A stretch of 64,000 nucleotides of DNA, taken from positions 3,529,140 to 3,593,139 of the forward strand of contig JARUPZ010000016.1 of the NCBI GenBank assembly GCA_031213475.1, in the 5' to 3' direction. Within the stretch, counting starts at the first letter, position 1. The number at the start of each line of letters is the position of its first letter. The notes below the pieces were generated by a model that was not told the DNA's origin, did not search any database, and saw only the letters and a list, made by a program, of their open reading frames with translations. The stretch is from Nereocystis luetkeana (Eukaryota > Sar > Phaeophyceae > Laminariales > Laminariaceae). This document shows, in pieces, positions 1 to 64,000 of this stretch. The translations under genes and the position numbers were made by a program.

Positions 1-1491
1 CGGAGGCCTTCATGCGGAAATGACATACAGATGAGAAGGGGGCATCGGCAGAACGGCATAGAATAGCTGCAACAACGACCACAGCCGTTGACGCCAACGC
101 GAGTGTGCAGAATGGCAGGGAAGAGGGGGGGGGCGAAAGGGGGACGAGGGGGAATGGCGGGGGGGGGGAGGGGAGGCGGTCTGCCCAACAGACTGAAGCC
201 TGGTTAAGGCCATCATCGTCATGATGCACTCCTTTCTTTGGGACCCAAGTAACTAGCATGGTGCCATCTGGGCAACTTTGCGTGTCTGTATGCTCCAGTG
301 CCTGCCTTTCGTATTTTATTTCCCCCCCGCCCGTGATTATCGCGTTTTTGTCCCTTTTTTTTCGTTTTTCTTTCATTCCCGTTTGTACCTCTTTGTGTCT
401 TTGTTAGTATGGTCCGTTTTGCCTTTTTTTTGCGTTTTGCTAACTGCGTCTGTTTTCGTTTTGTTTTGTTTTTTTTGCTTAGCTTCATCTTCGTTTTTAG
501 GTTTTTGTCTGCTAGTAATAGTCTCCTTTTTGCTTCCCTGGTGTCCGCAGTGGTGGAGTGCGTATGCTTATTTTTTGTTTTTTGCCTCTGTTTTTACTTG
601 AGGTATTTCTTCCACTCCAGAGTTATTGGAGCCTGTCCTGCGACCACGGACTGCATTGAATTGTGAGTTAATGTGAGAACAACAACTACAACAACAACAA
701 CAGCCAGTACATATTATACTGGCTAGAGCTACCAGGACCCAGCGCTGTATACCTATAGTATTAATAGTAGGTAACATCGAAGAGACACGGCGGTGAGAGG
801 ACTCGAGGCAGTACGAGGCAGGCAGTACAGCCTCGCGAGGGGCCCTGTTCACGGCAATCGCGGCGTTGATTCCGATGATTCGCGTGGATTACTGCACTTG
901 TTATACTCAGCACCGTACCTCGTGCGCTGTCAGTACCATTTGGATACCATTGGGTGTCATGACCTCTCTTATGACTGTACGACTTGGTACGCAGACCAGC
1001 AGAGAGGAGACGCCTGTTGATACAGCCGGCAGTGCAAAAATGTGAAGATGTAAACATATACCAAGATCGCTTCGTATCCCTCTGGTGTGCACACCGCACC
1101 TTCTTCCCTGCAGCCGGGGCGCGCTTCTTGCCTTTACCGGACTGCTTGCTCTCGTTTTTCACCATCTTTTTTGTAAGACGCAAGTTTTACCGAAGGTCTG
1201 GGTTGTGGTGCTGCAGGCTGCAGGCTGTTTTGTGCGGGCGCGCCATGATAATTTGAAATGTGAATCTTCCCCGGTATTGAAAGGCTTCATACTCAATACA
1301 AACACCTTGAAAATGCAGGTCCCAGATCCCCCTCTGGGGGACAAATTGGCGACACTGCACACTCCGCTCTGCTGCTGTGTGCCCCTGAGACTCTCTGTCC
1401 TTGCCATCACGCACACCTACAGGAAATTAGCATATACCTGGTGCTGAGTTCCACTCTTACGGAACCTGCAGCGAGACGAGCCAAGAACGCG
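1..1491. other. No supported gene upstream of the DinB-like gene
   Basis: Only short overlapping open frames are seen, with T-rich low-complexity sequence around 340-600. A possible splice acceptor (pyrimidine-rich, ending CCTACAG at about 1421) lies in frame upstream of the DinB-like gene, so a 5' exon could hide here. I could not identify one. Confidence 0.5.
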
Positions 1492-2334
1492 ATGCATTTT
1501 GCACCGACCTTTGTTACTACGGTTGCCTCGCTCAGCGCCGGATCTCGCCTGGCGCTCGGTCTTCGCGTTCCCGGAGTCACAAGAACGACCACCACAGCGA
1601 GAGTTGTTCGCGGCATGGGCTGCGCAGCAAGAAGAGCAAGCAGCAGCACCGCTAGCACTGACGGCTCCATCGACGGGAGCGGTGGAAGCGGTGAGGCGTG
1701 CGTCGTGTCCGCCGCTCTCGCTTTCCTCGAGGGTGAGAAGAAGATTGTGGAGTGCCTCAGCCCTGCCGACTTCGCCGCTGTCGATGCGTCTATCGGGGCC
1801 TCGGTCGGTGCCCACATGAGGCATTCGTTAGACCATTTCTCCAAGTGCCTCTCAGTCAGCACCCCGACAGGGACAGATCCTTCCCCTGCCGGCGCTGACG
1901 GGAAGATCCGGTACGACCATCGCGTTAGAGGAGGCAGCGTCGAAACGGACCCAGCGGAGGCGGCTAAAGTTATCGCCTCCCTCCTTGCACAGGTGCAAGC
2001 GTTGCCTCGCGGCGAAGCTGGTTCTCTCGCGCTCCGCCGGACCCCGGTAGCGCCGACCTTTATGCTCGGGGCGGGTGGTGGTGGTGGTGGAGGAGGTGAG
2101 GGGGATGAAGAGCACACGTTCGAGAGCAATCTGGAGCGGGAGCTGTTTTTTTGCTGCCACCATGGCACTCACCACGATGCGATGATTCAGCTGATATTGG
2201 GGAACATGGGACAGAAAGGGTCCGCCGTCCTGTCGGAGGCGGGGAAGGGGTTTGGGGTGGCACCAAGCACTGTGGACTTTAGGCAGAAGCAGGAGAAGGA
2301 GGGGGAGGGTCCGCAGGGGAGCGGCACGGGCTGA
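1492..2334 (+). CDS. DinB-like putative metal-binding protein, organelle-targeted
   Basis: Single uninterrupted frame of 280 codons from the first ATG. The open frame continues upstream but the earlier start would be GTG. The first ~50 residues are rich in R, S, T and A and poor in acidic residues, like a mitochondrial (or plastid) transit peptide. The body resembles bacterial DinB-superfamily proteins: GAHMRHSLDHF near residue 115 gives the first histidines, the DYDxR-like segment appears as RYDHRVRGG, ERELFFCCHHGTHHDAMI gives the second histidine cluster, and GFGVAPSTVDF is the C-terminal signature. In the family these histidines form a metal site in a four-helix bundle; substrates are mostly unknown. 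A Gly run (about residues 200-207) and a low-complexity tail after the signature are additions. The gene has no intron although its neighbour has dozens, which could mean transfer from bacteria or retroposition. Family confident, biochemical role unknown. Confidence 0.8.
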   Translation: MHFAPTFVTTVASLSAGSRLALGLRVPGVTRTTTTARVVRGMGCAARRASSSTASTDGSIDGSGGSGEACVVSAALAFLEGEKKIVECLSPADFAAVDASIGASVGAHMRHSLDHFSKCLSVSTPTGTDPSPAGADGKIRYDHRVRGGSVETDPAEAAKVIASLLAQVQALPRGEAGSLALRRTPVAPTFMLGAGGGGGGGGEGDEEHTFESNLERELFFCCHHGTHHDAMIQLILGNMGQKGSAVLSEAGKGFGVAPSTVDFRQKQEKEGEGPQGSGTG

Positions 2335-4847
2335 CGCAGCACCGCCGCGGTATGCCTGGCGCTCCGTGTACCGTAGGTTGCCGCTTGTTGGGGCAGCTTT
2401 TCTCGAGCATGTTTGTATATACAGCAGCGGTGTCGCGTACCAGGTATTGTAGTGGTAAAAGTACAGGTATGTTATAAATAGTGCGGCGGTGCTGGATGTG
2501 TTTGTTTTTTTATTGAGTGAAAAGATGAGTCGGAGATTGAGAAGAATCGTAATTTGTGAAGCACCAGGAGGTGTGAAAATGTTATTAAACTCCCGTGTTG
2601 ACTGCTGCTGTTGACTCCTGTTGGCTACGTACGAACTCGTAGTTATTTCCCGTTGTTTCTTGAAGAGGCGCAGAGGCTTTAGCGTACGTTAATGATGTTG
2701 GTGGTGTATGACACCAGGTACAGCGGTAGGAGCATTGCTTACGTCGACGGACTGCTTTAGATACTGCAAGACCAAGCAGCTATTTACGTGTATACCAGTA
2801 TGTCGCTGTGATCTGTGACCTGTCTGTGTCTGTGTCTGTGATGTGATCTGTCGGTGCAGTAGTCCTGATCTGGTCCTGACAACGACTCAGGACAGAAATT
2901 TCTGGCAAGCGTTCGATTTTCCCCGGATCTTTTTTTTCCAACTCACTAATAGTGTCAGGAGGCTCTTCGTGCTCCACCAATCGGACCAATTCAAAACATG
3001 GATCGAAAGCAGCGCAGCCGCGTTTCTCACCCGTTGCTGGCCTGTTTTGGGTCTGGTTTGGGGCCAGGGTTAGCTAGTCAGGGTTGGGGCTTGGGTTAGG
3101 TCTACCAAAATCCGTCGCAGGGGGTGTGTTTTCTTACGGTACGCCCGTGACTTGATTCCACCATCGGAAATGCTTCCTAGCCCTACCAACCATGAGCAAC
3201 TAACAACCCGAAAATAAAGCTTGTGTGTCGGTCTCCCGGACGTACCCCCCCCCCCCCCCCGCCCCTAACCCGTTCAACCACCGCTCGTTGACGGGCTCTT
3301 GGTTGTTGGCCTACCACCGCTCGTCAGCTCGTTGACGGAAAATGTGAATGATGTCGTGCTGTCGTTGTTAACAGCCGTTAGTAGGTGTGTATCGCCATTT
3401 TTGTCACTGCACACTTGGAGCAAAAACGCCGAAGTAGGTGCTATACGGCCCTTACATCCGGCATTAGGTGTCGTCAACTACTGTTTTACCGGTATATCAG
3501 GTGTAAAATGCGAGGCCCATTCGTAGAGCTTTTAGATAGGTAGCCACGAGCAGCGGTAGTACTCCTCCCTGACACGGCAGTGCTTTTCGCTCTCCTTGAA
3601 ACGACGACAAACCGGGGGGGGGGGGTATTGCCAAGCGCTACGAAAGGTAGAGAGAGCTGGCTGGGCAACGCGCCACCGGCTCGAACCGAGTGTTGTTTTC
3701 ATGCCAGGTACCCTGGTGCCTTGAGAGTGCTTGCTGTCGAGTTTGACGTATGAGTTTGACGTATCGCACCTTTTTCTGGTCTGTCGTCGTGTGGCACTTT
3801 TGGAGATGTTGACAGGTGTCTTGTGGTTGTTGTTGCCTTCTTTTAGGAGGGGATAGAGGAGGAGAGAGGTTCAGCAGCACATGCCGGCCTGCCTCGGCTC
3901 GCACTGGTCTCTCCACCACATCCAAGGATAACACTCTCGCTGCCGGGCCAGTGAGCAATGCGCTCATCTCCCAGTCCTTGCTTTCGTTAAGGCTTTTGTA
4001 TTTTGTATAAAGTCGGTGAATGGTCGCCGGGACGAGCGAGCAGGGCCAATGAGCGACGTGCCCATTTATCAGTCTTTCCTTTTCTGCAGGCTTTGTATCT
4101 TGTAGAAAGTCAATGATGGTCGTTGGGACCAGCGAGCAGACGGTGTACCCCGCTTCCCCCCCCCCCTCCCCCAAGTTTTTTTTTCTTAGTTTCTCTTCTT
4201 GCTGATTTTTTTGGAAGAAGTCGCGGGATTTTTGTGGGGGCCAGCTTACTTTTCGTTCGTACTCGTAGTGTTGTTGCTGCTGCGTGCATAATTTTCCCGG
4301 CGTAGGACGATTGATGGGTCGCTGGTTACGTTTTCGAGCGCTGCCGAGCACCCGAGACGATCGAGGAAGTCACCCACGCCGGGGATAAGTGACTTGAGCC
4401 AGGGGGGTCCCAGTAGAGTACTGCTGCTATATTGTAGCATGCTCCACTTCTTCGAGGTTTGCCTCGGTTTTCCATGAGGGACGTTCACGTTGTGGGTACG
4501 AGTATAGATTGTAGGGCAAGGTGTTCTGTGTGTGAAATGCGCTGCTACGCGCAAGTACCACTAAAATTGACGGCCATTAACAACTGGAATAATACCAATT
4601 GTCCCACTATCAGTGCGCTTCGTCGGGGCGTAACGCAGTCTTCGCGTGTAGTTTCCTCCGCGCCGAACACGTCCTGTTCGCCGTTCTGGGATGTAGCTCC
4701 GTTTTCCCCCAGCACGTGCACCGTACTGTGGCTGATGTACGCCAGTTACTGCCTACGATATGGACAAGAATACTTATTGATGCAGCGCCAAGAAAATGCA
4801 CTGTTTTTTGTCTGTACATAATACTGCTGTGACGTATAATCCAGTGG

Positions 4848-5060
4848 GTGCGTGTGTTCTTCACATTGCACCGTTCTTCCTACCCGTCTACATCCAACGC
4901 AACCAGTGTCCGTGCCGATTCTTCGATCCTGTGGAGAGATACAAGCTCTGTGACCTCACATATATAAACTTAAATTGTCACCAGGTATGCAGTAAGCAGA
5001 GTAGACAATGGAATGCCATGTTATCGTACTGGATACGACAGGAACGACATCACACATTCT
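4848..5060 (+). repeat. Dispersed repeat, copy 1 (second copy at 47203-47425)
   Basis: Starts with a GTGCGTGTGTTCTTCACATT-like segment and runs through ACCAGTGTCCGTGCCGATTC to TACGACAGGAACGACAT, followed by an A-rich tail. The same order of blocks recurs at 47203-47425 with roughly 75-80% identity judged by eye. The A-rich 3' side suggests a retroposed (SINE-like) element, but no pol III boxes were confirmed. Confidence 0.7.
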
Positions 5061-6349
5061 AGAAAAGAGAGAAAAATCGAAGGAAACGAACAAAACTAAT
5101 CCAAGGAAAAATAAAGAAGAGCCGTATTCCCCCCCGTAGACGTGGCAGACACTCCAGGTCAAGCAACCCCAGGAAAGATGTTCGTCTTCTCTACCCCAGG
5201 TAGCGATGCATAAAAGTTGGAGCTTGCCACGGCACTCGCCAACAGCGCACCCAACATACAGACTTGGTGCTCACCGCCCCAGGAGAGCCATTACCTTCAG
5301 CTGAGCGGAAGCCGAGTGTGACGAGGTTTGGGGTATAGGCGAGAAGGGAAGAGATCGAAGGAAGTGTGATGGTTGAGTTGTTTTGCGCGGGAGCCGGGTA
5401 GATTTTTTTTTCGAGTCCTGCCACATGAACTGGACCCATGATCGCTTGGGAGACGAGCTTTCAGTCAGACTGTGGGCGCTCAACGCATTTGGTGCCCCAG
5501 AAGGTGGGAATTGGCGGAGGCCGGCAGTATGTGTTGCAGCTATCGAAACTACTTGGGTCCGTACGGGGTTCAATCGCTCGATGTCGTTCGACGCAACGAG
5601 CTAAAACATTGGACAGTCGTGCTTGAGAGGACTTTTGTATTGCGGGAAAGATAACAAGACATGCTTCAAGGCGACAAAATAATACCAGGCACACATGGGT
5701 TTGGCGACCTCCGCCAACCGGTGAATTCCCACTACGACGATGCTCCGTTTGACACAGGTATTTGAATGGGAAACATCACCGTGTGACACGCAGTGATTTC
5801 GAAGAAACATGTAGAAAAAAAAAAACACCACCACGCGCCACAACACCGATGATGCAGTGGAATGCACGCGGTGGACTCGCTTTTGGTTATTGCATGCGGT
5901 CGAGGTTCTTGGTGCGAACTGCTACACCTTTGCTGCGGTGTGTGCACGTTTGCAGCTCCTCGTTTTCGTTTGAAAAGTCTTGCTTGTTTGCTACCAGGTA
6001 TCGCTGGGTCGGAGGGCTGCCCGCCCTTTCGTACAAGTTACGTTCAGTAGATTGAGGAGGATCCAGAAACGTAGCACAGACGCCGTAGCAAGCTTGGCTG
6101 TCACTGGACCACGAGCGTTAAAATCACAAACAACCAATAATATACGTGTAACGATGTCTAGCTGTGTTTTACACACGGGAAGCTAATATACGTACCACCG
6201 ATCACTTCTACGTATGAATACTACCCGGCAACGTAGCCATGGGGCCGATCAAGCACGCTGCAAACAATTGAAGTTCCACGTAGTGACCAGTCCGCCTTTT
6301 ACATGACTCCGTGACGTGCACAACAAACGCTCGAGTACTACCGTAAACT

Positions 6350-6460
6350 ATTGCGGGGGACCATAGTTAATAGGACCTATGGTATACATAAAAACCTATA
6401 TGTTTGAACATTTTTACTAACAATATTTGGTCCTATTATTAACTATGGTCCCCCGTAATC
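6350..6460. mobile_element. TA-flanked palindromic MITE, copy 1
   Basis: Left end TATTGCGGGGGACCATAG and right end CTATGGTCCCCCGTAAT are inverted copies, with TTAATAGGACC and GGTCCTATTA further in. The AT-rich centre is shared with the copies at 23045, 35252, 37012, 37584, 38913, 49754, 52182 and 52769. It lies about 260 bp beyond the SZT2-like stop codon. Confidence 0.85.
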
Positions 6461-6719
6461 GTGTAAAACAACAGCACAAAAGTACAGGAACCGGAAACAG
6501 AAACGTAACGTGCGCATGCGGCCCCGCATGCGCGCAATCGTCTACCCACGCCACTTGGAAAAAAACAACACGAACGACCACAGAAACAACCGCGCGCATC
6601 CATGATGCCGTCCACAACCAACGACGTCGCAACCACAAAGAGGCGTCACATCGACCATGCCCTACTTAACGCACAGGGAAACCCGTAGAAAAAAAAGCGC
6701 ACTCGTTTTTGGCATGGGC

Positions 6720-6875
6720 TTAGTCTTGTTGGTGCGGGTCCGTGGTGCGCAGAATGTCGTCCGCGCACCACGTGAGCATATCGTTCACGAGGGCGGAGAA
6801 GACGGTCCTCTCTCCTTCAGTGAGCTTAGGCGCGGCCTGTCTCTGCACGACGTCGACGTCCACCATGTTCGACTC
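6720..6875 (-). CDS. SZT2: SZT2-like exon w37, last coding exon with stop
   Basis: Acceptor after a pyrimidine-rich tract ending GCTGCAG, then 51 codons in phase 0 to a TAA stop. The peptide starts [11 protein letters not shown], contains [19 protein letters not shown] and ends PHQQD. The acidic, helix-like end resembles the C-terminal helix of the family (E-R-x-x-x-x-L-x-x-x-ML-W pattern). Phase agrees with exon w36, across a 2.4 kb intron. Confidence 0.75.
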   Translation of the reverse strand, partial: ESNMVDVDVVQRQAAPKLTEGERTVFSALVNDMLTWCADDILRTTDPHQQD

Positions 6876-9800
6876 CTGCAGCAAACGGAATGCGGGAAGA
6901 GTTGCGCGGGGGCTTATTGTCAACCCCTTTGGGGATTCAAAAGGGGAAAATGACATATATATATATATATACAAGGCGCTTCGCTCCGCGGGCGGCCTAC
7001 GCCGCCCGCTACGCTCGCTCAGGAAGGAAAAAAGTACATCAAATTATGCGAAGCGAACAGAGGTCCACGATTGAGTTTAGTTTTTTCAAGGATCGTAATT
7101 GCAAACCGGCGACTTGATAATGCCAAGAGTCCTGCCGCCATGCTTCAGGAATAAACAGCTCCGACGTCAGCTTGGATGCCACATATACGCTTCGCGTCGC
7201 GGATGTCGTACGTACGTACATACCCCAGGTAGGGCACTACTGTCTGTACTTATTTTCTTCTTTCGATATGCTCTATGTCTGTACTGTGTGTACGAAGAAA
7301 GCGCAAGCACAGCACGGCACAGCAGCAAAAACAATCAAAATTAAACCGAAAACTCGGAAAGGAAAAAAATCCCCGTCCCCTCTCGTGTAATATTTTTCTG
7401 CCTGATTGGAACACCTTACACCCGCAGCCCGGTCGAAAAGAAGAAAAGAAAAAATCGCACAGAAGAGCTTCTCTCTCAGCCTCGTACGCCGCCCGTCCCT
7501 CTCGCGACCACCTCGCTACCGATTCGGTCCGGGTAAAGCTTTTATCACTCTCTGCCACAATCAGCCCCGTCGCCCGCCTCGCGTGAAGCCCGGTGCTCAC
7601 CGTGGCCGTCGTTCGCCAGCTCGATAACGTTGGTGTTCAAACTGCACACCTCCCTCTTTCAACTTTAGCGTTGTCGCAAAAATAAGCACCGCTTGAATAT
7701 TATCTTGCCCTCCCGAACGACCTTCATAACTCGTACATACTCTACCAACAACCATATCTCGAAGCCAGACAAAGCCCGTTCATGCATCTGTCGTGTCTCG
7801 AGGCACACGCGACGCCTAGGCACGAAAGCGGCGACCGCGCTCCTTGCAACCCCGCCTCTACCCGCCAGCACCCGCTAACACCCGCGACGGTGCCGGGTCC
7901 TCCCGCGATGCCGTCTCGGAGTACACGCACGCACACGAAACGAAAGAAGAAAACAGGAAGAAAGGACCGAGAAAACAAGGAACTGCTGGAAAGGTCCGGC
8001 AAGTAATGAAATGAGGCGGTTTGGAAGTGGGAGCTCTGAGAGGCCAGGGATGCACCAACCGAGCACGCTCAGGGGTTGTGATCTAAGCATGTAGTTCTAT
8101 ATTTTAGTATTAGAGCATCAGCCACAGCAAGAAACCCGGGCTGCCGGGGTATAGGGGGGGGGCAGGGTCCAAAATACACTTAGATGATATGCGTAACACG
8201 CGCAGCATGATGTCACTCGCACTACTGCTGGGCGCTGACACTAGTACGGGGAAATACAGTAATCAAGAAGCATAGTAAAAATACTGAAATACATACCGGT
8301 AGGTTTGCGTCCAAATAACGGGTCCTGATCACTATTGAAATGGTCCCCCGTGTTAGACGGCTTGACAAGGTCGCATCGCCATGGTTCCGTCCGAATTTCC
8401 TGAGTGCCAACATACTTCATTTTTTATTAGCCAAAACCGGGACTGAACAGCGTTCCTCGAAAGGGGTAGGAGCAGCCAGCATTGCTGCGGCACAAACGGG
8501 GCCAGATTTAGACACAGAGAGGTTTCCCCCGCGTTTTCCCTGCCGTTGGCATCCTCAAAAAGACCCCTCCACAAAATCAATTCAGACGGGTTTGGTCCGT
8601 TCTACGTACTACCAGTACGTAATGGCATACAACAAGGTGTGTGCGGTCCCGTGTCCCGTGGGACGCAAGGGAGTCGCGGCCAGCTTGCCACCACGCGTTT
8701 TAGAAGGGCCATGCCGGGCGATTGTTTGGCTCTTAAGAACGGTTTGTATTATGACTGGGGGGGGGGGGGGGGGGGGTACTCATTTGCTGCTTGTCTTAGA
8801 TTATTGACCATTGACTATGCATCCCTTTCCAGACCGGGGGGGCGGCGGGAGTTTCGCAAACACACGACACGTAATCTAAATGTGCAAGTGTGGTGGGCTT
8901 AAGCTTTATTTTTACCAATCCGCCCGAGGATGTAAAAAAACCAACAAAAAATGCCTTTCAAAGGGATACCAGGTACCAGGTATGTCTGAGCAAAACCCTG
9001 CACGCGCTCAGTCGATAGCTTCCGTCGACCCATTGCCCCTCGGTTCTCCATTCGAGCTAGCCCCACTATTGATAAATGCAAGAGAGGATCTGGCGTTGCC
9101 ATACAAATAAATGTTTCAGACGCAGGTGGAGCAAGCGAGAGCGATCAAGTCGGCAAGACCATTCCCTGATCTCCCGCGATGAGCAGCGCCGAAAAAGGAC
9201 TCTCACCTACACGTCCTTCGACCGACATTTACTGCGACTACATCAGGTCATGGTCGACCACTCACCTTGTCCAATGTTACATAAAAAAACAACGAAGGGG
9301 CCTCCGACGACGCCGGTGGTGCACAAGCAGCACCGCCAACTGTCCCTACCCACGGCCCCTCGCCACCCCAATCCTCCTTGATGAACGTTGTCAAACCCCC
9401 GTCCCCATCTTGAGCGGCTGCCGCACCATCCCTGAACCCAGGTGCATCACACCTCGGTAGAGCCAGCAGCACGCGGCGTGTCGCACCACTATCACAATCG
9501 GCACGGGCGGCACTGGTGTCGCACGGCCCCTCAACGCCGATCCTGGTCGTCGCCGCCGCAGCTGGTGACTCGGCCCCGCCCGTGGGCGCGCTGGAGCTGG
9601 AGCTTACTTGCGCAGCGTCGTCACCGTCTCCGAAGACAAGAGTAAGGATGTACGGGGAGTCCACGAGGTGCTGGAACCAACCTGACCAGTCCACGCGGTG
9701 CTTGCGGTCGAGAAATTCACTCAGGCCAGGATCGGCGACGCCTAGAGAAGTTACAGTGGAAAACTCCAAAAGATGCCGGAGGTCTGACTCGCAGATGGGC

Positions 9801-12800
9801 GAAGGACTGTCGTCAAGCCCATAGCGCGCATTTCTGACACCCCCGCGGAAACCAAACCAGGGGTGAGGCGAAGCCGGAGAGGGCGCTCGGGGGAGGCAAT
9901 CAGGGGCCCTGCTAGCCCCAGCAGCCGCCAGTGTGCATGGCGTTCTTGGTGTCTGGATGGAGGCACTCTTTCTTCTGGAAAGAGCCACCATCGCGTTCTT
10001 GAATAGACACCACACCCTGTCTTTCCTCCTGTGCGCCACAGCCAAGCGAAGCAGGCGCTCGACCAGTATCTTCGTTTGCTCAGCGACTTCCTTTGCTCCA
10101 GGACCACTCCGCGGCCTTCCGTCCAACTCGTACACCGGCCGATCGCCTGCCTCGTGCAAAGGGACGCCCGTCCGCAGTGCCGCAGAGCGGCGAACGTTGA
10201 CGTCCGCGCTCACACTGCCCCCTGTTGAGCCACACGACGTGGAGCGGGTGCCAGCAATCACGAAGAGCAAAACGTCGAGAGTTTTGCTTCTTGTACCGCC
10301 TTCCGTGTTGCTGCTTGAACTTTCGCTTTCGTCGGATTCGTGTTCCGGTATCTTGTCGACTCCATCCTGTGTTGTCAAAACAAACGTGCACACCGGAGTT
10401 TCCTTAGCCGTACTGTCGGCAGCATCCTCCTCGGCACCGACGCTGTTCAGGAAACCGCCACCGCCGACAGCTGTACGACCGCAGCTTGTGTGCCCCACCG
10501 CCGCCTGCGGTTCGAACTCCACTAGCTGCTTCGCCGTGATCGTCCCAGACATCATCGGCTTGCGTGACGTGGCCACCGGCTGTCGCGTAAGCCCGTACAG
10601 CTCCGCGTGGCGCCAAAGGTACCGCAGGAACAGAGTCGTATCCGAATCACCCTCTTCGAAGCCATAGCTGGCGTTTTCCCCACCTCCTATCGTTGCTGGG
10701 CTCCGAGTCGCCGACGAGTGGGATCCTTGGTGGCTGTGGTGGCGGGGGGTTGTCGCTGGAAACGCCGCTTGCGGATGCCTCGACGGAACAGGCACTCGAA
10801 TGGCTTGGGCATCAGCTACCATCGTTGCGTTGATCCCAGCCACGGGCGGTGCACCAGGCAGCGGCGCACGCGGTTCGACCGGGGGTCCTTTATCGGCGTC
10901 CAAAGCGATCGAGACGATCTCCCGCGTTACGGTGGGGGCATCGTCGCACGCCTGCGCGCCGCTGCAAGTTTCAGCGGCTTCCTCCGCTTTACGCCACAGG
11001 ATAGCGTACGCGTTCTGAGCGAAAAGGGTGCTGAGTTCCTCTTCCGCCCGTCCACGATCCTCCCGGTGGGACGGTAACAAGGCATTCTCGACCTGTTTGT
11101 ATCGTGATGGTGTTCGCAGAGCGAACATGAGTAAGAATAATGTAAATGAGGACGTCAAGGGATGGAGTAAGACGTAGGTTAGGACTACTATGTCTCCCAC
11201 CAGAGCACAAGAGATCATGGTGTACCGATCGATCGACACGCACAGTTGTTTAGTCGCGTCTTGCCGTGTACCGTAAAACAGCCTGCTGGTAACCAACCCC
11301 ACTGTCCGAAAAACACACACGGCATTCTCCACCAGGACGCGCACGCGCGCACGCTGCAGGCCTTCAATTGATATATCCGACTCACCTGGCCCAGACCGAA
11401 GTCTTCCACCGAATTGCGGAAGTGCAGGCCGTCGATCACGCGGTGTAGCTCTCGCGGGAGCTCACTAGGCAAGCAATCCCCCCGCAATGGCGCCGCATTG
11501 GGGTTAAGATTCCAGGCAAAGCTCGAAAGCGTGGGTAGATTAGCCCACCACGACGGCGACCCGCCGCCAGCGCTGGTACCAACCGGACCGTCGCCCTTCC
11601 AACCATCACTAGGCTCCACAACATCGACAGTCCATAACTTCACCGAGGCTAACATGGTATCGGCGACCAGGGAGGGGTAGTCTTGATGCCGTTGCACACC
11701 GGCCGCTCCAGGCGCCTCCGAGGACAACAGACGTTGAGTGCGCTCAGCAGCGGCGGCAGCAGCGCCCGCTGCAGCCTCATCGTGCACGATCGAAACACTC
11801 ACGTCCACGAGGACAACGATATTGGTCAATTCAAGCGCCAGTCGCAGAATGCCGCGTGCTAAAAGCTCTCCCGCATTGCCACAGCGATTCCCCGTGCTGG
11901 TGTCGTTGCCACCACCACCATCGCCGCCACCGCCGGGTGCACCCGGGCTTGTTCCCCAGCCCGCCCCGCCAAAGTTCTTGCTCGGGTCGGGCGTCGCCAC
12001 CTCCGTCTCTGCGTCCGCAGATGTGAGGCGCGCCTTCTGGTCGCTGCCAATGCCCCCCCCCCCCGTTCCATTCCCACAACCAACAGGAGTGAACCCAAGT
12101 GAATCTACCAGAAACGCGGAATAAGCCTCGACGAATTGCCGCGCGAGGGCCGCCGCGCGCGCCGCCGCCCGTTCCACCTCGGTCTCCACCACGCCCGAAG
12201 CTGCGTCGTTCCGAGAGTCTTCGGCCGTTTGCATGCCCGTTGGAGTTGACGCGGTCGGAGCGTCTATCAGCACTTGATCCACAGCGGACGACTTCCTACG
12301 CGCTGCTGACGCCGTCCCGATATCGGAAACCCTGGTCCAATCTCCTGCGAACACAGCGAGAGACGCGCTTCGAGTTTGGCGAGGCTCTCTGCCCATCTCA
12401 CTGCTGTCTACCTCTCCTTCCCGAGCACTGCCTCTGCTCCTCCTGGCGTGAAGTGGTGGGGGCGGCGGCGGTGTTTCTCCAGGGGCCAACAGACGGGAAA
12501 TTGGCGCGCCCATTCTATCCGACCTCTCTTCGGGGTCAAGGGTGCTGTCGAAACTATGGTTGCCCGCCCCAGAACTGGTTGCACTTCGGCTGCGTACATA
12601 ATCGGCATTGTCGAAATCCGCGGATTGCGTTTGGTGCTTGTCTTTCGACGTAAAAGCCCCGCTGCCAAAGCTCCCCAGGCTGTCCCCACCGCCGCTTAAA
12701 CCAGCAATGCCGCTGGTACCAAACGCAAGGGCAGGCGGGTTGTGGCTTCTCGACATCCATTCCTTAGGGCTTGCCGTGACGTCCGTCATACCAACACTCC

Positions 12801-15800
12801 CGACAGCGCCCGCTCCAGGCTTCCGGCCGTCAAGCGGAATGAGCGTGTCCCATTTTGCTGATCCCCAACGCCCTTCCTCTTGGATGGAATCTCCTCCCCA
12901 GGCGGCAGAGAATTGGTTCATGTGCGCTGGGCTCCGATGCTCGGCCTCCACAACTCCGGGGCCTTCACCTGTATCGTCGTTCCCTCTCGGCGAACCTTTG
13001 GCCGATAACTCCTTGGGGGTCAGGGGGAGCGGGGGCATTGGCAAGAGCAGGGGATAAACCGCCATGCGGTGGAGTCGGCACTGGCTAATGACACTTTGCA
13101 ACCCGTCGTGGGGCTGCAGGGCCGACTCTTTCCGGCCTAAAACTGCTCGCTCCGCGGGGGCCTGTTGCCCATCAACAGTAGCCGCTACCGCGGCAGCCGC
13201 AGCAACCGAAGCCCCCGCCGCGCGAGCAGCAGCAGCCGTCGCGCGGTAAAACGAACCAGTAGAGAACGGCGCGGAAGAGCGCTGGTTCTTCGCCTCCGTC
13301 CCCGGTACCCCCGGAACATCCAAGGTCGCGTCGTTATCTCGCGACGGCGGCAAGGGTGCAGGTGAAGCGATTTTTGTTTTCGTGAAGCCGTGTTGTCCCC
13401 CACGGACAACGACGGGTTCGGGGGCCTGCAGCGGGTTGCTGCCACCTCCTTCAGCGGAAACACTCCGTGTGTTATCCGTAGCCTTCGACATGATCGGCGG
13501 TGACATCCGCAAAAATCGAGAATTGCTGGAGGTGAACCCACGCTTCCCAGCGCTTGGGTCTTCTCGCCCCCCTCTGGTGCCAATCCCACCCCCACCTCCG
13601 TGCTGCGCCAAGGTGATACTTCCTGCAGAAACAGGCAACACCCCTGCCGCTGCAATCCCCATAGCTCCGCGGTTAATGGTTCCATCAATTTTGACCGTTG
13701 TCGAGGGCGTCCCTCTTCCCATCGTCACAGCGTCCACCTCCGCTACTGCCACACCGCTCTCCTGTTCTTGCGGAGATCTCTCCTCAACCTCGGCGGCCTT
13801 GTTCCAGCGGCACTGCGTTTGATACCCCCAAGTCCAAGCGCGCGTGTTTTCCCATCGATGCTTACACTTTGCCGCATGCTCGTCGTCCACCTCCACCAGA
13901 TGGGTCCGGTTCAAGAATGTAGCCTGAAGCGGATTGGCGAGACACGCCACTCCGTCAGCGATGCCACCGATGCGCGCAAGCGCCGTTTTACACGGCGGCT
14001 CCATCGAGGACGCTAAAGCGCGCGGGCTAACGGTGGGAGAGTTGGTCGACTTGGCCGCCGCAGCCGCTGCCGCCGCTACCACCGCTCCCGCAGTCCTCAT
14101 CGGCAACATTCCGTCAGTTGACTTGCTGACCTCTTTTCGGGCCGTGCCAACAAGATGAGACGTTCCCGCGTTGACGGCGCGAAGGTATTGAGACCAGGCG
14201 ACCTTTGAAACGTTCTTGAGCCGTAGCGCAAACGAGCGCGCTTCATTCTCGAGTTGCGCCATCGTCTTTTCTGCGGCCGATGCCTGTCTCGGGGAGAGGA
14301 GCGAAACATATCGAGACGAAGGAGTTGGAGGGGTAACAATGTCGACAATAAAATACAGAAACCAACGAGCGGGGGGAGGGTGGTAGTAACGTCAGGGCGC
14401 GGGAGAGAGAAGGGGGGACCAAATAAGCCTAATGGGACCCGTATATCGCGACCGACAACAAATTGATGCTGTAGCAGCATTTATCGCTATTTTTCGTCAG
14501 GTGATATTCCCGCGCCCCTCGCCCTATGTTGGCGAGAAAAAAACCCGACGGATGCGATATTATTAAGCGGACAGGAAGAGCGTGCAGCAGTAGGAGTATC
14601 ATCATGCTGCGCGCGTGTCGTCCGGCTTCCTACATTGCAAGTCAGCCCCCTCCTCTACCCTAGAACCCCGGGCTGGTTCGTGTAGCCGGTGCCGGCATTG
14701 TCATGAATTCTTGACATTTCTCCCTCCTGAAGGGGGCCAATACGCGAGGAAATACCTGGTGTCAAACAGGCATTTATGTTGCGAAGAACACGCATTGACC
14801 ATGGCCCCTTTTTTGAAAAATTTAGAGGAACCACACCAAACCTCGACGGTTGCACCATCCGCGACGACAGTTAAACGTGCGCATACAGCAGTTCAGAGTA
14901 TTTTACGAACCTGTCTTCCACCACCTTGCGGCGTGGCCAATCTGCGGCCGGAGTTCAAGCCGACAGGCAACGGCATGAAGATCTTGCTGCTACTGCCGCC
15001 ACCACCCCCAACCCCTCCTCTCGTTCCTCCTGCACCACCACCACCGCCGCCACCCCATGCCCCGCCCGCCTCAATACTCCAAGCTTCTGGGTCAAACCCA
15101 CCCCCCGGAATGGCGATCGTAGAGGAGGAAGCAAGCAGGTCTGCGCTGCCGATGCCGTAGCGCTTGTGAGAGATGCGACCACTCCCGAGACCGCCGGGCA
15201 ACGCTTCATCGGTCAAAGACTTTGGAGTGGCCGGTGGGCGCCCAGCAGCAGGTCGCCCTGCGACAGGCCTCATCAGGCTATCGTTGTAAGGAGGAAAGTT
15301 GACCGGCGTGTGCGGTGCGGCGGAGACGCGCGGCGGGATGCAGTGTTTAAGGTTATCTCTGTTCCGTGTGCCATGTTATTTTCGGCAACGTGTACTCGCC
15401 CTACGCAGAGGGGCAGGTTCAGGATCAGCCATCGAAAACACAAGAGACGTGCCCTAGGTTAGGAGGATAAGACGCCGAAGCGCTCTCCCGATGCGCTCAA
15501 ATGCTAATCACAACGGTGGTGTTGATGTTGGTGTTGGCGGTGGTCGTACTACGGCGCGGCGCTGTAGGCAACAGCTTTGCTTCTTTACGATATTTGATAC
15601 CCAATCCACCGATACCCCTCTATCCTCAGCCATGTTCGCTACCCAGTGAGACCGCCGCAGACCTCGCCCGACGACCAACGCACTCCATGTAGCCGCACAT
15701 TCCCCTTGGTAGACCTATGTACGCAGCACGGCGAGTCGATGTTCACCTGCTCGTGTTTATTCGTGCCTCAGAACCAGCGGGGCGTTCACACTCACTACAC

Positions 15801-18800
15801 CGTTCATTTTTGTTCTCGTTTTCAACCATTGCGCTCGCGCGCTCACTAATGCCATCGTCCCTGACAACAGAATGACTCACGTGTGCTTGGGGTTGGTCGA
15901 GCCTCTCTTTCGCCCAGCAGCTGCCGCCGCGGCCGCCGTAGAAGCGGTGCTCTGTAAGAGGCGGAGAAGAGGCCGGAGGGAGTCGGAACAAGAGCCGATG
16001 TTCAAGGTGCGCATACTCCGACATCAGACCACCATGAGCCTAATATTCGGGACCACTAACTACGCATTGCAACCGATTTTGACCGGAAATGAAGCTTGTC
16101 GCAGGAAAAGGCCGTACACGATACAGTAGTAAACGAAGCCACTGCTGCGAGACGAGCCAAACACGCCCCCTTGCGATGCCGGTCAAACCACGCCGGCAGT
16201 TTCTTATAGAGGGCACTTTCGAGATGGTCGCCCGAGCAAGAAAACGAGCCAGGACGTCCAGCGACACCAACGGTTGTACGGCGCTCGATCCAATCGTACG
16301 GCGGCACGACAGACCCTCTCTTCGCTGAAAACGATACTCAGCGCCAGGAACAACTCAACCGCGATGCCGCTTCAAAAATCGGCAAACACTTAAGGCGTTC
16401 ACAGATCTGTCCGGCATTCTTACGTTTTCAGCGCTGGTGCTGCGTGTCCTGCTTGCTTCTACCTGCTACGCAGATCTTGGTTTCTTCCACAGTCCTAGTG
16501 ATGAGCATGGCCAAATGAGCCCATTTTTCTCCTTGCAACATCGCAGTAGGAAAGCCAAGGTTTTATGCTACTGAATTGCTGATGGGCACGTCCTGCCTTC
16601 TTTTCCGCACGCCATGCTTTCTTTCAAGCACGCGAGGATTTCTTTCCGCTACCTGGGAAGGTCGCTGACGCGCCCGCCCCGCCTCCACACCAAAACCCTG
16701 GCTCCCACCATAATCCACAACCTCCTTCACCATGCATGGGAACTCACGAAGCATTGGAGGACCACGATCGTCTCAACATGTACTGTAGAGGAGAGGACAT
16801 ACCTGCTGGAGTCCAATTCTCGGTGATATGTTCGCCGAGATGATGGCTCGCGTGTTTGCCGGTGGATTGGGCGACCGAGGCCTGCCGGCGACATACATGT
16901 CGGGTGGTCCGTTAGAGCCGGAGATAGTGAGATCAAACTAGCACAACGCAAGGCTACTCGGCGATGCACTTCTGCGCGAGAAAAAAATGACTGGTTTGTT
17001 TATGGGCAGATATCGATGCACAAACAAGAGTCTTTGACGAGTCTTTGCGCAGCACAACTGCAGTAGTTCTCGAAACATCGTTCGCAGTGTGGTCTAATTT
17101 GTACTGTACGCAGCAAACCTGAGCAAAAGGCCTGGAGGACAACTCCAATAGCTGTGCACGACGACAATCTGTGTATCCTACAGTAAATTGCGAGAACATG
17201 TTTGCAGTATTAATAGTACTGTGTGAAACATCTGAGAACGAGACAAGAGAAAGACACAACACAGCGTTACCACAGCTGCATCAAGTACAGGGCAGCGCAG
17301 CCCAAGAAAGCGCAAGGTCCGGCACAGAAAGACACCTTACGTGGTGCCGCAGACGGCAACAGCCCCTACGTTGCCCGAATAATCCAGGAAAATTCGAAGC
17401 CCACAGGCTTTGCGCAACCGACGACCGACGAGACACAACCATTGCTGTGACGAAAACGAAACTCACACATGAAAAACAGAACAAAAACAGAGGGGAAAGG
17501 AACCATGCCCGCGTCATCAGCCGTGCACATCAGCATATAGACAGCGCAGGGCGCCTCCAACCACGCCTGCCAATCAAAATCAACTTCACACGTTCACAAC
17601 CAAGCGTCCACGCTTCTGGAGACTAGGAACTTGGATTTAGAGTTACCTTTTTTTGCAGTAGTTACACGGGTTAAACTGCCACCCGTTACTAGGCGATACC
17701 CCCAAGCTTACCTGCCGGATTGGTGTTGCTGCTGAGGAGCTGACGGGACCGCGAAAGCAAGAGCAGCGAGGACAGAGGAGCTGGGGCCTGTAGGCTGCAT
17801 GGCCAGGATTTCCACGCTCTTCACCGTCAAGAATACAGGGCTACAACGCGCATCGTTTGAATCGTTTTTCCGACGCAATTCAGAAGATGACAGGAGCGCG
17901 CCGGGTAACACGGGCGATTTTGTTGAGGGGGCGGGCGTGGAGCGGGGTGAGGGAGGGGGGCGGAGGTAGAAGTAAACACGAGCTGTCCAAGGCAAGAATA
18001 TGCACGGTGCCGAGCCCAACACAGAGGCAGCCCCGAACCGAGTAGGTCAGGACAGAAGCGGTATACTACCGTCACACCGACGCGGGGAGACGCGGGGCAT
18101 GTAGCCACGAAACATCGCATATTCGCTACCAGGGTATTCGCTACATGACGCGTGCGTCCTGCGAGATCCCCTTAAAATTCTGCTCTGTTGATAGACTAGC
18201 GCCGTCTCTCTTGCTCTCGTCTTGTCTACGAATACCTTTCGTGGGGGTCTGCATGGCACCGGCATACAATCCCAAAGCGACGCAGACATGCAACAGCTCG
18301 GTGTGACGTTTTTCAACCGGCAAAAAAAGCGCACGCACCGAGAGGCCTCGCCGCCATCTCCCAACGCTCCTGCCCCGTTCCCCCCCGCCCCAGTCCTCTT
18401 GTCCGCGATCGAAGACGTCGGCGTTGTAGCCCCCGCCCCCCCCCCCGCCGCCGCCGCTGCCGCAATCGACGCCAAATCTTGGGATCCGCTTGCCGGTGCG
18501 GCGTTTAACGCGGACGCCGAGACAGAAGGCATCGTTGAAACCATCATCAGGTCGTTGCTCGATATCGGCGCTACCGACGTGGCAGCCTGGCGGTAGAGGC
18601 CCTCATTTGCGCACGTGAGGCTGTGCAGCGCCACGCGCTGGTACCTGCGGGTTATTCGCGTTCATTCTCACGGTCATTGGATCACTCGGTTTCGGGGACC
18701 CCTCAATTTAAGCAGTGTGCGCATGAATGCCTCAAGCAGGCATGGGGTCTCCCCGCGAGTGACCAACTCGAAGCACACAGCTCTTTGACAGGCTTTACCG

Positions 18801-21800
18801 CTTACAGAATGCCAGGTAGTGGCAAGAAACCAGGCAGCAAGCGGGTCGTGCTGAAGTTGCGCTCTGCTACGCGGCACGTGAAAGCGAACAAAAAACAAAA
18901 ACGGTGCGCTCTGCAGACTGAACAAAGGCCTATCAATCAGAAATATCAACGATACCGTACGCCACTGCTTAAAATTTCATGCACGAGCCAATGTAGATAC
19001 AACCCTTTCGACGTAGGAGATTGAAATAGCTACTGCCATCTGTCGAGGCTTCGTTAGGGACAAGGGTCTCGAGGATTCTGGTGTGCTTTGTTCAACAGGG
19101 GATAGTATACAAACGCACAGAAACGGTCGTGCAACACCAGCTAGGACATCTGATATCTTCTCGGAATTCGGCACAAAAGGTAAAGAAACGATTCGGCACA
19201 AAAGGCAACGGAATCGGCACAAAAGGTAGGGACAACCAAAAGAGGAGCCGAAGCCGCGTGCTGCAGCTCTACGAATGAAATCACATCTCGGCGCACGTTC
19301 GCGACTCCAAGCCGACCTGGACTAGCCTCCCGGCCCGTGCGAGCAACCAAAACGCCCACAAGGGAAAACGCAGGGCCGGCGCGATGAATATCGTCATCAC
19401 ACCGACATAACCCAACAGACGACACCGTTGGATTTGAAGCTATGGCATGATTAATCTCGACGTTTACCCATCCGAGGGAGGGTACGAATGAACCCACCGT
19501 GCCGCCAGAAAAATGCCTCACAACATGTGTAGAAAACCGCAACGCATCGCCGCTGCTTAGCTCACCTTGCCCACGTGAGAGACGACACGAAAGCTTTCCG
19601 GCACTGGTCGAAGAGCGATGGATGGAAGTTGTAGGTGGTCAGCCACTGCCGACGAGCAGACAGCGTGATTACGCAGAACATGCCGCGTTGACGGACCTAG
19701 GTTCCCAGACGAGAGAGAGAAGGGCAGGAGTGACACACACGACAACAAAGGCCAACCGATGGGAATGGTCGGCGCTGAAGAGTTGATACGCAAGTACCTG
19801 GTGGTGTTTTTTAGTGATGGGAGAATCGAGGTCGACGCGACGTCCATAGACAAAAAATTGAATCAATACCCTTGCAATATTCATCACCATGCTTGCACCA
19901 GGTAGACTACATTCAATTCAGAATCAGCCAAAAACTTTACAGGCATGCCACAGGATGGAGGGTCAAACGCGTTCCATGCAGGCTGGTTCAAGCATATCGC
20001 CCGAAAATCCTCAGGGGTCCAATGTTGACGCGGTTGGGAGAAATACCCTGAAACTTGGCACGTATGTTCTATGAGCCGCTACTGATCCGTCAACGATTGT
20101 TGTTGCTTTTTTTTCTTGCGACAGACATTTCGTTTTTATATAGAGATTTGGGTCTTACGGGATCCCAAATTTTCGGCGACAAAAAAGAAAAGGAAAACTA
20201 TCATTAGTCAATGGTTCGGCAGGGGTATATAGAACGCGTGTGCATTTTTTCAGGGCTCATCTCTGAAAAACGGCGTGGACATTTGGACCTTTGTTCCGTA
20301 AACGTGCAAACTCCGGCATCGCCTCAGTATACAATCGATTTAGGGAGTTCAATATGATTTATTCTTGATTGTATGCAGTCAGATCTTCGAGTATTTGAGT
20401 AAAAATTTGTACAAACACGCCTTGGACCACCTGGAAGCGGCTCGACCAGAAAAAAAAACGAGAATAAAAAAAAATCCTTCCGGCGGAAACGCCTCACTAT
20501 TTTTTATTGTTGACCTCTCTGATTGGTCGGGGGTGACATTTTCAGGCGGTACCGCCAGCCCAATGTCATCTTCTTCCACTGTTCATGGCGGTGAGAGTGA
20601 TACCAAGCATGCGTCAGGGGTGTTGCTATTTCATGGGGGCATTCACGGGTGACGAAATTCGGGGCGATCTGCTTGAACCATCTCTTACGATGCATCGAAA
20701 GTTGATTCATCGATATATCGCAACTGTTTACGTATACGATATTCAACTCTAGTAGCCGTATAGGATGAGCAAAGCACCCGATGGCAATGACGACACCCTA
20801 CCCCCCCCCCCAAGGCGAGGCATCTTCCGTCGTGACGACCGGACAAAACGCACCCGACCCCAACAACGTGTCCACAGCCCCTCCCCAGAAGGCCGGCAAG
20901 AGTCTGAAGCTTTGATCGAGGGGGCTACCGGTACGTACTTCATGCATCGGATCCGCGCCACAGTCACACACCTGCCGCTGCCACTGGGACAACCCCGCCT
21001 CGTTTCTTCTCCATCCGATGTCCCCTGCCGGCCCAGACCCCGACCCGGATGCGTGTGGCAGCATCGCGCGCTCGTGCATGTGGGGCGGGTCTAGCGCGAA
21101 AGAGGAGATCGGGCGATTGTGAGCTGGGTTAACACTGCTCCCTGCGCCTCCTCCACTCCCTCCTCCTCCTCCTCCTCCTCCTCCTCCTCCTCCTATTTCC
21201 CCTCGCGCTCGTCCCTCGCTGATAAAAGCCTGCTGAAGGTCATCCCTAAAGAAAATCGGACAGGGCGAGGTAAGGAGGGGCACCCCCGGGGGGATTCGGA
21301 CAAGAATAAAAAAACGATACTCGTCCTAATCAGCTGTATGCATACGAGAAAGCAGACGGCGATTCAGCGGTCTTCAATACAGGTTCGCTGCTCCCCATTC
21401 ATCATCTTCAGGGGTGATTCATCCACCAAGGCTACTGCTGTTGATACTGGTGTGCACGACGTCCATACGATTCAGCACTAGATGGCACAATCGTGAAGCA
21501 CCGTGGGACGACGCAACACAGCCACCTGGATACGCACGTCTTCCCTCCACACCTGTTACGCAGAAGCTCCACCAACCTCCACTCCCACAAAACAACATCG
21601 AGACATTGACGGTCCGATTTCGGTTTTACCGCCACGTACAACGGATACAATTACGAAGACCCATCAACGCATCCCCACCCCACCCCACCCCACTACGTGG
21701 AGCCGGCGCTTACCTGACACGCGTCTTAGGCGCCCCGTCGAACTCCAGCCCGAGCACGATTATGTACGTGCCGGGGTCTACGTCGGAGTTGGTGTTGCCG

Positions 21801-24800
21801 GACCTGCGCAAAAAAAATAGCCCAATCAAGATGCACGGCGAAAAGTAAGAGACGCTTCGGGCGAAAAGGTAAACAATGATATGGTAGCTGTTCCATTTGA
21901 CGATTGACCGTCATGAGAGCACAACCAGGCGGCGCTCTGTCGAATGGGTTCGCTCCGTACCACGCAAAAAGTACAGTTGTTACCTTTGAGGCACGTCATA
22001 CACACGATGAGGAATAGCTTCCTGCAGCAAAAAAAAGGTTCGCGTGTGCTTGCTCGTACACACGCCTGGCGCACAAGCCACACCCGACCGAAAAACAGGG
22101 AGAATCGGGCTAACATGTTACCCATGAAAAAAAGGAAGCGTAAGACTGGTCGTCTCAAAGAAACGGGGCGTCTGTCCCTAATCTTCATGGCGACCGACCG
22201 AATGCTCGGTACTCCCTTGCACCAATGTAATGCTGAGTACGACAGGGGCAGAGGAAGGGATGCTCGTTCGATCTTGTGATCAGCTGCACGCATGGGTGCG
22301 CGCACGACTACAGCAGAGCTTACACAAGCGGACAGAGCACGACAGTTGATAGGCAGGCCTAGAGGTCAAATCGACTATCTGCAGCACGATGATAGATAGC
22401 TTCGGGTGACCAAGAAATCGCAACTGCGGCCCGGCGTCAGCGCAACTAGATGGTCTGCCCATAAAAATCTTGAGAGACTTGCAGACCTTGGCCCACCTTC
22501 GACACAATGCTTGACATACTTGAGTTTAAACCGTAACGCAACCAACCTTAACCCTGAACGCCTGGGGAAAAAATCGGAAAAGTAAATTCGCAATGAAAAT
22601 GTGTGCCAGGTAATAACATTTCTTGGGCTAAACCATTCAATGAGTACTGGAACATCAACCATTTAGTCGAAGAACCTGGACCAAGTCGTAAACACCATAC
22701 ATGAAAACAAGTCAGTTTCGAGTCACCTCGACGAAGAAAAGTCGCTGAGGATGGCGTTACGGGGAACGTCCCATGTGTTGTTCGCCAGGTGGATCGCCGT
22801 CGTCGACTTGAAAAAGCTCGGGTTGTGCTGCAAGGGAGGACGTGGTTTTCAGGAAAGGGGACGATAACACACCAGAAAGGCCCACCGGGTAGTTATTGGC
22901 CCTTTTCGGGCTGAACTCCCGCTGTGCCAGACAAAACACGTGGGATTAGGCCCAAATACATGCTGCCGCACAGTGCAGTGCTCAAAGGGTTAACAGCGCC
23001 AGGCTTGGTTACCTGTGATAGCCTCCTCCTAGTCGGGGACCGCGTATTACGGGGAACCATACTAGTAAATGGGACCAAATGTTGTTAGTAAACATACGAA
23101 AAAAAATATATATATTTTTTGTGTGTGCTGTAGGTCCTATTTACCATGGTCCCCCGTAATAGTTGAAGGCGCCACTGTGTGACATCCGCGTGTGTAGCCA
23201 GCGCAAATTATCCGACACAGAAGAAACGCCTCCAACCGAGAAGTTTCAATTTTAAAACAGGTGCCAATCGCACGTGTTTCTTACGTGTTGCCGCTGGCGG
23301 GCTCTAGCTTCAGAGACGCCTCCATGCTTGCCGAACAGAAGCGTTGCGGTCGTCCGGTTTTAGAAAAAAACAGTACGCTACTGGCAGCAAACAAGAACGC
23401 AGAAGGAGTACAAAGCATTAAAGCAAGGGCTGACTAGGGTACAAACTGGAACTTCCCGTGATGCTCTCGCTCTTCTCATCTCTGCCGATGCATGGATCAC
23501 ATACGCGCCAGTCGGTCGGCTCACGACAAACGAGACACCACTCTACAGTGTGTACCGACTTGGCGTGGTCATGAGGACCCCAACACAAACGAGAAGCCTG
23601 AGGTGTGATACACCACGGGAGTGCGATCCCGCAGGCGTCTGTGGAGCTTTGCACTTCATTCCACCGTAGTTTCACAAGGCGAAGCTGCTAAAGTAGTAAA
23701 TCTTCTTGAGTGCGTCAAAGTCCTCTCTTGAGCGCGTCAAGGCCTTTTTTGGCGTTATTATTCATGTTTCAGTGCAGGGCGGCGGTCAGTCAAGGGGCCA
23801 GACGGCGGCTCTCTCGAGAACCTGCGCTCGGAGTGGCTCACATGACATACAGCCTGAGTGAAGTCCTCGGCAACGGCCGCCATGCTCCACCATGGGATGG
23901 CTTCGTCCGCCTCTATCCGCTGGGTCACAGGCGAGGTGCCACCCGCGGCCTTATCCGTCAAGCGGCTCAACGCCGTGCAAATCTTGCAGAAGGATTGAGG
24001 ACAACGAGCGCGAAGCAGGATACAAGTTGGAGAGGAAAAACGAACGCGCAGACAAGGAACGAGAAACCAGAAAAAGCACAGGTGCGGCCAGACCTCGATT
24101 AGCGGGTCACATGTGAAGTGCGTTGAAGTTGATATTCAAACGCGCGTAGAACCGAAACCGGAGCGATAACTAGACTGATAAAACTAGAGGTGGGGGGGGG
24201 AAAGTGGACAGTGTGGGGTATGGGACAGAGGGAAAAGCTGCGCAGCGCCCGGACGATAACAAAAAATACGTACTGTACCTCGTATATAGTATGTTAACAC
24301 GTACGCGAAAATGTGTGCTGCTTTTGGCAAGAGAAGCGCGAACCGAAAGATTATATGGTACGGCCCAGAAGCAATAGGTACTGCACAGATTTCACTCCGT
24401 CCGAACAAGCAAAACACAAGCTCCAGCGCGTACCGTCTTCACGTCCTTCGGAACACGGTGGCGCTTCACCCCCTCTTCTTGCGTAGGCGCCTTCCCGACG
24501 CCGCCACATGCCCCGCTCGCTGTGGCCGTCGCCGAGGCCGAACCACCTTCACTTGCCAGGTCACCGACGTTCTCCCGTGAGGTATCGCCTGCTGTTACAG
24601 CAGGCGGGTCATACTGTGGCCCCACTCGATCCCGCAGGAGAAGCCTCTCCGCGATGTACTCGGTTAGGGCCTGCGGAAGATGCGCGAACCCCCCCACGCC
24701 CCCCGATGGAGTCGACCCGCGCCCCCGAGTTGCGGCAATGTGCGTTTTGACGTGTTTTGGGGCGGCGGTGGATAGAAAACCCGAAAGCGTGCGCGTGAAG

Positions 24801-27800
24801 GTTAATATATTATTACATGTCAGACTTTTCTCCAGAACATCACTGCGGTTGACATCGTCGAGCCATGTGCCGCAATGCCTCGATGCAAAGCGCAAAGGTT
24901 CGGTCCGCTCGACGTGCACCCGACTTTGCGGCCGGACATAATCGCCGCCTCGGAGAGAACCCAAGCTGCGACTGTGGGTAAGCATATACTGCGTGGCCGA
25001 GGGTTCCCCTGCAGCCTAAAAAAACCGGTCAAAACGCCTCCAGAGAGGAAGGCGGCAGGAACAGAACGGAGGTGTGGGCGCCATCAAGTGACCAGCACAC
25101 GGGTTAAGGACAACCGATATCACCACAATACTCTTATTCCTTGTATCCAAATCGGGCAAGGAACAGCAGTACGATATCGCGCACTCTGACGGTGGTGCCC
25201 AGTAACACTTTGGCCGGGAACGTAAGCTTTGTTGCCTTCGTCTCAGACTCCAAAGGTGGACAATACTTTCGGCCAGAGTAGGACATACTTTCCGCGTCCT
25301 CGATACCCACTGAGGCACCTACCTGCTCGAAGCATACTTTGATGACGGCCATCAGGTACGGCACGTCGATATCCCCGCAAGCGTGGACCTCCACCTCCAG
25401 CGCCAACCACCGCGGCCGGCTTGTTTTTCCATCGCCCGGCGGCACCGTTCCCGCGCTATCTCTATCTTGCGCGCGTCCACCCGCCGTCTTCGCTTCACCC
25501 GCCGCCGTGGCAGCCGCACCCGTCGCCGCTGCACGCGCATCCTTCTTGTCCGCTTCAGCGTGCACACCTTCGGTGTGAGCTGCACCGGGCTCCCCTCCGG
25601 CCGAGTTTGATCCCGAATACCCGAGTTCTGCGTCCGCCGCGGCTTGAGCTTCAGCCGCCGCTTCTGCTTTCGCGACGGCGGCGAGGCCATCCTCGCCCAG
25701 GAGAATCTCGATGTCCATACCCCCGCCGCTCGCAGACGCGCGAGATGCCAGGTCGTCGATTGTCGGGGGGGGGAAGCCGGTTCGCAGAGACGGCGACCTC
25801 GCTCCCGTTTTGGGGTTAAGCGACCACAGCTTGACGAATGCCAACCCCTCGCCCACCTACCAAAGTTGTTCGAGCATTGTTACGAGAAAGAGGCAGAGGT
25901 GAAAGCCGTGATCGTGTGAAGGGTTTTTTCCCCCCCCATTATCGACGATATTTCTGCGTAATATATGGAAACAACGTAATGAGCGCTCAATTGTTGGAGG
26001 TGTCTCTATTAGGAGTAGGAACGGTGCTCCGTCTCGAAAGGGATGCGTGGTCAATGGTCAAATGACTAAGGCAAGCAACGAATGAGTACGCCCCCCCCCC
26101 CATCAACGACGATAGATGCCGGGCATTGGTTCTTGCATAGCTCATGCATGTAGTGACCCTTTACTTTCTGGCACTACGAGCAGGTACGTGTATGTATGTA
26201 TTATCTATGTATGCAATTTGGTGTTCAGTTTTCTAACATGAGGAGCTCTATATATTTTAATGAAAAGGAAATCGGTTGAAAAAAACCCGAGCAAAAACGA
26301 TAAAAGGAAAGAAAATCAGGACGTTGGCTCTTGAAAAGAAGGAAAGCAGCTCATCCGCGATTAAAACAAAAAAAAGTTACATTGTTCAGGTGGGAGTTAT
26401 GAGAGACAACAAAAAGTGCCGAGAGAGCTCGTTGAGAAAGACAGGCAAAGGCAAACACAAGAAAGTCTCTGATTTTTTTTCCAGGCTCCTACTGTAATAT
26501 AAGGATTTGTTTACCTCTCCCTAAATACCTCGATTATAAGCAAACCTATGGGCTAGGCGTATGCATCAGGTCTATAGGGCACACACGCGGTGTCTGTGCA
26601 AGATGAAATTCAACAGCCTATCTAGTTATCCCAAGGAAGGTGAACGATCGACGCCAACGCCTTATCTACAAAGCATGTGCCGAATGTTTTCCACACTACC
26701 CTACCTTCCTCGCTGCCGCCACTGCCCGTCTCGCCGCCGTGTCATTTCTTGGCCTCGAAGCGTGGCCTGACGAGTAGAAGAAGGTCAGGTCCCTCGGATC
26801 AATCACGACGTCTTCCACCACAACTTTAGTCTGGTTGGAAACGCCGCCCTGGTCCTCGCCGCTGCCGCTTCCGTTGCAACTGCCCTCGCCCCCGTTATTA
26901 TCTCCCTTCGCCTCCGCAGACACGCGCTCGGCCGCCACAGAAGACTTCTCGAGGACGGACTCTTCAGATGCCACGGAAGGCTCCAACCCAACTTCAGCAG
27001 CACCGCCAGCGTCGGTCTCTACATCGCTGGAACGGGTGATAGCGGCGGCAGCGCCCAACGCCGCCCTTACTGCGTCCGCGTGACCTGCAGCATCAGATTT
27101 CCCCCTCTCGTTTTTTCCCTGACGAGGCTCCGCCGTTCCTACTAGAGCAATGGCCGCCTCGGCCGAAGCCGCAGCGGCTAAGCCCTCCGCCCCCCTTCCT
27201 ACCGCCCCTTTCACGGCTCTACCCGCTGCTCGCGCCGGAGATGACGGCTTGATAGCATCCCCGCCACCGGAAACGGGTTCGCTGCGTAGAAAGCTGCTGG
27301 CTTTGCCTAGGCTAAACCGCCGCGGTCGTTCCGCGGTTAAGGAGCCACCTTTACTCGTGGTGCCTTTTCCTCCTCCTGCGCTTCCTCCCCGGGGAGCGGA
27401 CATCAAGCGTGCAACCAGCGCCTCGCTTTGGTCACGACTCGGAGACGATGACAAGACGGCGTCGCTGCTCATCCCCCTAGTCAGTCTTGGGTTTGGCACC
27501 CTCATGTTCGCTGTGTCCCCCGGCGCCGACAATAGTGGCGGGGGTGTCACGCTGCGAGGCGTGCCTTTGTCGGCTTGCGCGCCGTCCGCCCCCTTGCTTT
27601 TGCTACGTCCACCGCCGACCGAAGCAGCGCCGGAGATGCCCAGAGGACCGTGGGCACACGCCCGTGCGATGGGAGTGCTTCCGGTAGAACGGCGCCTGTG
27701 GCTGCTGAAACTCACGTCGAGTGGTGGAGGCGGTAGCAGCTGGCTTTGATTCCGGGGGGGGTCCTGCAGCGCTATTGGCCGCGACCGAGGCTCTGCAGAG

Positions 27801-27821
27801 AATGTGCGGTGTAGTTGCTGC

Positions 27822-27862
<41 letters not shown>

Positions 27863-30800
27863 TTGTTGTTGCTGATGCTGTTGTTGTGGTTGTGGTTGCT
27901 GTTGTTGTGGTTGCTGCTGCTGCTGTTGCTCCGTAGCACAGTGGAGGACATTCATGAGGTCGTCCGCGCACAGCACTTGTCGGAGGTACATCAGCAAGAG
28001 GTAGGAGTCCAGAACGCCATCCGCGGGGAGGGAAAACCACGCCCGAGCGTGGCCCGGAAGGGCGCTCTCTTTCTGACTGGCGCCCGCCTGCTCCAATCGC
28101 TCTGTTTGGTCCATGAAATACTCGCCACCGCTTGGTGAGGCTGGGATATATCGAGAATGACATCTGTCGTCGCCGCCAGCCGTTACGCTGGTGGAGGACG
28201 GCCTGCGCGCGTGGTAGCTGTCGCCAAGGCCTCTCTTGGGGCTGCTGTTGGTGTCTCTCGCCGGCTCGGAGTTGGGGCCTGTTCGCACGAACTCAATGTC
28301 CGCAGCGGTAACCTGATACGTTTAGAGATACAACGCAAGACCGATCAACACGGGAAACATTTCATATAGCTCTGGCACCAAGAGTGAGTTCAGAGCCGAC
28401 AGCACCTATAACCTGATTAGGTGCAAAAAGTGGTGTTCGTTCATCGTAAGTAAGGAGCCGTCAGGAACGCCGAGCTCACAACGAATGCGCACCCAGAATG
28501 ACACCGCCTGCGCCTTTGACGTGGAAAAAACACGCCTTTGAGGATTTGCCAGAACGTACGTGTAAGTGACTATTCCTCAGGAGCTCCCGCGCCAGCGCCT
28601 GCCACGCCAGTTCGGACAGGGCGCGCTCTATCCTGCCGTCTAGGCTCAGCTTCAGGTCGTCTTGGCCATCCTGCAGTTTTTCATGGCGATAGCAAGGCGT
28701 ATTGCACAACGTACACTCAGGTGTCGCGAGGAAAATAGTAAGCGATGCTCTACATAACCCGGGTTAAACCTGCGACTCGACCCGTAGCCCTCGGCTACTA
28801 TAAATGCGCATACGACAGAGGCAGCAAGCCGGGAACAATATGCCATTCGACAGCCCCTGTCTGCGATCACCCGCAAAAAATCAACAAATATTGTTTTTTC
28901 TGGAGGAGACGAGCGGCTAGCCGCGCAGCGCAGTAGGCGGAAATGTCCAGAGCCGTGGTGACTGTGGCACACCCAGACTGCGGTAGGAGATGCGGGAGAA
29001 TGGTTGCGCTGAGACCTGTTCCGCTCGAAATTCCCCCCTTTGCGCACTGTTGCTGTTGTTATCACATTAATTCGTCGCCAAAATGCAAGCCCGTGGTCAC
29101 AAGACAGGCTCCAATAACTCTGGAGTGGATTTTCACGTCAGGAACAGGACATGAAAAGCAAAAAGCATAAAAATAAGACACATACGTACATACCGGTACA
29201 TACTGCGATAACAATTGCGACAAGTCGTCTACCTCAGACACCCAAAAAAAAAAAAAACATCAGTATACATACGTATCACATGCATAATATTTCTACAGTC
29301 ATCAGCGTACAGAAAAACGTTCATTTTGTGGTCAGCAAACTGAAGTCACTTTAGGATAGTCATGGACTCTACCGACGTCAATGTTTTATCCAAGGCAAGG
29401 AGGACGGACGGAGGTGCTCACTCTCGAGTACCTCCTGCTTGACGTGCATGGCTACGCGTGTATACCAGAGGCACACGAGCAGACGGCACGAGACTGCCCG
29501 CGGCCGATTGATAGGCCTGTAGACTACGTCTACTTTTGTGGTTTCTCTTGCCCGCCCGTCCTTTCCTTCTTTTGAAGGTGGGTGGAACGGAGCGGACATA
29601 CATGTATGGTCCTGGCCACACCGTATTACACATTGTATTTTACATTTTACGATTGACTGGTAGCGATTCCGGGTTCGCTGGCAGAATGCGGTATGCCGAT
29701 GGTTTTTTTACCATTGGGGATCTCGGTCGTCCGAGTCTGCGTGCGTTAGGACCCCGGCCAGTCAGGCGTCTCTCGGGTATTGGCAGTACGACAGGGAACG
29801 AGAGCCAGCGGCCGGTGCAGCGGATCACGTACCACGCCAGTGGAGCCTACCCCCCGACGTCGTCGATAATAATAGCATCACAATTCGAAAGATAAACAAC
29901 AAAAACACGATAAGCAGTGTATACACGTGGCTACAGAAGACGGGGAAATAGCGGAATAATACCCACGAGAGAAAAGATGGAACACAATCAACTTGGAAAT
30001 CGAAATAAAAATCGATATCGATAATCGAAAGGGGAATAAGAAAGAGGAGAAAGAAATCAAGCAACGAAGGAACTACCAAGAGAGTATGCATTCACTGCAG
30101 ACTTTCAGGCTCGCAAGCAGCGGGGGGATGTAGGACCGAGACAAAATACGTAATACAGAACCCGTCACCAAGAAGAACAAAGGAAGCGAGAAGAAAAAAA
30201 ACAAAAACGAGAGGGCGGTAACGGGAAGAACGGGTGACGAAAAAAAACAAGAAACAAAAAAAGGGAGACGAAAACGGAAAAGGAAAAAAGGCAGTGGGAA
30301 GAGAAAGGAAAACCATACGTCAGTCTGTTGGGCAGACCGCCTGCCCCCCCTTTCCCCTCACTTCTCCCCCCTATGTGCTTCCTCACGTGGGTCCTAGCCT
30401 CTCTTCTCCCTTCGCTACGATCGTCATGCTTTCCGCGACGGTGATACGACATTGCTTCAGCAGGCTCAACAGTCGCTTTGGAAAAGTCCGTGAGGATTTT
30501 TTCTGCAGCCGTGTCACTGAGCATCACCGTCGGCTCAGCCATTGCTCGAGCGCTAATGCGACACACTCCTCTGGGAGCTCAGGCACGCGTTGGGGAGGCC
30601 CTAGGACCAAAGCTCCACCCCGGGCAGCCGCTAGGGGGGGGGCAAGTGTGCGTGTGTGCACTACGCTTCCTCGGACTTCTCCGAGTATTCTGCGCTGCCA
30701 ACGGCTAGACCAGCTGGACGGTCATGTTTACAGTAGTAAAAGGGTTAAGCTCACCTCGATGCCATACACCTTCAGGTCGATCGCTTTGCACGGCGCATCA

Positions 30801-33800
30801 TGTCCCGAACTTTTACCCGCCCCTCCAACGGCAGCCTGTGCGGGCACAAATCACGCACAGGCAAAGCCAACCCATGCGAGGAATGTGCCCGAGTGTCATG
30901 CAGGATGTTGTTACCGCCAGGCGAAGACAAGCGTGGCTCTATAGTCATCGTTAGGGCTGCGGAGAACACCCTCCAGGTCAGCATGACACGAGATCCGACC
31001 AGCGCGGTAACAGAGAGTGTTGGACGTAAAAAGCTCCCACACCTTTAGTCCTACCGTTTCGTCCCCAGTATGTTTGTCTTGATCGACTGCAACTGCGTTT
31101 TTCGCTCGGAAACTCAGTCAACAGTCTACAGAAGTATGTAATAGACTGACCCGCGATCAAAAGCCTTCAATGTTCCAAGAGAAAAAACAGAGCGCCAGTC
31201 GCGGTACCCGGCGCTACAACGGGGCAGAGATATACCGCTCGGTCTACGGAGCTCTACAACCGAACTGCGGCAAGTGCTAGTTCCGTCGTTAACGGGCCCT
31301 TTCCGTCGCTGCCGTAAAACCCCTGCCGTTCGGGACACATTCGTGCCTTGCGGCGGGGTGGAGGGTCAGCAAGCGACATGCACTGGTGGATGTGTTTCGT
31401 GGTGCCAACTCGTGCTGATTTATGGTTTCATCATTTTGGCGTCCAGCCGAATGTGAATGTCCTATCGCAGGCTCGGAATCACGCGGGCCTCACAACTTCG
31501 CCGCAACCAGTCACCCCGAGCAGCCATCAGCACCCCCATCACTGCCTCGCCCACCTCCGAAAGCGTCATGTAGAAGACGTTCTGGTGCTTGTCCGGGTAC
31601 ACGTAGAGCCCGGTCCTATCTTGCACCCTGCACCCCTGCAACGTTTTCCCGGCCAAGTGCGTGAGCACGGACTTCATCTGGAGCCGGTGGTTCATTGGAA
31701 ACCTCCTCGAGTACTTGCACTCACACTGCAGCTCTCCCTCCCGAAACCCTTGCCCTAGCGTTCGCGGGGGGAAGCCACCCTGCTCAGCCTCCGCTGCCAC
31801 CACCGTCGCCAATAGGGCTGAGCTGTTATCTCGACCGATTCCTCCATTGCCGACAACCCAACTGCCACCGGCGACCCCAGAGGGGCTTCTACTAGAACGG
31901 TTGTCAACCAGCCCACTCGCCGTGGCTTGAAGGTCCAGGCCCAGCCCGCTGCGACGAGACCCAGCATCGTCCGTCGACCGCCTCAAAGACGACACGCGCG
32001 AGTTTTCATATGGGGCCCCTGAGTGCGCCGTACTCCCAGCGTTGCCGCCACCATCGCCGCCGCTTGCGGATAATCCCGGCGCCACAAAAGCCGATGAAAG
32101 AGATGCACCATAGCCTGTGGGGTCCCTCGGTGACGGGGCCAATCCCGCAGATGACGGCGTCAGGGGGGAGGGGACCCCGCCTCGCCCGTCTGTACTCCCG
32201 GTGCCCGGTGCGCTCGAGGAGTTCGCGCTGACCGTAACGTTAACCTTGAGCCGGGCGCGAGACGATGCGCCTCCTGGCCAGAGACTGTCGCCGGAATCGG
32301 CCAGCGGTGGTGGCGTTAGGGAGGGAGAAGGGAGCTGAGGGATGAGGACCTCGCAAGCAACTTTGGATTCAATCAGGCTCTCCAGCAGCATGAGCTGATT
32401 GACCTTTCGTGCCCTCGCGTGCAAACCCTGGGGTGATGTCCGTCGACCCGCGACGATGTTCCGGACGACAAAGCCACAGCGAGGAACGAACGAGGCGAAG
32501 GCGGGGCGGGAAAACGATCGTAATGAGAAAAAAAAACGACAAAAAAACGAGAAAGCAACACGGCCACGCGGAGGTCAGGATCAGTGTTGGATATAGTCTT
32601 TTTGGGGATATATCGTGTCCAGCGTGATTCCCCCTCCATCCCCTGGCATCCCCTTGTGTTTTTGTGTCAACATTGAGCGGAAGTTTCGATGTATCGCATA
32701 CCGTAATCGGACCGATCGATGTTACAGTTTATCGGTACAGTATCGTGCCGACTCCAAATTCGATTCTCGTTCGATATGCAACACTACAGTGGTCGGAATA
32801 CAAGCGAATCACGTTTGAAATAGCAACGCCCGTCTACCGCACCACTCAAAGTGCTATATACGCGGCAAGATACGATGCTGCTGCTACTGCTGCTGGTGCA
32901 GCAACGAGTCATTGAGTGCCCCCACGACAGAAAACGCGAAAGTCGTTCAGATACCCGCAGATGCCTCTGCTCTCACGATGGCATTCAACCCTTTACCCCC
33001 GCAAAAAAAAATCCCACACTGATTCCAAGCAAATAACTGGTTTCCCAAGAGATGGGGCGCAGTTCGAAAAGGGCCATATATGCACCGAAACGCCGTATCC
33101 GTCCGTTTACGGCCCATTACCAGCACGAATATACAGCGGGGGGTGGGTGTGACCGGTATGTGCACCCAAGATGGCAAACTCACCCTCGTCAGCCCCGCCA
33201 TGATCGCGTCCTTGCTGGCAGCTACCACGCTTCCTTTCGGGTGGTAAAGGGAGACCTTGATGTCGATCACGGCGATACGGTACCCAACAGCATCAGGCGA
33301 GTAGGTAGGCCGATGCACCCTCGGTGGCGGCGGCGGTGACATCAGCCGCGACGCCATCCGGACCGGCGCCTTTCCCCCACCATGGCTGTGACCGTGGCTG
33401 TAACCATCGCCACCATCGGTACCGCCGTTGGCACCACCATTGGCGACCGACAGACCGGAAGCAATCATCGGCCACGAACGAGGATCATCGCCCGGGTCAC
33501 TCTCGCTCTCACCGACACGAACGATGGCCCAGTACGGCACCGTATAGCCGCCCTCCTCGCCGTGGTGACCACCCCGACTGCCACCGCCGCCACCACCCCC
33601 TTTCCCGTTGCCGCTGACGCACCGCGGCGACCCGGTACCTCCCCGGTCGGTTCCCGAAGAACCTTCTCCGCCGCGCACATCACTAGCGACGCTTGTAGCC
33701 GCGGCGAGTGACCCCTGCTCCCCTCTCCCGTGCCCTACCTCGCCAGCGGCACTAGTCCCCACCCACGGGTAGCCCGCGGGAGCGCCAGCGGGTTGGGATC

Positions 33801-36800
33801 CAGCGAGGGAGCTACCCCTCGCCCTCACTCTCGCCCCCCCACCCGCTTCACGCGGGCTACCGGACCGCTCCTCGACGACGAAAAACAGAGCATCCGCCGG
33901 CGGCGCTTCGAGATCTAGCGGCTCAAAGATCGAGTACGGCAACGTCTTCGTGGCGCCGCTAGAAGGCTGTTCTCCGTGTCGGAGGGTGGGGTGTTCCCCC
34001 CGGAACAGCTCACGGTCGAAAAATTCTCTCGCACGCCAGACAGATCGCCGTCCTCGCGACCCCATGTCCGAAGAGTGGTGGTCTGGAGAAATGTCCACCA
34101 TGAACTCTAGAGGAACCTGTGTCGCAGCGGCGGCGGCGGCGGCAGAGAAAACAAGCGTGGGTGGGGCGCGAGGGACGTTTGTGGCAGCAGAGGCATGCCT
34201 GCTTGCATCGCCCGTGAACAACGATTTCGCAAGCAACAGTAGTTCTCTTCCTTACCCCTGACACGAGCCTTACGGCCCAGCTCTTCTCGGCCCTGCCCGG
34301 CTCAGCCTGGCCTGGCTCGAAACGCACAAGCGGTTGACCGCATCAGTGGCTTACTCCAAGGGCGCAGCCTACCAGCATACAATACCGCAGTTGTCGCGGC
34401 ACCACGCACGCACTCGTACGTAGACCTTTTTTTACAGGCAAACAACAAAACACGAACAATATGGGAGCCTACCCGCGCACTACTGTCGTAGTGCTTACGG
34501 CTTCTCCCCAGCTTCAAATCGACCAGAATATTGGGGGTAGTACGTACGAACGAACCCCCTCGTCACGAACCTCTTCCGCTCCGACCCCCTTCTGCCGTCC
34601 TCTACATTCTCTGCGCCCTGATGGTACGTACGTACCTCCTACGCAGATCGACCGAAAAACAAAACCCCTTACCAGAAATTGCGTGACCTCCTCCGTGGGC
34701 ATGGACTCAAGACACGTCCACACGTTCTGCAAAGCGGGAAGGGTGACCGGCATGCGCCGTTGGAGACACCGGAGCACCTCGGAGGAGTAAACCTTATCCA
34801 TGTGGCTCTTCAGTGCTGTCGCTAACCGCGCAAGTGTGGGGTTGGTGACGTAGTCACCGCCACCACCGCCACCACAACCATCGCCACCACCGCCACCACT
34901 ACCATCGCCACCCCCACCGCCGTCGTCGACGTCGACGCCAACTACGTCACCCGAGCTCAGGGTCCTCGGGCGGGAGTACTCCCCGAATCGAGGAATGATC
35001 TGGAAGCAACGGCCGGAGGCAACGGCCCCGCCCGGTAAGGAAAACAACATTTCACCAGGGGACACATCGAACACAGCAAAAAAATATGTTTTTAGCGACC
35101 ACGCAGCAACCGAAAAAAAAAAACACCAGGTACCTGGTGTAACATCAGTGATGACCAAGTCAAGCGAGGCCAAACATTTAGGCCCACTTACACCAAAGAT
35201 TTTTCGTACCTGTACAAAGGCGTCGGCGTCGCAAACGAGGCGCTTAAAGTCTATTACGGGAGACCATAATTAATAGGACCTGTGGTATACATAAAACCTA
35301 CCTGGTATATATTTAACCATCTCTACTCACAACATCTGGTCCTATTAACTATGGTCCCCCGTAATACTATAAACACGTCAATAAATGTGCCTTTTGAACC
35401 GAGTAACCCCAACCATACTTGGGCCGATTTTAATATCTCTAAAGCGTGTGTTCAACAAGATACAACAAGCAACATGGGGCAACGAGCGAGCTATCTCTAC
35501 CACCCACGAAACGATGTGCAGGAGACGTAGAACGGTCAAGAGCGTCGACCGCCGGGGAAAATAAAATTACTGTCGCCATTGCACCATATTTCTATATATA
35601 TCCATATATATACCTGGTATAGCTGACCTGCTGTTCGGACTGTTTTCACAAAGGACGGTCAAGCCCGCGCAATCCACTTGTGTGAGTGGTCTAATGAATC
35701 GGCAATGCCTGTTCGCTCAAGTCGCAAGCTGCACGGCATACACAGCAGCACCCCGACGGGATCTTCGGCAAGCGCTGTTAGGCCCAACGATCTTACCGGC
35801 GACCTAAACAAGAACCTATCCTTCCCCTAAAAAAACAAGACCCAAACCTTCACGGGAGAGAAGACGCCCGAAGCAAGTGATGCCTGCAAGTTCGCCGCGA
35901 GATCTCTGCCACCGCTTCCCCCGCCAGGTGCTACAGCCTCGTCACGAACCCCCCTCCCATTCCCCTGAAGACCCCCGCCGCCCGTGCCCCAGCCGCCGCC
36001 ACCGCCGTTAAAAGTAGCCCTCGACCCCCCTGCACGGTACGTTGTCGCGAACATGCACAGGTACGTCTGCGGCCCGCTCCTGCTGGTCCCGGCGACGTAG
36101 TTAGCCCTATCCTCCTCGGCCGGCTCCTCTGCCCACGCGGGGGGGGTGGCCTCACACTGAGGGTAGTCAGCCTTGAGCGCGCGCGACAAGCTGTGGCGGG
36201 TGTCGACAACGCAGTTCTTCGTTTCCGGCCGCGGGTGGGACCTTCCGGCGGCGCTTGCGTCCCCCGCCCCACTTTCGGCACGCCTGTCGCCGCGACGGCT
36301 ACCCCCGTCCGCGCCGCTACTACCGGGCGTCTCGTGCACGCACTCGAAGCGCACGAACAGCGGGGGGTGAGACGAGGCTGCGCCCAGCAACGCAGCACTG
36401 GTCGGAGACGAAGCGTCGCGGCCTGCGCTGGCGCTGCCGCCGGACCCCTGTCTAGCCCTTCCTGGCGTTCGTTGCGCGCTCCCGTACCTCGCCGCCTGCG
36501 TTGCCGCCCGACCCACACTGGTTGCACGAGGTGCGGGCTCAACGAAGGCCCCCTGGCCGAGAGGCATGCGGTTGGAGGTCGTCGCCGACATTCCTTGGTA
36601 GGAGGGAGAGGGAGCCCGAGGGGGAGGGGCCGATTGGCGGGGTGTAAATCTAGCTATCGCCGTGGTCATCGGCGCCGTTGAATGCGCCGCACCGGCAGAT
36701 GATGCCACCGGGACGAACGAGGCTGCGCCCTGTGGTAGAGAGCATCGGGGAGTTTATGTGCACATACAAAAAAGAAAATAAGCCCACAGCGGTGAGATCG

Positions 36801-39800
36801 ATTTTTCGTCGTCAAAACTCGCTGGTCTTTCGCAAGCTGCGTGTGATGGTGTGATATTTCGATCAAAGCGTGCTCAGGGGCGTGCTTCGTATGACCTCGT
36901 GAAGATGCGTAGGCCGGCGACCCCGCCGGATGATGGTGCCAGGGTCACCAGGACATCTTCACGAAGATAGTCGGCCTAAAAATTATCCTGCGCACATAGC
37001 ATTTTGTACGACTATTACGGGGGACCTTAGTTAATACCAGGTACCTGGTAGGACCTATGGTACACATAAAAACCGGTATATTTAACCATTTTTACAAACA
37101 ATATTTGGTCCTATTAACTATGGTCCCCCGTAATAGCAAGTTGAAGACGGCGCGGGGCACGGCAACAAGCCAAGGCAGTAAACTGTATCGTCGTGGAAGC
37201 TGTATTAGTTAACCCCCCCTTTGAGCTGGGCGAAGCCGCGCCGCCAGACCAAAAATATCCAGAATTATCTGTTTTTCGGTATTATTATTTGTTTTTGTCT
37301 ATTGACTTCCACCACAGCGCAAACATCAGTTGAGGACAGCGACGAAAATAGGCACCAGCGCCAGATACTATCACTAGCGAGAGCTACGTTGTAACGCCAC
37401 AACGAAATCATAATTACTGTAGGGGTAGTAGCACACACCAGGCGTTCTTGAATCAAAACAAGCACAGGGACTCGTAGCACACACCAGGTGTACTCGAATC
37501 AAAACATGCACAGGGACTCGTAGCACACACCAGGTGTACTTGAATCAAAACATGCACAGGGACTCTATCACGGTGGGAACACGCTATTGCGGGGGACCAT
37601 AGTAAATAGGACCAAATATTGTTAGTAAAAACTGGGAAATATATAGGGTTTTGTGTGTACCGTAGGTCCTATTAATTATGGTCCCCCGTAATAATCAGGA
37701 CCAAATATGCTCAGTAAAAAAACTGGGATATGCACGTTTTTGTGTATGTGATGGGTCCTCAAAGCACTAACATGGTCCCCCGTACTACAGTGGTAGACAC
37801 ATTTACTGAACTGTAGGGGGGGGGTTGTAATTAATAACTTCCGCAAAAGACGAACGTGGGGGACGATGGTGCGGGGTTGTGTCGTAACTATCAAAAAGAG
37901 CGTTGGGTTTTTCGCTCAGGGGTGCGACCGTTTCTTATGTAAGCGCTTGATTTTTCCAGAAACGGAAAAGATTGTCCGTACCGAGCTACAAGGCGTTTTC
38001 GGAAAGACGTGCTTGAGAGCCTTCCGAAACACACCTTATTCGGCATTAGCACCCTCATAGCCGTTGACTACCGTTGATCAGAGACAACGAACGCTGAAAA
38101 GACGAGCGCACCCCAGTGCAAACCCAGGGCTCTTTTATGGTCATTGGTTTCGCAAGAGAAAGAGAGACGCAGTATGAGAGAAGAATGACGACAGCCGCCG
38201 ACGAAAAAAAGCCAGTGTAACTGTTTTTTTTTTCCGGGTATTTTCCCACCAAAATGAAAAGCACCTACCAGATCCCGACTGTAGCAAAAAAAAACGAGTT
38301 TCAGGGCTCCACTAGAGCGATTTCACACAACAGTCGTAGGTTGAATGGGGGCAGGAAAAGAAAATAAAAAGGCAAGAAAAGATGAAAAAAAATGTATACA
38401 TGGTACTGGTATAAGGTAACAGGCGGGATGCGATAAGGAGAGCCCTTTACATTAAAAAAGAAAATACCTGGTACGAAGTAGCAGGTGGGGTGCGATAACG
38501 AGAACCCGCTCCTGCACGTAGAGGCGGTAGCGTTGTAGACAATTTTGATCGGTCACTTGCCTGTTGATCTGTCACGCCGTCCTCGTCTTCGTTGTTCCAG
38601 TAGATGTAGTGGCTTGTGCCCGGGACAGGCCGCAGGTACCTTTTTCGAGCGGTAACGAGAGAGAGCGCGTTAAGCCGCGTCCGCAAAACAGCGCACTTTT
38701 TACCATATATGTCAGGAGACGTGTCAAGCAAGGCAAAATATGCGCTGTCAAGGGTGTACGGCCGAGTGTTCCACACTAAAACCTAGTAGTGTGGTGTCAG
38801 CTAAGGCATGTCAAGGCAAAAGTCGCTGTCTGTCAAGGGGTGAAACTGCTGTCTCCTGACATCTTTGCTTTTTACAGTAGTTGTCATCACTTTTACTTTC
38901 CAGCTTAAGTCGTATTACGGGAGACCATAGTAAATAGGACCTACGGTACACACAAAAACCTATATATTGACCTATTTTTACCAACAATGTTTGGTCCTAT
39001 TTACCATGGTCCCCCGTATTAGGCGGCTATACCCTCAGCGGCCTTCTTCTGGACAAGCCGTGGTCACAGTGTCGGGATATGATGTCCAAAAGTTTTGAGA
39101 GTATCGAAACAAAAAACATCGAACTTGAAAAAAAAAGAAGAAACAAAAAAAAAGAGAGTAAAACAACGCGTTTCCCCTCCATCCCCTGCTGGCACCCCCC
39201 GTATTCTTCAATGCCGACACTGAACAAAAAAAACTTGCGACCTATCGACAATCGAAATCGCGTCGTATCCGATTTTCTTTTGATCGGTATGTAACGAGTC
39301 AACGCCGATTATCGTTCGATATCCAGCACTATTATCGGGGGGCCATGGCAAATTAGAAGCCACGAGGAGGCCCCAAAAATAGTGTATCCCCTATGTGAAA
39401 TACCAGGTACACCATGGTTGGTTCTGATTGCTACGATACGTGCGTCGTCCCGCAATAGCGAAACGAAGAAACCTGCGGGGGGGTGAGGGGTTGGTCGGCC
39501 TGTTGCCGTCCGCGACGGAAATATCCCACCCACATATTTTCCATCCTTAAATGCCGCAACAACGCCGTTAGGGCGGGTCATCTAGTCAAAAGGGACATCG
39601 ATTATACCCCGTAATGTTTTTTGTTTTTTTTTTCTTCACAACCAAATACATGAATTTTCAGGCTGATTGGGGATTATTCCGTGTGTTGACTTTGTCAAAA
39701 CGGGATACAGGCAAGAAGAAACAGCGACACGCACGCGAAAAGCAACAGAAAAAAAAGAGAGAAAGCGAAATGCGACACAACCTCCGAACCGTCAGCAGCA

Positions 39801-42800
39801 GATACTGTCGGGCAACGGCGACTCTAGCTCTCGCCGGAGCAGCCGCTCCTCACAGCAGTCGACACACGAGGCAACACTCTTGAAGAGCGGCGCTCGTGGA
39901 CCAACTCGCGCTCTCGAGAATGCTCGAGGCTACTCCTGGCTTTGAGGACATCGCAGCACCAGCGGCCGGCCATCGGAACATGGGCCCAGCAACGTTCCTG
40001 AGATCCATCAGCACAGTCACGATTCTAGCCCGCAGTCTTGAGCTATCAAGTCGCCTGGTACCCTAGTATCAACGTTTCATTTTTTCCCACCGCCTGCGGC
40101 TGCCTGTGGCAGCCGCGCGCATGCCCACGCGAGCTAGCGCTTCACGCGGCAGCGCACATACATGCCGGTACTAAAAGACTACACATATAGAAGCGTGGGT
40201 TTTGGCTTGTTGGATCATTCTCGAGATTTCGATTTTCGACTCGAAAAAAAAAAACAAAAAAACGTTTTCAGGGTGTTTTTAAATCGAGGTCGACCTTGAA
40301 GAGTGGCTACCTCCCAAACGGAACAGCTAACCGGGGCGGCACAACTCTCCACAAGGAAGAAGAAAATCCTGAGGATTGCGTGTGCTGCTTTTGGCGGGCC
40401 CTTAACCCAATTGAGATTCCAGAGGGGAGAACTTACGAAAATACGTGACGATTCCACGAACCCCCACCGCTTGGTTCGGGTAGATGATAAATATCAGGGC
40501 TGTTCACGGATAGAGTCAAACCTCGCGGGTCAGGTCAGGTCGGGTCGGGGCAAGTCCGGTCGGGTCGGTTCGGTTCGGATCGGGTCGGGTCCGGTCAGGT
40601 CGAGCTCCTGACCCGACTCCACCTGTGAGATTTCAACAACTTCCTGACCTGATCCGCGAGGCGGGTCGTGACCCGCGAAGAGCCCTGGTAAATATGACAT
40701 CCGAAGGGCAATGGGAGAAGTCGTACGTACAAGGCGGGCGGAGCCTGATCCTACTCGTACTGCTGCGCGCTCGCGGTGATCGAGAGCGTGAGTTGGCAAC
40801 ATTCGATGAAAATCGACGAGCAAGTGGAAATGTTGAAACCCTATGCGCGATACAGAATGAAGGTAAGCTACTCGCGGGAGGAAGAAATCACACACACCTG
40901 TGGCCGCCGCTCGCCCAGAGAGCTGGAGAGTGAAAAACAAAAGGGGTTGGTTTAAGCGAAAGAAAGGAACAAAGGTGCTCGCAGACAGTTGATGTGACCA
41001 AAACTGTCATCTGTGCTTATCGCTATCTCTCGGGCGCAACACGGTTGACAACCTTGAGCTCCACATATCTGCAGCAGGAAAACAACAACAGGGTGGCTAC
41101 ACCTCAACCGGATTAGCTTACCACTCATTCGAGATTTGGTCTGATTGGCTCAGGGCCAGGGTTAGGGTTGCTCTGATTGGCTTAGGGCCTGGGTTAGGGT
41201 TTGCTCTGATTGGCTTCGGGCCAGGGTTAGGGTTGCTCAGATTGGCTTATGGTTAGGTTAGTTCTATTCGTCTCGTACACAGTGTGTGTCGAACGATTTT
41301 TCCGTATAAATGCTAAGTAACCCTCATCTCAACCGTGCTTCATACTCATCAACCCACCTTCCGAGAATTTCCGTGAATTCTACGTCGCACGCCTCCGGCG
41401 CCTCGGCTTGCCCAGGCCCAGGCTCTCCTCCTTCGTTGCCCTCCCCATCGGTGTCCAGCGCAAGTCGGCGAAGCTTGGTGACGTTAATCTGTGGCAAACG
41501 ATCGATGAAAGCGGTGGTTCACGCCAAAGAATTAAGCAGCGGTGTGATGCTGTCATTGCTTCTGCTATCTACCCAGTCACCGATGAATGTAGCGGTCCAG
41601 ATGCGGCGGTCCAGGTCGAAAATACCAGCAAAGCGATGTGATGCTGCTGTTGTTCCTGCTGTAAATATCTGCCCAGTCACCCACCGAGGCTAAACAGAGC
41701 CAGTTCGGTCTTGCTGCCACCACCGCACGATACGCTTGCCCAGAGCTAGCCCAGCAATGGTTGAAGGCACAACAAAACGCCACCACACCCCTACAGAACC
41801 GTTTTACCGCCGCCGAAAGCTAGCCCAGCATTGGATGACGGCGTGAAAAACGTCACCATATCCCTGAAAAACTGTTTACCCCCCCTTTTCATATGCTCTC
41901 GTGTAGCGGAACGGAGTTGATGGTCTAGCAGCTGGAGGCGTAAACGTCCCACGACAATACGCCGGCTGCCCCCACGACCACGGTCATGCGTGACATGGGT
42001 ACCCCCCCCCCTCCGCGCCCACCCCCCTCTTTCCTGGGCTATATACAGGGTCGGTCCAGCGGTCAGGACACCGAGCACGTGCAATTTTTTACGCCTCGGA
42101 TAGATGATGTACAGATCATGAACAGATCATGTACAGATCATCCACTGATCATTCCCACCTGATTGTCTAGATTTTTCAGGGCAGATAGATAGTGTCCTGA
42201 TCTGTATGATTTACCTAGCTCATGTTGTCGGGGGAAGGAGCCAAAAAATCTGAATGATCTAGTAGTACGGCATGTTTCCTGGGTTGGACATGTGCTCAAC
42301 ACATATTCCGCACAGCACCTCGTTACGGCGGGTTGGGATAGACGATCTATCCGACCTATCCGAACTATCTAATCGATCTGATCGATCTGATCTGTCCAAC
42401 CTTCTCGGCTCCATTTCTACTACGTACTGATAATGATCAGTGGTATTTTCATATCGAGAACCGAGTTCATGAAGATACCGGTGAGAGAAAACTTGAATCG
42501 ACATTTGCCCGATGTCGATCTACAGCCGACGTACACATCGAAAAAAATCGTTGCAGCCTATATCAGCACAGAAAACTAACGGGAATGCCAGTGGGTGGAG
42601 GGCAAGACGCCGTCGATACGCATATATCGAAAGTTCGATATTTCCACAGCTCGGACAGATCATTCACAGACAGAGATCATACAGGTCACGTACACCATAA
42701 TCTAGTATCATCTAGTGTTTCACGTTCCGCTCTGAGAGGCTGTGCAGGACCCGTACAGTACAGATCCAACCCAAGAAGCGTGTCCCAGATCATGCGGATC

Positions 42801-45800
42801 AGAAATCTACGAGCACCATCTGCCCAGCAAGATCTCGGTCATGAACGTGGGTATTTCGATTTCGATGAACTGCGGTATATCGAAAGTTCGATACTTCGGG
42901 CTCTCGTCAATGCCCAGAGGACAAAAACGCGTGTTCAATACGGTAGATACATGAACAAAAAAAACGACAACGCATCCAAAGTTTCGACATGATATCCAAA
43001 CAAAAACATGTATCGTGTGCCCTATTTATCTTTCAAACACGCACGCGAACCTTGCGGGTGCCCTCGAGAACAAAGAAACGCGCTTGATACCACACAGCAC
43101 ACAAAATGAAAACTTCGGCACTGTACGTATATTAAAAAAAAAGCGAAAAAAACATAATGTCCAACACACCAACACCTGCCAAGTACCAAGGTACCCATTT
43201 TCTCTCACTCTTCAAGCAAGCACGCACAAGCAAGCAAGCACGCACGCACGTGTACCTTCCGGGTGGTCTCGCCGATACCCGCCAAAGCGAACGTAACGTC
43301 ACCGCTGCACAGCATCCGCCCTGCGCGTAGGGCAACATAGACCACCCGAAGGAACACTTGGCGGTGGGCAAAGACGACGAGTCCCTGGTATGCTCTGGCC
43401 ATAGTACTGACTGGGCCACCCTTGGGATCATCTCCCCACCCGATTCTGGGGAGAGAGTAGGGGGTGAAGGGGAAGGGCGGGCGGGGGGGGGGGGGGGGGG
43501 GGAGGGATGGCGGGGACGGGAGTGGGGGGGGAGGAGAAGGGAAGAGGGGCAAGGGGGAAGGGAGGGGTCGGTACGGACACTCATCGTGCAGAATAAGGAG
43601 GGGAACAGGGGACATGGGGTAAGAGTGAAAAGGCGCTGTACACGATTCATCAACATCGGAAAACGCAGATCCCCAAATCATGGTCAGGACATTTTCATCG
43701 CAGATTCATCCCTGATGATACATACTTTCCGCGCGATCTAGATCAACGTTGACCGGCTCTAGATCAACACGACTCTTTTGCATATTGTTTGCTGGCTGGG
43801 CGGAGCCGTATGATCACGGCGCTGCTGAAGGAAGGCAACGTCAAGTCATTCTCTATCGATCGACCTTCCTTCCCACCACAACATCTCAAAACGGCCAAAG
43901 TATAGTGTATCTACAGTAGATCTATTGTCTACAGCAGATCGCGGTCTGTTTCATCTGTGCACGATTTCAGCTTCGGTTTCGTCGGGAGCGCACGACGACG
44001 CGGGGCTGACGAATGCCGTACAGCTCGCCAACACGCAAGATAAGCCCCCCCCCTCGTGGAAGAATGGCCATACGACTACGGCCATGCATGAAAATGAGTA
44101 CCCCCCCCCCCACCCCCCCGCGGACGAATTTCCAAGCTGGTTTTATTGACAACGCAGAGAGTGCACAAGTCGAGCGATGAGCCTAAATGAAAAACACGTC
44201 GTCGATATAGTCCCAATAATCATCTATTTTCATGGTGTGTGCCCTGTACCGCCCTTGTCCGGGGAAAATCGGGGGCGGGATGTCATCCCAGGAGGGGGGG
44301 GAGGGGGGGGGGGAGGTGTTATCTTGTGCGGGTTTTACCGCGTGTCCGCGAGTCTCCGTGTGAGAGCCGATAGCCGGAACCCTTGCCGGGGTGTTGTTTC
44401 GTCGAGATGGGCAAGGGGGCAATGGCGGGCATGGTTCCGACCACGAGAGCCAAGCCGCAGCGCTTGTTCCAAAAGCAACGCACGCACACATCGCATCACA
44501 TCACATCAACATGACAGAAAACGATCGCGCAGCACAAAGAGGATTCCGTTCGCCGTTGTAGCTACATACCCTGGTACCAGGTATGCATGTTGAAAAAAAA
44601 AAAAAACGCTATCAATCGCCCCCTCATGACCACCCCTCAGAGACACGAATGACCGAATTTATTTAGAGCAAAAACAAAAAACAGGGCTGCTCATGGGTCG
44701 TGTTCAACCTCGGGGTCAAGCCGGGTCAGGTCGGGTCGGTTCGGGTCGGGTCGGGCCGATTAACGGTGACCGGACCCGATCCGTGACAATTTGAATACCT
44801 CCAGACCCGACCCGACCCGACCCAACTAGTGAGACTTCGAAAACTTCGTTATCCGACCCGCGGGTTGACTCCATGCCCCGTGATGAGCCCTGACAAAAAT
44901 AACAGCAGAAACGGAGATGCCTCACCGTCGTGAAGGCTTGAACGCCATCGCCTGGTGGTGGCTCTGGGGGATCTGCGCCATCAAGATGCTCTTGACGTCC
45001 TGCAGCATCGCGTTGTGCGGCTCGATCGGCAGCCCGAAGTCCCCCAGCCTCACCAGAAACAGGAACAGCCCCAGCGAGTCGTCCTCCCTGCCCTGCCTGC
45101 CCCCCCCCCCCGCCCCCTTCCTCCCCACCCCCGCGGCACCCGACCTCCTCCCCGGACGCTTCCACTTCTTCCGCTTCCCCCGCTGCTGCTCCAACCGCGA
45201 GGACAGGTCGTTCTTCCAGTCCTCGAAGGCCGGTAAAAACGTCAGCAGGATTGCGCCGTCTCCCACCCTACGGGCGAACCAGCGGCCCCCTGTCGCCAAC
45301 TCGTAAGGCAGCGACCCCGAGGCTCCTACGAGAGTCGGGCGCGGTATCGGTCTCCCCGGGCGCGGGGCGGGAGGCATCGTCGACTTGTTGCTGCCTATGG
45401 GGCCGGACGATCTGGACCCGTGCGCGCCCCGGCTGGAAGGGCGATTGGACGGCGGGTCTGGTGCCGAAGCGACCTTCACCATGCTAGGTGGTGCTAAATC
45501 GGCGACCGAGATAATCCACGGGACGGACACGTTGTGGGTATCCTCGAGCACCTTCTCCAGCATGCCGTGCATCTTCCGGAGTGACCGCAGGGAAAGGGCA
45601 GGGTAGCGTAGAGCGAAGCAGGGCAGGGCAGAGCGCAAGCACGGGAGGGGTGGCGGGGGCACCGGCGCCGTGCGCGTCACAAGACAGAGGGAGGGGGGGA
45701 GGGAGGGGGGGGGAGGGAGGGAGGGAAGGGAGGGAAGGGTACAGATCACGTCAGTCTTTCTCGTGCCGTGCAAATTAAGGATCAAGGCCTCCTCGGGCAT

Positions 45801-48800
45801 CTCAACAGCCGCGTGAGGCACAGCGAGAGCGCACCGGGGTCATCTCCTCTGCACCCTCGACATGCAGAAGGGGGTACGAGCGCTCGGCCAACCCAACAAA
45901 GAAGGGGAAGCGCCATAGCGGCGGCAAAAAAAATACAGTCGTTGGGCGCTACGAGTCAGCGTGAACATCGCAGTTCAGTGCGAGAATACAAGTCTACGCG
46001 ACGCGTGCGGGAAACACACAAAAGCACGCGCCCCTCACCTGCTTATTAGCCGAGGAGTCGCCCTCTTTCGCCTGCTCCCCCAAGTCTCGACACCCGTCAC
46101 CAAGCGTCGCGGCATCGTTGGCGGCCGCGGCGTCCTCCCCGTCGTCGATGCGCGCAACCGGTAGCAAATCACACGTGGCGCAAAGCCGCACAGGGGGGCT
46201 ACATTTCTCCGCGAACGCCCCCCCCCCGCTCTCCTCCTCCCTAGGAGTACCTTGCTTGCGCCCGTCCGGGAATCGCCCCTTCGCGCGAGCGCCCCCTGCT
46301 GCCGCCGCGACGCCCTCCGTCGTCGTCGGCAGCATTCCAATCTCGCCGCTATCTCTCCCGCGATTGGGCAGCGTCGGCCTCAACAGCCTCGGCGAAGGCG
46401 TGTTGTGAGAGGGCGGAGGCAGGGGCGGCGGCGGCAGCGACGGGAGCGCGTCCGCGAAATGAAGCATGCGGAGAGGCGCGCGGCGCTGGTCGGCGTGCAC
46501 CACCAGGTTGATGAGGCTTACTGGCACGACGATCTCCGACACCGAGTAGTCTGCGTCGTCTGCATCGCTGCCGTCGTTGCCGAGGTACCGGTGCGTGGGC
46601 GGGGAAGACCCTCGCTGGAAACCGCCCCAGCTCCCGGAGTCACGCCTGCCCAAACCTTGGTCGCGCCGCTTCAACTGACTGTCCCTGGAGCGTTTCATGG
46701 CGATCGTTGCTTTCTCGACCGCAGCGGCGTGATCGTTAGCCCGAGCGGCGGGGGAAAGCGACGCGACGGTGCCGCACTTTTGTCGGAGGTAGATGTAGCT
46801 GCCAAAGGCGGACAGGACGCGTAAATCGGCCCCACCCAGGTAGCTTATCAGGTTCCTGAAGAGTTTCTGAAGTACGTAGGCAGCGATCACGGGGGATTCG
46901 GTCATTGGTCCGGCAAGGAAGTAAGCGAGGGAGGAAAGGGGGGGGGGGGGGGGGGTACTCGATAGGAGAGATGTACTCGATCTCATGCATGGCCGTAGTC
47001 GTATGACCATAGACCCTCGCATCCCTACAATGCCGGGACGAAGCATGTCGGGTTTTCACCGACCAGGCAGACATTGCTTGCACCAAGCGCGAAGCGCCGT
47101 GAGGTGTCTGGCGAGTCGCATGAAGGGTGAGCTGCATCCTACTAAAAACCGCTTTTGAGGCGGACTTGCATATGGACGACAGCTTCAATGAGTTGATTTA
47201 ATTCCCGTTGTGTGTGTGTTCTTCACATTAAACCGTTCTTTCTACCCGTCGACATCCAGCACAACCAGTGTCCGTGCCGATTCTTCAATCCTAGAAGAGA
47301 TACAAGTTCTGTGGTCACAAAGCTACGCCACAGAGATACTACGTTGCCACGTGTGCAGTGTGCACTGCAGTGGGCAATGCAAAGCCATGTCATCATACTA
47401 GATACGACAGGCACGACATACGCAATTTATGAAATAGTGAAACGAAAAGAAACAATCAAAGAGAAAACAAAAACAAGGTAGACAAATCGAAAGAGAAAAA
47501 GAAAAAAAATGAGAGCAAAATCTAGGAGAAACAATCTGTCGTGTAGGCATTTCCAGAGACAGTAATGGGAGTACTATGTAACTGCCTCTTGGGTGCCTTA
47601 CCTTGAACACTACGTGATACGATCATTCACAATTGTGCGGGGGGTGTACTCGATCTCATGCATGGCCGTAGTCGTACGACCATACACCCTCGCATCCCTA
47701 CAATGCCGGGACGGAGCACGTCGGGTTTTCATCGACCAGGCAGACATTGCTTGCACCAAGCGCGAAGCGCCGTGAGGTGCTGGGCGAGCCACAAGAAGGG
47801 CGAGCTGTATCCAACTAGGAACCGCTTGTGAGGCGGACTTTCTTGCATACGTGCGGATGGTGGCATCGGCATAGTCGATATTTTTCTGCCCATTTCCAGA
47901 AACAGCAATGGGTGGGGCACAACACGTCGCGGCTAAAAGGGGGGCGTAAATGACGCCTGAAATGGTACAGGAACACGAGTTGCCAAGTTTATACGGCCGA
48001 CTCCTCCGCGCTGTCCGCCCGAAAATCTACTGTTCGTTTTAGAAACCACGGTATGCCTGGCCCGTTAACTGCTGGCCAGCTACCGTCAGAAAAGGCATTG
48101 TCTGTTCGCGTGTCCCACTGGGCTGCCAACACCGTCTCGTGCTGCATGTAGTTTATAGTTCTACCTACGCAGTCAACCAGACAACGGACACCATGAAGGA
48201 GGTCATCAAACGACCACACAGAATACGAGTCAAACGCCTGGTTATATCTACCACAACAACAAACATCAATGATATTCTCGAAACGGTCCCCGGTGTCCAG
48301 TCATCATCGCCTTAGTAGTTTTTACGCCTTTCACCAGCGCACACGGTTGACGGCAGTCACAAGACACTCACCAGAGCGAGTTCCTCGCGAGAGCTACGTG
48401 CCCCTGCCTCACTACAACAAAACGGGTGTCGCTACGCCTGGTTGGCCCGCCTGCGCTACTCCATCGTTTCGCAGTGTGCTGCTGGAAGGACAGGCTACAC
48501 AGGTCGAGAACGAGAGAGGAGAAGGACAACGCAAATCGCCGACGTGCATGGCTTGTCGGGGCGGGGCACACGCTTCTCGCGGTATCGTCTTAGGCCGACC
48601 GCATCCCAGGGGAGTGCGCCCCTTACAAAACGCGGCAGAGCCTGCCTGCCTGCCTGCTTGCTGCTGTTTTCCTACAACTAGCAAGCAGCCAGCACTCCTT
48701 CACCCTTCGCCCACTAGACGGTCAATGTCCCCCCCCCCTACGCGTGCGAGAGTTGGCGCGAACCGAAGCAAAGAAAGAAAAAAAACAAACACGGAAAACA

Positions 48801-51800
48801 CGGAAGACACGAAAACTATAAAAACAATTCTAAAAAAAAAATGCACCTGGTCAGATATCCAGTGTGGACCGGCGCCACCAACACCGCCGGCGCCATCCTT
48901 CACCCCGGGCTGTCGCTCGACCCGGACGTGCCCGTGCTGGGGCTCCATCAGGAGTTCCGTCCCGATCTTTCCCGGTCCCGCCTGAGAGAACACCGAAGAG
49001 AGACGGACAAAAGCCGCAGGCGTCCACAGTCGGTAAGGTTTTACGGTTCGGCCCGGCTTTCGGCACAATGGTTTGATAGTACGTACACACCAACAGCTTC
49101 ATCGATGCATGAAAATTCCGAGAATTTTCCCGATTTACAAATTATTTCCGAGATTTTTCCCACGCGGGCGGGGCGGGGTCACGGAGAAGTAGGGTTCAGG
49201 TTTAAAGTCGAGCATATGGGGATACCAGGTCTCGATCCCCTAGAGAGCACCGCCTCATTCTGCACAAGTTCAAGGTCACGCCTACATACTACTAACATTA
49301 CATTTCAACCTTTTTTTCGAAGCAGGGTCACGGTCCACATAACCCCTCGGCGTCCAAACGGCACACGGAGGAGACACAGCAGCGCGGAGGGGGGGAGGGG
49401 GGGGGGGGGGGGGGGGGGGGGCACCGGTCGCGAAGTTGCAGCTATAGCTAGCTAGCTAGCTAGCTAGCTAGCTAGCTAGCTAACTAGCATCCGCATATCA
49501 GCCCCTCTGCGGTGATGCGACGGATCAAGAGGAAGACGTATCAGTTTCGGGAGGGAAAAAGCGGGGAGCTTTCGGGCGGGGGCCGCGAAGAGGGACGGCA
49601 TCACCGCGCCACGACAATCGAGGGCAAGCGACACTAGGTACAGTAATCGCAGCACCGCTCGGCCCTCGTTTCCCCCACACGCTGCAAGTTTTCGCCTTCT
49701 TCCGGTTTCACCCCCGCCCGCTACCGACCAAGCAGTGACACGAACCACTCGCTCTTGCGGGGGATCACAGTAAACAGGACCAAACATTGTTGGAAAAAAT
49801 AGCGACATATCGATAGTTTTTTGTGAGTACCGTAGGTCCTATTTAATATATTCCCCCGTCATAGTGGCAAACAACAAGTGCTTCCATCGGGGGGTCATAG
49901 GTTCTTGACCCCCCCCCCCCCCGACCCGTCTCCAAAGGGATGCGTGGTCAATGGTCAAATGACTAAGGCAAGCAACAAATAAGTACCCCCCCCCCCCCCC
50001 CCCCCCCCCCCGACCCCCCCCCCCCGACGCTCTGCCGCGCCCCCCTTCAGTATCGCATCGCACTGGTCATTGGTTCTGACAGCCGTCGCCACCGTTTTGC
50101 GACGGGCTCGGAGGACGGCAGGTTCGAAGGAAGCAACGGTTTTCATTGCCGGAGGCGATAAAAGGATGAACAGGAAATAGTAAAAAAAAAAAAAACAGAG
50201 TCCGCCCCCGTCAAACCCCCCTTCCTCTAAACTGAAGGCCTTCCTACTGCACATACCATGGTACCTGGTATACACTATCTCGACGGCAAACCGACCTCGA
50301 ACACTCTGTACTGTAGGACCATTCGCATCGTCCGGAGCTCTGCTTCCGTTCCGCTCCCGCGCTGTGAACCACCGCTGCCGTCGCCGCCGCCGCCGCCGGC
50401 CGACCCTTCACCCCCAACCCCACCTCTGGCGCCGCTCTTCCCACCCGCTTGTTCGCCGCCCCTGCTGCTGCCCGTGCCGGCGCCTACGCCCTTCCAGCAG
50501 TCTTCCGCGGGGACGACGCCGAGCGTAATCCTGACGCCTTTCACCATGAGCGCCTCATTCTCCCGCCGTTCCACGAGAACGAAACCATCGGCGCGTCGAG
50601 AGCGCGTGAGCGAGTGTATCATTTTCTGCACGTACGTGGACCACGCGAGCGAGTCGACCCCCCCGCCGCCGCCTTCTCCTCCTCCTGCTGCTGCTGCCGT
50701 TGCTGCTGCTGCCCCTCCAGAATCACAGGGGGGGGGGGGAAACGTCGCCGAGCCCGACCCTCCGAAAGACCAGTACCAGCGGCGCCGTCGCAGGTAGGAC
50801 CCCACGTACTTCACGCGGGACGCGCCTGCGAAACGCTCGGCGTGTCCCGATGCGAGCTCTTCCAGGTCGCCGCCGCTGAAGATGGGGCAATACGCCCCCG
50901 CCCACTCCACCGGGGGGGCAGCTTCCTTCGCCGTCTTCGGCAGCATGAGCTGAAAGAAAATGTTTGTCTCCAAGCCCGACAGCCCCGCGTTCACCTTGTG
51001 CACCAAGCCTTCCTTCAGCGTGAGCGCGGCGGAGACGCTTCGCAGGGGAGGGGGAACCCCGGAGCGACTACCGTCTCCGCCACCGCCACCACTGGTGCCA
51101 CCGCCGCCGTGAGCCAAGGCAGTATGCCCTTCGCTTGCCGCGCGCATAAAAGGAATCGCGTACGGTTCGTCATCGTCGCCCGGTCCGTCCGTCCCGGCGC
51201 CTCCCTCCTCTCTTCCTCCGGCTCTTTCTTCCGCCACGTCCTCGACGGACGGGCGTTGCAGCCCCTTTCCCCGCGCCACCGCCGCTTCGCCTCCGCGCTT
51301 GCCGACCTTCGCTTTGGGGGCGGTGGCAACGAGGCCGCCGGCGCTCCAGATCTTCTGCCGGAGGTCTATCATTACGCCCGCGCGCCGGGCGGAATCCACC
51401 CCGAAGAACCCCACGTGCAGGATCGCGAGGGTAGGGGTTTTCCACTGGACCTGTGCGGCGGTATCGCGGTATCGAGGGGTCAGCACCCGTTCGAGAGGGA
51501 GCGACCATGTTTCGATTGAATTTGTTTTGACGCGCGAAGGAGGCGTGCGGCACGGATCAGGCGCGGGGGGGGGGGGGGGGGGGGAAGGGCATCAACACAG
51601 GAACAACATTGCTGTTGAGTTATCTCGCCAACAATGCAAAGGATCCATAAATAGTGGAATACTTATATACCAGGTACTCTACGAATACTTCAATGTGATC
51701 GATCCACGAATTCTTCTGACCCGGATTATTCCGTTCAAACTCCCTATGGGTAGGGTAGAGTAAATTAAGAGCAGGGGTTGACATGAGGTTTACTTTTTTC

Positions 51801-54684
51801 GGGAAATGGTTACTATTAATAGGTTTCAAAGAATGTAACATATGTACGATATCCATCGGCCTTTGAGAGCTCAGCATTCGCGATGCTTCTCTCCTTTTTT
51901 GCAGCTTTTATTAAAACCGCAACATCGAGTTTTTCGTAAGTTTTTCGAGCGAACGGCTGGGCTAATCCGATAAACACCCGCGGAAGAGGGCAGCATGAAG
52001 CACACGAGGGCTGTTCGACAGAACGGCACACGCACACAGGCACCCAAAAAACTCGCGCGCGCACACACACGCACACACGCACACACGCACACACGCACAC
52101 ACACAAACACCACCTCCCCCCCCCCTCGGCACACACATATACAGGACGGAGGTGACATTCAATGAACGCAGCAGCTTTGCACTATTACGGGGGGCCATAG
52201 TTAACAGGACCAAATATTGTTAGTAAAAATGGTTAAATATATAGGTTTTTATGTATACCATAGGTCCTGTTAACTAGGGTCCCCCGTAATAGGTACTGTA
52301 CGAGAACACACTTTCACCGTGTACCTTGCTTAGCCCTTAGCCGAGCGCTCACCTTGAGGAGGGCGAACGCGCCCCCCGGCCGGCGCCGCTCGTCTCTGTC
52401 TGCGCTCTGGGAGCCGAGCGCCGTTCCCGGCTTCCCCGAGGACGAGCCATCAAGCGACAGCACCTGCACCGAGCGGCGGTTTCATGCGGGGGGGGGTCAT
52501 GGTGACGCAATCGCTCGAGACCCGCGCCCGCCACATCCAAGGTGGGTTTTTACCCGCTATCCGGTCTGCTCCTTTCTTGTTGTTCCTATTATTTTCGCTG
52601 GAACAAGGAGGCAGAAAACAATAGTCTCCCCCTACTGTACTTACCCCCGCCGCTTGGGCTGCGAGTCATGCTCAACTACGCTACTTATATATCGTGCCAT
52701 GCTCAAAAAAAAAAATACTATGCTACTTGTTCGCTGCATAATATGCTCAATTGTTGCTACTACTTGTACTATTACGGGGGGCCATAGTAAATAGGACATA
52801 CGGTACACACAAAAACCTATATATATATATATAATCTATATATTCCCTTATTTTTACTAACAATATTTGGTCCTATTTACTATGACCCCCCGTAATACAG
52901 AAGCTCGAAGAAACGAGCATTTCTTTTTTTAGCCGTTTTTTTATACTCTTTACAAACGCCCAAATCATTGTGTCGAAAATGATTGCGAGCAGAAAATCGA
53001 AATAAGCCAAAAAAAAAAGAAAAAAAAAAGAGGGCACCTTCAGAAACAGGCCATGCCACCACCGTGTGCACCACCTCTGACAAACATCCTGCAGCAAAGT
53101 CTCTTTGCTGTGGACGCGTTCAACGCCGTCCGCCGGGGGTCCCCTCTCCTCAGCCGCTCGCGTATCAGGGGACGATACCGCCGCGCGGGCGCGGGCATCT
53201 TGAAGGCATGCGCCGAGGCCCCCAGAGCCGCGCGAATCTCGGCGGTCTGTTCCGGGTGACCTGCTGCGACCGGCTTCTCTTGGGCGTAAGGGGTGCCCCA
53301 CGTCGCCGCCGCCGCCGCCGCCGCCGCCACCGCTCCCGCTCGCTTGTGTCGCCCTCGTGGGGACCGTTGCACCCGATTGCAGCATTGCCTCGTCCGGTGT
53401 CTGACGATGGCCAGCCGGGTCGGGCGGGGGAGAGGAGGGAAGGCGGGGCGGGGGGGGGGGGGGGGGTACTCATGTCATGCATGGTCGTAGTCGTATGACC
53501 ATAGATCCCCGCACCCCTACAATGCCGGGACGGAGCACATCAGGTTTTCACCGACCACGCAGGCATTGATTGCTTGCACCGAGCAAGCGAAGCGAAACGT
53601 GAGATGTTGGGCGAGTCGCATCGTGAAGGGCGAGCTGCATGCTACAAAGAACCGCTTGTGAGAAGGGCTTGCAAAGGATGACAGCTTCGGATGAATTTAT
53701 TAGCAATCTCATCTTGCCACTTCCAGAGACGGCAATGGGTCTACAACGTAACTGCCTCGTGGATGCGGGGGGGGCGCGGGGGGGGGGGGGGGGTATAGAA
53801 TAGAATAACATTTAGAATAGCATACGCGTACGCACCTATAGATAAGAAACTGTGGTTGTTCGGGATCCGTAGGGTTGATACGTGACGTGACGCTTTCTTT
53901 CGACGGGCGGTGCGTGGGTCGGGAACAACGGGAATCCTCAAGTCTTTCTTGACCTCCTCTTCTCTTATTTCACTGCCATCCTGGAGATACGGGACACCAC
54001 GAACCTAACCAGGAAGAGGAGGGTGAAACCAACCAGCACTGACATCCCCGCGTCGGGCACCCAGCGGCCATCCATACCGCCGGGCACCCGTGAGAGACTA
54101 GTCACTAGAACCCTGGTGCGGTTGCCCGCGCGCAGGCCAGCCTCCATCAACACTCTCGAGGTGGCGTGTTGTCCGTTCCGTGTTCAGTACTCGTTCGCGG
54201 CTGCTGTGACACGTTAAATGATTTTGTTCCCTCTTAGGGACTACGGTAGTTCTCACTCTGACTATGGGGCCACATTTTCGGCTTTCGCTACCGCGCCCGT
54301 ACCCAAGGTTAGCCCACTCTTACTCTTCCGCCGCGCATTGCGGGTGAAGTAACTGTCAACGCCCGGGTCGACTTGTGTCGCCGAGTCGGTACTCTACCCA
54401 AGGCAAGCGCCTTCCACGCGGTTGGAAGTGGTCTTGTTGTCGACGTCGTCCGCAGTCAAAACAGTGCGCCCGTTCGTGCCGCGCCGTCGCCAAACAAGCG
54501 AGCGCAGAGATTACTAGCGAGGTTCGAACCCACTGCGATCATCACAATAAACGTTATGCCGCGCCACGCCGTCCCGAAAACAAAGCCCCAAACCAACGCA
54601 AAAAAAGGCGAGGTTCGGACCTGCTGCAAAGCGAAAGGCACAATCAAGCACATACGAAACGCAAGTGCTCCCTCCGCAGCGCAT

Positions 54685-54734
<50 letters not shown>

Positions 54735-57700
54735 TCGCACGCACGCACGCACGCTCGCACGCACGCAACGCCCCGCCGCAGCAACACAAACGCCAGACCG
54801 CTCCCGACCCCTGAGCAAAGCAAGCGCGGTTGTCGATATGAAGCAGCCTCCCGACAAGCGGGTATGTCGCATGTTCGGGACACCGACCCCTCCGTGGCGC
54901 CGAACAACGAAACGTCCGTCGCCTGTAGCTGAGGTCGGAGCGGTGACGATGACGCGGTCCACCTCAACCAGTACAAAGCGCGCTTCCCTCTCGATCATAG
55001 CTCTCGATTACTAGTGGCGGGGGGGGGGGGGGGTCTCGAGAACAGCTTGGGTGCGCCCGACGAACCGGCAGGCACTGCCCCAACCTCTCGCACAACGCAC
55101 AGCCCACCCCCGTTCTGGAGGACGCTATATATATATATAGCCGACAGTCCTCACTGCTCACAGGCAAGCCCGCGTGTTCGGACAGGGGGGAAAAACAAAA
55201 TCGCGGGCCGTGATCGAAAAATCGTCACAGCGCCAAGACGCCGGAGACGTCCCCTGCCTAACGCAGGCGCGTGACACGAGCGCTGCTCGCGCGTGGCGAA
55301 AAACGAATCACACTCTACATACGCGCCACTCGTCGGCGGCGATTTTGTCACGAGCACACACCTCGCTCGCCAGAAGACCTCGAAATATGACCTCCATGTA
55401 CTCCGTGTTGAAAAAGCGCAGCCACTCGGGCACGCTGATGCTCCCGAGCCAGAGATAAGGCCGGCACCGCCGCGCGTCGAGTCTCCTCCCCCTGTCGGGG
55501 TAGCGGGAGTTCCCGAGGGAGGGCGAGGGAAAATAGGGGGGGAGGGGTCAGCACGGTTTACCGAGAGGGAGCGGGGGGCAACAGGGATGGGTCGGCAGGG
55601 GCTGCCGGGGGAAGGCGCGGGGGAACAGGGGGGTAGGGGGGAGTCAACGGCATTTGGCGAGAGAGGGCGCGGGGCAATACGGGGGGGGGGGGGGGGTCAG
55701 CAGGAGTTGCCGAGGGGGGGTGGGGGAAAACAAGGGGGGGGGGGGGGGGGGTTAGTTTCCCCTGCCTCTCGCGACGAACCCGTCACGCTATTGATGGTGC
55801 ACCCGGAATGAAACACGTGGCGTGTAAGTGTTTTCCCCCATGGCGATGCTGCGCCGGTCATCAATAGGGAAAAAAAAACACCAAAGGATAACGGCAACAC
55901 GCGTAGGCAAAACCAAGTCCCGAAAGAACAGCTGATACCCTCTAGTCGGGGCTCTTGCATGTTCCCCCAAGCAAAAGGCGCGCACAGAGACTGCCGAGTG
56001 CGGGACGAACCCACAGACGGGGATCCTCAACGGAGGAACCACACAATATTTTCTTGCAATCCCATCTTGGAGTGTCCCCCCTTCCCCTACTCTGGCATGG
56101 CTCGCGTCGTCGACGCGCGCAGAAGGAAACCCCTGGGGTTGGGGTCAGAGTTGGAGTTGGAGTTGGGGTTGGAATTGGGTTTGGGGTTGAAATCGGGGTT
56201 GGGGTTGGGGTCAGGGTTGGAGTTGGAGTTGGGGTTGGAATTGGGGTTGGAATCGGGGTTGGGGTTGGGGTCAGGGTTGGAGTTGGAGTTGGGGTTGGAA
56301 TCGGGGTTGGGGTTGGGGTCAGGGTTGGAGTTGGGATTGGAGTTGGGGTTGGAGTTGGGGACAGGGTTGGAGTTGGGGTTGGGGTTGGGGCTGGGGTAGG
56401 GGCTGGGGTTGGGGTTGGAGTTGGGGCTGGAGTTGGGGTTGGGGCCAGGGTTGGAGTTGGGGTTGGGGCTGGGGTTGGAGTTGGGGTTGGGGTTCGGGTT
56501 GGAGTTGGGGCTAGGGTTGGGGTGGAGGTTGGGGGTAGTGTGCGGCAGCACATAAGGGTGGTGGTGGGTGCGCGGGTGATTGGGTCTACTATCAAGAGGG
56601 ACACGACAACCAGAATAACTGCTTGCGTTGGGGTCAGGGTGCCCGGAGTCCGTAGTTACCTGGTGTGGAGGCTTGATGGTCCGGGTGGAGACGCGGCGGG
56701 TATATTCTGCGCCATCTTCTCTATGTCCACAAGCATCATGTCCCCCTGGTGTTGGCGTGCAGACAGAGAAACCAGTGCAAGGTTAGGCTCACTGTACTAC
56801 TACTAAACACGACCAGCGAGCACGACAAAAAGCGGGAGCTAGCGAGCAACGCCGTGCTACCGACCGACCGACCGACCGACCAGCTCGTTTTCGTACCAAA
56901 CCAACGTCTCCTCTCAAGCTAATGTGTGGCGGCGCGCCGGTATAGAAAAAACCACAAGCTATACTAGAGAGAACCAGGTGGGGGAGAAGCGGGCGGGCGG
57001 GGGGTAGGCAGCAACCGGCAGAGCATAGGGGTGCACCGAAATCAGCTAAACACCCATGCGAACGAGTTATCGAGGCTGGCGGATGAAATACGAAACAACA
57101 CCCACTCCAGCCAAAAAAAAAACTCATACCAACGACTTCTCGCAGCTGCTGGATGAAACCTACTGTAAACGAACAAAGAAAAACCAATACGCGTAGTCTA
57201 CATGAAACTCCACTGCCGTAGCGTTATGTACAGAAGCAAAAACAAAAGTCAAACCTGTTCCAGGCTCGTGAGGAACTCCTTGAGGCGTCGAGCTCCCCCA
57301 TCCCCCCCGGGTTCATCCCCGCCTCTTTCAGAAGACAGCTTCGACTTGAGGTCAACCAGAAAATGACGGGGGGCCAGAACGTCAACGCTGACCTCCGCTT
57401 TGCCTGGCAGCGACAAGTTCTGGTGGTCGCTCTGTCCGAGCAAACGTCAGATCGGCAGCGGACGGGGCTTGAGACGGGACGGAGCGCTCTCATGTTATCA
57501 CATCAACCCATCGATATTTGTCTACCGTGGTTGCTTGTCCTTAATTCAACCATCGCGACATGATCTACTCTGCGAGGTCCCAATAAATCTGGAGAAGAAC
57601 CCATCAGGATTCTGTTTTTTCTTAAATCCACGTAGCTCAAGCGAATGGTACACCCCGAGGACAATAAAAAATAGAGAAATCCGCTTAGGATCACCCCTAG

Positions 57701-60530
57701 CTACGAGTGGGGTGGTACAGCATGGGGCATCAAGCTTGAAACACACGCATGACGCGGCATAAAAGTATCGGGACCACCACAGCGGAGAAGAGGGCAGCAG
57801 AAGAAAAACGCTGTTTTCAGACAGCGGCCGGCTGTTCTTCACTACAGCAGTATTGCTTTCATTGGGCACAAAGCATGGGTAATGCGGCAACACAGTGCTG
57901 CTTCGGCCAGGTCTACAATGCGGTAGTTTACTCTTTACTGCAGTAGTATGGCCCTGCTGGAAGTGATCGGGCAAACCAGCAGGTGGTTTGGGCACGTCGG
58001 AAGCTCCTTGGAGCAGAAGGTGCAGAACAAGAACACGATACAGGCTGGGTGGTACAGAAGAAGTGGAGCTCCCTTTGGGAGAAACGGGTATCGAAGTGCC
58101 GCGCTTCGTCCGGTGGTGACCACGACATGCCGCAGCAAATGTCGACAACGACCCCTCACGAACCAATGCACTAATGCCTTTACCAAGTCCCCCGAAATAG
58201 AGAAATTGCTGTCCAGCTGCATGAGAGCAAATCACTCCACTTTCTGTATTTCAAGAATCTAACGTGCGCGGGGTTGACCATGTAAGTGCATGCAGTACCG
58301 CCGGGGTGGCAGCAGAGCCACCACCATCACCACCACCACCACCACTACAGCCACTACTACCACCACCATCACCGTCACCACCACCGCCAGCGGCATCGCG
58401 ATGACTCCTCGCGCCCCCCTACTGCAGTGGACTCCGCGCCGCTTGAGCCACTACCCAGGCCCCGGACACAAACACAAACGCCATCCACAGTAGCTCTACC
58501 ACACCCTGGAGGTTGATGACGACGCCGCGGCGCAGTCGGTCGCAGCGGCTCCGGCCGCAGCTACGACCGCAGCTGCCCTTCCTGCACCTGCCTGTCAGCC
58601 TAGTTAACCCGGCCCGCTCACCTTAAACTCCAAGCAGTAGTCGAGCCGTACATCTCTCCTCCAGGCTAAAGAGAACCGAATCCTTACTTCCATCCCACCG
58701 CCGCTTCCGACGCCGGCGATGCTGGCACACATGCTCGCAGAGCGAGACCGCTTGCCACCGCCGCCGCCGCCACCGCCGCTGCTGCTCTTCAGCTTGAGCA
58801 GGAAAGGACCCGTGCCGCCAGACTGAGCCGCCTCCCCTGGGCTGCCGACCACAAAGCCCTCGGGCGCATCCTTCAAGCTGTGGGTACAGAAAAATCGCGA
58901 CGGTCCCGAGCAAAAACCAGGGGTGTGGTGGGCGTGTAGACGAGTGGAGGCGATATCTCGGGCGATATGGCAACAGCTCAGGGTATTCTACTAAACCGGC
59001 TCATTTCGGCGGCGCAGACTGCTTGCAAAGCGTCTCTGTGCGGGCGCGCGCCGCGAGATAAAACGCTGAAAACGTGGAGCGCAAAGACCCCACCCCTGAG
59101 ACCAACCCGACTTACACAGCACCCGACAAATCCACCGAGTCCATCTACATTCAAGACGATCTCGCTCCCAAAAGAGAAAACAGAAAAAAGAGCGCAGAAA
59201 GAGCCGAAAACAAAATCCGGAGGACGGCACGTCTCAGCTCGTGCCCGAAGATCCCCTGGACAGAAAAAAAAAACGGTTTGGTGTCTACCTCACTCAGTCC
59301 AATCGATTCAATTTCACAACGCGAAAAAAATACAAAAAAAAAGTTGTGCCCGAGTGCAACCACCGACCTGAATAGCGTCTGTTCAACCAACCTGTCCCCG
59401 CTGGAATCCCTCGGCAACTGGTCGGTGGCGGTGGCGGTGGTGGCTGTGGCGGTGGTGGCGGCGTCGGCGGCGGTGGCATCTGGAAATGGCGGCGGCGGCG
59501 GGGCCTCCTTGCCGACCCTGCGATTGGACGCTTCCGACAACGATTGAGTGTTTAGCGTTGCCGCCGCCGCAGGAACTGGGGCCGTCCTTTGAACGCTCCT
59601 GCTTTTTGCTTCCTCGCCGGCCGCCCAAGCCGCCGCCGCGGCTGCAGAGGACGGCGTGTGGCGCGTCTTGGAACCCCCTCCCCCCCGACGAAAGCCTTCC
59701 AGAGCTCGCATTTCGATGTCCATCGGGCGGAAGCCCTCCGAGCAGCGCATCGCGAACACTCTTCGAAGGTTCGCGCGGTCCAGACTGCGCGAAAGCGTCA
59801 CCCAGAAGAAAAGAGAGAGAGAGAGAGAGCGAGTAATTGGGCTGCATTAAAAACAGTTTTCTTGAATTTGTTTTACTGCTGCAAACGTTATCCCGCACAA
59901 TTTTTTCAAGTACTTTTGTCCACCAAGGGGTTAGCCGAGTGATCGGCGCTCCTCAAGTGAGTGATGGAAGACAGTCGTATGGTATGTTTCCTCCCCTACC
60001 CGATCTGCTAGTCCTGCAGCATGCCCCCCGCCGCCTCCCTCGCCAGACGCGCGCGGTCGAATTGGATGCCCACTTTCTGCGGGGTGGTCGTGGCAGCACT
60101 ATATCCGTTGAGCGATTGAGCCATCGCTCGGGCGTCTCACGCGCCATGATTCCACGTCTGACCCACGGCAGCTTCAAAAGACAGCCACGGCTGTGAAAAA
60201 GCACAGTTGCCACCTTCCGTTTTATGTGTTCTTCTAGTTTGCGCAGCCGAGAAGAAACTTCGCCGGCGTCTGGATGTTTGCTTTGTTTTTTTTTCTGTTC
60301 GCACAGCCGAGAACGGAGTAAAAAAATGGCGTCAGCCGCATCGAACTGTGTTATCCGCCACGTAACAAGCGCTGCACGGCTCACTCACTCACTCACTCGA
60401 CGCCTATTTTACAAGAGTTTTACGTTACCTCCAGTCACGCTGCTGCTCTTTCGCCATGTAACGCCTTGTCGCGGCGTCGAACTCCCCGACAATGGGCCCT
60501 TCCAGGGCGAGATCAGACGGCAATACACGC

Positions 60531-60567
<37 letters not shown>

Positions 60568-63093
60568 CAAAGGACAAGAGCACACAGCACACGATGCGAC
60601 GGCGTAATACCAGAACGAGCGCGATTAGTCTCAACACGCGCAGCGGGCTCGGCGCGGCAGAGCACATCCACCACAATCACATGCGATAAGAAAACATCCA
60701 TCTACCATAAATCGGAACGCCATAAACCCCACCAACAAGCACTTCAAAAACATCCACCAAAACCACACACCCGACAAAGTTCCACCCATAAAACACTCGA
60801 ACCATTTTTACCTCCACGCTATCCATAAATTTAAGGACTAAGCGAGGACTCATATCAGTACCTCCTATATTTTCGGACAGATAAGCAAGACAGCTTTCAC
60901 TGGGGTAGACGAAAGACAGCAGTAGGCGGGACGACAGACACGACACGTCGGACGAAAAATCACTTGTTCCCCCCACTTGTTCGCAGCCCGGCTTAGACTA
61001 TAGCCCAACCCAGCACAAGCGCAGCACGGGACAGGCCACCCGAGCACAGAACTGAGGAGCTCCCCAATATCTGCTCTATAGTTTTTCTCAGAGTCGCCTT
61101 TTCGGGTGGGGTACAGAACCCCTCATGCTGGGTACCTGAGAAACATTAAAAAATAGGTACATTACCCCCCTCTGCAGCAGTAGCATGGCTCGCTCTCTTC
61201 CGTACTGAGCTCCTGATGTTGGGATCCCGAGAAACACTAAAAAGGTACGGTACCCCCTCTACAGTAGCATAACTCGCACCTCACCGTGCAGAGCTCCTCA
61301 TGTTGGAAACCTGAGAAACATTAAAAAAGATACAGTACCCCCTCTACAGTAGCATGCCTCGCCCCTTATCGTGCAGAGCTCCTCATGTTGGGAACCTGAG
61401 AAACATTAAAAAAGGTACAGCACCCCCTCTACAGAAGCACGACTCGCACCTCACCGAACAGGGCTCCGCATGTTGGGAACCCGCGAAACATTAAAAAAGG
61501 TACAGTACCCCCTCTGCAGCAGTACATAGCCCGACTTGCACCTCGCCGTACAGAACTTCTAATATTGGGAACCTGAGTAACATTAAAAAGAAAGGTACAC
61601 TACCCCCTCTGCAGCAGTAGCATGAATCGAACTTCACCGCGCAGAACTCCTCACGTTGGGAACCTAAAGGAACATTTAAAGGGTATATACAGCACCCCCT
61701 CCCTCTCTACAGCAGTAGCAGCACCCACACCTCGCCGCACCGCACCCCACCTCACAGAGCAGCTAATACCTAGCTAACCCCAGCGCTGGCAGGCACATGC
61801 AGAAACCCATCGCTGATGGGTGCGACGACAAGGGCCCGTAGCTCTTTTAGTTCAAGCCATTTCCGCCTGGCGGGGCTCCTCAAGGGCACCGAGGAACTAC
61901 TCAGTGTCACAGGGATTTTACAACATTTTCGATAGAAACCTCCCCCTTGGGACCGACCGCTCATCGGGATAAACGTACACCTTTTATCAACCCTTTCAGG
62001 GCCGCAGTCCCGTTTTGGGGCCAAATCACTTAGAATTTGACTGGTATGTCCCCTAAACAGGACTGCAGTCCTAAAAAGGTTGAACCACGGAAGACGCCTG
62101 TGTTGCACTGCCCACAAAGCACAAATAAAACTCCCGACAACAAGGACACTTGAACCACGTCTGACCGTTTTTTTTTTTCCTGAGGACGTTTCGTTTTTCT
62201 GCTCGAGCTCCGAACGCTCCCATCGAGCCAAAAGGTGGCAGAGCAGATGAGAGCTCCTTCCGGGCGGACCTTGTCGCTGAAGTTTGAAAATAAGGTTCCA
62301 GGCGCTTGAATTTTGAGTTTCTCGTACTGTTGCGGTCGAGTGTTTTCGTTTTGCTGTAGAGCGAGAAGGAGGGACGTACTCGTAGCAAAATACTCGGCTA
62401 CAGTTCGAGAAACTGAAGATTTTAAGTGCCTGGAACCACATTTTCAAACTTGAGCGACGAGGTCCGCCCCCAAGAAGTACACGAAAAACGCTGTCGTTTT
62501 GGCACACTCACGGGAGTGCAAAGCAAGGAGTTCATACCTGCTCTGCCAAGTTTTGGCTCGATGGGAACGTTCGGAGCTAGAGCAGAAAAACCAAACGCCC
62601 CCAGGACGAAAACAAAGGCAGACGTGGTTCCAGTGTCTTTGTGGTCGGGAGTTTTGGCAATAGCACTTTTTTTTTGTGGGCAGAGCGACACAGGTGGAAA
62701 GTCCCTCAAGCGAGGAGCCTCAGGAAATTGCAGGTGCACCCCCACTGTAAAACACGCCTCCGCGAACTCACCAGGAATATGACAGGCGGCCGTCACGACC
62801 GCCTCGAACACGCCCGCCCCTTCGTCGGGGCTGGAGCCGGTGCTTCCCACCCCCGCCCCCACCCCCACCCCCACGCCTCCGCCACGCCCACCGCCGCCGC
62901 CACCACTGCTACCACCAAACCCGCCCAGCCCACCCCCAGCTGCGACGCCCACGCCTACAGTTCTCGTCGAACTCTTCGGGTGAAGGGCGGGGTTGTGCCT
63001 CCGCAGCAGCCTTCTCGACACCTCGGTACTGAGGGGCGACGGCCGGAAGAGAGCGCGCCGCTGGAACGCGGACGGGTTGAGGGCGCGGTCCGG
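6720..63093 (-). CDS. SZT2: SZT2-like giant KICSTOR scaffold protein (whole gene, 5' end outside window)
   Basis: This entry spans the gene; exons are listed separately. In animals SZT2 is the largest KICSTOR subunit. It links KPTN, ITFG2 and SAMTOR-region partners to GATOR1 at the lysosome, so that mTORC1 is switched off when amino acids fall. Collinear islands support the call, in gene order: [26 protein letters not shown] with [181 protein letters not shown]. Exons are joined by phases that agree at nearly every junction. The predicted product (about 5,700 residues here, N-terminus missing) is far longer than the human protein (about 3,400) because of Ala/Gly/Ser/Gln inserts. The animal von Willebrand-like N-terminal part is not in the window. 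Similarity was judged from memory. Confidence 0.85.
8265..8356. repeat. Degenerate half of the TA-flanked MITE
   Basis: Only the right inverted end (ATGGTCCCCCGTGTTAG) and a weak GGGTCCT block remain, in the order found at the right end of intact copies. Read as a decayed or truncated member. Confidence 0.5.
8757..8850 (+). repeat. Poly-G-headed repeat, GTACTCATTTGC type, copy 1
   Basis: A run of about 20 G is followed by GTACTCATTTGCTGCTTG, then TTGACCATTGACTATGCATC and a second short G run. The same unit in reverse orientation is at about 26020-26103 and 49917-50032. Confidence 0.7.
9266..11092 (-). CDS. SZT2: SZT2-like exon w36 (609 codons)
   Basis: Starts after AACAG with [12 protein letters not shown] and ends LFFYVTLDK before GTGAGT, both phase 0. 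Conserved blocks: [49 protein letters not shown] strand (seen as [12 protein letters not shown]), [29 protein letters not shown] followed by [20 protein letters not shown], which matches the WTAFF-type C-terminal block of animal SZT2. Between them are Ser/Glu-rich and Ala/Ser/Gly-rich linkers. The 293 bp intron on its 5' side (11093-11385) is open on the minus strand but codes only for a hydrophobic stretch unlike the flanks. Confidence 0.85.
11386..14283 (-). CDS. SZT2: SZT2-like exon w35 (966 codons, largest exon)
   Basis: Acceptor in a pyrimidine-rich stretch ending GAGACAG; donor CAG followed by GTGAGTCG; phase 0 at both ends. The N-terminal helix [20 protein letters not shown] is followed by a long disordered stretch with Ala, Gly, Pro and Ser runs. 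Order returns at [20 protein letters not shown], which fits the LHHFLLAYNQSL-type block of animal SZT2, then [39 protein letters not shown] and [21 protein letters not shown] single open frame of nearly 1,000 codons in this region is itself strong evidence for coding. Confidence 0.85.
14911..15358 (-). CDS. SZT2: SZT2-like exon w34
   Basis: Acceptor CGGAACAG; the first base completes a codon from w33 (phase 2), and the end is phase 0 before GTTCGT, matching w35. The peptide begins [20 protein letters not shown], continues [17 protein letters not shown], and becomes Gly-rich near its end. No obvious counterpart in animal SZT2, so this is a linker exon. The donor is weaker than most. Confidence 0.6.
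15881..16015 (-). CDS. SZT2: SZT2-like exon w33
   Basis: Peptide [20 protein letters not shown], then a Gln, an Ala run and [11 protein letters not shown], before a good GTGAGT donor (phase 2). The first 21 residues line up without gaps with the VRILAQHSSPQVLAELVSLL-type helix of animal SZT2. The acceptor used here is weak; a stronger one inside (CTCTTACAG, giving a start at 15951, phase 0) would remove that helix. I prefer the longer exon. Confidence 0.6.
17712..17818 (-). CDS. SZT2: SZT2-like exon w32 (5' border uncertain)
   Basis: Excellent donor GGCAG before GTAAGC at 17711. The frame reads [20 protein letters not shown] and ends in a Gln-rich tail, phase 2, which matches w33. Two in-frame acceptors fit (start at 17818 or 17794). 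Conservation is weak, so the exon rests mainly on donor quality and phase. Confidence 0.45.
18236..18620 (-). CDS. SZT2: SZT2-like exon w31
   Basis: Reads [38 protein letters not shown], an Ala/Gly run and [18 protein letters not shown], ending PPRK before GTATTCG (phase 0). The first base completes a codon from w30. A shorter start at 18586 (after CCGCCAG) is also possible but breaks phase with w30. The Ala/Gly filler is typical of this gene. Confidence 0.6.
19566..19645 (-). CDS. SZT2: SZT2-like exon w30
   Basis: Short exon: phase 0 start after CGGCAG, phase 2 end before GTGAGC. Peptide [20 protein letters not shown] then SSLTWA. It fits the RRFHLDFFSRQRPLQVALLA-type block of animal SZT2 (F-H-x-x-x-F/L-F, then a helix ending in W). 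Too short to stand out as a long open frame. Confidence 0.75.
20972..21245 (-). CDS. SZT2: SZT2-like exon w29 with poly-Gly
   Basis: Acceptor GATTTTCTTTAG; the first base completes the codon from w28; phase 0 donor GCGGCAG before GTGTGT. Reads [17 protein letters not shown], then a run of 12 Gly (a (TCC)n tract on the plus strand), then [20 protein letters not shown] and [14 protein letters not shown]. The helix before the Gly run fits the segment that precedes the RRFHLDFF block in animals. Confidence 0.75.
21714..21803 (-). CDS. SZT2: SZT2-like exon w28
   Basis: Textbook borders: T-rich acceptor ending TTTGCGCAG and donor GTCAG before GTAAGC. Both phases (2 in, 2 out) agree with the neighbours. 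Peptide [20 protein letters not shown] then FDGAPKTRV: one beta strand ([10 protein letters not shown]), as expected in the VPLLPLIVLWELRL-type region of animal SZT2. Confidence 0.8.
22727..22827 (-). CDS. SZT2: SZT2-like exon w27
   Basis: Acceptor CTCCCTTGCAG; donor GTCGAG before GTGACT; phase 0 in, phase 2 out. Peptide [20 protein letters not shown] then [13 protein letters not shown]. The phases agree with w26 and w28. Confidence 0.75.
23045..23161. mobile_element. TA-flanked palindromic MITE, copy 2
   Basis: Ends TATTACGGGGAACCATA and CATGGTCCCCCGTAATA. The interior has GGACCAAATGTTGTTAGTA and GTAGGTCCTATTTACC in inverted order relative to copy 1. Flanked by TA on both sides. Lies in the intron between w27 and w26. 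Confidence 0.85.
23842..23982 (-). CDS. SZT2: SZT2-like exon w26
   Basis: Acceptor TCCTTCTGCAAG with a pyrimidine tract; donor CAT before GTGAGC; 47 codons, phase 0 at both ends. Peptide [20 protein letters not shown], then [20 protein letters not shown] and TQAVCH. The open frame on the other strand here (23710-24102) is its shadow. Confidence 0.75.
24434..24670 (-). CDS. SZT2: SZT2-like exon w25
   Basis: Acceptor CATCTTCCGCAG, then [20 protein letters not shown]. This continues the helix begun in w24 and fits the LRHALCDTISEYRLL-type block of animal SZT2. The rest is Ala/Gly/Glu-rich and ends VPKDVKT before GTACGC. Phase 0 at both ends. Confidence 0.85.
25323..25856 (-). CDS. SZT2: SZT2-like exon w24
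   Basis: Phase 0 in (after TTTGGTAG) and out (before GTAGGT). Starts [19 protein letters not shown], which fits the IACITLAFVDEEG-type strand of animal SZT2. An Ala/Glu/Gly-rich insert follows, then [20 protein letters not shown] and [10 protein letters not shown], matching the VRFHVWARGNV-type strand and following helix. Confidence 0.9.
26020..26103 (-). repeat. Poly-G-headed repeat, GTACTCATTTGC type, copy 2
   Basis: Reverse orientation: a GGGATGCGTGGTCAATGGTC block, then ATGACTAAGGCAAGCAACGA and ATGAGTAC, running into a C run. It is the same unit as 8757-8850 and 49917-50032. It sits just upstream of exon w24 in the intron. Confidence 0.7.
26705..28312 (-). CDS. SZT2: SZT2-like exon w23 with poly-Gln (536 codons)
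   Basis: Starts after TATCAG with [18 protein letters not shown], an exact-length match to the KLTPDDVQFIQPPGS-type segment of animal SZT2. [20 protein letters not shown] and [16 protein letters not shown] follow (the LPWLPALSWYLRQNLL-type block). A Gln-rich tract of about 40 residues (about 27810-27935) comes next, then a long Ala/Ser/Gly-rich stretch, then [20 protein letters not shown] near the end. Donor AGGAAG before GTAGGG; phase 0 at both ends. Confidence 0.9.
27810..27935 (-). repeat. CAG/CAA trinucleotide tract coding poly-Gln
   Basis: About 126 bp of GCTGTT/GCTGCT-type triplets on the plus strand. On the coding strand they give mostly CAG and CAA codons with a few Pro and His interruptions. 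Mixed codons and interruptions suggest it is not freshly expanded. Confidence 0.9.
28560..28670 (-). CDS. SZT2: SZT2-like exon w22
   Basis: Acceptor AAACTGCAG, donor CAC before GTACGT; 37 codons, phase 0 at both ends. Peptide [20 protein letters not shown] then [17 protein letters not shown]. Joined to w21, it aligns without a gap to the helix pair after the VHGVG block in animal SZT2. Confidence 0.85.
30755..30835 (-). CDS. SZT2: SZT2-like exon w21
   Basis: 27 codons, acceptor CCCGCACAG, donor ATCGAG before GTGAGC, phase 0 at both ends. Reads [20 protein letters not shown] then LKVYGIE. The last seven residues match the VHGVG-type strand. An in-frame stop just upstream of the acceptor fixes the 5' limit. 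Confidence 0.75.
31555..32427 (-). CDS. SZT2: SZT2-like exon w20 (291 codons)
   Basis: Starts [20 protein letters not shown] (the CREVNQRLLLQDL-type helix) after ACCCCAG. A Ser/Gly/Pro-rich insert follows. Then come [40 protein letters not shown] and [17 protein letters not shown], ending before GTGGGC in phase 0. The YVYxxxxxxVFYMTL strand pair is the most recognisable SZT2 signature in the window. Confidence 0.92.
33184..34116 (-). CDS. SZT2: SZT2-like exon w19 (311 codons)
   Basis: Acceptor after an Ala-coding GC-rich tract, CGACACAG; donor AGG before GTGAGT; phase 0. Starts [17 protein letters not shown], then [16 protein letters not shown] and [10 protein letters not shown] (the LSFVFGPERSL ... 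GFFFVA block of animals). Gly/Ser and His/Gly-rich inserts follow, then [10 protein letters not shown] and [34 protein letters not shown] (the WLIVRIL ... VEVYAHAR block). Confidence 0.9.
34673..34999 (-). CDS. SZT2: SZT2-like exon w18
   Basis: Acceptor TTGCTTCCAG, donor TTTCTG before GTAAGG; 109 codons, phase 0 at both ends. Reads [20 protein letters not shown], an Asp/Gly-rich run, [20 protein letters not shown] and [20 protein letters not shown]. It fits the [20 protein letters not shown]-type helical segment of animals. Confidence 0.85.
35252..35366. mobile_element. TA-flanked palindromic MITE, copy 3, with a TACCTGG insertion
   Basis: Ends TATTACGGGAGACCATAAT and ACTATGGTCCCCCGTAATA, flanked by TA. 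In the centre a 7 bp TACCTGG sits between AAAACC and TATATATTTAACC, where the other copies are continuous. Confidence 0.85.
35848..36729 (-). CDS. SZT2: SZT2-like exon w17 (294 codons)
   Basis: Acceptor CTCTCTACCACAG, donor GTGAAG before GTTTGG; phase 0. A long Ala/Pro/Ser/Arg-rich disordered start ([15 protein letters not shown]), then [20 protein letters not shown], fitting the LPPLFLHLTCSVRL-type block of animals. An acidic, Gly-rich second half contains [14 protein letters not shown] and [18 protein letters not shown]. Confidence 0.85.
37012..37136. mobile_element. TA-flanked palindromic MITE, copy 4, with a 14 bp palindromic insertion
   Basis: Intact ends (CTATTACGGGGGACC and GGTCCCCCGTAATAG), flanked by TA. 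Between TTAATA and GGACC it carries a 14 bp insertion, CCAGGTACCTGGTA, that is absent from every other copy. This makes it the longest of the well-kept copies. Confidence 0.88.
37428..37565 (+). repeat. Three tandem copies of a 46 bp unit
   Basis: Unit start TAGCACACACCAGG recurs at 37428, 37474 and 37520, each followed by AATCAAAACA and GCACAGGGACTC. The last two copies are nearly identical, so the array is young. It lies in the intron between w17 and w16. Confidence 0.9.
37584..37692. mobile_element. TA-flanked palindromic MITE, copy 5
   Basis: Ends CTATTGCGGGGGACCATAG and TATGGTCCCCCGTAATA; centre GGACCAAATATTGTTAGTA and GTAGGTCCTATTAATT. TA on both sides. Confidence 0.85.
37693..37790. 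repeat. Truncated MITE copy abutting copy 5
   Basis: Starts directly after copy 5 with GGACCAAATATGCTCAGTAA and ends ATGGTCCCCCGTACTA. The left inverted end is missing. Either a second insertion into the end of copy 5 or an unequal duplication. Confidence 0.65.
38468..38639 (-). CDS. SZT2: SZT2-like exon w16 (3' border uncertain)
   Basis: Acceptor CGCTCGAAAAAG; the first base completes the codon from w15. Reads [20 protein letters not shown], matching the FRTVPSNPHYFFY-type block of animal SZT2, then a Ser/Thr/Pro/Arg-rich tail. Two donors keep phase 0: CCAG before GTATTT at 38467, which lies inside an ACCAGGTA octamer, or a GC-type donor CAACAG before GCAAGT (exon end at 38561). The second gives a tighter, acidic end (GVTDQQ). 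Confidence 0.8.
38913..39021. mobile_element. TA-flanked palindromic MITE, copy 6
   Basis: Ends GTATTACGGGAGACCATAG and CCATGGTCCCCCGTATTA. Inner blocks TAAATAGGACCTACGG and AATGTTTGGTCCTATT. A second degenerate left end (TTATCGGGGGGCCATGG) occurs alone near 39331. Confidence 0.82.
40495..40687. mobile_element. hAT-type MITE, copy 1, built from GGTCG repeats
   Basis: Terminal inverted repeats CAGGGCTGTTCACGG and CGCGAAGAGCCCTG. The interior is made of GGTCAGGTCGGGTCGG-like repeats on the left and their complement (ACCTGACC) on the right. Flanks are ATAAATAT on the left (40487-40494) and GTAAATAT on the right (40688-40695), a 7/8 target-site duplication. CA-ended inverted repeats with 8 bp duplications are typical of hAT transposons; no transposase is present. 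Confidence 0.82.
41145..41265 (+). repeat. Tandem GGGTTAGGGTT-containing unit, about 40 bp x 3
   Basis: The unit CTCTGATTGGCTTAGGGCC followed by GGGTTAGGGTT repeats about three times with small changes. The TTAGGG core looks telomere-like, but the spacer between cores is constant, so this is a minisatellite rather than a true telomere tract. Confidence 0.8.
41358..41488 (-). CDS. SZT2: SZT2-like exon w15
   Basis: Acceptor TTTGCCACAG, donor GGAAG before GTGGGT; phase 0 in, phase 2 out, agreeing with w14 and w16. Peptide [20 protein letters not shown] and [12 protein letters not shown]. It fits the EIDITPFLLAL-type strand/helix and the start of the VIQEKFLEISR helix, which continues into w16. 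Only 43 codons, so easily missed by open-frame length. Confidence 0.78.
42085..42905. repeat. Region rich in short GATC palindromes
   Basis: ACAGATCATG-type units repeat near 42105-42145. CGATCTGATCGATCTGATC occurs near 42370-42400. TATCGAAAGTTCGATA, itself nearly palindromic, appears at about 42625 and again at about 42877. No coding signal on either strand. Confidence 0.6.
43256..43445 (-). CDS. SZT2: SZT2-like exon w14
   Basis: Very good acceptor TACTCTCTCCCCAG; donor CGGAAG before GTACAC; the first base completes the codon from w13, phase 0 at the end. Reads [40 protein letters not shown] and [20 protein letters not shown]. It fits the HAQRCYVRGLFRSLQQ ... SQDLLTAVDACEE helices of animal SZT2. 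Confidence 0.88.
44058..44120 (-). repeat. Poly-G-headed repeat, CATGCATGGCC type, truncated
   Basis: Reverse orientation: GCCATACGACTACGGCCATG, CATGAAAATGAGTAC, then a C run. This is the 5' end of the family found at 46938, 47636 and 53450, cut after about 60 bp. Confidence 0.65.
44682..44892. mobile_element. hAT-type MITE, copy 2, built from GGTCG repeats
   Basis: Ends CAGGGCTGCTCATGGGTCG and CCCCGTGATGAGCCCTG. The inner left arm is GGGTCAGGTCGGGTCGG, the inner right arm is its complement (CCCGACCCGACCCGACCC). Flanks ACAAAAAA (44674-44681) and ACAAAAAT (44893-44900) give a 7/8 8 bp target duplication. Confidence 0.85.
44926..45572 (-). CDS. SZT2: SZT2-like exon w13 (215 codons)
   Basis: Long pyrimidine tract before the acceptor (TCCGGAAG), phase 0 in; ends in phase 2 before GTGAGG. 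Reads [20 protein letters not shown], a Pro/Ser-rich insert, then [20 protein letters not shown] and [17 protein letters not shown], an excellent match to the [20 protein letters not shown] block. A basic Lys/Arg/Gly insert follows, then [20 protein letters not shown] and [15 protein letters not shown] (the VYIYSCSLEALREQM block). Confidence 0.92.
46039..46866 (-). CDS. SZT2: SZT2-like exon w12 (276 codons)
   Basis: Acceptor CGTACTTCAG, donor AAGCAG before GTGAGG, phase 0. Reads [20 protein letters not shown] and [19 protein letters not shown], an Arg/Asp/Ser-rich insert, then [20 protein letters not shown] and [18 protein letters not shown] (fits the [20 protein letters not shown] block). 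A Pro/Ser/Gly and acidic stretch follows to the end. Confidence 0.87.
46938..47200 (+). repeat. Poly-G-headed repeat, CATGCATGGCC type, interrupted copy
   Basis: G run, GGTACTCGATAGGAGAG, TCATGCATGGCCGTAGTCG, CTACAATGCCGGGACGAAGC, GCGCGAAGCGCCGTGAGG, up to GACGACAGCTTCAATGAG. The sequence expected next resumes at about 47548 (GCATTTCCAGAGACAGTAAT), after a different repeat, so this copy is split by a nested insertion. Confidence 0.72.
47203..47547 (+). mobile_element. Dispersed repeat, copy 2, nested in a G-headed repeat
   Basis: Starts GTGTGTGTGTTCTTCACATT, shares ACCAGTGTCCGTGCCGATTC and TACGACAGGCACGACAT with 4848-5060, and ends in an A-rich tail (GAAACGAAAAGAAACAATC onward). It separates the two halves of the repeat that starts at 46938. 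Precise ends and target duplication were not resolved. Confidence 0.65.
47636..47925 (+). repeat. Poly-G-headed repeat, CATGCATGGCC type, second copy
   Basis: Short G run, GTGTACTCGATCTCATGC, then the same block order as 46938-47200, ending with CCATTTCCAGAAACAGCAAT. About 90% identical to its neighbour by eye. Confidence 0.72.
48847..48981 (-). CDS. SZT2: SZT2-like exon w11
   Basis: Acceptor TTCTCTCAG, donor GACCAG before GTGCAT; 45 codons, phase 0 at both ends. Reads [20 protein letters not shown], then a Gly-rich turn and [16 protein letters not shown] matches the VTEVWVEPQYG signature of animal SZT2. Confidence 0.9.
49388..49421 (+). repeat. Poly-G run, more than 20 bp
   Basis: One of about a dozen G or C runs of 12-30 bp in the window. 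Others are near 3246, 43485, 51567, 53767, 55018, 55680 and 55736. Length is likely to be unstable and hard to sequence. It is followed by a (GCTA)n tract at 49446-49490. Confidence 0.85.
49446..49490 (+). repeat. (GCTA)n microsatellite
   Basis: About 10 units of GCTA, self-complementary apart from register. Confidence 0.92.
49754..49863. mobile_element. TA-flanked palindromic MITE, copy 7 (decayed ends)
   Basis: Left end CTTGCGGGGGATCACAGT, right end ATATTCCCCCGTCATAG. Inner GGACCAAACATTGTTGG and GTAGGTCCTATTTAAT keep the family order. Confidence 0.78.
49917..50032 (-). repeat. Poly-G-headed repeat, GTACTCATTTGC type, copy 3
   Basis: Reverse orientation: AAAGGGATGCGTGGTCAATG, AATGACTAAGGCAAGCAACA, AATAAGTAC, then a C run of over 20. 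A C run also lies on the other side, so the unit is enclosed by C runs, as copy 1 is by G runs. Confidence 0.72.
50296..51450 (-). CDS. SZT2: SZT2-like exon w10 (385 codons)
   Basis: Acceptor GCCGCACAG, donor TTCGAG before GTCGGT, phase 0. Reads [20 protein letters not shown] and [15 protein letters not shown] (the KAPCMVLRLGFPIG ... VSGLREEIL block), a Lys/Ala/Gly/Asp-rich insert, [37 protein letters not shown] (the LSRYLYHQRWLWS block, one of the clearest matches), [20 protein letters not shown] and [20 protein letters not shown], then a Gly/Ser stretch and [12 protein letters not shown]. Confidence 0.93.
52182..52292. mobile_element. TA-flanked palindromic MITE, copy 8
   Basis: CTATTACGGGGGGCCATAG to GGGTCCCCCGTAATAG with TA flanks, about 60 bp upstream (in gene sense, downstream) of exon w9. 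The centre has ATTGTTAGTAAAAATGG and ATAGGTCCTGTTAACT. Confidence 0.87.
52353..52463 (-). CDS. SZT2: SZT2-like exon w9
   Basis: 37 codons, acceptor GGTGCAG, donor CTCAAG before GTGAGC, phase 0 at both ends. Reads [20 protein letters not shown], then a charged stretch and PGGAFALLK. With w8 and w10 it rebuilds the FVLVEGYSYVKLLSSAP ... SSFYMVRII segment of animal SZT2. Confidence 0.85.
52769..52897. mobile_element. TA-flanked palindromic MITE, copy 9
   Basis: CTATTACGGGGGGCCATAG to ATGACCCCCCGTAATA. The centre is enlarged by a (TA)n run (ATATATATATATA). TA flanks. It lies between exons w9 and w8, 480 bp from copy 8. Confidence 0.87.
53038..53260 (-). CDS. SZT2: SZT2-like exon w8 (5' border uncertain)
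   Basis: Donor CTGAAG before GTGCCC, phase 0, agrees with w9. The frame ends [20 protein letters not shown] then GLFLK, matching the SSLTSLLRDWSSFVLVE-type segment. The chosen acceptor (CGCAGCAG, exon start 53260) needs a phase 2 donor upstream, which w7 does not give, so either the border is wrong or one exon is missing. Confidence 0.65.
53450..53792 (+). repeat. Poly-G-headed repeat, CATGCATGGCC type, best-preserved copy
   Basis: G run, GTACTCATGTCATGCATGG, CTACAATGCCGGGACGGAGC, to CCACTTCCAGAGACGGCAAT, ACGTAACTGCCTCGTGG, then another G run. Uninterrupted version of the unit at 46938 and 47636, about 320 bp. Confidence 0.78.
54685..54768 (+). repeat. (GCAC)n microsatellite
   Basis: About 20 units of CACG/GCAC, open in all forward and reverse frames, which produces false open frames (His-Ala-Arg-Thr repeats). 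A second, shorter (GCAC)n is at 60528-60570. Confidence 0.92.
55362..55434 (-). CDS. SZT2: SZT2-like exon w7 (5' border uncertain)
   Basis: Reads [20 protein letters not shown] then LASE, before GTGTGT. It fits the NSWQRWLHMHRLVLILEHD segment of animal SZT2. A start after GCATCAG (55434) keeps phase 2 with w6. A longer version starting at 55491 (after CCCCGACAG) also keeps phase and adds about 19 residues. Confidence 0.7.
56130..56545 (+). repeat. GGTTGG minisatellite
   Basis: About 415 bp of GGGGTTGGAGTTGG-type hexamers with higher-order repeats (GGTTGGAATCGGGGTTGGGG blocks). The G-rich strand is the plus strand, so the C-rich strand is the coding strand of the SZT2-like intron. The long open frames across it are an artefact of the repeat. 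Confidence 0.93.
56660..56745 (-). CDS. SZT2: SZT2-like exon w6
   Basis: Acceptor CCAACACCAG, donor CACCAG before GTAACT (inside an ACCAGGTA octamer); phase 0 in, phase 2 out. Reads [20 protein letters not shown] then PGPSSLHT. Joined to w5 it matches the [20 protein letters not shown] helix of animal SZT2. Confidence 0.83.
57255..57419 (-). CDS. SZT2: SZT2-like exon w5
   Basis: Acceptor CGACCACCAG, donor GAACAG before GTTTGA; 55 codons, phase 0. Reads [30 protein letters not shown] and [12 protein letters not shown]. It fits the [20 protein letters not shown] segment and the helix after it. Confidence 0.82.
58622..58877 (-). CDS. SZT2: SZT2-like exon w4
   Basis: Acceptor TGTACCCACAG (first base completes the codon from w3), donor TTTAAG before GTGAGC. 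A Ser/Gly-rich start, then [20 protein letters not shown] and DYCLEFK, a clear match to the [20 protein letters not shown] strand pair of animal SZT2. Confidence 0.87.
59392..59784 (-). CDS. SZT2: SZT2-like exon w3 (alternative 3' border 59368)
   Basis: Acceptor TTTCGCGCAG. Reads [20 protein letters not shown] then [11 protein letters not shown] (the [20 protein letters not shown] segment), then Ala/Thr/Pro-rich low complexity. Two donors in the same phase (ACAG before GTTGGT, or TCAG before GTCGGT) both join w4 correctly. Confidence 0.8.
60140..60189 (-). CDS. SZT2: Possible SZT2-like micro-exon w2
   Basis: A 50 bp stretch with a strong acceptor (GTGCTTTTTCACAG) and donor (GTGAGA). It reads [16 protein letters not shown] in phase 0 and leaves two bases, exactly what w3 needs. 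Its 5' phase does not match the best donor of w1, so one more exon or another w1 border is needed. No conserved motif. Confidence 0.4.
61105..61745 (+). repeat. Tandem array, about 85-95 bp unit, 7 copies
   Basis: Each unit contains CTCATGTTGGGAACCTGAG, AAACATTAAAAAAGGTACAG, TACCCCCTCTACAG and a CTCGCACCTCACCG-like end. Copies start near 61108, 61210, 61297, 61378, 61466, 61557 and 61648. The middle copies are most alike and the outer ones more divergent, as expected of unequal crossing over. It lies in the intron upstream of w2/w3. Confidence 0.9.
62093..62690. repeat. Long inverted repeat (fold-back element)
   Basis: The left arm (about 62093-62335) and right arm (about 62405-62690) are reverse complements with scattered mismatches. 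For example, TCTGCTCGAGCTCCGAACGC on the left answers GTTCGGAGCTAGAGCAGA on the right, and AACCACGTCTGAC answers CAGACGTGGTTCC. The loop is only about 70 bp. The open frames here (61770-62507 and part of 62422-63021) are by-products. The right arm ends about 80 bp from the donor of exon w1. Confidence 0.82.
62772..63093 (-). CDS. SZT2: SZT2-like exon w1 (first exon recognised in the window)
   Basis: Acceptor ATGTCATGTTAG, donor TTCCTG before GTGAGT (ends in phase 1). Reads [40 protein letters not shown], a run of Gly/Val and [14 protein letters not shown]. ALNPxxxxxxxxLF ... NPALH fits the [20 protein letters not shown] ... NPALAL segment of animal SZT2. The von Willebrand-like part of animal SZT2 would lie upstream, outside the window. 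Confidence 0.78.
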
Positions 63094-64000
63094 CTAACAT
63101 GACATAAGGAATGTAACGATTTAGTGCGGCACGGAAGGAGGTGGAATCGAAGGGGGGGGGGGGGGAGAGAGGGAGCCGGTGCCCCCGGCCGAATGTGCGC
63201 GCCCCAGCGCGGTCGCGGTCGCCGGCGGTGGAGGGGGTCAGATTGGAGGGGAGCACGAGAGATTTATCGTCGAGGTCGTCGATGTCGTTGTCGTCATGAC
63301 CGTGAGCAGCAGCAGCAGAATATGAAGCAGCAGCAGCAGAATATGAAGCAGCAGCAGCAACAGCAGCGTGGGAAAAGTAACAAGAGGAGGGCGGCACGTG
63401 CAAAACAGTGAACGACGACGGTGCACGGGCGGAGAGCGGGAAAGAAAGCGCGGGGAAGTAATCGCAGAGAGCGTTAGGGGTGTGGACGGCAAAGACCAGG
63501 CATAGAAGCATCTCCGGCTTGTACAAGGCAGAGTAGGCCACAATATGGTTCCTGTGAGTTCGTCCCCGTCCCCTAGCCTATCATAACAGCAAACCAGAAC
63601 GCGCTTTCACGGTGAACTGAATATTTTATGTTTTTCCTATTCGTTTCTTCGAGATTTCCCGCCTGCCGGCACATACAACGTTAACCTGTCTGATACCCGG
63701 TATCATCGTAAGTTGATAAAAATGTCAGTTTTGTGGGTTGGGTGCGTTTTTGGTTCAGGTATATCAAATCCGTTCCCGAATTGTTTTCACTTGGTTCTTC
63801 GACTAAAAAAAAATATCGGAGCCTGTCTCGCGACCCACGAACTACTACAACTCGTGCTGCGGATAGATCGCTCAAGCTCTAGACGTGAAGGCTGGTGAGA
63901 CCGCGTTAGATCCTCAAAGTAGTATTGTCGTTGTGCTTGGGTCTCAAAGAGGGCTAATCACGGGTCGGGCCAAACCTCGCGGGTCAGGTCGGGTTGTGTC
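63094..64000 (-). other. SZT2-like intron or unrecognised 5' exons
   Basis: Contains a (CAG)n-like array with ATATGA spacers (63305-63370), an open minus-strand frame rich in Ala/Ser/Tyr that I do not recognise, and the start of a third hAT-type MITE. No SZT2 block was found. Confidence 0.45.
63949..64000. mobile_element. hAT-type MITE, copy 3, cut by the window edge
   Basis: AGGGCTAATCACGGGTCGGG, then AACCTCGCGGGTCAGGTCGG, the same order as the left half of the copy at 40495. The first C of the inverted repeat is changed. Confidence 0.7.

Follow-up and report, generated by a model that had tools for sequence, protein, structure and literature searches.

Footprints of Tc1/mariner and Stowaway elements are described as short fragments of the element ends (PMC1925063, PMC3660474). 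Scars of Stowaway and Osmar5 retain 1-4 bp at the ends (PMC1925063), and 2-4 bp is given as the standard figure for Tc1/mariner footprints (PMC7913693). Perfect excisions amounted to only 8 of 94 in a rice comparison (PMC4423477). For the brown alga Ectocarpus, 17 Mariner-Tc1 families with 11,912 copies, mostly non-autonomous, have been reported (PMC12477816). The locus compared here with these systems is a stretch of 64,000 nucleotides from Nereocystis luetkeana, referred to as the window, which contains numerous copies of the octamer ACCAGGTA.

Frequency and distribution of the octamer

The octamer occurred 22 times in the window, while 100 dinucleotide shuffles gave a mean of 1.16 and a maximum of 4. 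Markov models of orders 0-4 predicted 1.3-2.8 octamers per window; orders 5 and 6 predicted 6.8 and 16.2, respectively, but such models already hold most of the word. The frequency was not ordinary genome-wide either, with 211,755 occurrences in 465 Mb versus 8,881 for a control, the word reversed. Strong over-representation, as claimed in the initial annotation, was thus seen at both scales. All 21 positions given there hold the octamer on one or the other strand, and a 22nd copy lies at 1435. The commonest unit was TA-CCWGG-TA. Thirteen of the 22 window octamers were of this form, TACCWGGTA (T-type), and nine were CACCAGGTA (C-type). Unselected sequence totalling 264 kb, the window among it, contained 151 octamers, of which 119 were TACCAGGTA, and scaling gives an estimate of roughly 167,000 scars genome-wide. 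The 200 bp around T-type sites were AT-richer (GC 0.47) than the window as a whole (0.55), and several octamer sites overlapped predicted ORFs. The back-to-back palindromes noticed earlier are present, in the perfect 14-bp form at 35125 and 37036; two units follow each other directly from 8967 on, and doubles of variant form start at 44567 and 50254. The sites are listed below.

1435..1443, minus strand: C-type CACCAGGTA, probably a decayed scar
2438..2446, plus strand: putative TA-CCAGG-TA scar, exact nonamer
2712..2720, plus strand: C-type CACCAGGTA, probably a decayed scar
4979..4987, plus strand: C-type CACCAGGTA, probably a decayed scar
5992..6000, plus strand: putative TA-CCAGG-TA scar, exact nonamer
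8967..8982, plus strand: putative direct double scar TA-CCAGG-TA-CCAGG-TA
14753..14761, minus strand: C-type CACCAGGTA, probably a decayed scar
19795..19803, minus strand: C-type CACCAGGTA, possibly a scar, possibly chance
19896..19904, plus strand: C-type CACCAGGTA, possibly a scar, possibly chance
35124..35139, no strand: palindrome CACCAGGTACCTGGTG made of two adjoining C-type octamers, probably from a double scar whose outer TAs have both changed
35252..35366, plus strand: host MITE copy (TA, then TTACGGG...) with 7-bp insert, from the nine-copy alignment
35299..35307, minus strand: putative TA-CCTGG-TA scar within the MITE copy (inserted bases 35299-35305), missing at the same TA in other window copies
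35611..35619, minus strand: putative TA-CCTGG-TA scar, exact nonamer
37013..37135, plus strand: host MITE copy with 14-bp insert, from alignment
37035..37050, no strand: putative palindromic double scar TA-CCAGG-TA-CCTGG-TA at the MITE hot TA (inserted bases 37035-37048)
38465..38473, minus strand: putative TA-CCTGG-TA scar, exact nonamer
39401..39409, plus strand: putative TA-CCAGG-TA scar, exact nonamer
44567..44583, no strand: putative variant double scar TA-CCCTGG-TA-CCAGG-TA
50254..50270, no strand: putative variant double scar TA-CCATGG-TA-CCTGG-TA
51668..51676, plus strand: putative TA-CCAGG-TA scar, exact nonamer
56657..56665, minus strand: C-type CACCAGGTA, possibly a scar, possibly chance

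Scanning the window for Rfam families and tRNAs gave no matches, and Pfam on 20 window ORF entries (two overlapping pairs) gave one, TFIIA, under the cut-off. The resident MITE end was not found in a scan of viral_contigs. Some readings of the window sites as elements were discarded. Taken as element ends (TACCTGGTG...CACCAGGTA), the C-type octamers showed no common extension in the 26 copies listed, and a long open reading frame lies between the members of the pair 1435-2720; an intron-like element (CCTG/GTG...CACCAG/GTA) was rejected on the same grounds. A separate candidate, C1_82721:1987-2110, was dropped, as its inverted repeat runs past the TAs.

Insertion at TA and the 79-81 bp element

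The unit is an insertion at TA. An empty paralogue was found for 16 of 152 octamer sites in a 326-kb sample, compared with 15 of 912 control sites. Among nine aligned MITE copies in the window, one carries 7 extra bp (35299-35305) and another 14 (37035-37048), neither of which is present in the remaining seven; the first insert recurs in one C5 sample copy of the MITE, and the second site has 30 empty matches in the 326-kb sample. Most genome copies are likewise empty, so that the two differences are insertions rather than ancestral, and the initial annotation was right that the octamer is being added to DNA. Its suggestion of TA as target also holds: TA was duplicated in 11 of 27 insertions of 7 bp between repeats, and CCWGG led the TA-flanked words in a set of 521 insertions 3-40 bp long. 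The target context was R-TA-Y, with ATAT, GTAT and ATAC enriched 2.2-2.3 times. Units were stacked in 7 of 111 arrays (1.05 expected), in one paralogue comparison a single unit had been gained next to an older one, and TACCATGGTA was found at 6 sites, a count 15 times that expected.

The hot TA of the resident MITE was single in empty copies. Genome-wide, 6,228 copies were empty at this position and 500 carried an insert of 1-31 bp. Among the matches listed, about 80 of 100 hot-site inserts form a CC..GG end-joining series, and 50 of 100 are exact (CCWGGTA)n. At this same TA an intact element of 79 bp, beginning CCA and ending TGG, lay between TAs in two of 15 fetched copies (L087 and L088). 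Three further two-ended elements measured 79, 79 and 81 bp, giving five in total, all between TAs. The elements of 79-81 bp have the ends 5'-CCACTCTGTCCCGAAATATA and its inverted copy, with 18-22 of 26 terminal bases matching between ends in the five elements; two degenerate copies of 59 and 68 bp matched at 15 and 8 of 26. The end had 989 exact genome matches, compared with 6 for the control, part of them belonging to a longer form. Neither a TA-anchored 14-bp end search nor a split-alignment search, both made when the ends were not yet known, found the source element in the sample. With the ends known, four sample loci matched at 19 or more of 26 bases, whilst five shuffled controls gave 0, 3, 1, 1 and 0 at 17 or more. 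CCWGG was rejected as the element's own 5-nt end, since hot-site CCWGG lacking the following T proved to be scar variants (all 7 fetched of 48) and the element found afterwards starts CCAC.

By its TA target and duplication, terminal inverted repeats, many copies and a length too short for a transposase gene, the element is best read as a MITE of the Tc1/mariner type (Stowaway-like). The graded insert series would supply a further feature of this type, a terminal-base footprint between TAs, excision being read here from footprints in the sequence. The element end CCACTCTGTCCCG is similar to CTCCCTCCGTCCC, the end of plant Stowaway elements. A profile search for a transposase gave no matches to PF13358; PF01359 also gave none, in a search whose control was likewise silent.

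A probable excision footprint and competing explanations

The insert series at the hot TA, the intact 79-bp element at the same TA and the family of ends in the genome together make an excision footprint the best reading. On the evidence of sequence copies, the octamer is very probably left by a Stowaway/mariner-type MITE. A short non-autonomous element would enter at TA, duplicating it, and later excision would leave the terminal bases CCA on the left and TGG on the right. Joined with a one-base A/T overlap these would give CCAGG or CCTGG, and less frequent joins CCATGG, CCGG, CCCTGG and shorter remnants. The scar retains TA and can be hit again, hence the tandem and palindromic doubles. A mariner-type transposase presumably makes a 3-nt stagger, the break would be repaired through end joining, and an autonomous partner should exist or have existed.

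Several observations count against the footprint reading. Exact ends, counted with no mismatches allowed, are more than 100 times rarer than scars, and of 22 hot-site copies retrieved to look for the element (7 from a set of 48 places, 15 from one of 28), only 2 carried it. In 326 kb CACCAGGTA occurred 26 times and TACCAGGTG 9 times (P 0.006), an asymmetry that symmetric decay would not predict. TACCTAGGTA was not found, a weak argument since only 0.2 were expected. The 5-bp scar also exceeds the 2-4 bp usually given. The excess of scars, together with the uniformity of the insert, would suit the initial proposal of an undescribed micro-element, in which CCWGG or CCAGGTACCTGG inserts at TA by itself and never belonged to anything longer. 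We consider this very unlikely: graded partial inserts and CCATGG suit joined ends of a longer element, one with exactly matching ends occupies the same TA, and the octamer matches its scar, TA duplication plus terminal bases. That such uniform inserts in a single assembly are a sequencing or assembly artefact is hardly credible, as the identical insert is common to paralogues about 7-18% apart and decayed forms are present. A palindromic, common and non-random word could be a functional site under selection, such as a binding motif for a transcription factor or chromatin protein; however, the word is inserted into repeats with TA duplication, also inside MITE copies, and decays mainly via transitions with no sign of constraint, which makes selection highly improbable and warns that an over-represented palindromic word is not necessarily a binding site.

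We infer that the scars derive from the 79-81 bp family and not from another with CCA..TGG ends. A longer relative sharing these ends is a less probable source, though one of some weight, and would leave the mechanism unchanged. Four of five fetched single ends came from such an element, identical in the first 13 bases (L096-L099), but at the hot TA the two elements found both have the 79-bp length.

If the footprint reading holds, some 100,000 events become open to analysis for age, target preference, site reuse and joining outcome, and the moves of a cut-and-paste element per surviving copy become measurable. Work on transposon excision usually deals with tens of events, most of them messy; here any piece of sequence can be scored for a single scar word. 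It is possible, if somewhat short of probable, that one small MITE family produced heritable excisions whose number is of order 100,000, with nearly uniform repair to CCWGG, and that its scars dominate the genome as a near-complete cut-and-paste fossil record. Joining through a one-base overlap would then have to be very consistent, and excision frequent in cells contributing to the germ line.

Comparison with known systems

At title level, in one open-access library, the octamer was not found, a 7-mer piece of the unit appeared in two unrelated papers, and no large footprint survey of comparable kind was noticed. The Ectocarpus elements are alike in their description as mostly non-autonomous Mariner-Tc1 families, and the main text of that study does not use the terms footprint or excision (PMC12477816). 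Sleeping Beauty and Mos1, both Tc1/mariner, produce 3-nt 3' overhangs at TA, and end joining gives a small footprint (PMC7827188); unlike theirs, the scar seen most often in this genome measures 5 bp, and may be read as 3 + 3 bases with a one-base overlap if the stagger is also 3 nt. The Stowaway MITEs and the rice Osmar mariner-like elements share with the present family the short non-autonomous form, the TA target with duplication, footprints made of end fragments, and reinsertion next to an older footprint (PMC1925063, PMC3660474). The present family differs from them in its non-plant host, its 79-81 bp length, its CCA..TGG ends and scars that far exceed exact ends. The type of event is thus already known, while its scale is unusual, with the estimated 167,000 or so scars set against about a thousand exact ends.

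Abundance and anatomy of the unit

The initial annotation estimated about 21 copies of the octamer ACCAGGTA/TACCTGGT in the window; the actual count is 22, while 100 shuffled versions averaged 1.16 copies and never exceeded 4. The predicted excess held genome-wide (465,085,209 bases in 1,987 contigs, the window being located at C16:3529140-3593139), with 106,048 + 105,707 copies versus 4,391 + 4,490 of the reversed control word. In a 264-kb sample, consisting of the window and 100 kb from each of the contigs C2 and C5, octamers with at least 15 occurrences were compared with an order-4 Markov model, from which TACCAGGT deviated most and TACCTGGT second most. Most copies of the octamer in this sample, 119 of 151, were TACCAGGTA, for which 2.4 are expected under order 3. 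Extrapolated genome-wide, this share corresponds to about 167,000 TACCAGGTA units, a value that is arithmetic on a small sample.

The usual unit was TA-CCWGG-TA (W = A or T), with central A and T equally frequent on the + strand (59 vs 60). In the 264 kb, a purine directly preceded the unit in 121 of 151 cases and a pyrimidine directly followed the octamer in 128 of 151. ATAT, GTAT and ATAC targets were 2.2-2.3 times enriched relative to all TA sites (100 single units with full flanks). Arrays of two or three units (7 of 111) exceeded the 1.05 expected with random TA choice (2,000 simulations, largest 6), and one array was longer by one unit between paralogues (TACCAGGTA vs TACCAGGTACCGGTA). 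The palindromes are found because units stack.

C-type octamers are probably decayed scars in which the outer TA has changed, some perhaps chance matches. CACCAGGTA outnumbered its mirror TACCAGGTG by 23 to 9 in the 264 kb and by 26 to 9 in a 326-kb sample (P 0.006), an excess not predicted by symmetric decay. In the window alone the counts were 9 and 0; outside it, 17 and 9 did not differ significantly (P 0.17).

C-type sites and other features of the window
1435-1443, 2712-2720, 4979-4987: C-type sites, examples of nine
26696-28288, reverse strand: ORF of 530 aa with 14 relatives in other assemblies, the closest 87% identical across 59% of the query; 26.4 bits against Pfam TFIIA, under the cut-off of 36.2 bits
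56134-56534: tandem array TGGGGTTGGGGT, period 12, 33 copies, within overlapping long ORFs
61111-61680: minisatellite, period 85, 6.5 copies, with several TACAGTA words inside

Insertion at TA sites

The proposal that the motif represents added DNA was borne out by MITE alignment, empty paralogues and insertions between repeats. Nine window copies of a resident MITE of about 110-130 bp were aligned, and extra bases were found at a TA, 7 in one copy and 14 in another.

Resident MITE (TA followed by TTACGGGGGACC) in the window, nine-copy alignment
Copies 1-5: 6340-6465, 23040-23166, 35252-35366, 37013-37135, 37585-37693
Copies 6-9: 38913-39021, 49747-49868, 52183-52291, 52770-52897

In the 326-kb sample, joining the flanks revealed an empty paralogue for 16 of 152 sites, compared with 15 of 912 other TA-N5-TA words (Fisher P 6e-7). 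By our reading 11 of the 16 were on good long alignments and 5 were weak; four lay in the same MITE family and two others had a common insert, so the independent cases are fewer. Insertions between repeats were also collected irrespective of motif, 521 in all with lengths of 3-40 bp; of the 27 that measured seven bp, 11 showed a duplicated TA. Within this set CCWGG was the commonest TA-flanked word (9 and one dimer), followed by single A (8) and TTAA (7), the latter being what the resident MITE would be expected to leave as its own scar. The likely own scar of this MITE, TATTAATA, was 12 times above expectation.

The core of the resident MITE around one TA, the hot site, was kept in >6,700 copies genome-wide; 6,228 were exact empty copies and 500 carried an insert of 1-31 bp. 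Among the 100 inserts listed of these 500 were CCTGGTA (36), CCAGGTA (11), CCCTGGTA (7), CCAGTA (3), CCGGTA (3), CCAGGGTA (2) and three doubles; remnants such as GGTA, CCATA, CCTA and TA occurred singly. By our count about 80 belong to the CC..GG series; the ends of the resident MITE account for 3, and about 10 are minor changes of other kinds. Inserts that are identical may have been passed on as the MITE amplified (CCTGG 36 vs CCAGG 11), and the 500 are therefore not a count of independent events. A second scar family was seen at the same TA, CTCCGGAGTA (4) and CTCGGAGTA (3) among the 100 listed. Three hot-site copies with CTCGGAGTA were evenly spaced in C2 and may represent one duplicated event.

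Second scar family, example hot-site copies
C2:1545930
C2:8628591
C3:1739698

Candidate source element

TACCATGGTA, with 6 sites, was 15 times as frequent as expected, which suggests an element with the ends CCA..TGG; TACCTAGGTA was absent, its expected number being too small to be informative. At 48 hot-site places a base other than T follows CCWGG; seven of these were fetched, and all seven were scar variants. In 28 hot-site copies CCA was not followed by G. Two of the 15 fetched, L087 and L088, contained an element of 79 bp with a TA on either side, which starts with CCACTC and ends with GACTGG; the remaining 13 were scars, rearranged MITE copies or unclear. The end pattern TACCACTCYGWCCCR occurred 484 + 505 times genome-wide, versus 2 + 4 for the control. 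Among 100 listed places, three end pairs were spaced like such an element; they measured 79, 79 and 81 bp and were flanked by a TA at each end. Two degenerate copies (68 and 59 bp) were found in the C5 sample. The window held no recognisable copy (best match 16 of 26 bases), and no pair of alleles with the element in one and a scar in the other was encountered.

Four of five single ends fetched, L096-L099, came from a longer relative with the same end, CCACTCTGTCCCG. About 40 bases from this end it has a GC-rich stretch resembling GAGGCGCGCGAGCGCGAAGCGCG, and it is possibly a lead to an autonomous partner. The transposase profile PF13358 gave no matches; PF01359 gave none either, its control being likewise silent.

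Age, origin and known excision footprints

One-mismatch variants of the unit were above expectation, with transitions making up most of the excess; about 57 excess variants versus 117 intact copies (by hand) suggest a mean divergence of about 5%. Inserts were common to paralogues about 7-18% apart, so the scars have been passed on by descent and do not stem from an artefact. Scars and exact ends stood at about 167,000 to 989, a ratio >100 that is an upper estimate, since exact ends alone were counted.

The most likely reading of the added motif is a scar left by a Stowaway/mariner-type MITE. As stated in excerpts of PMC7827188, Sleeping Beauty and mariner transposases cut one strand of the element three bases in from its end; this produces 3' overhangs of 3 nt, and footprints remain once these are joined. 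For the CCWGG scars we infer the stagger and the repair route: CCA and TGG joined with a one-position A/T overlap would give CCAGG or CCTGG, full retention would give CCATGG, and trimmed ends CCGG, CCAG or less. In the literature searched (one open-access library, by titles) no comparable number and uniformity of scars was found. The kind of event, a MITE excision scar, is already known: according to excerpts of PMC1925063, Stowaway and Osmar5 footprints retain 1-4 bp of the ends, and such an element can reinsert next to an old footprint.
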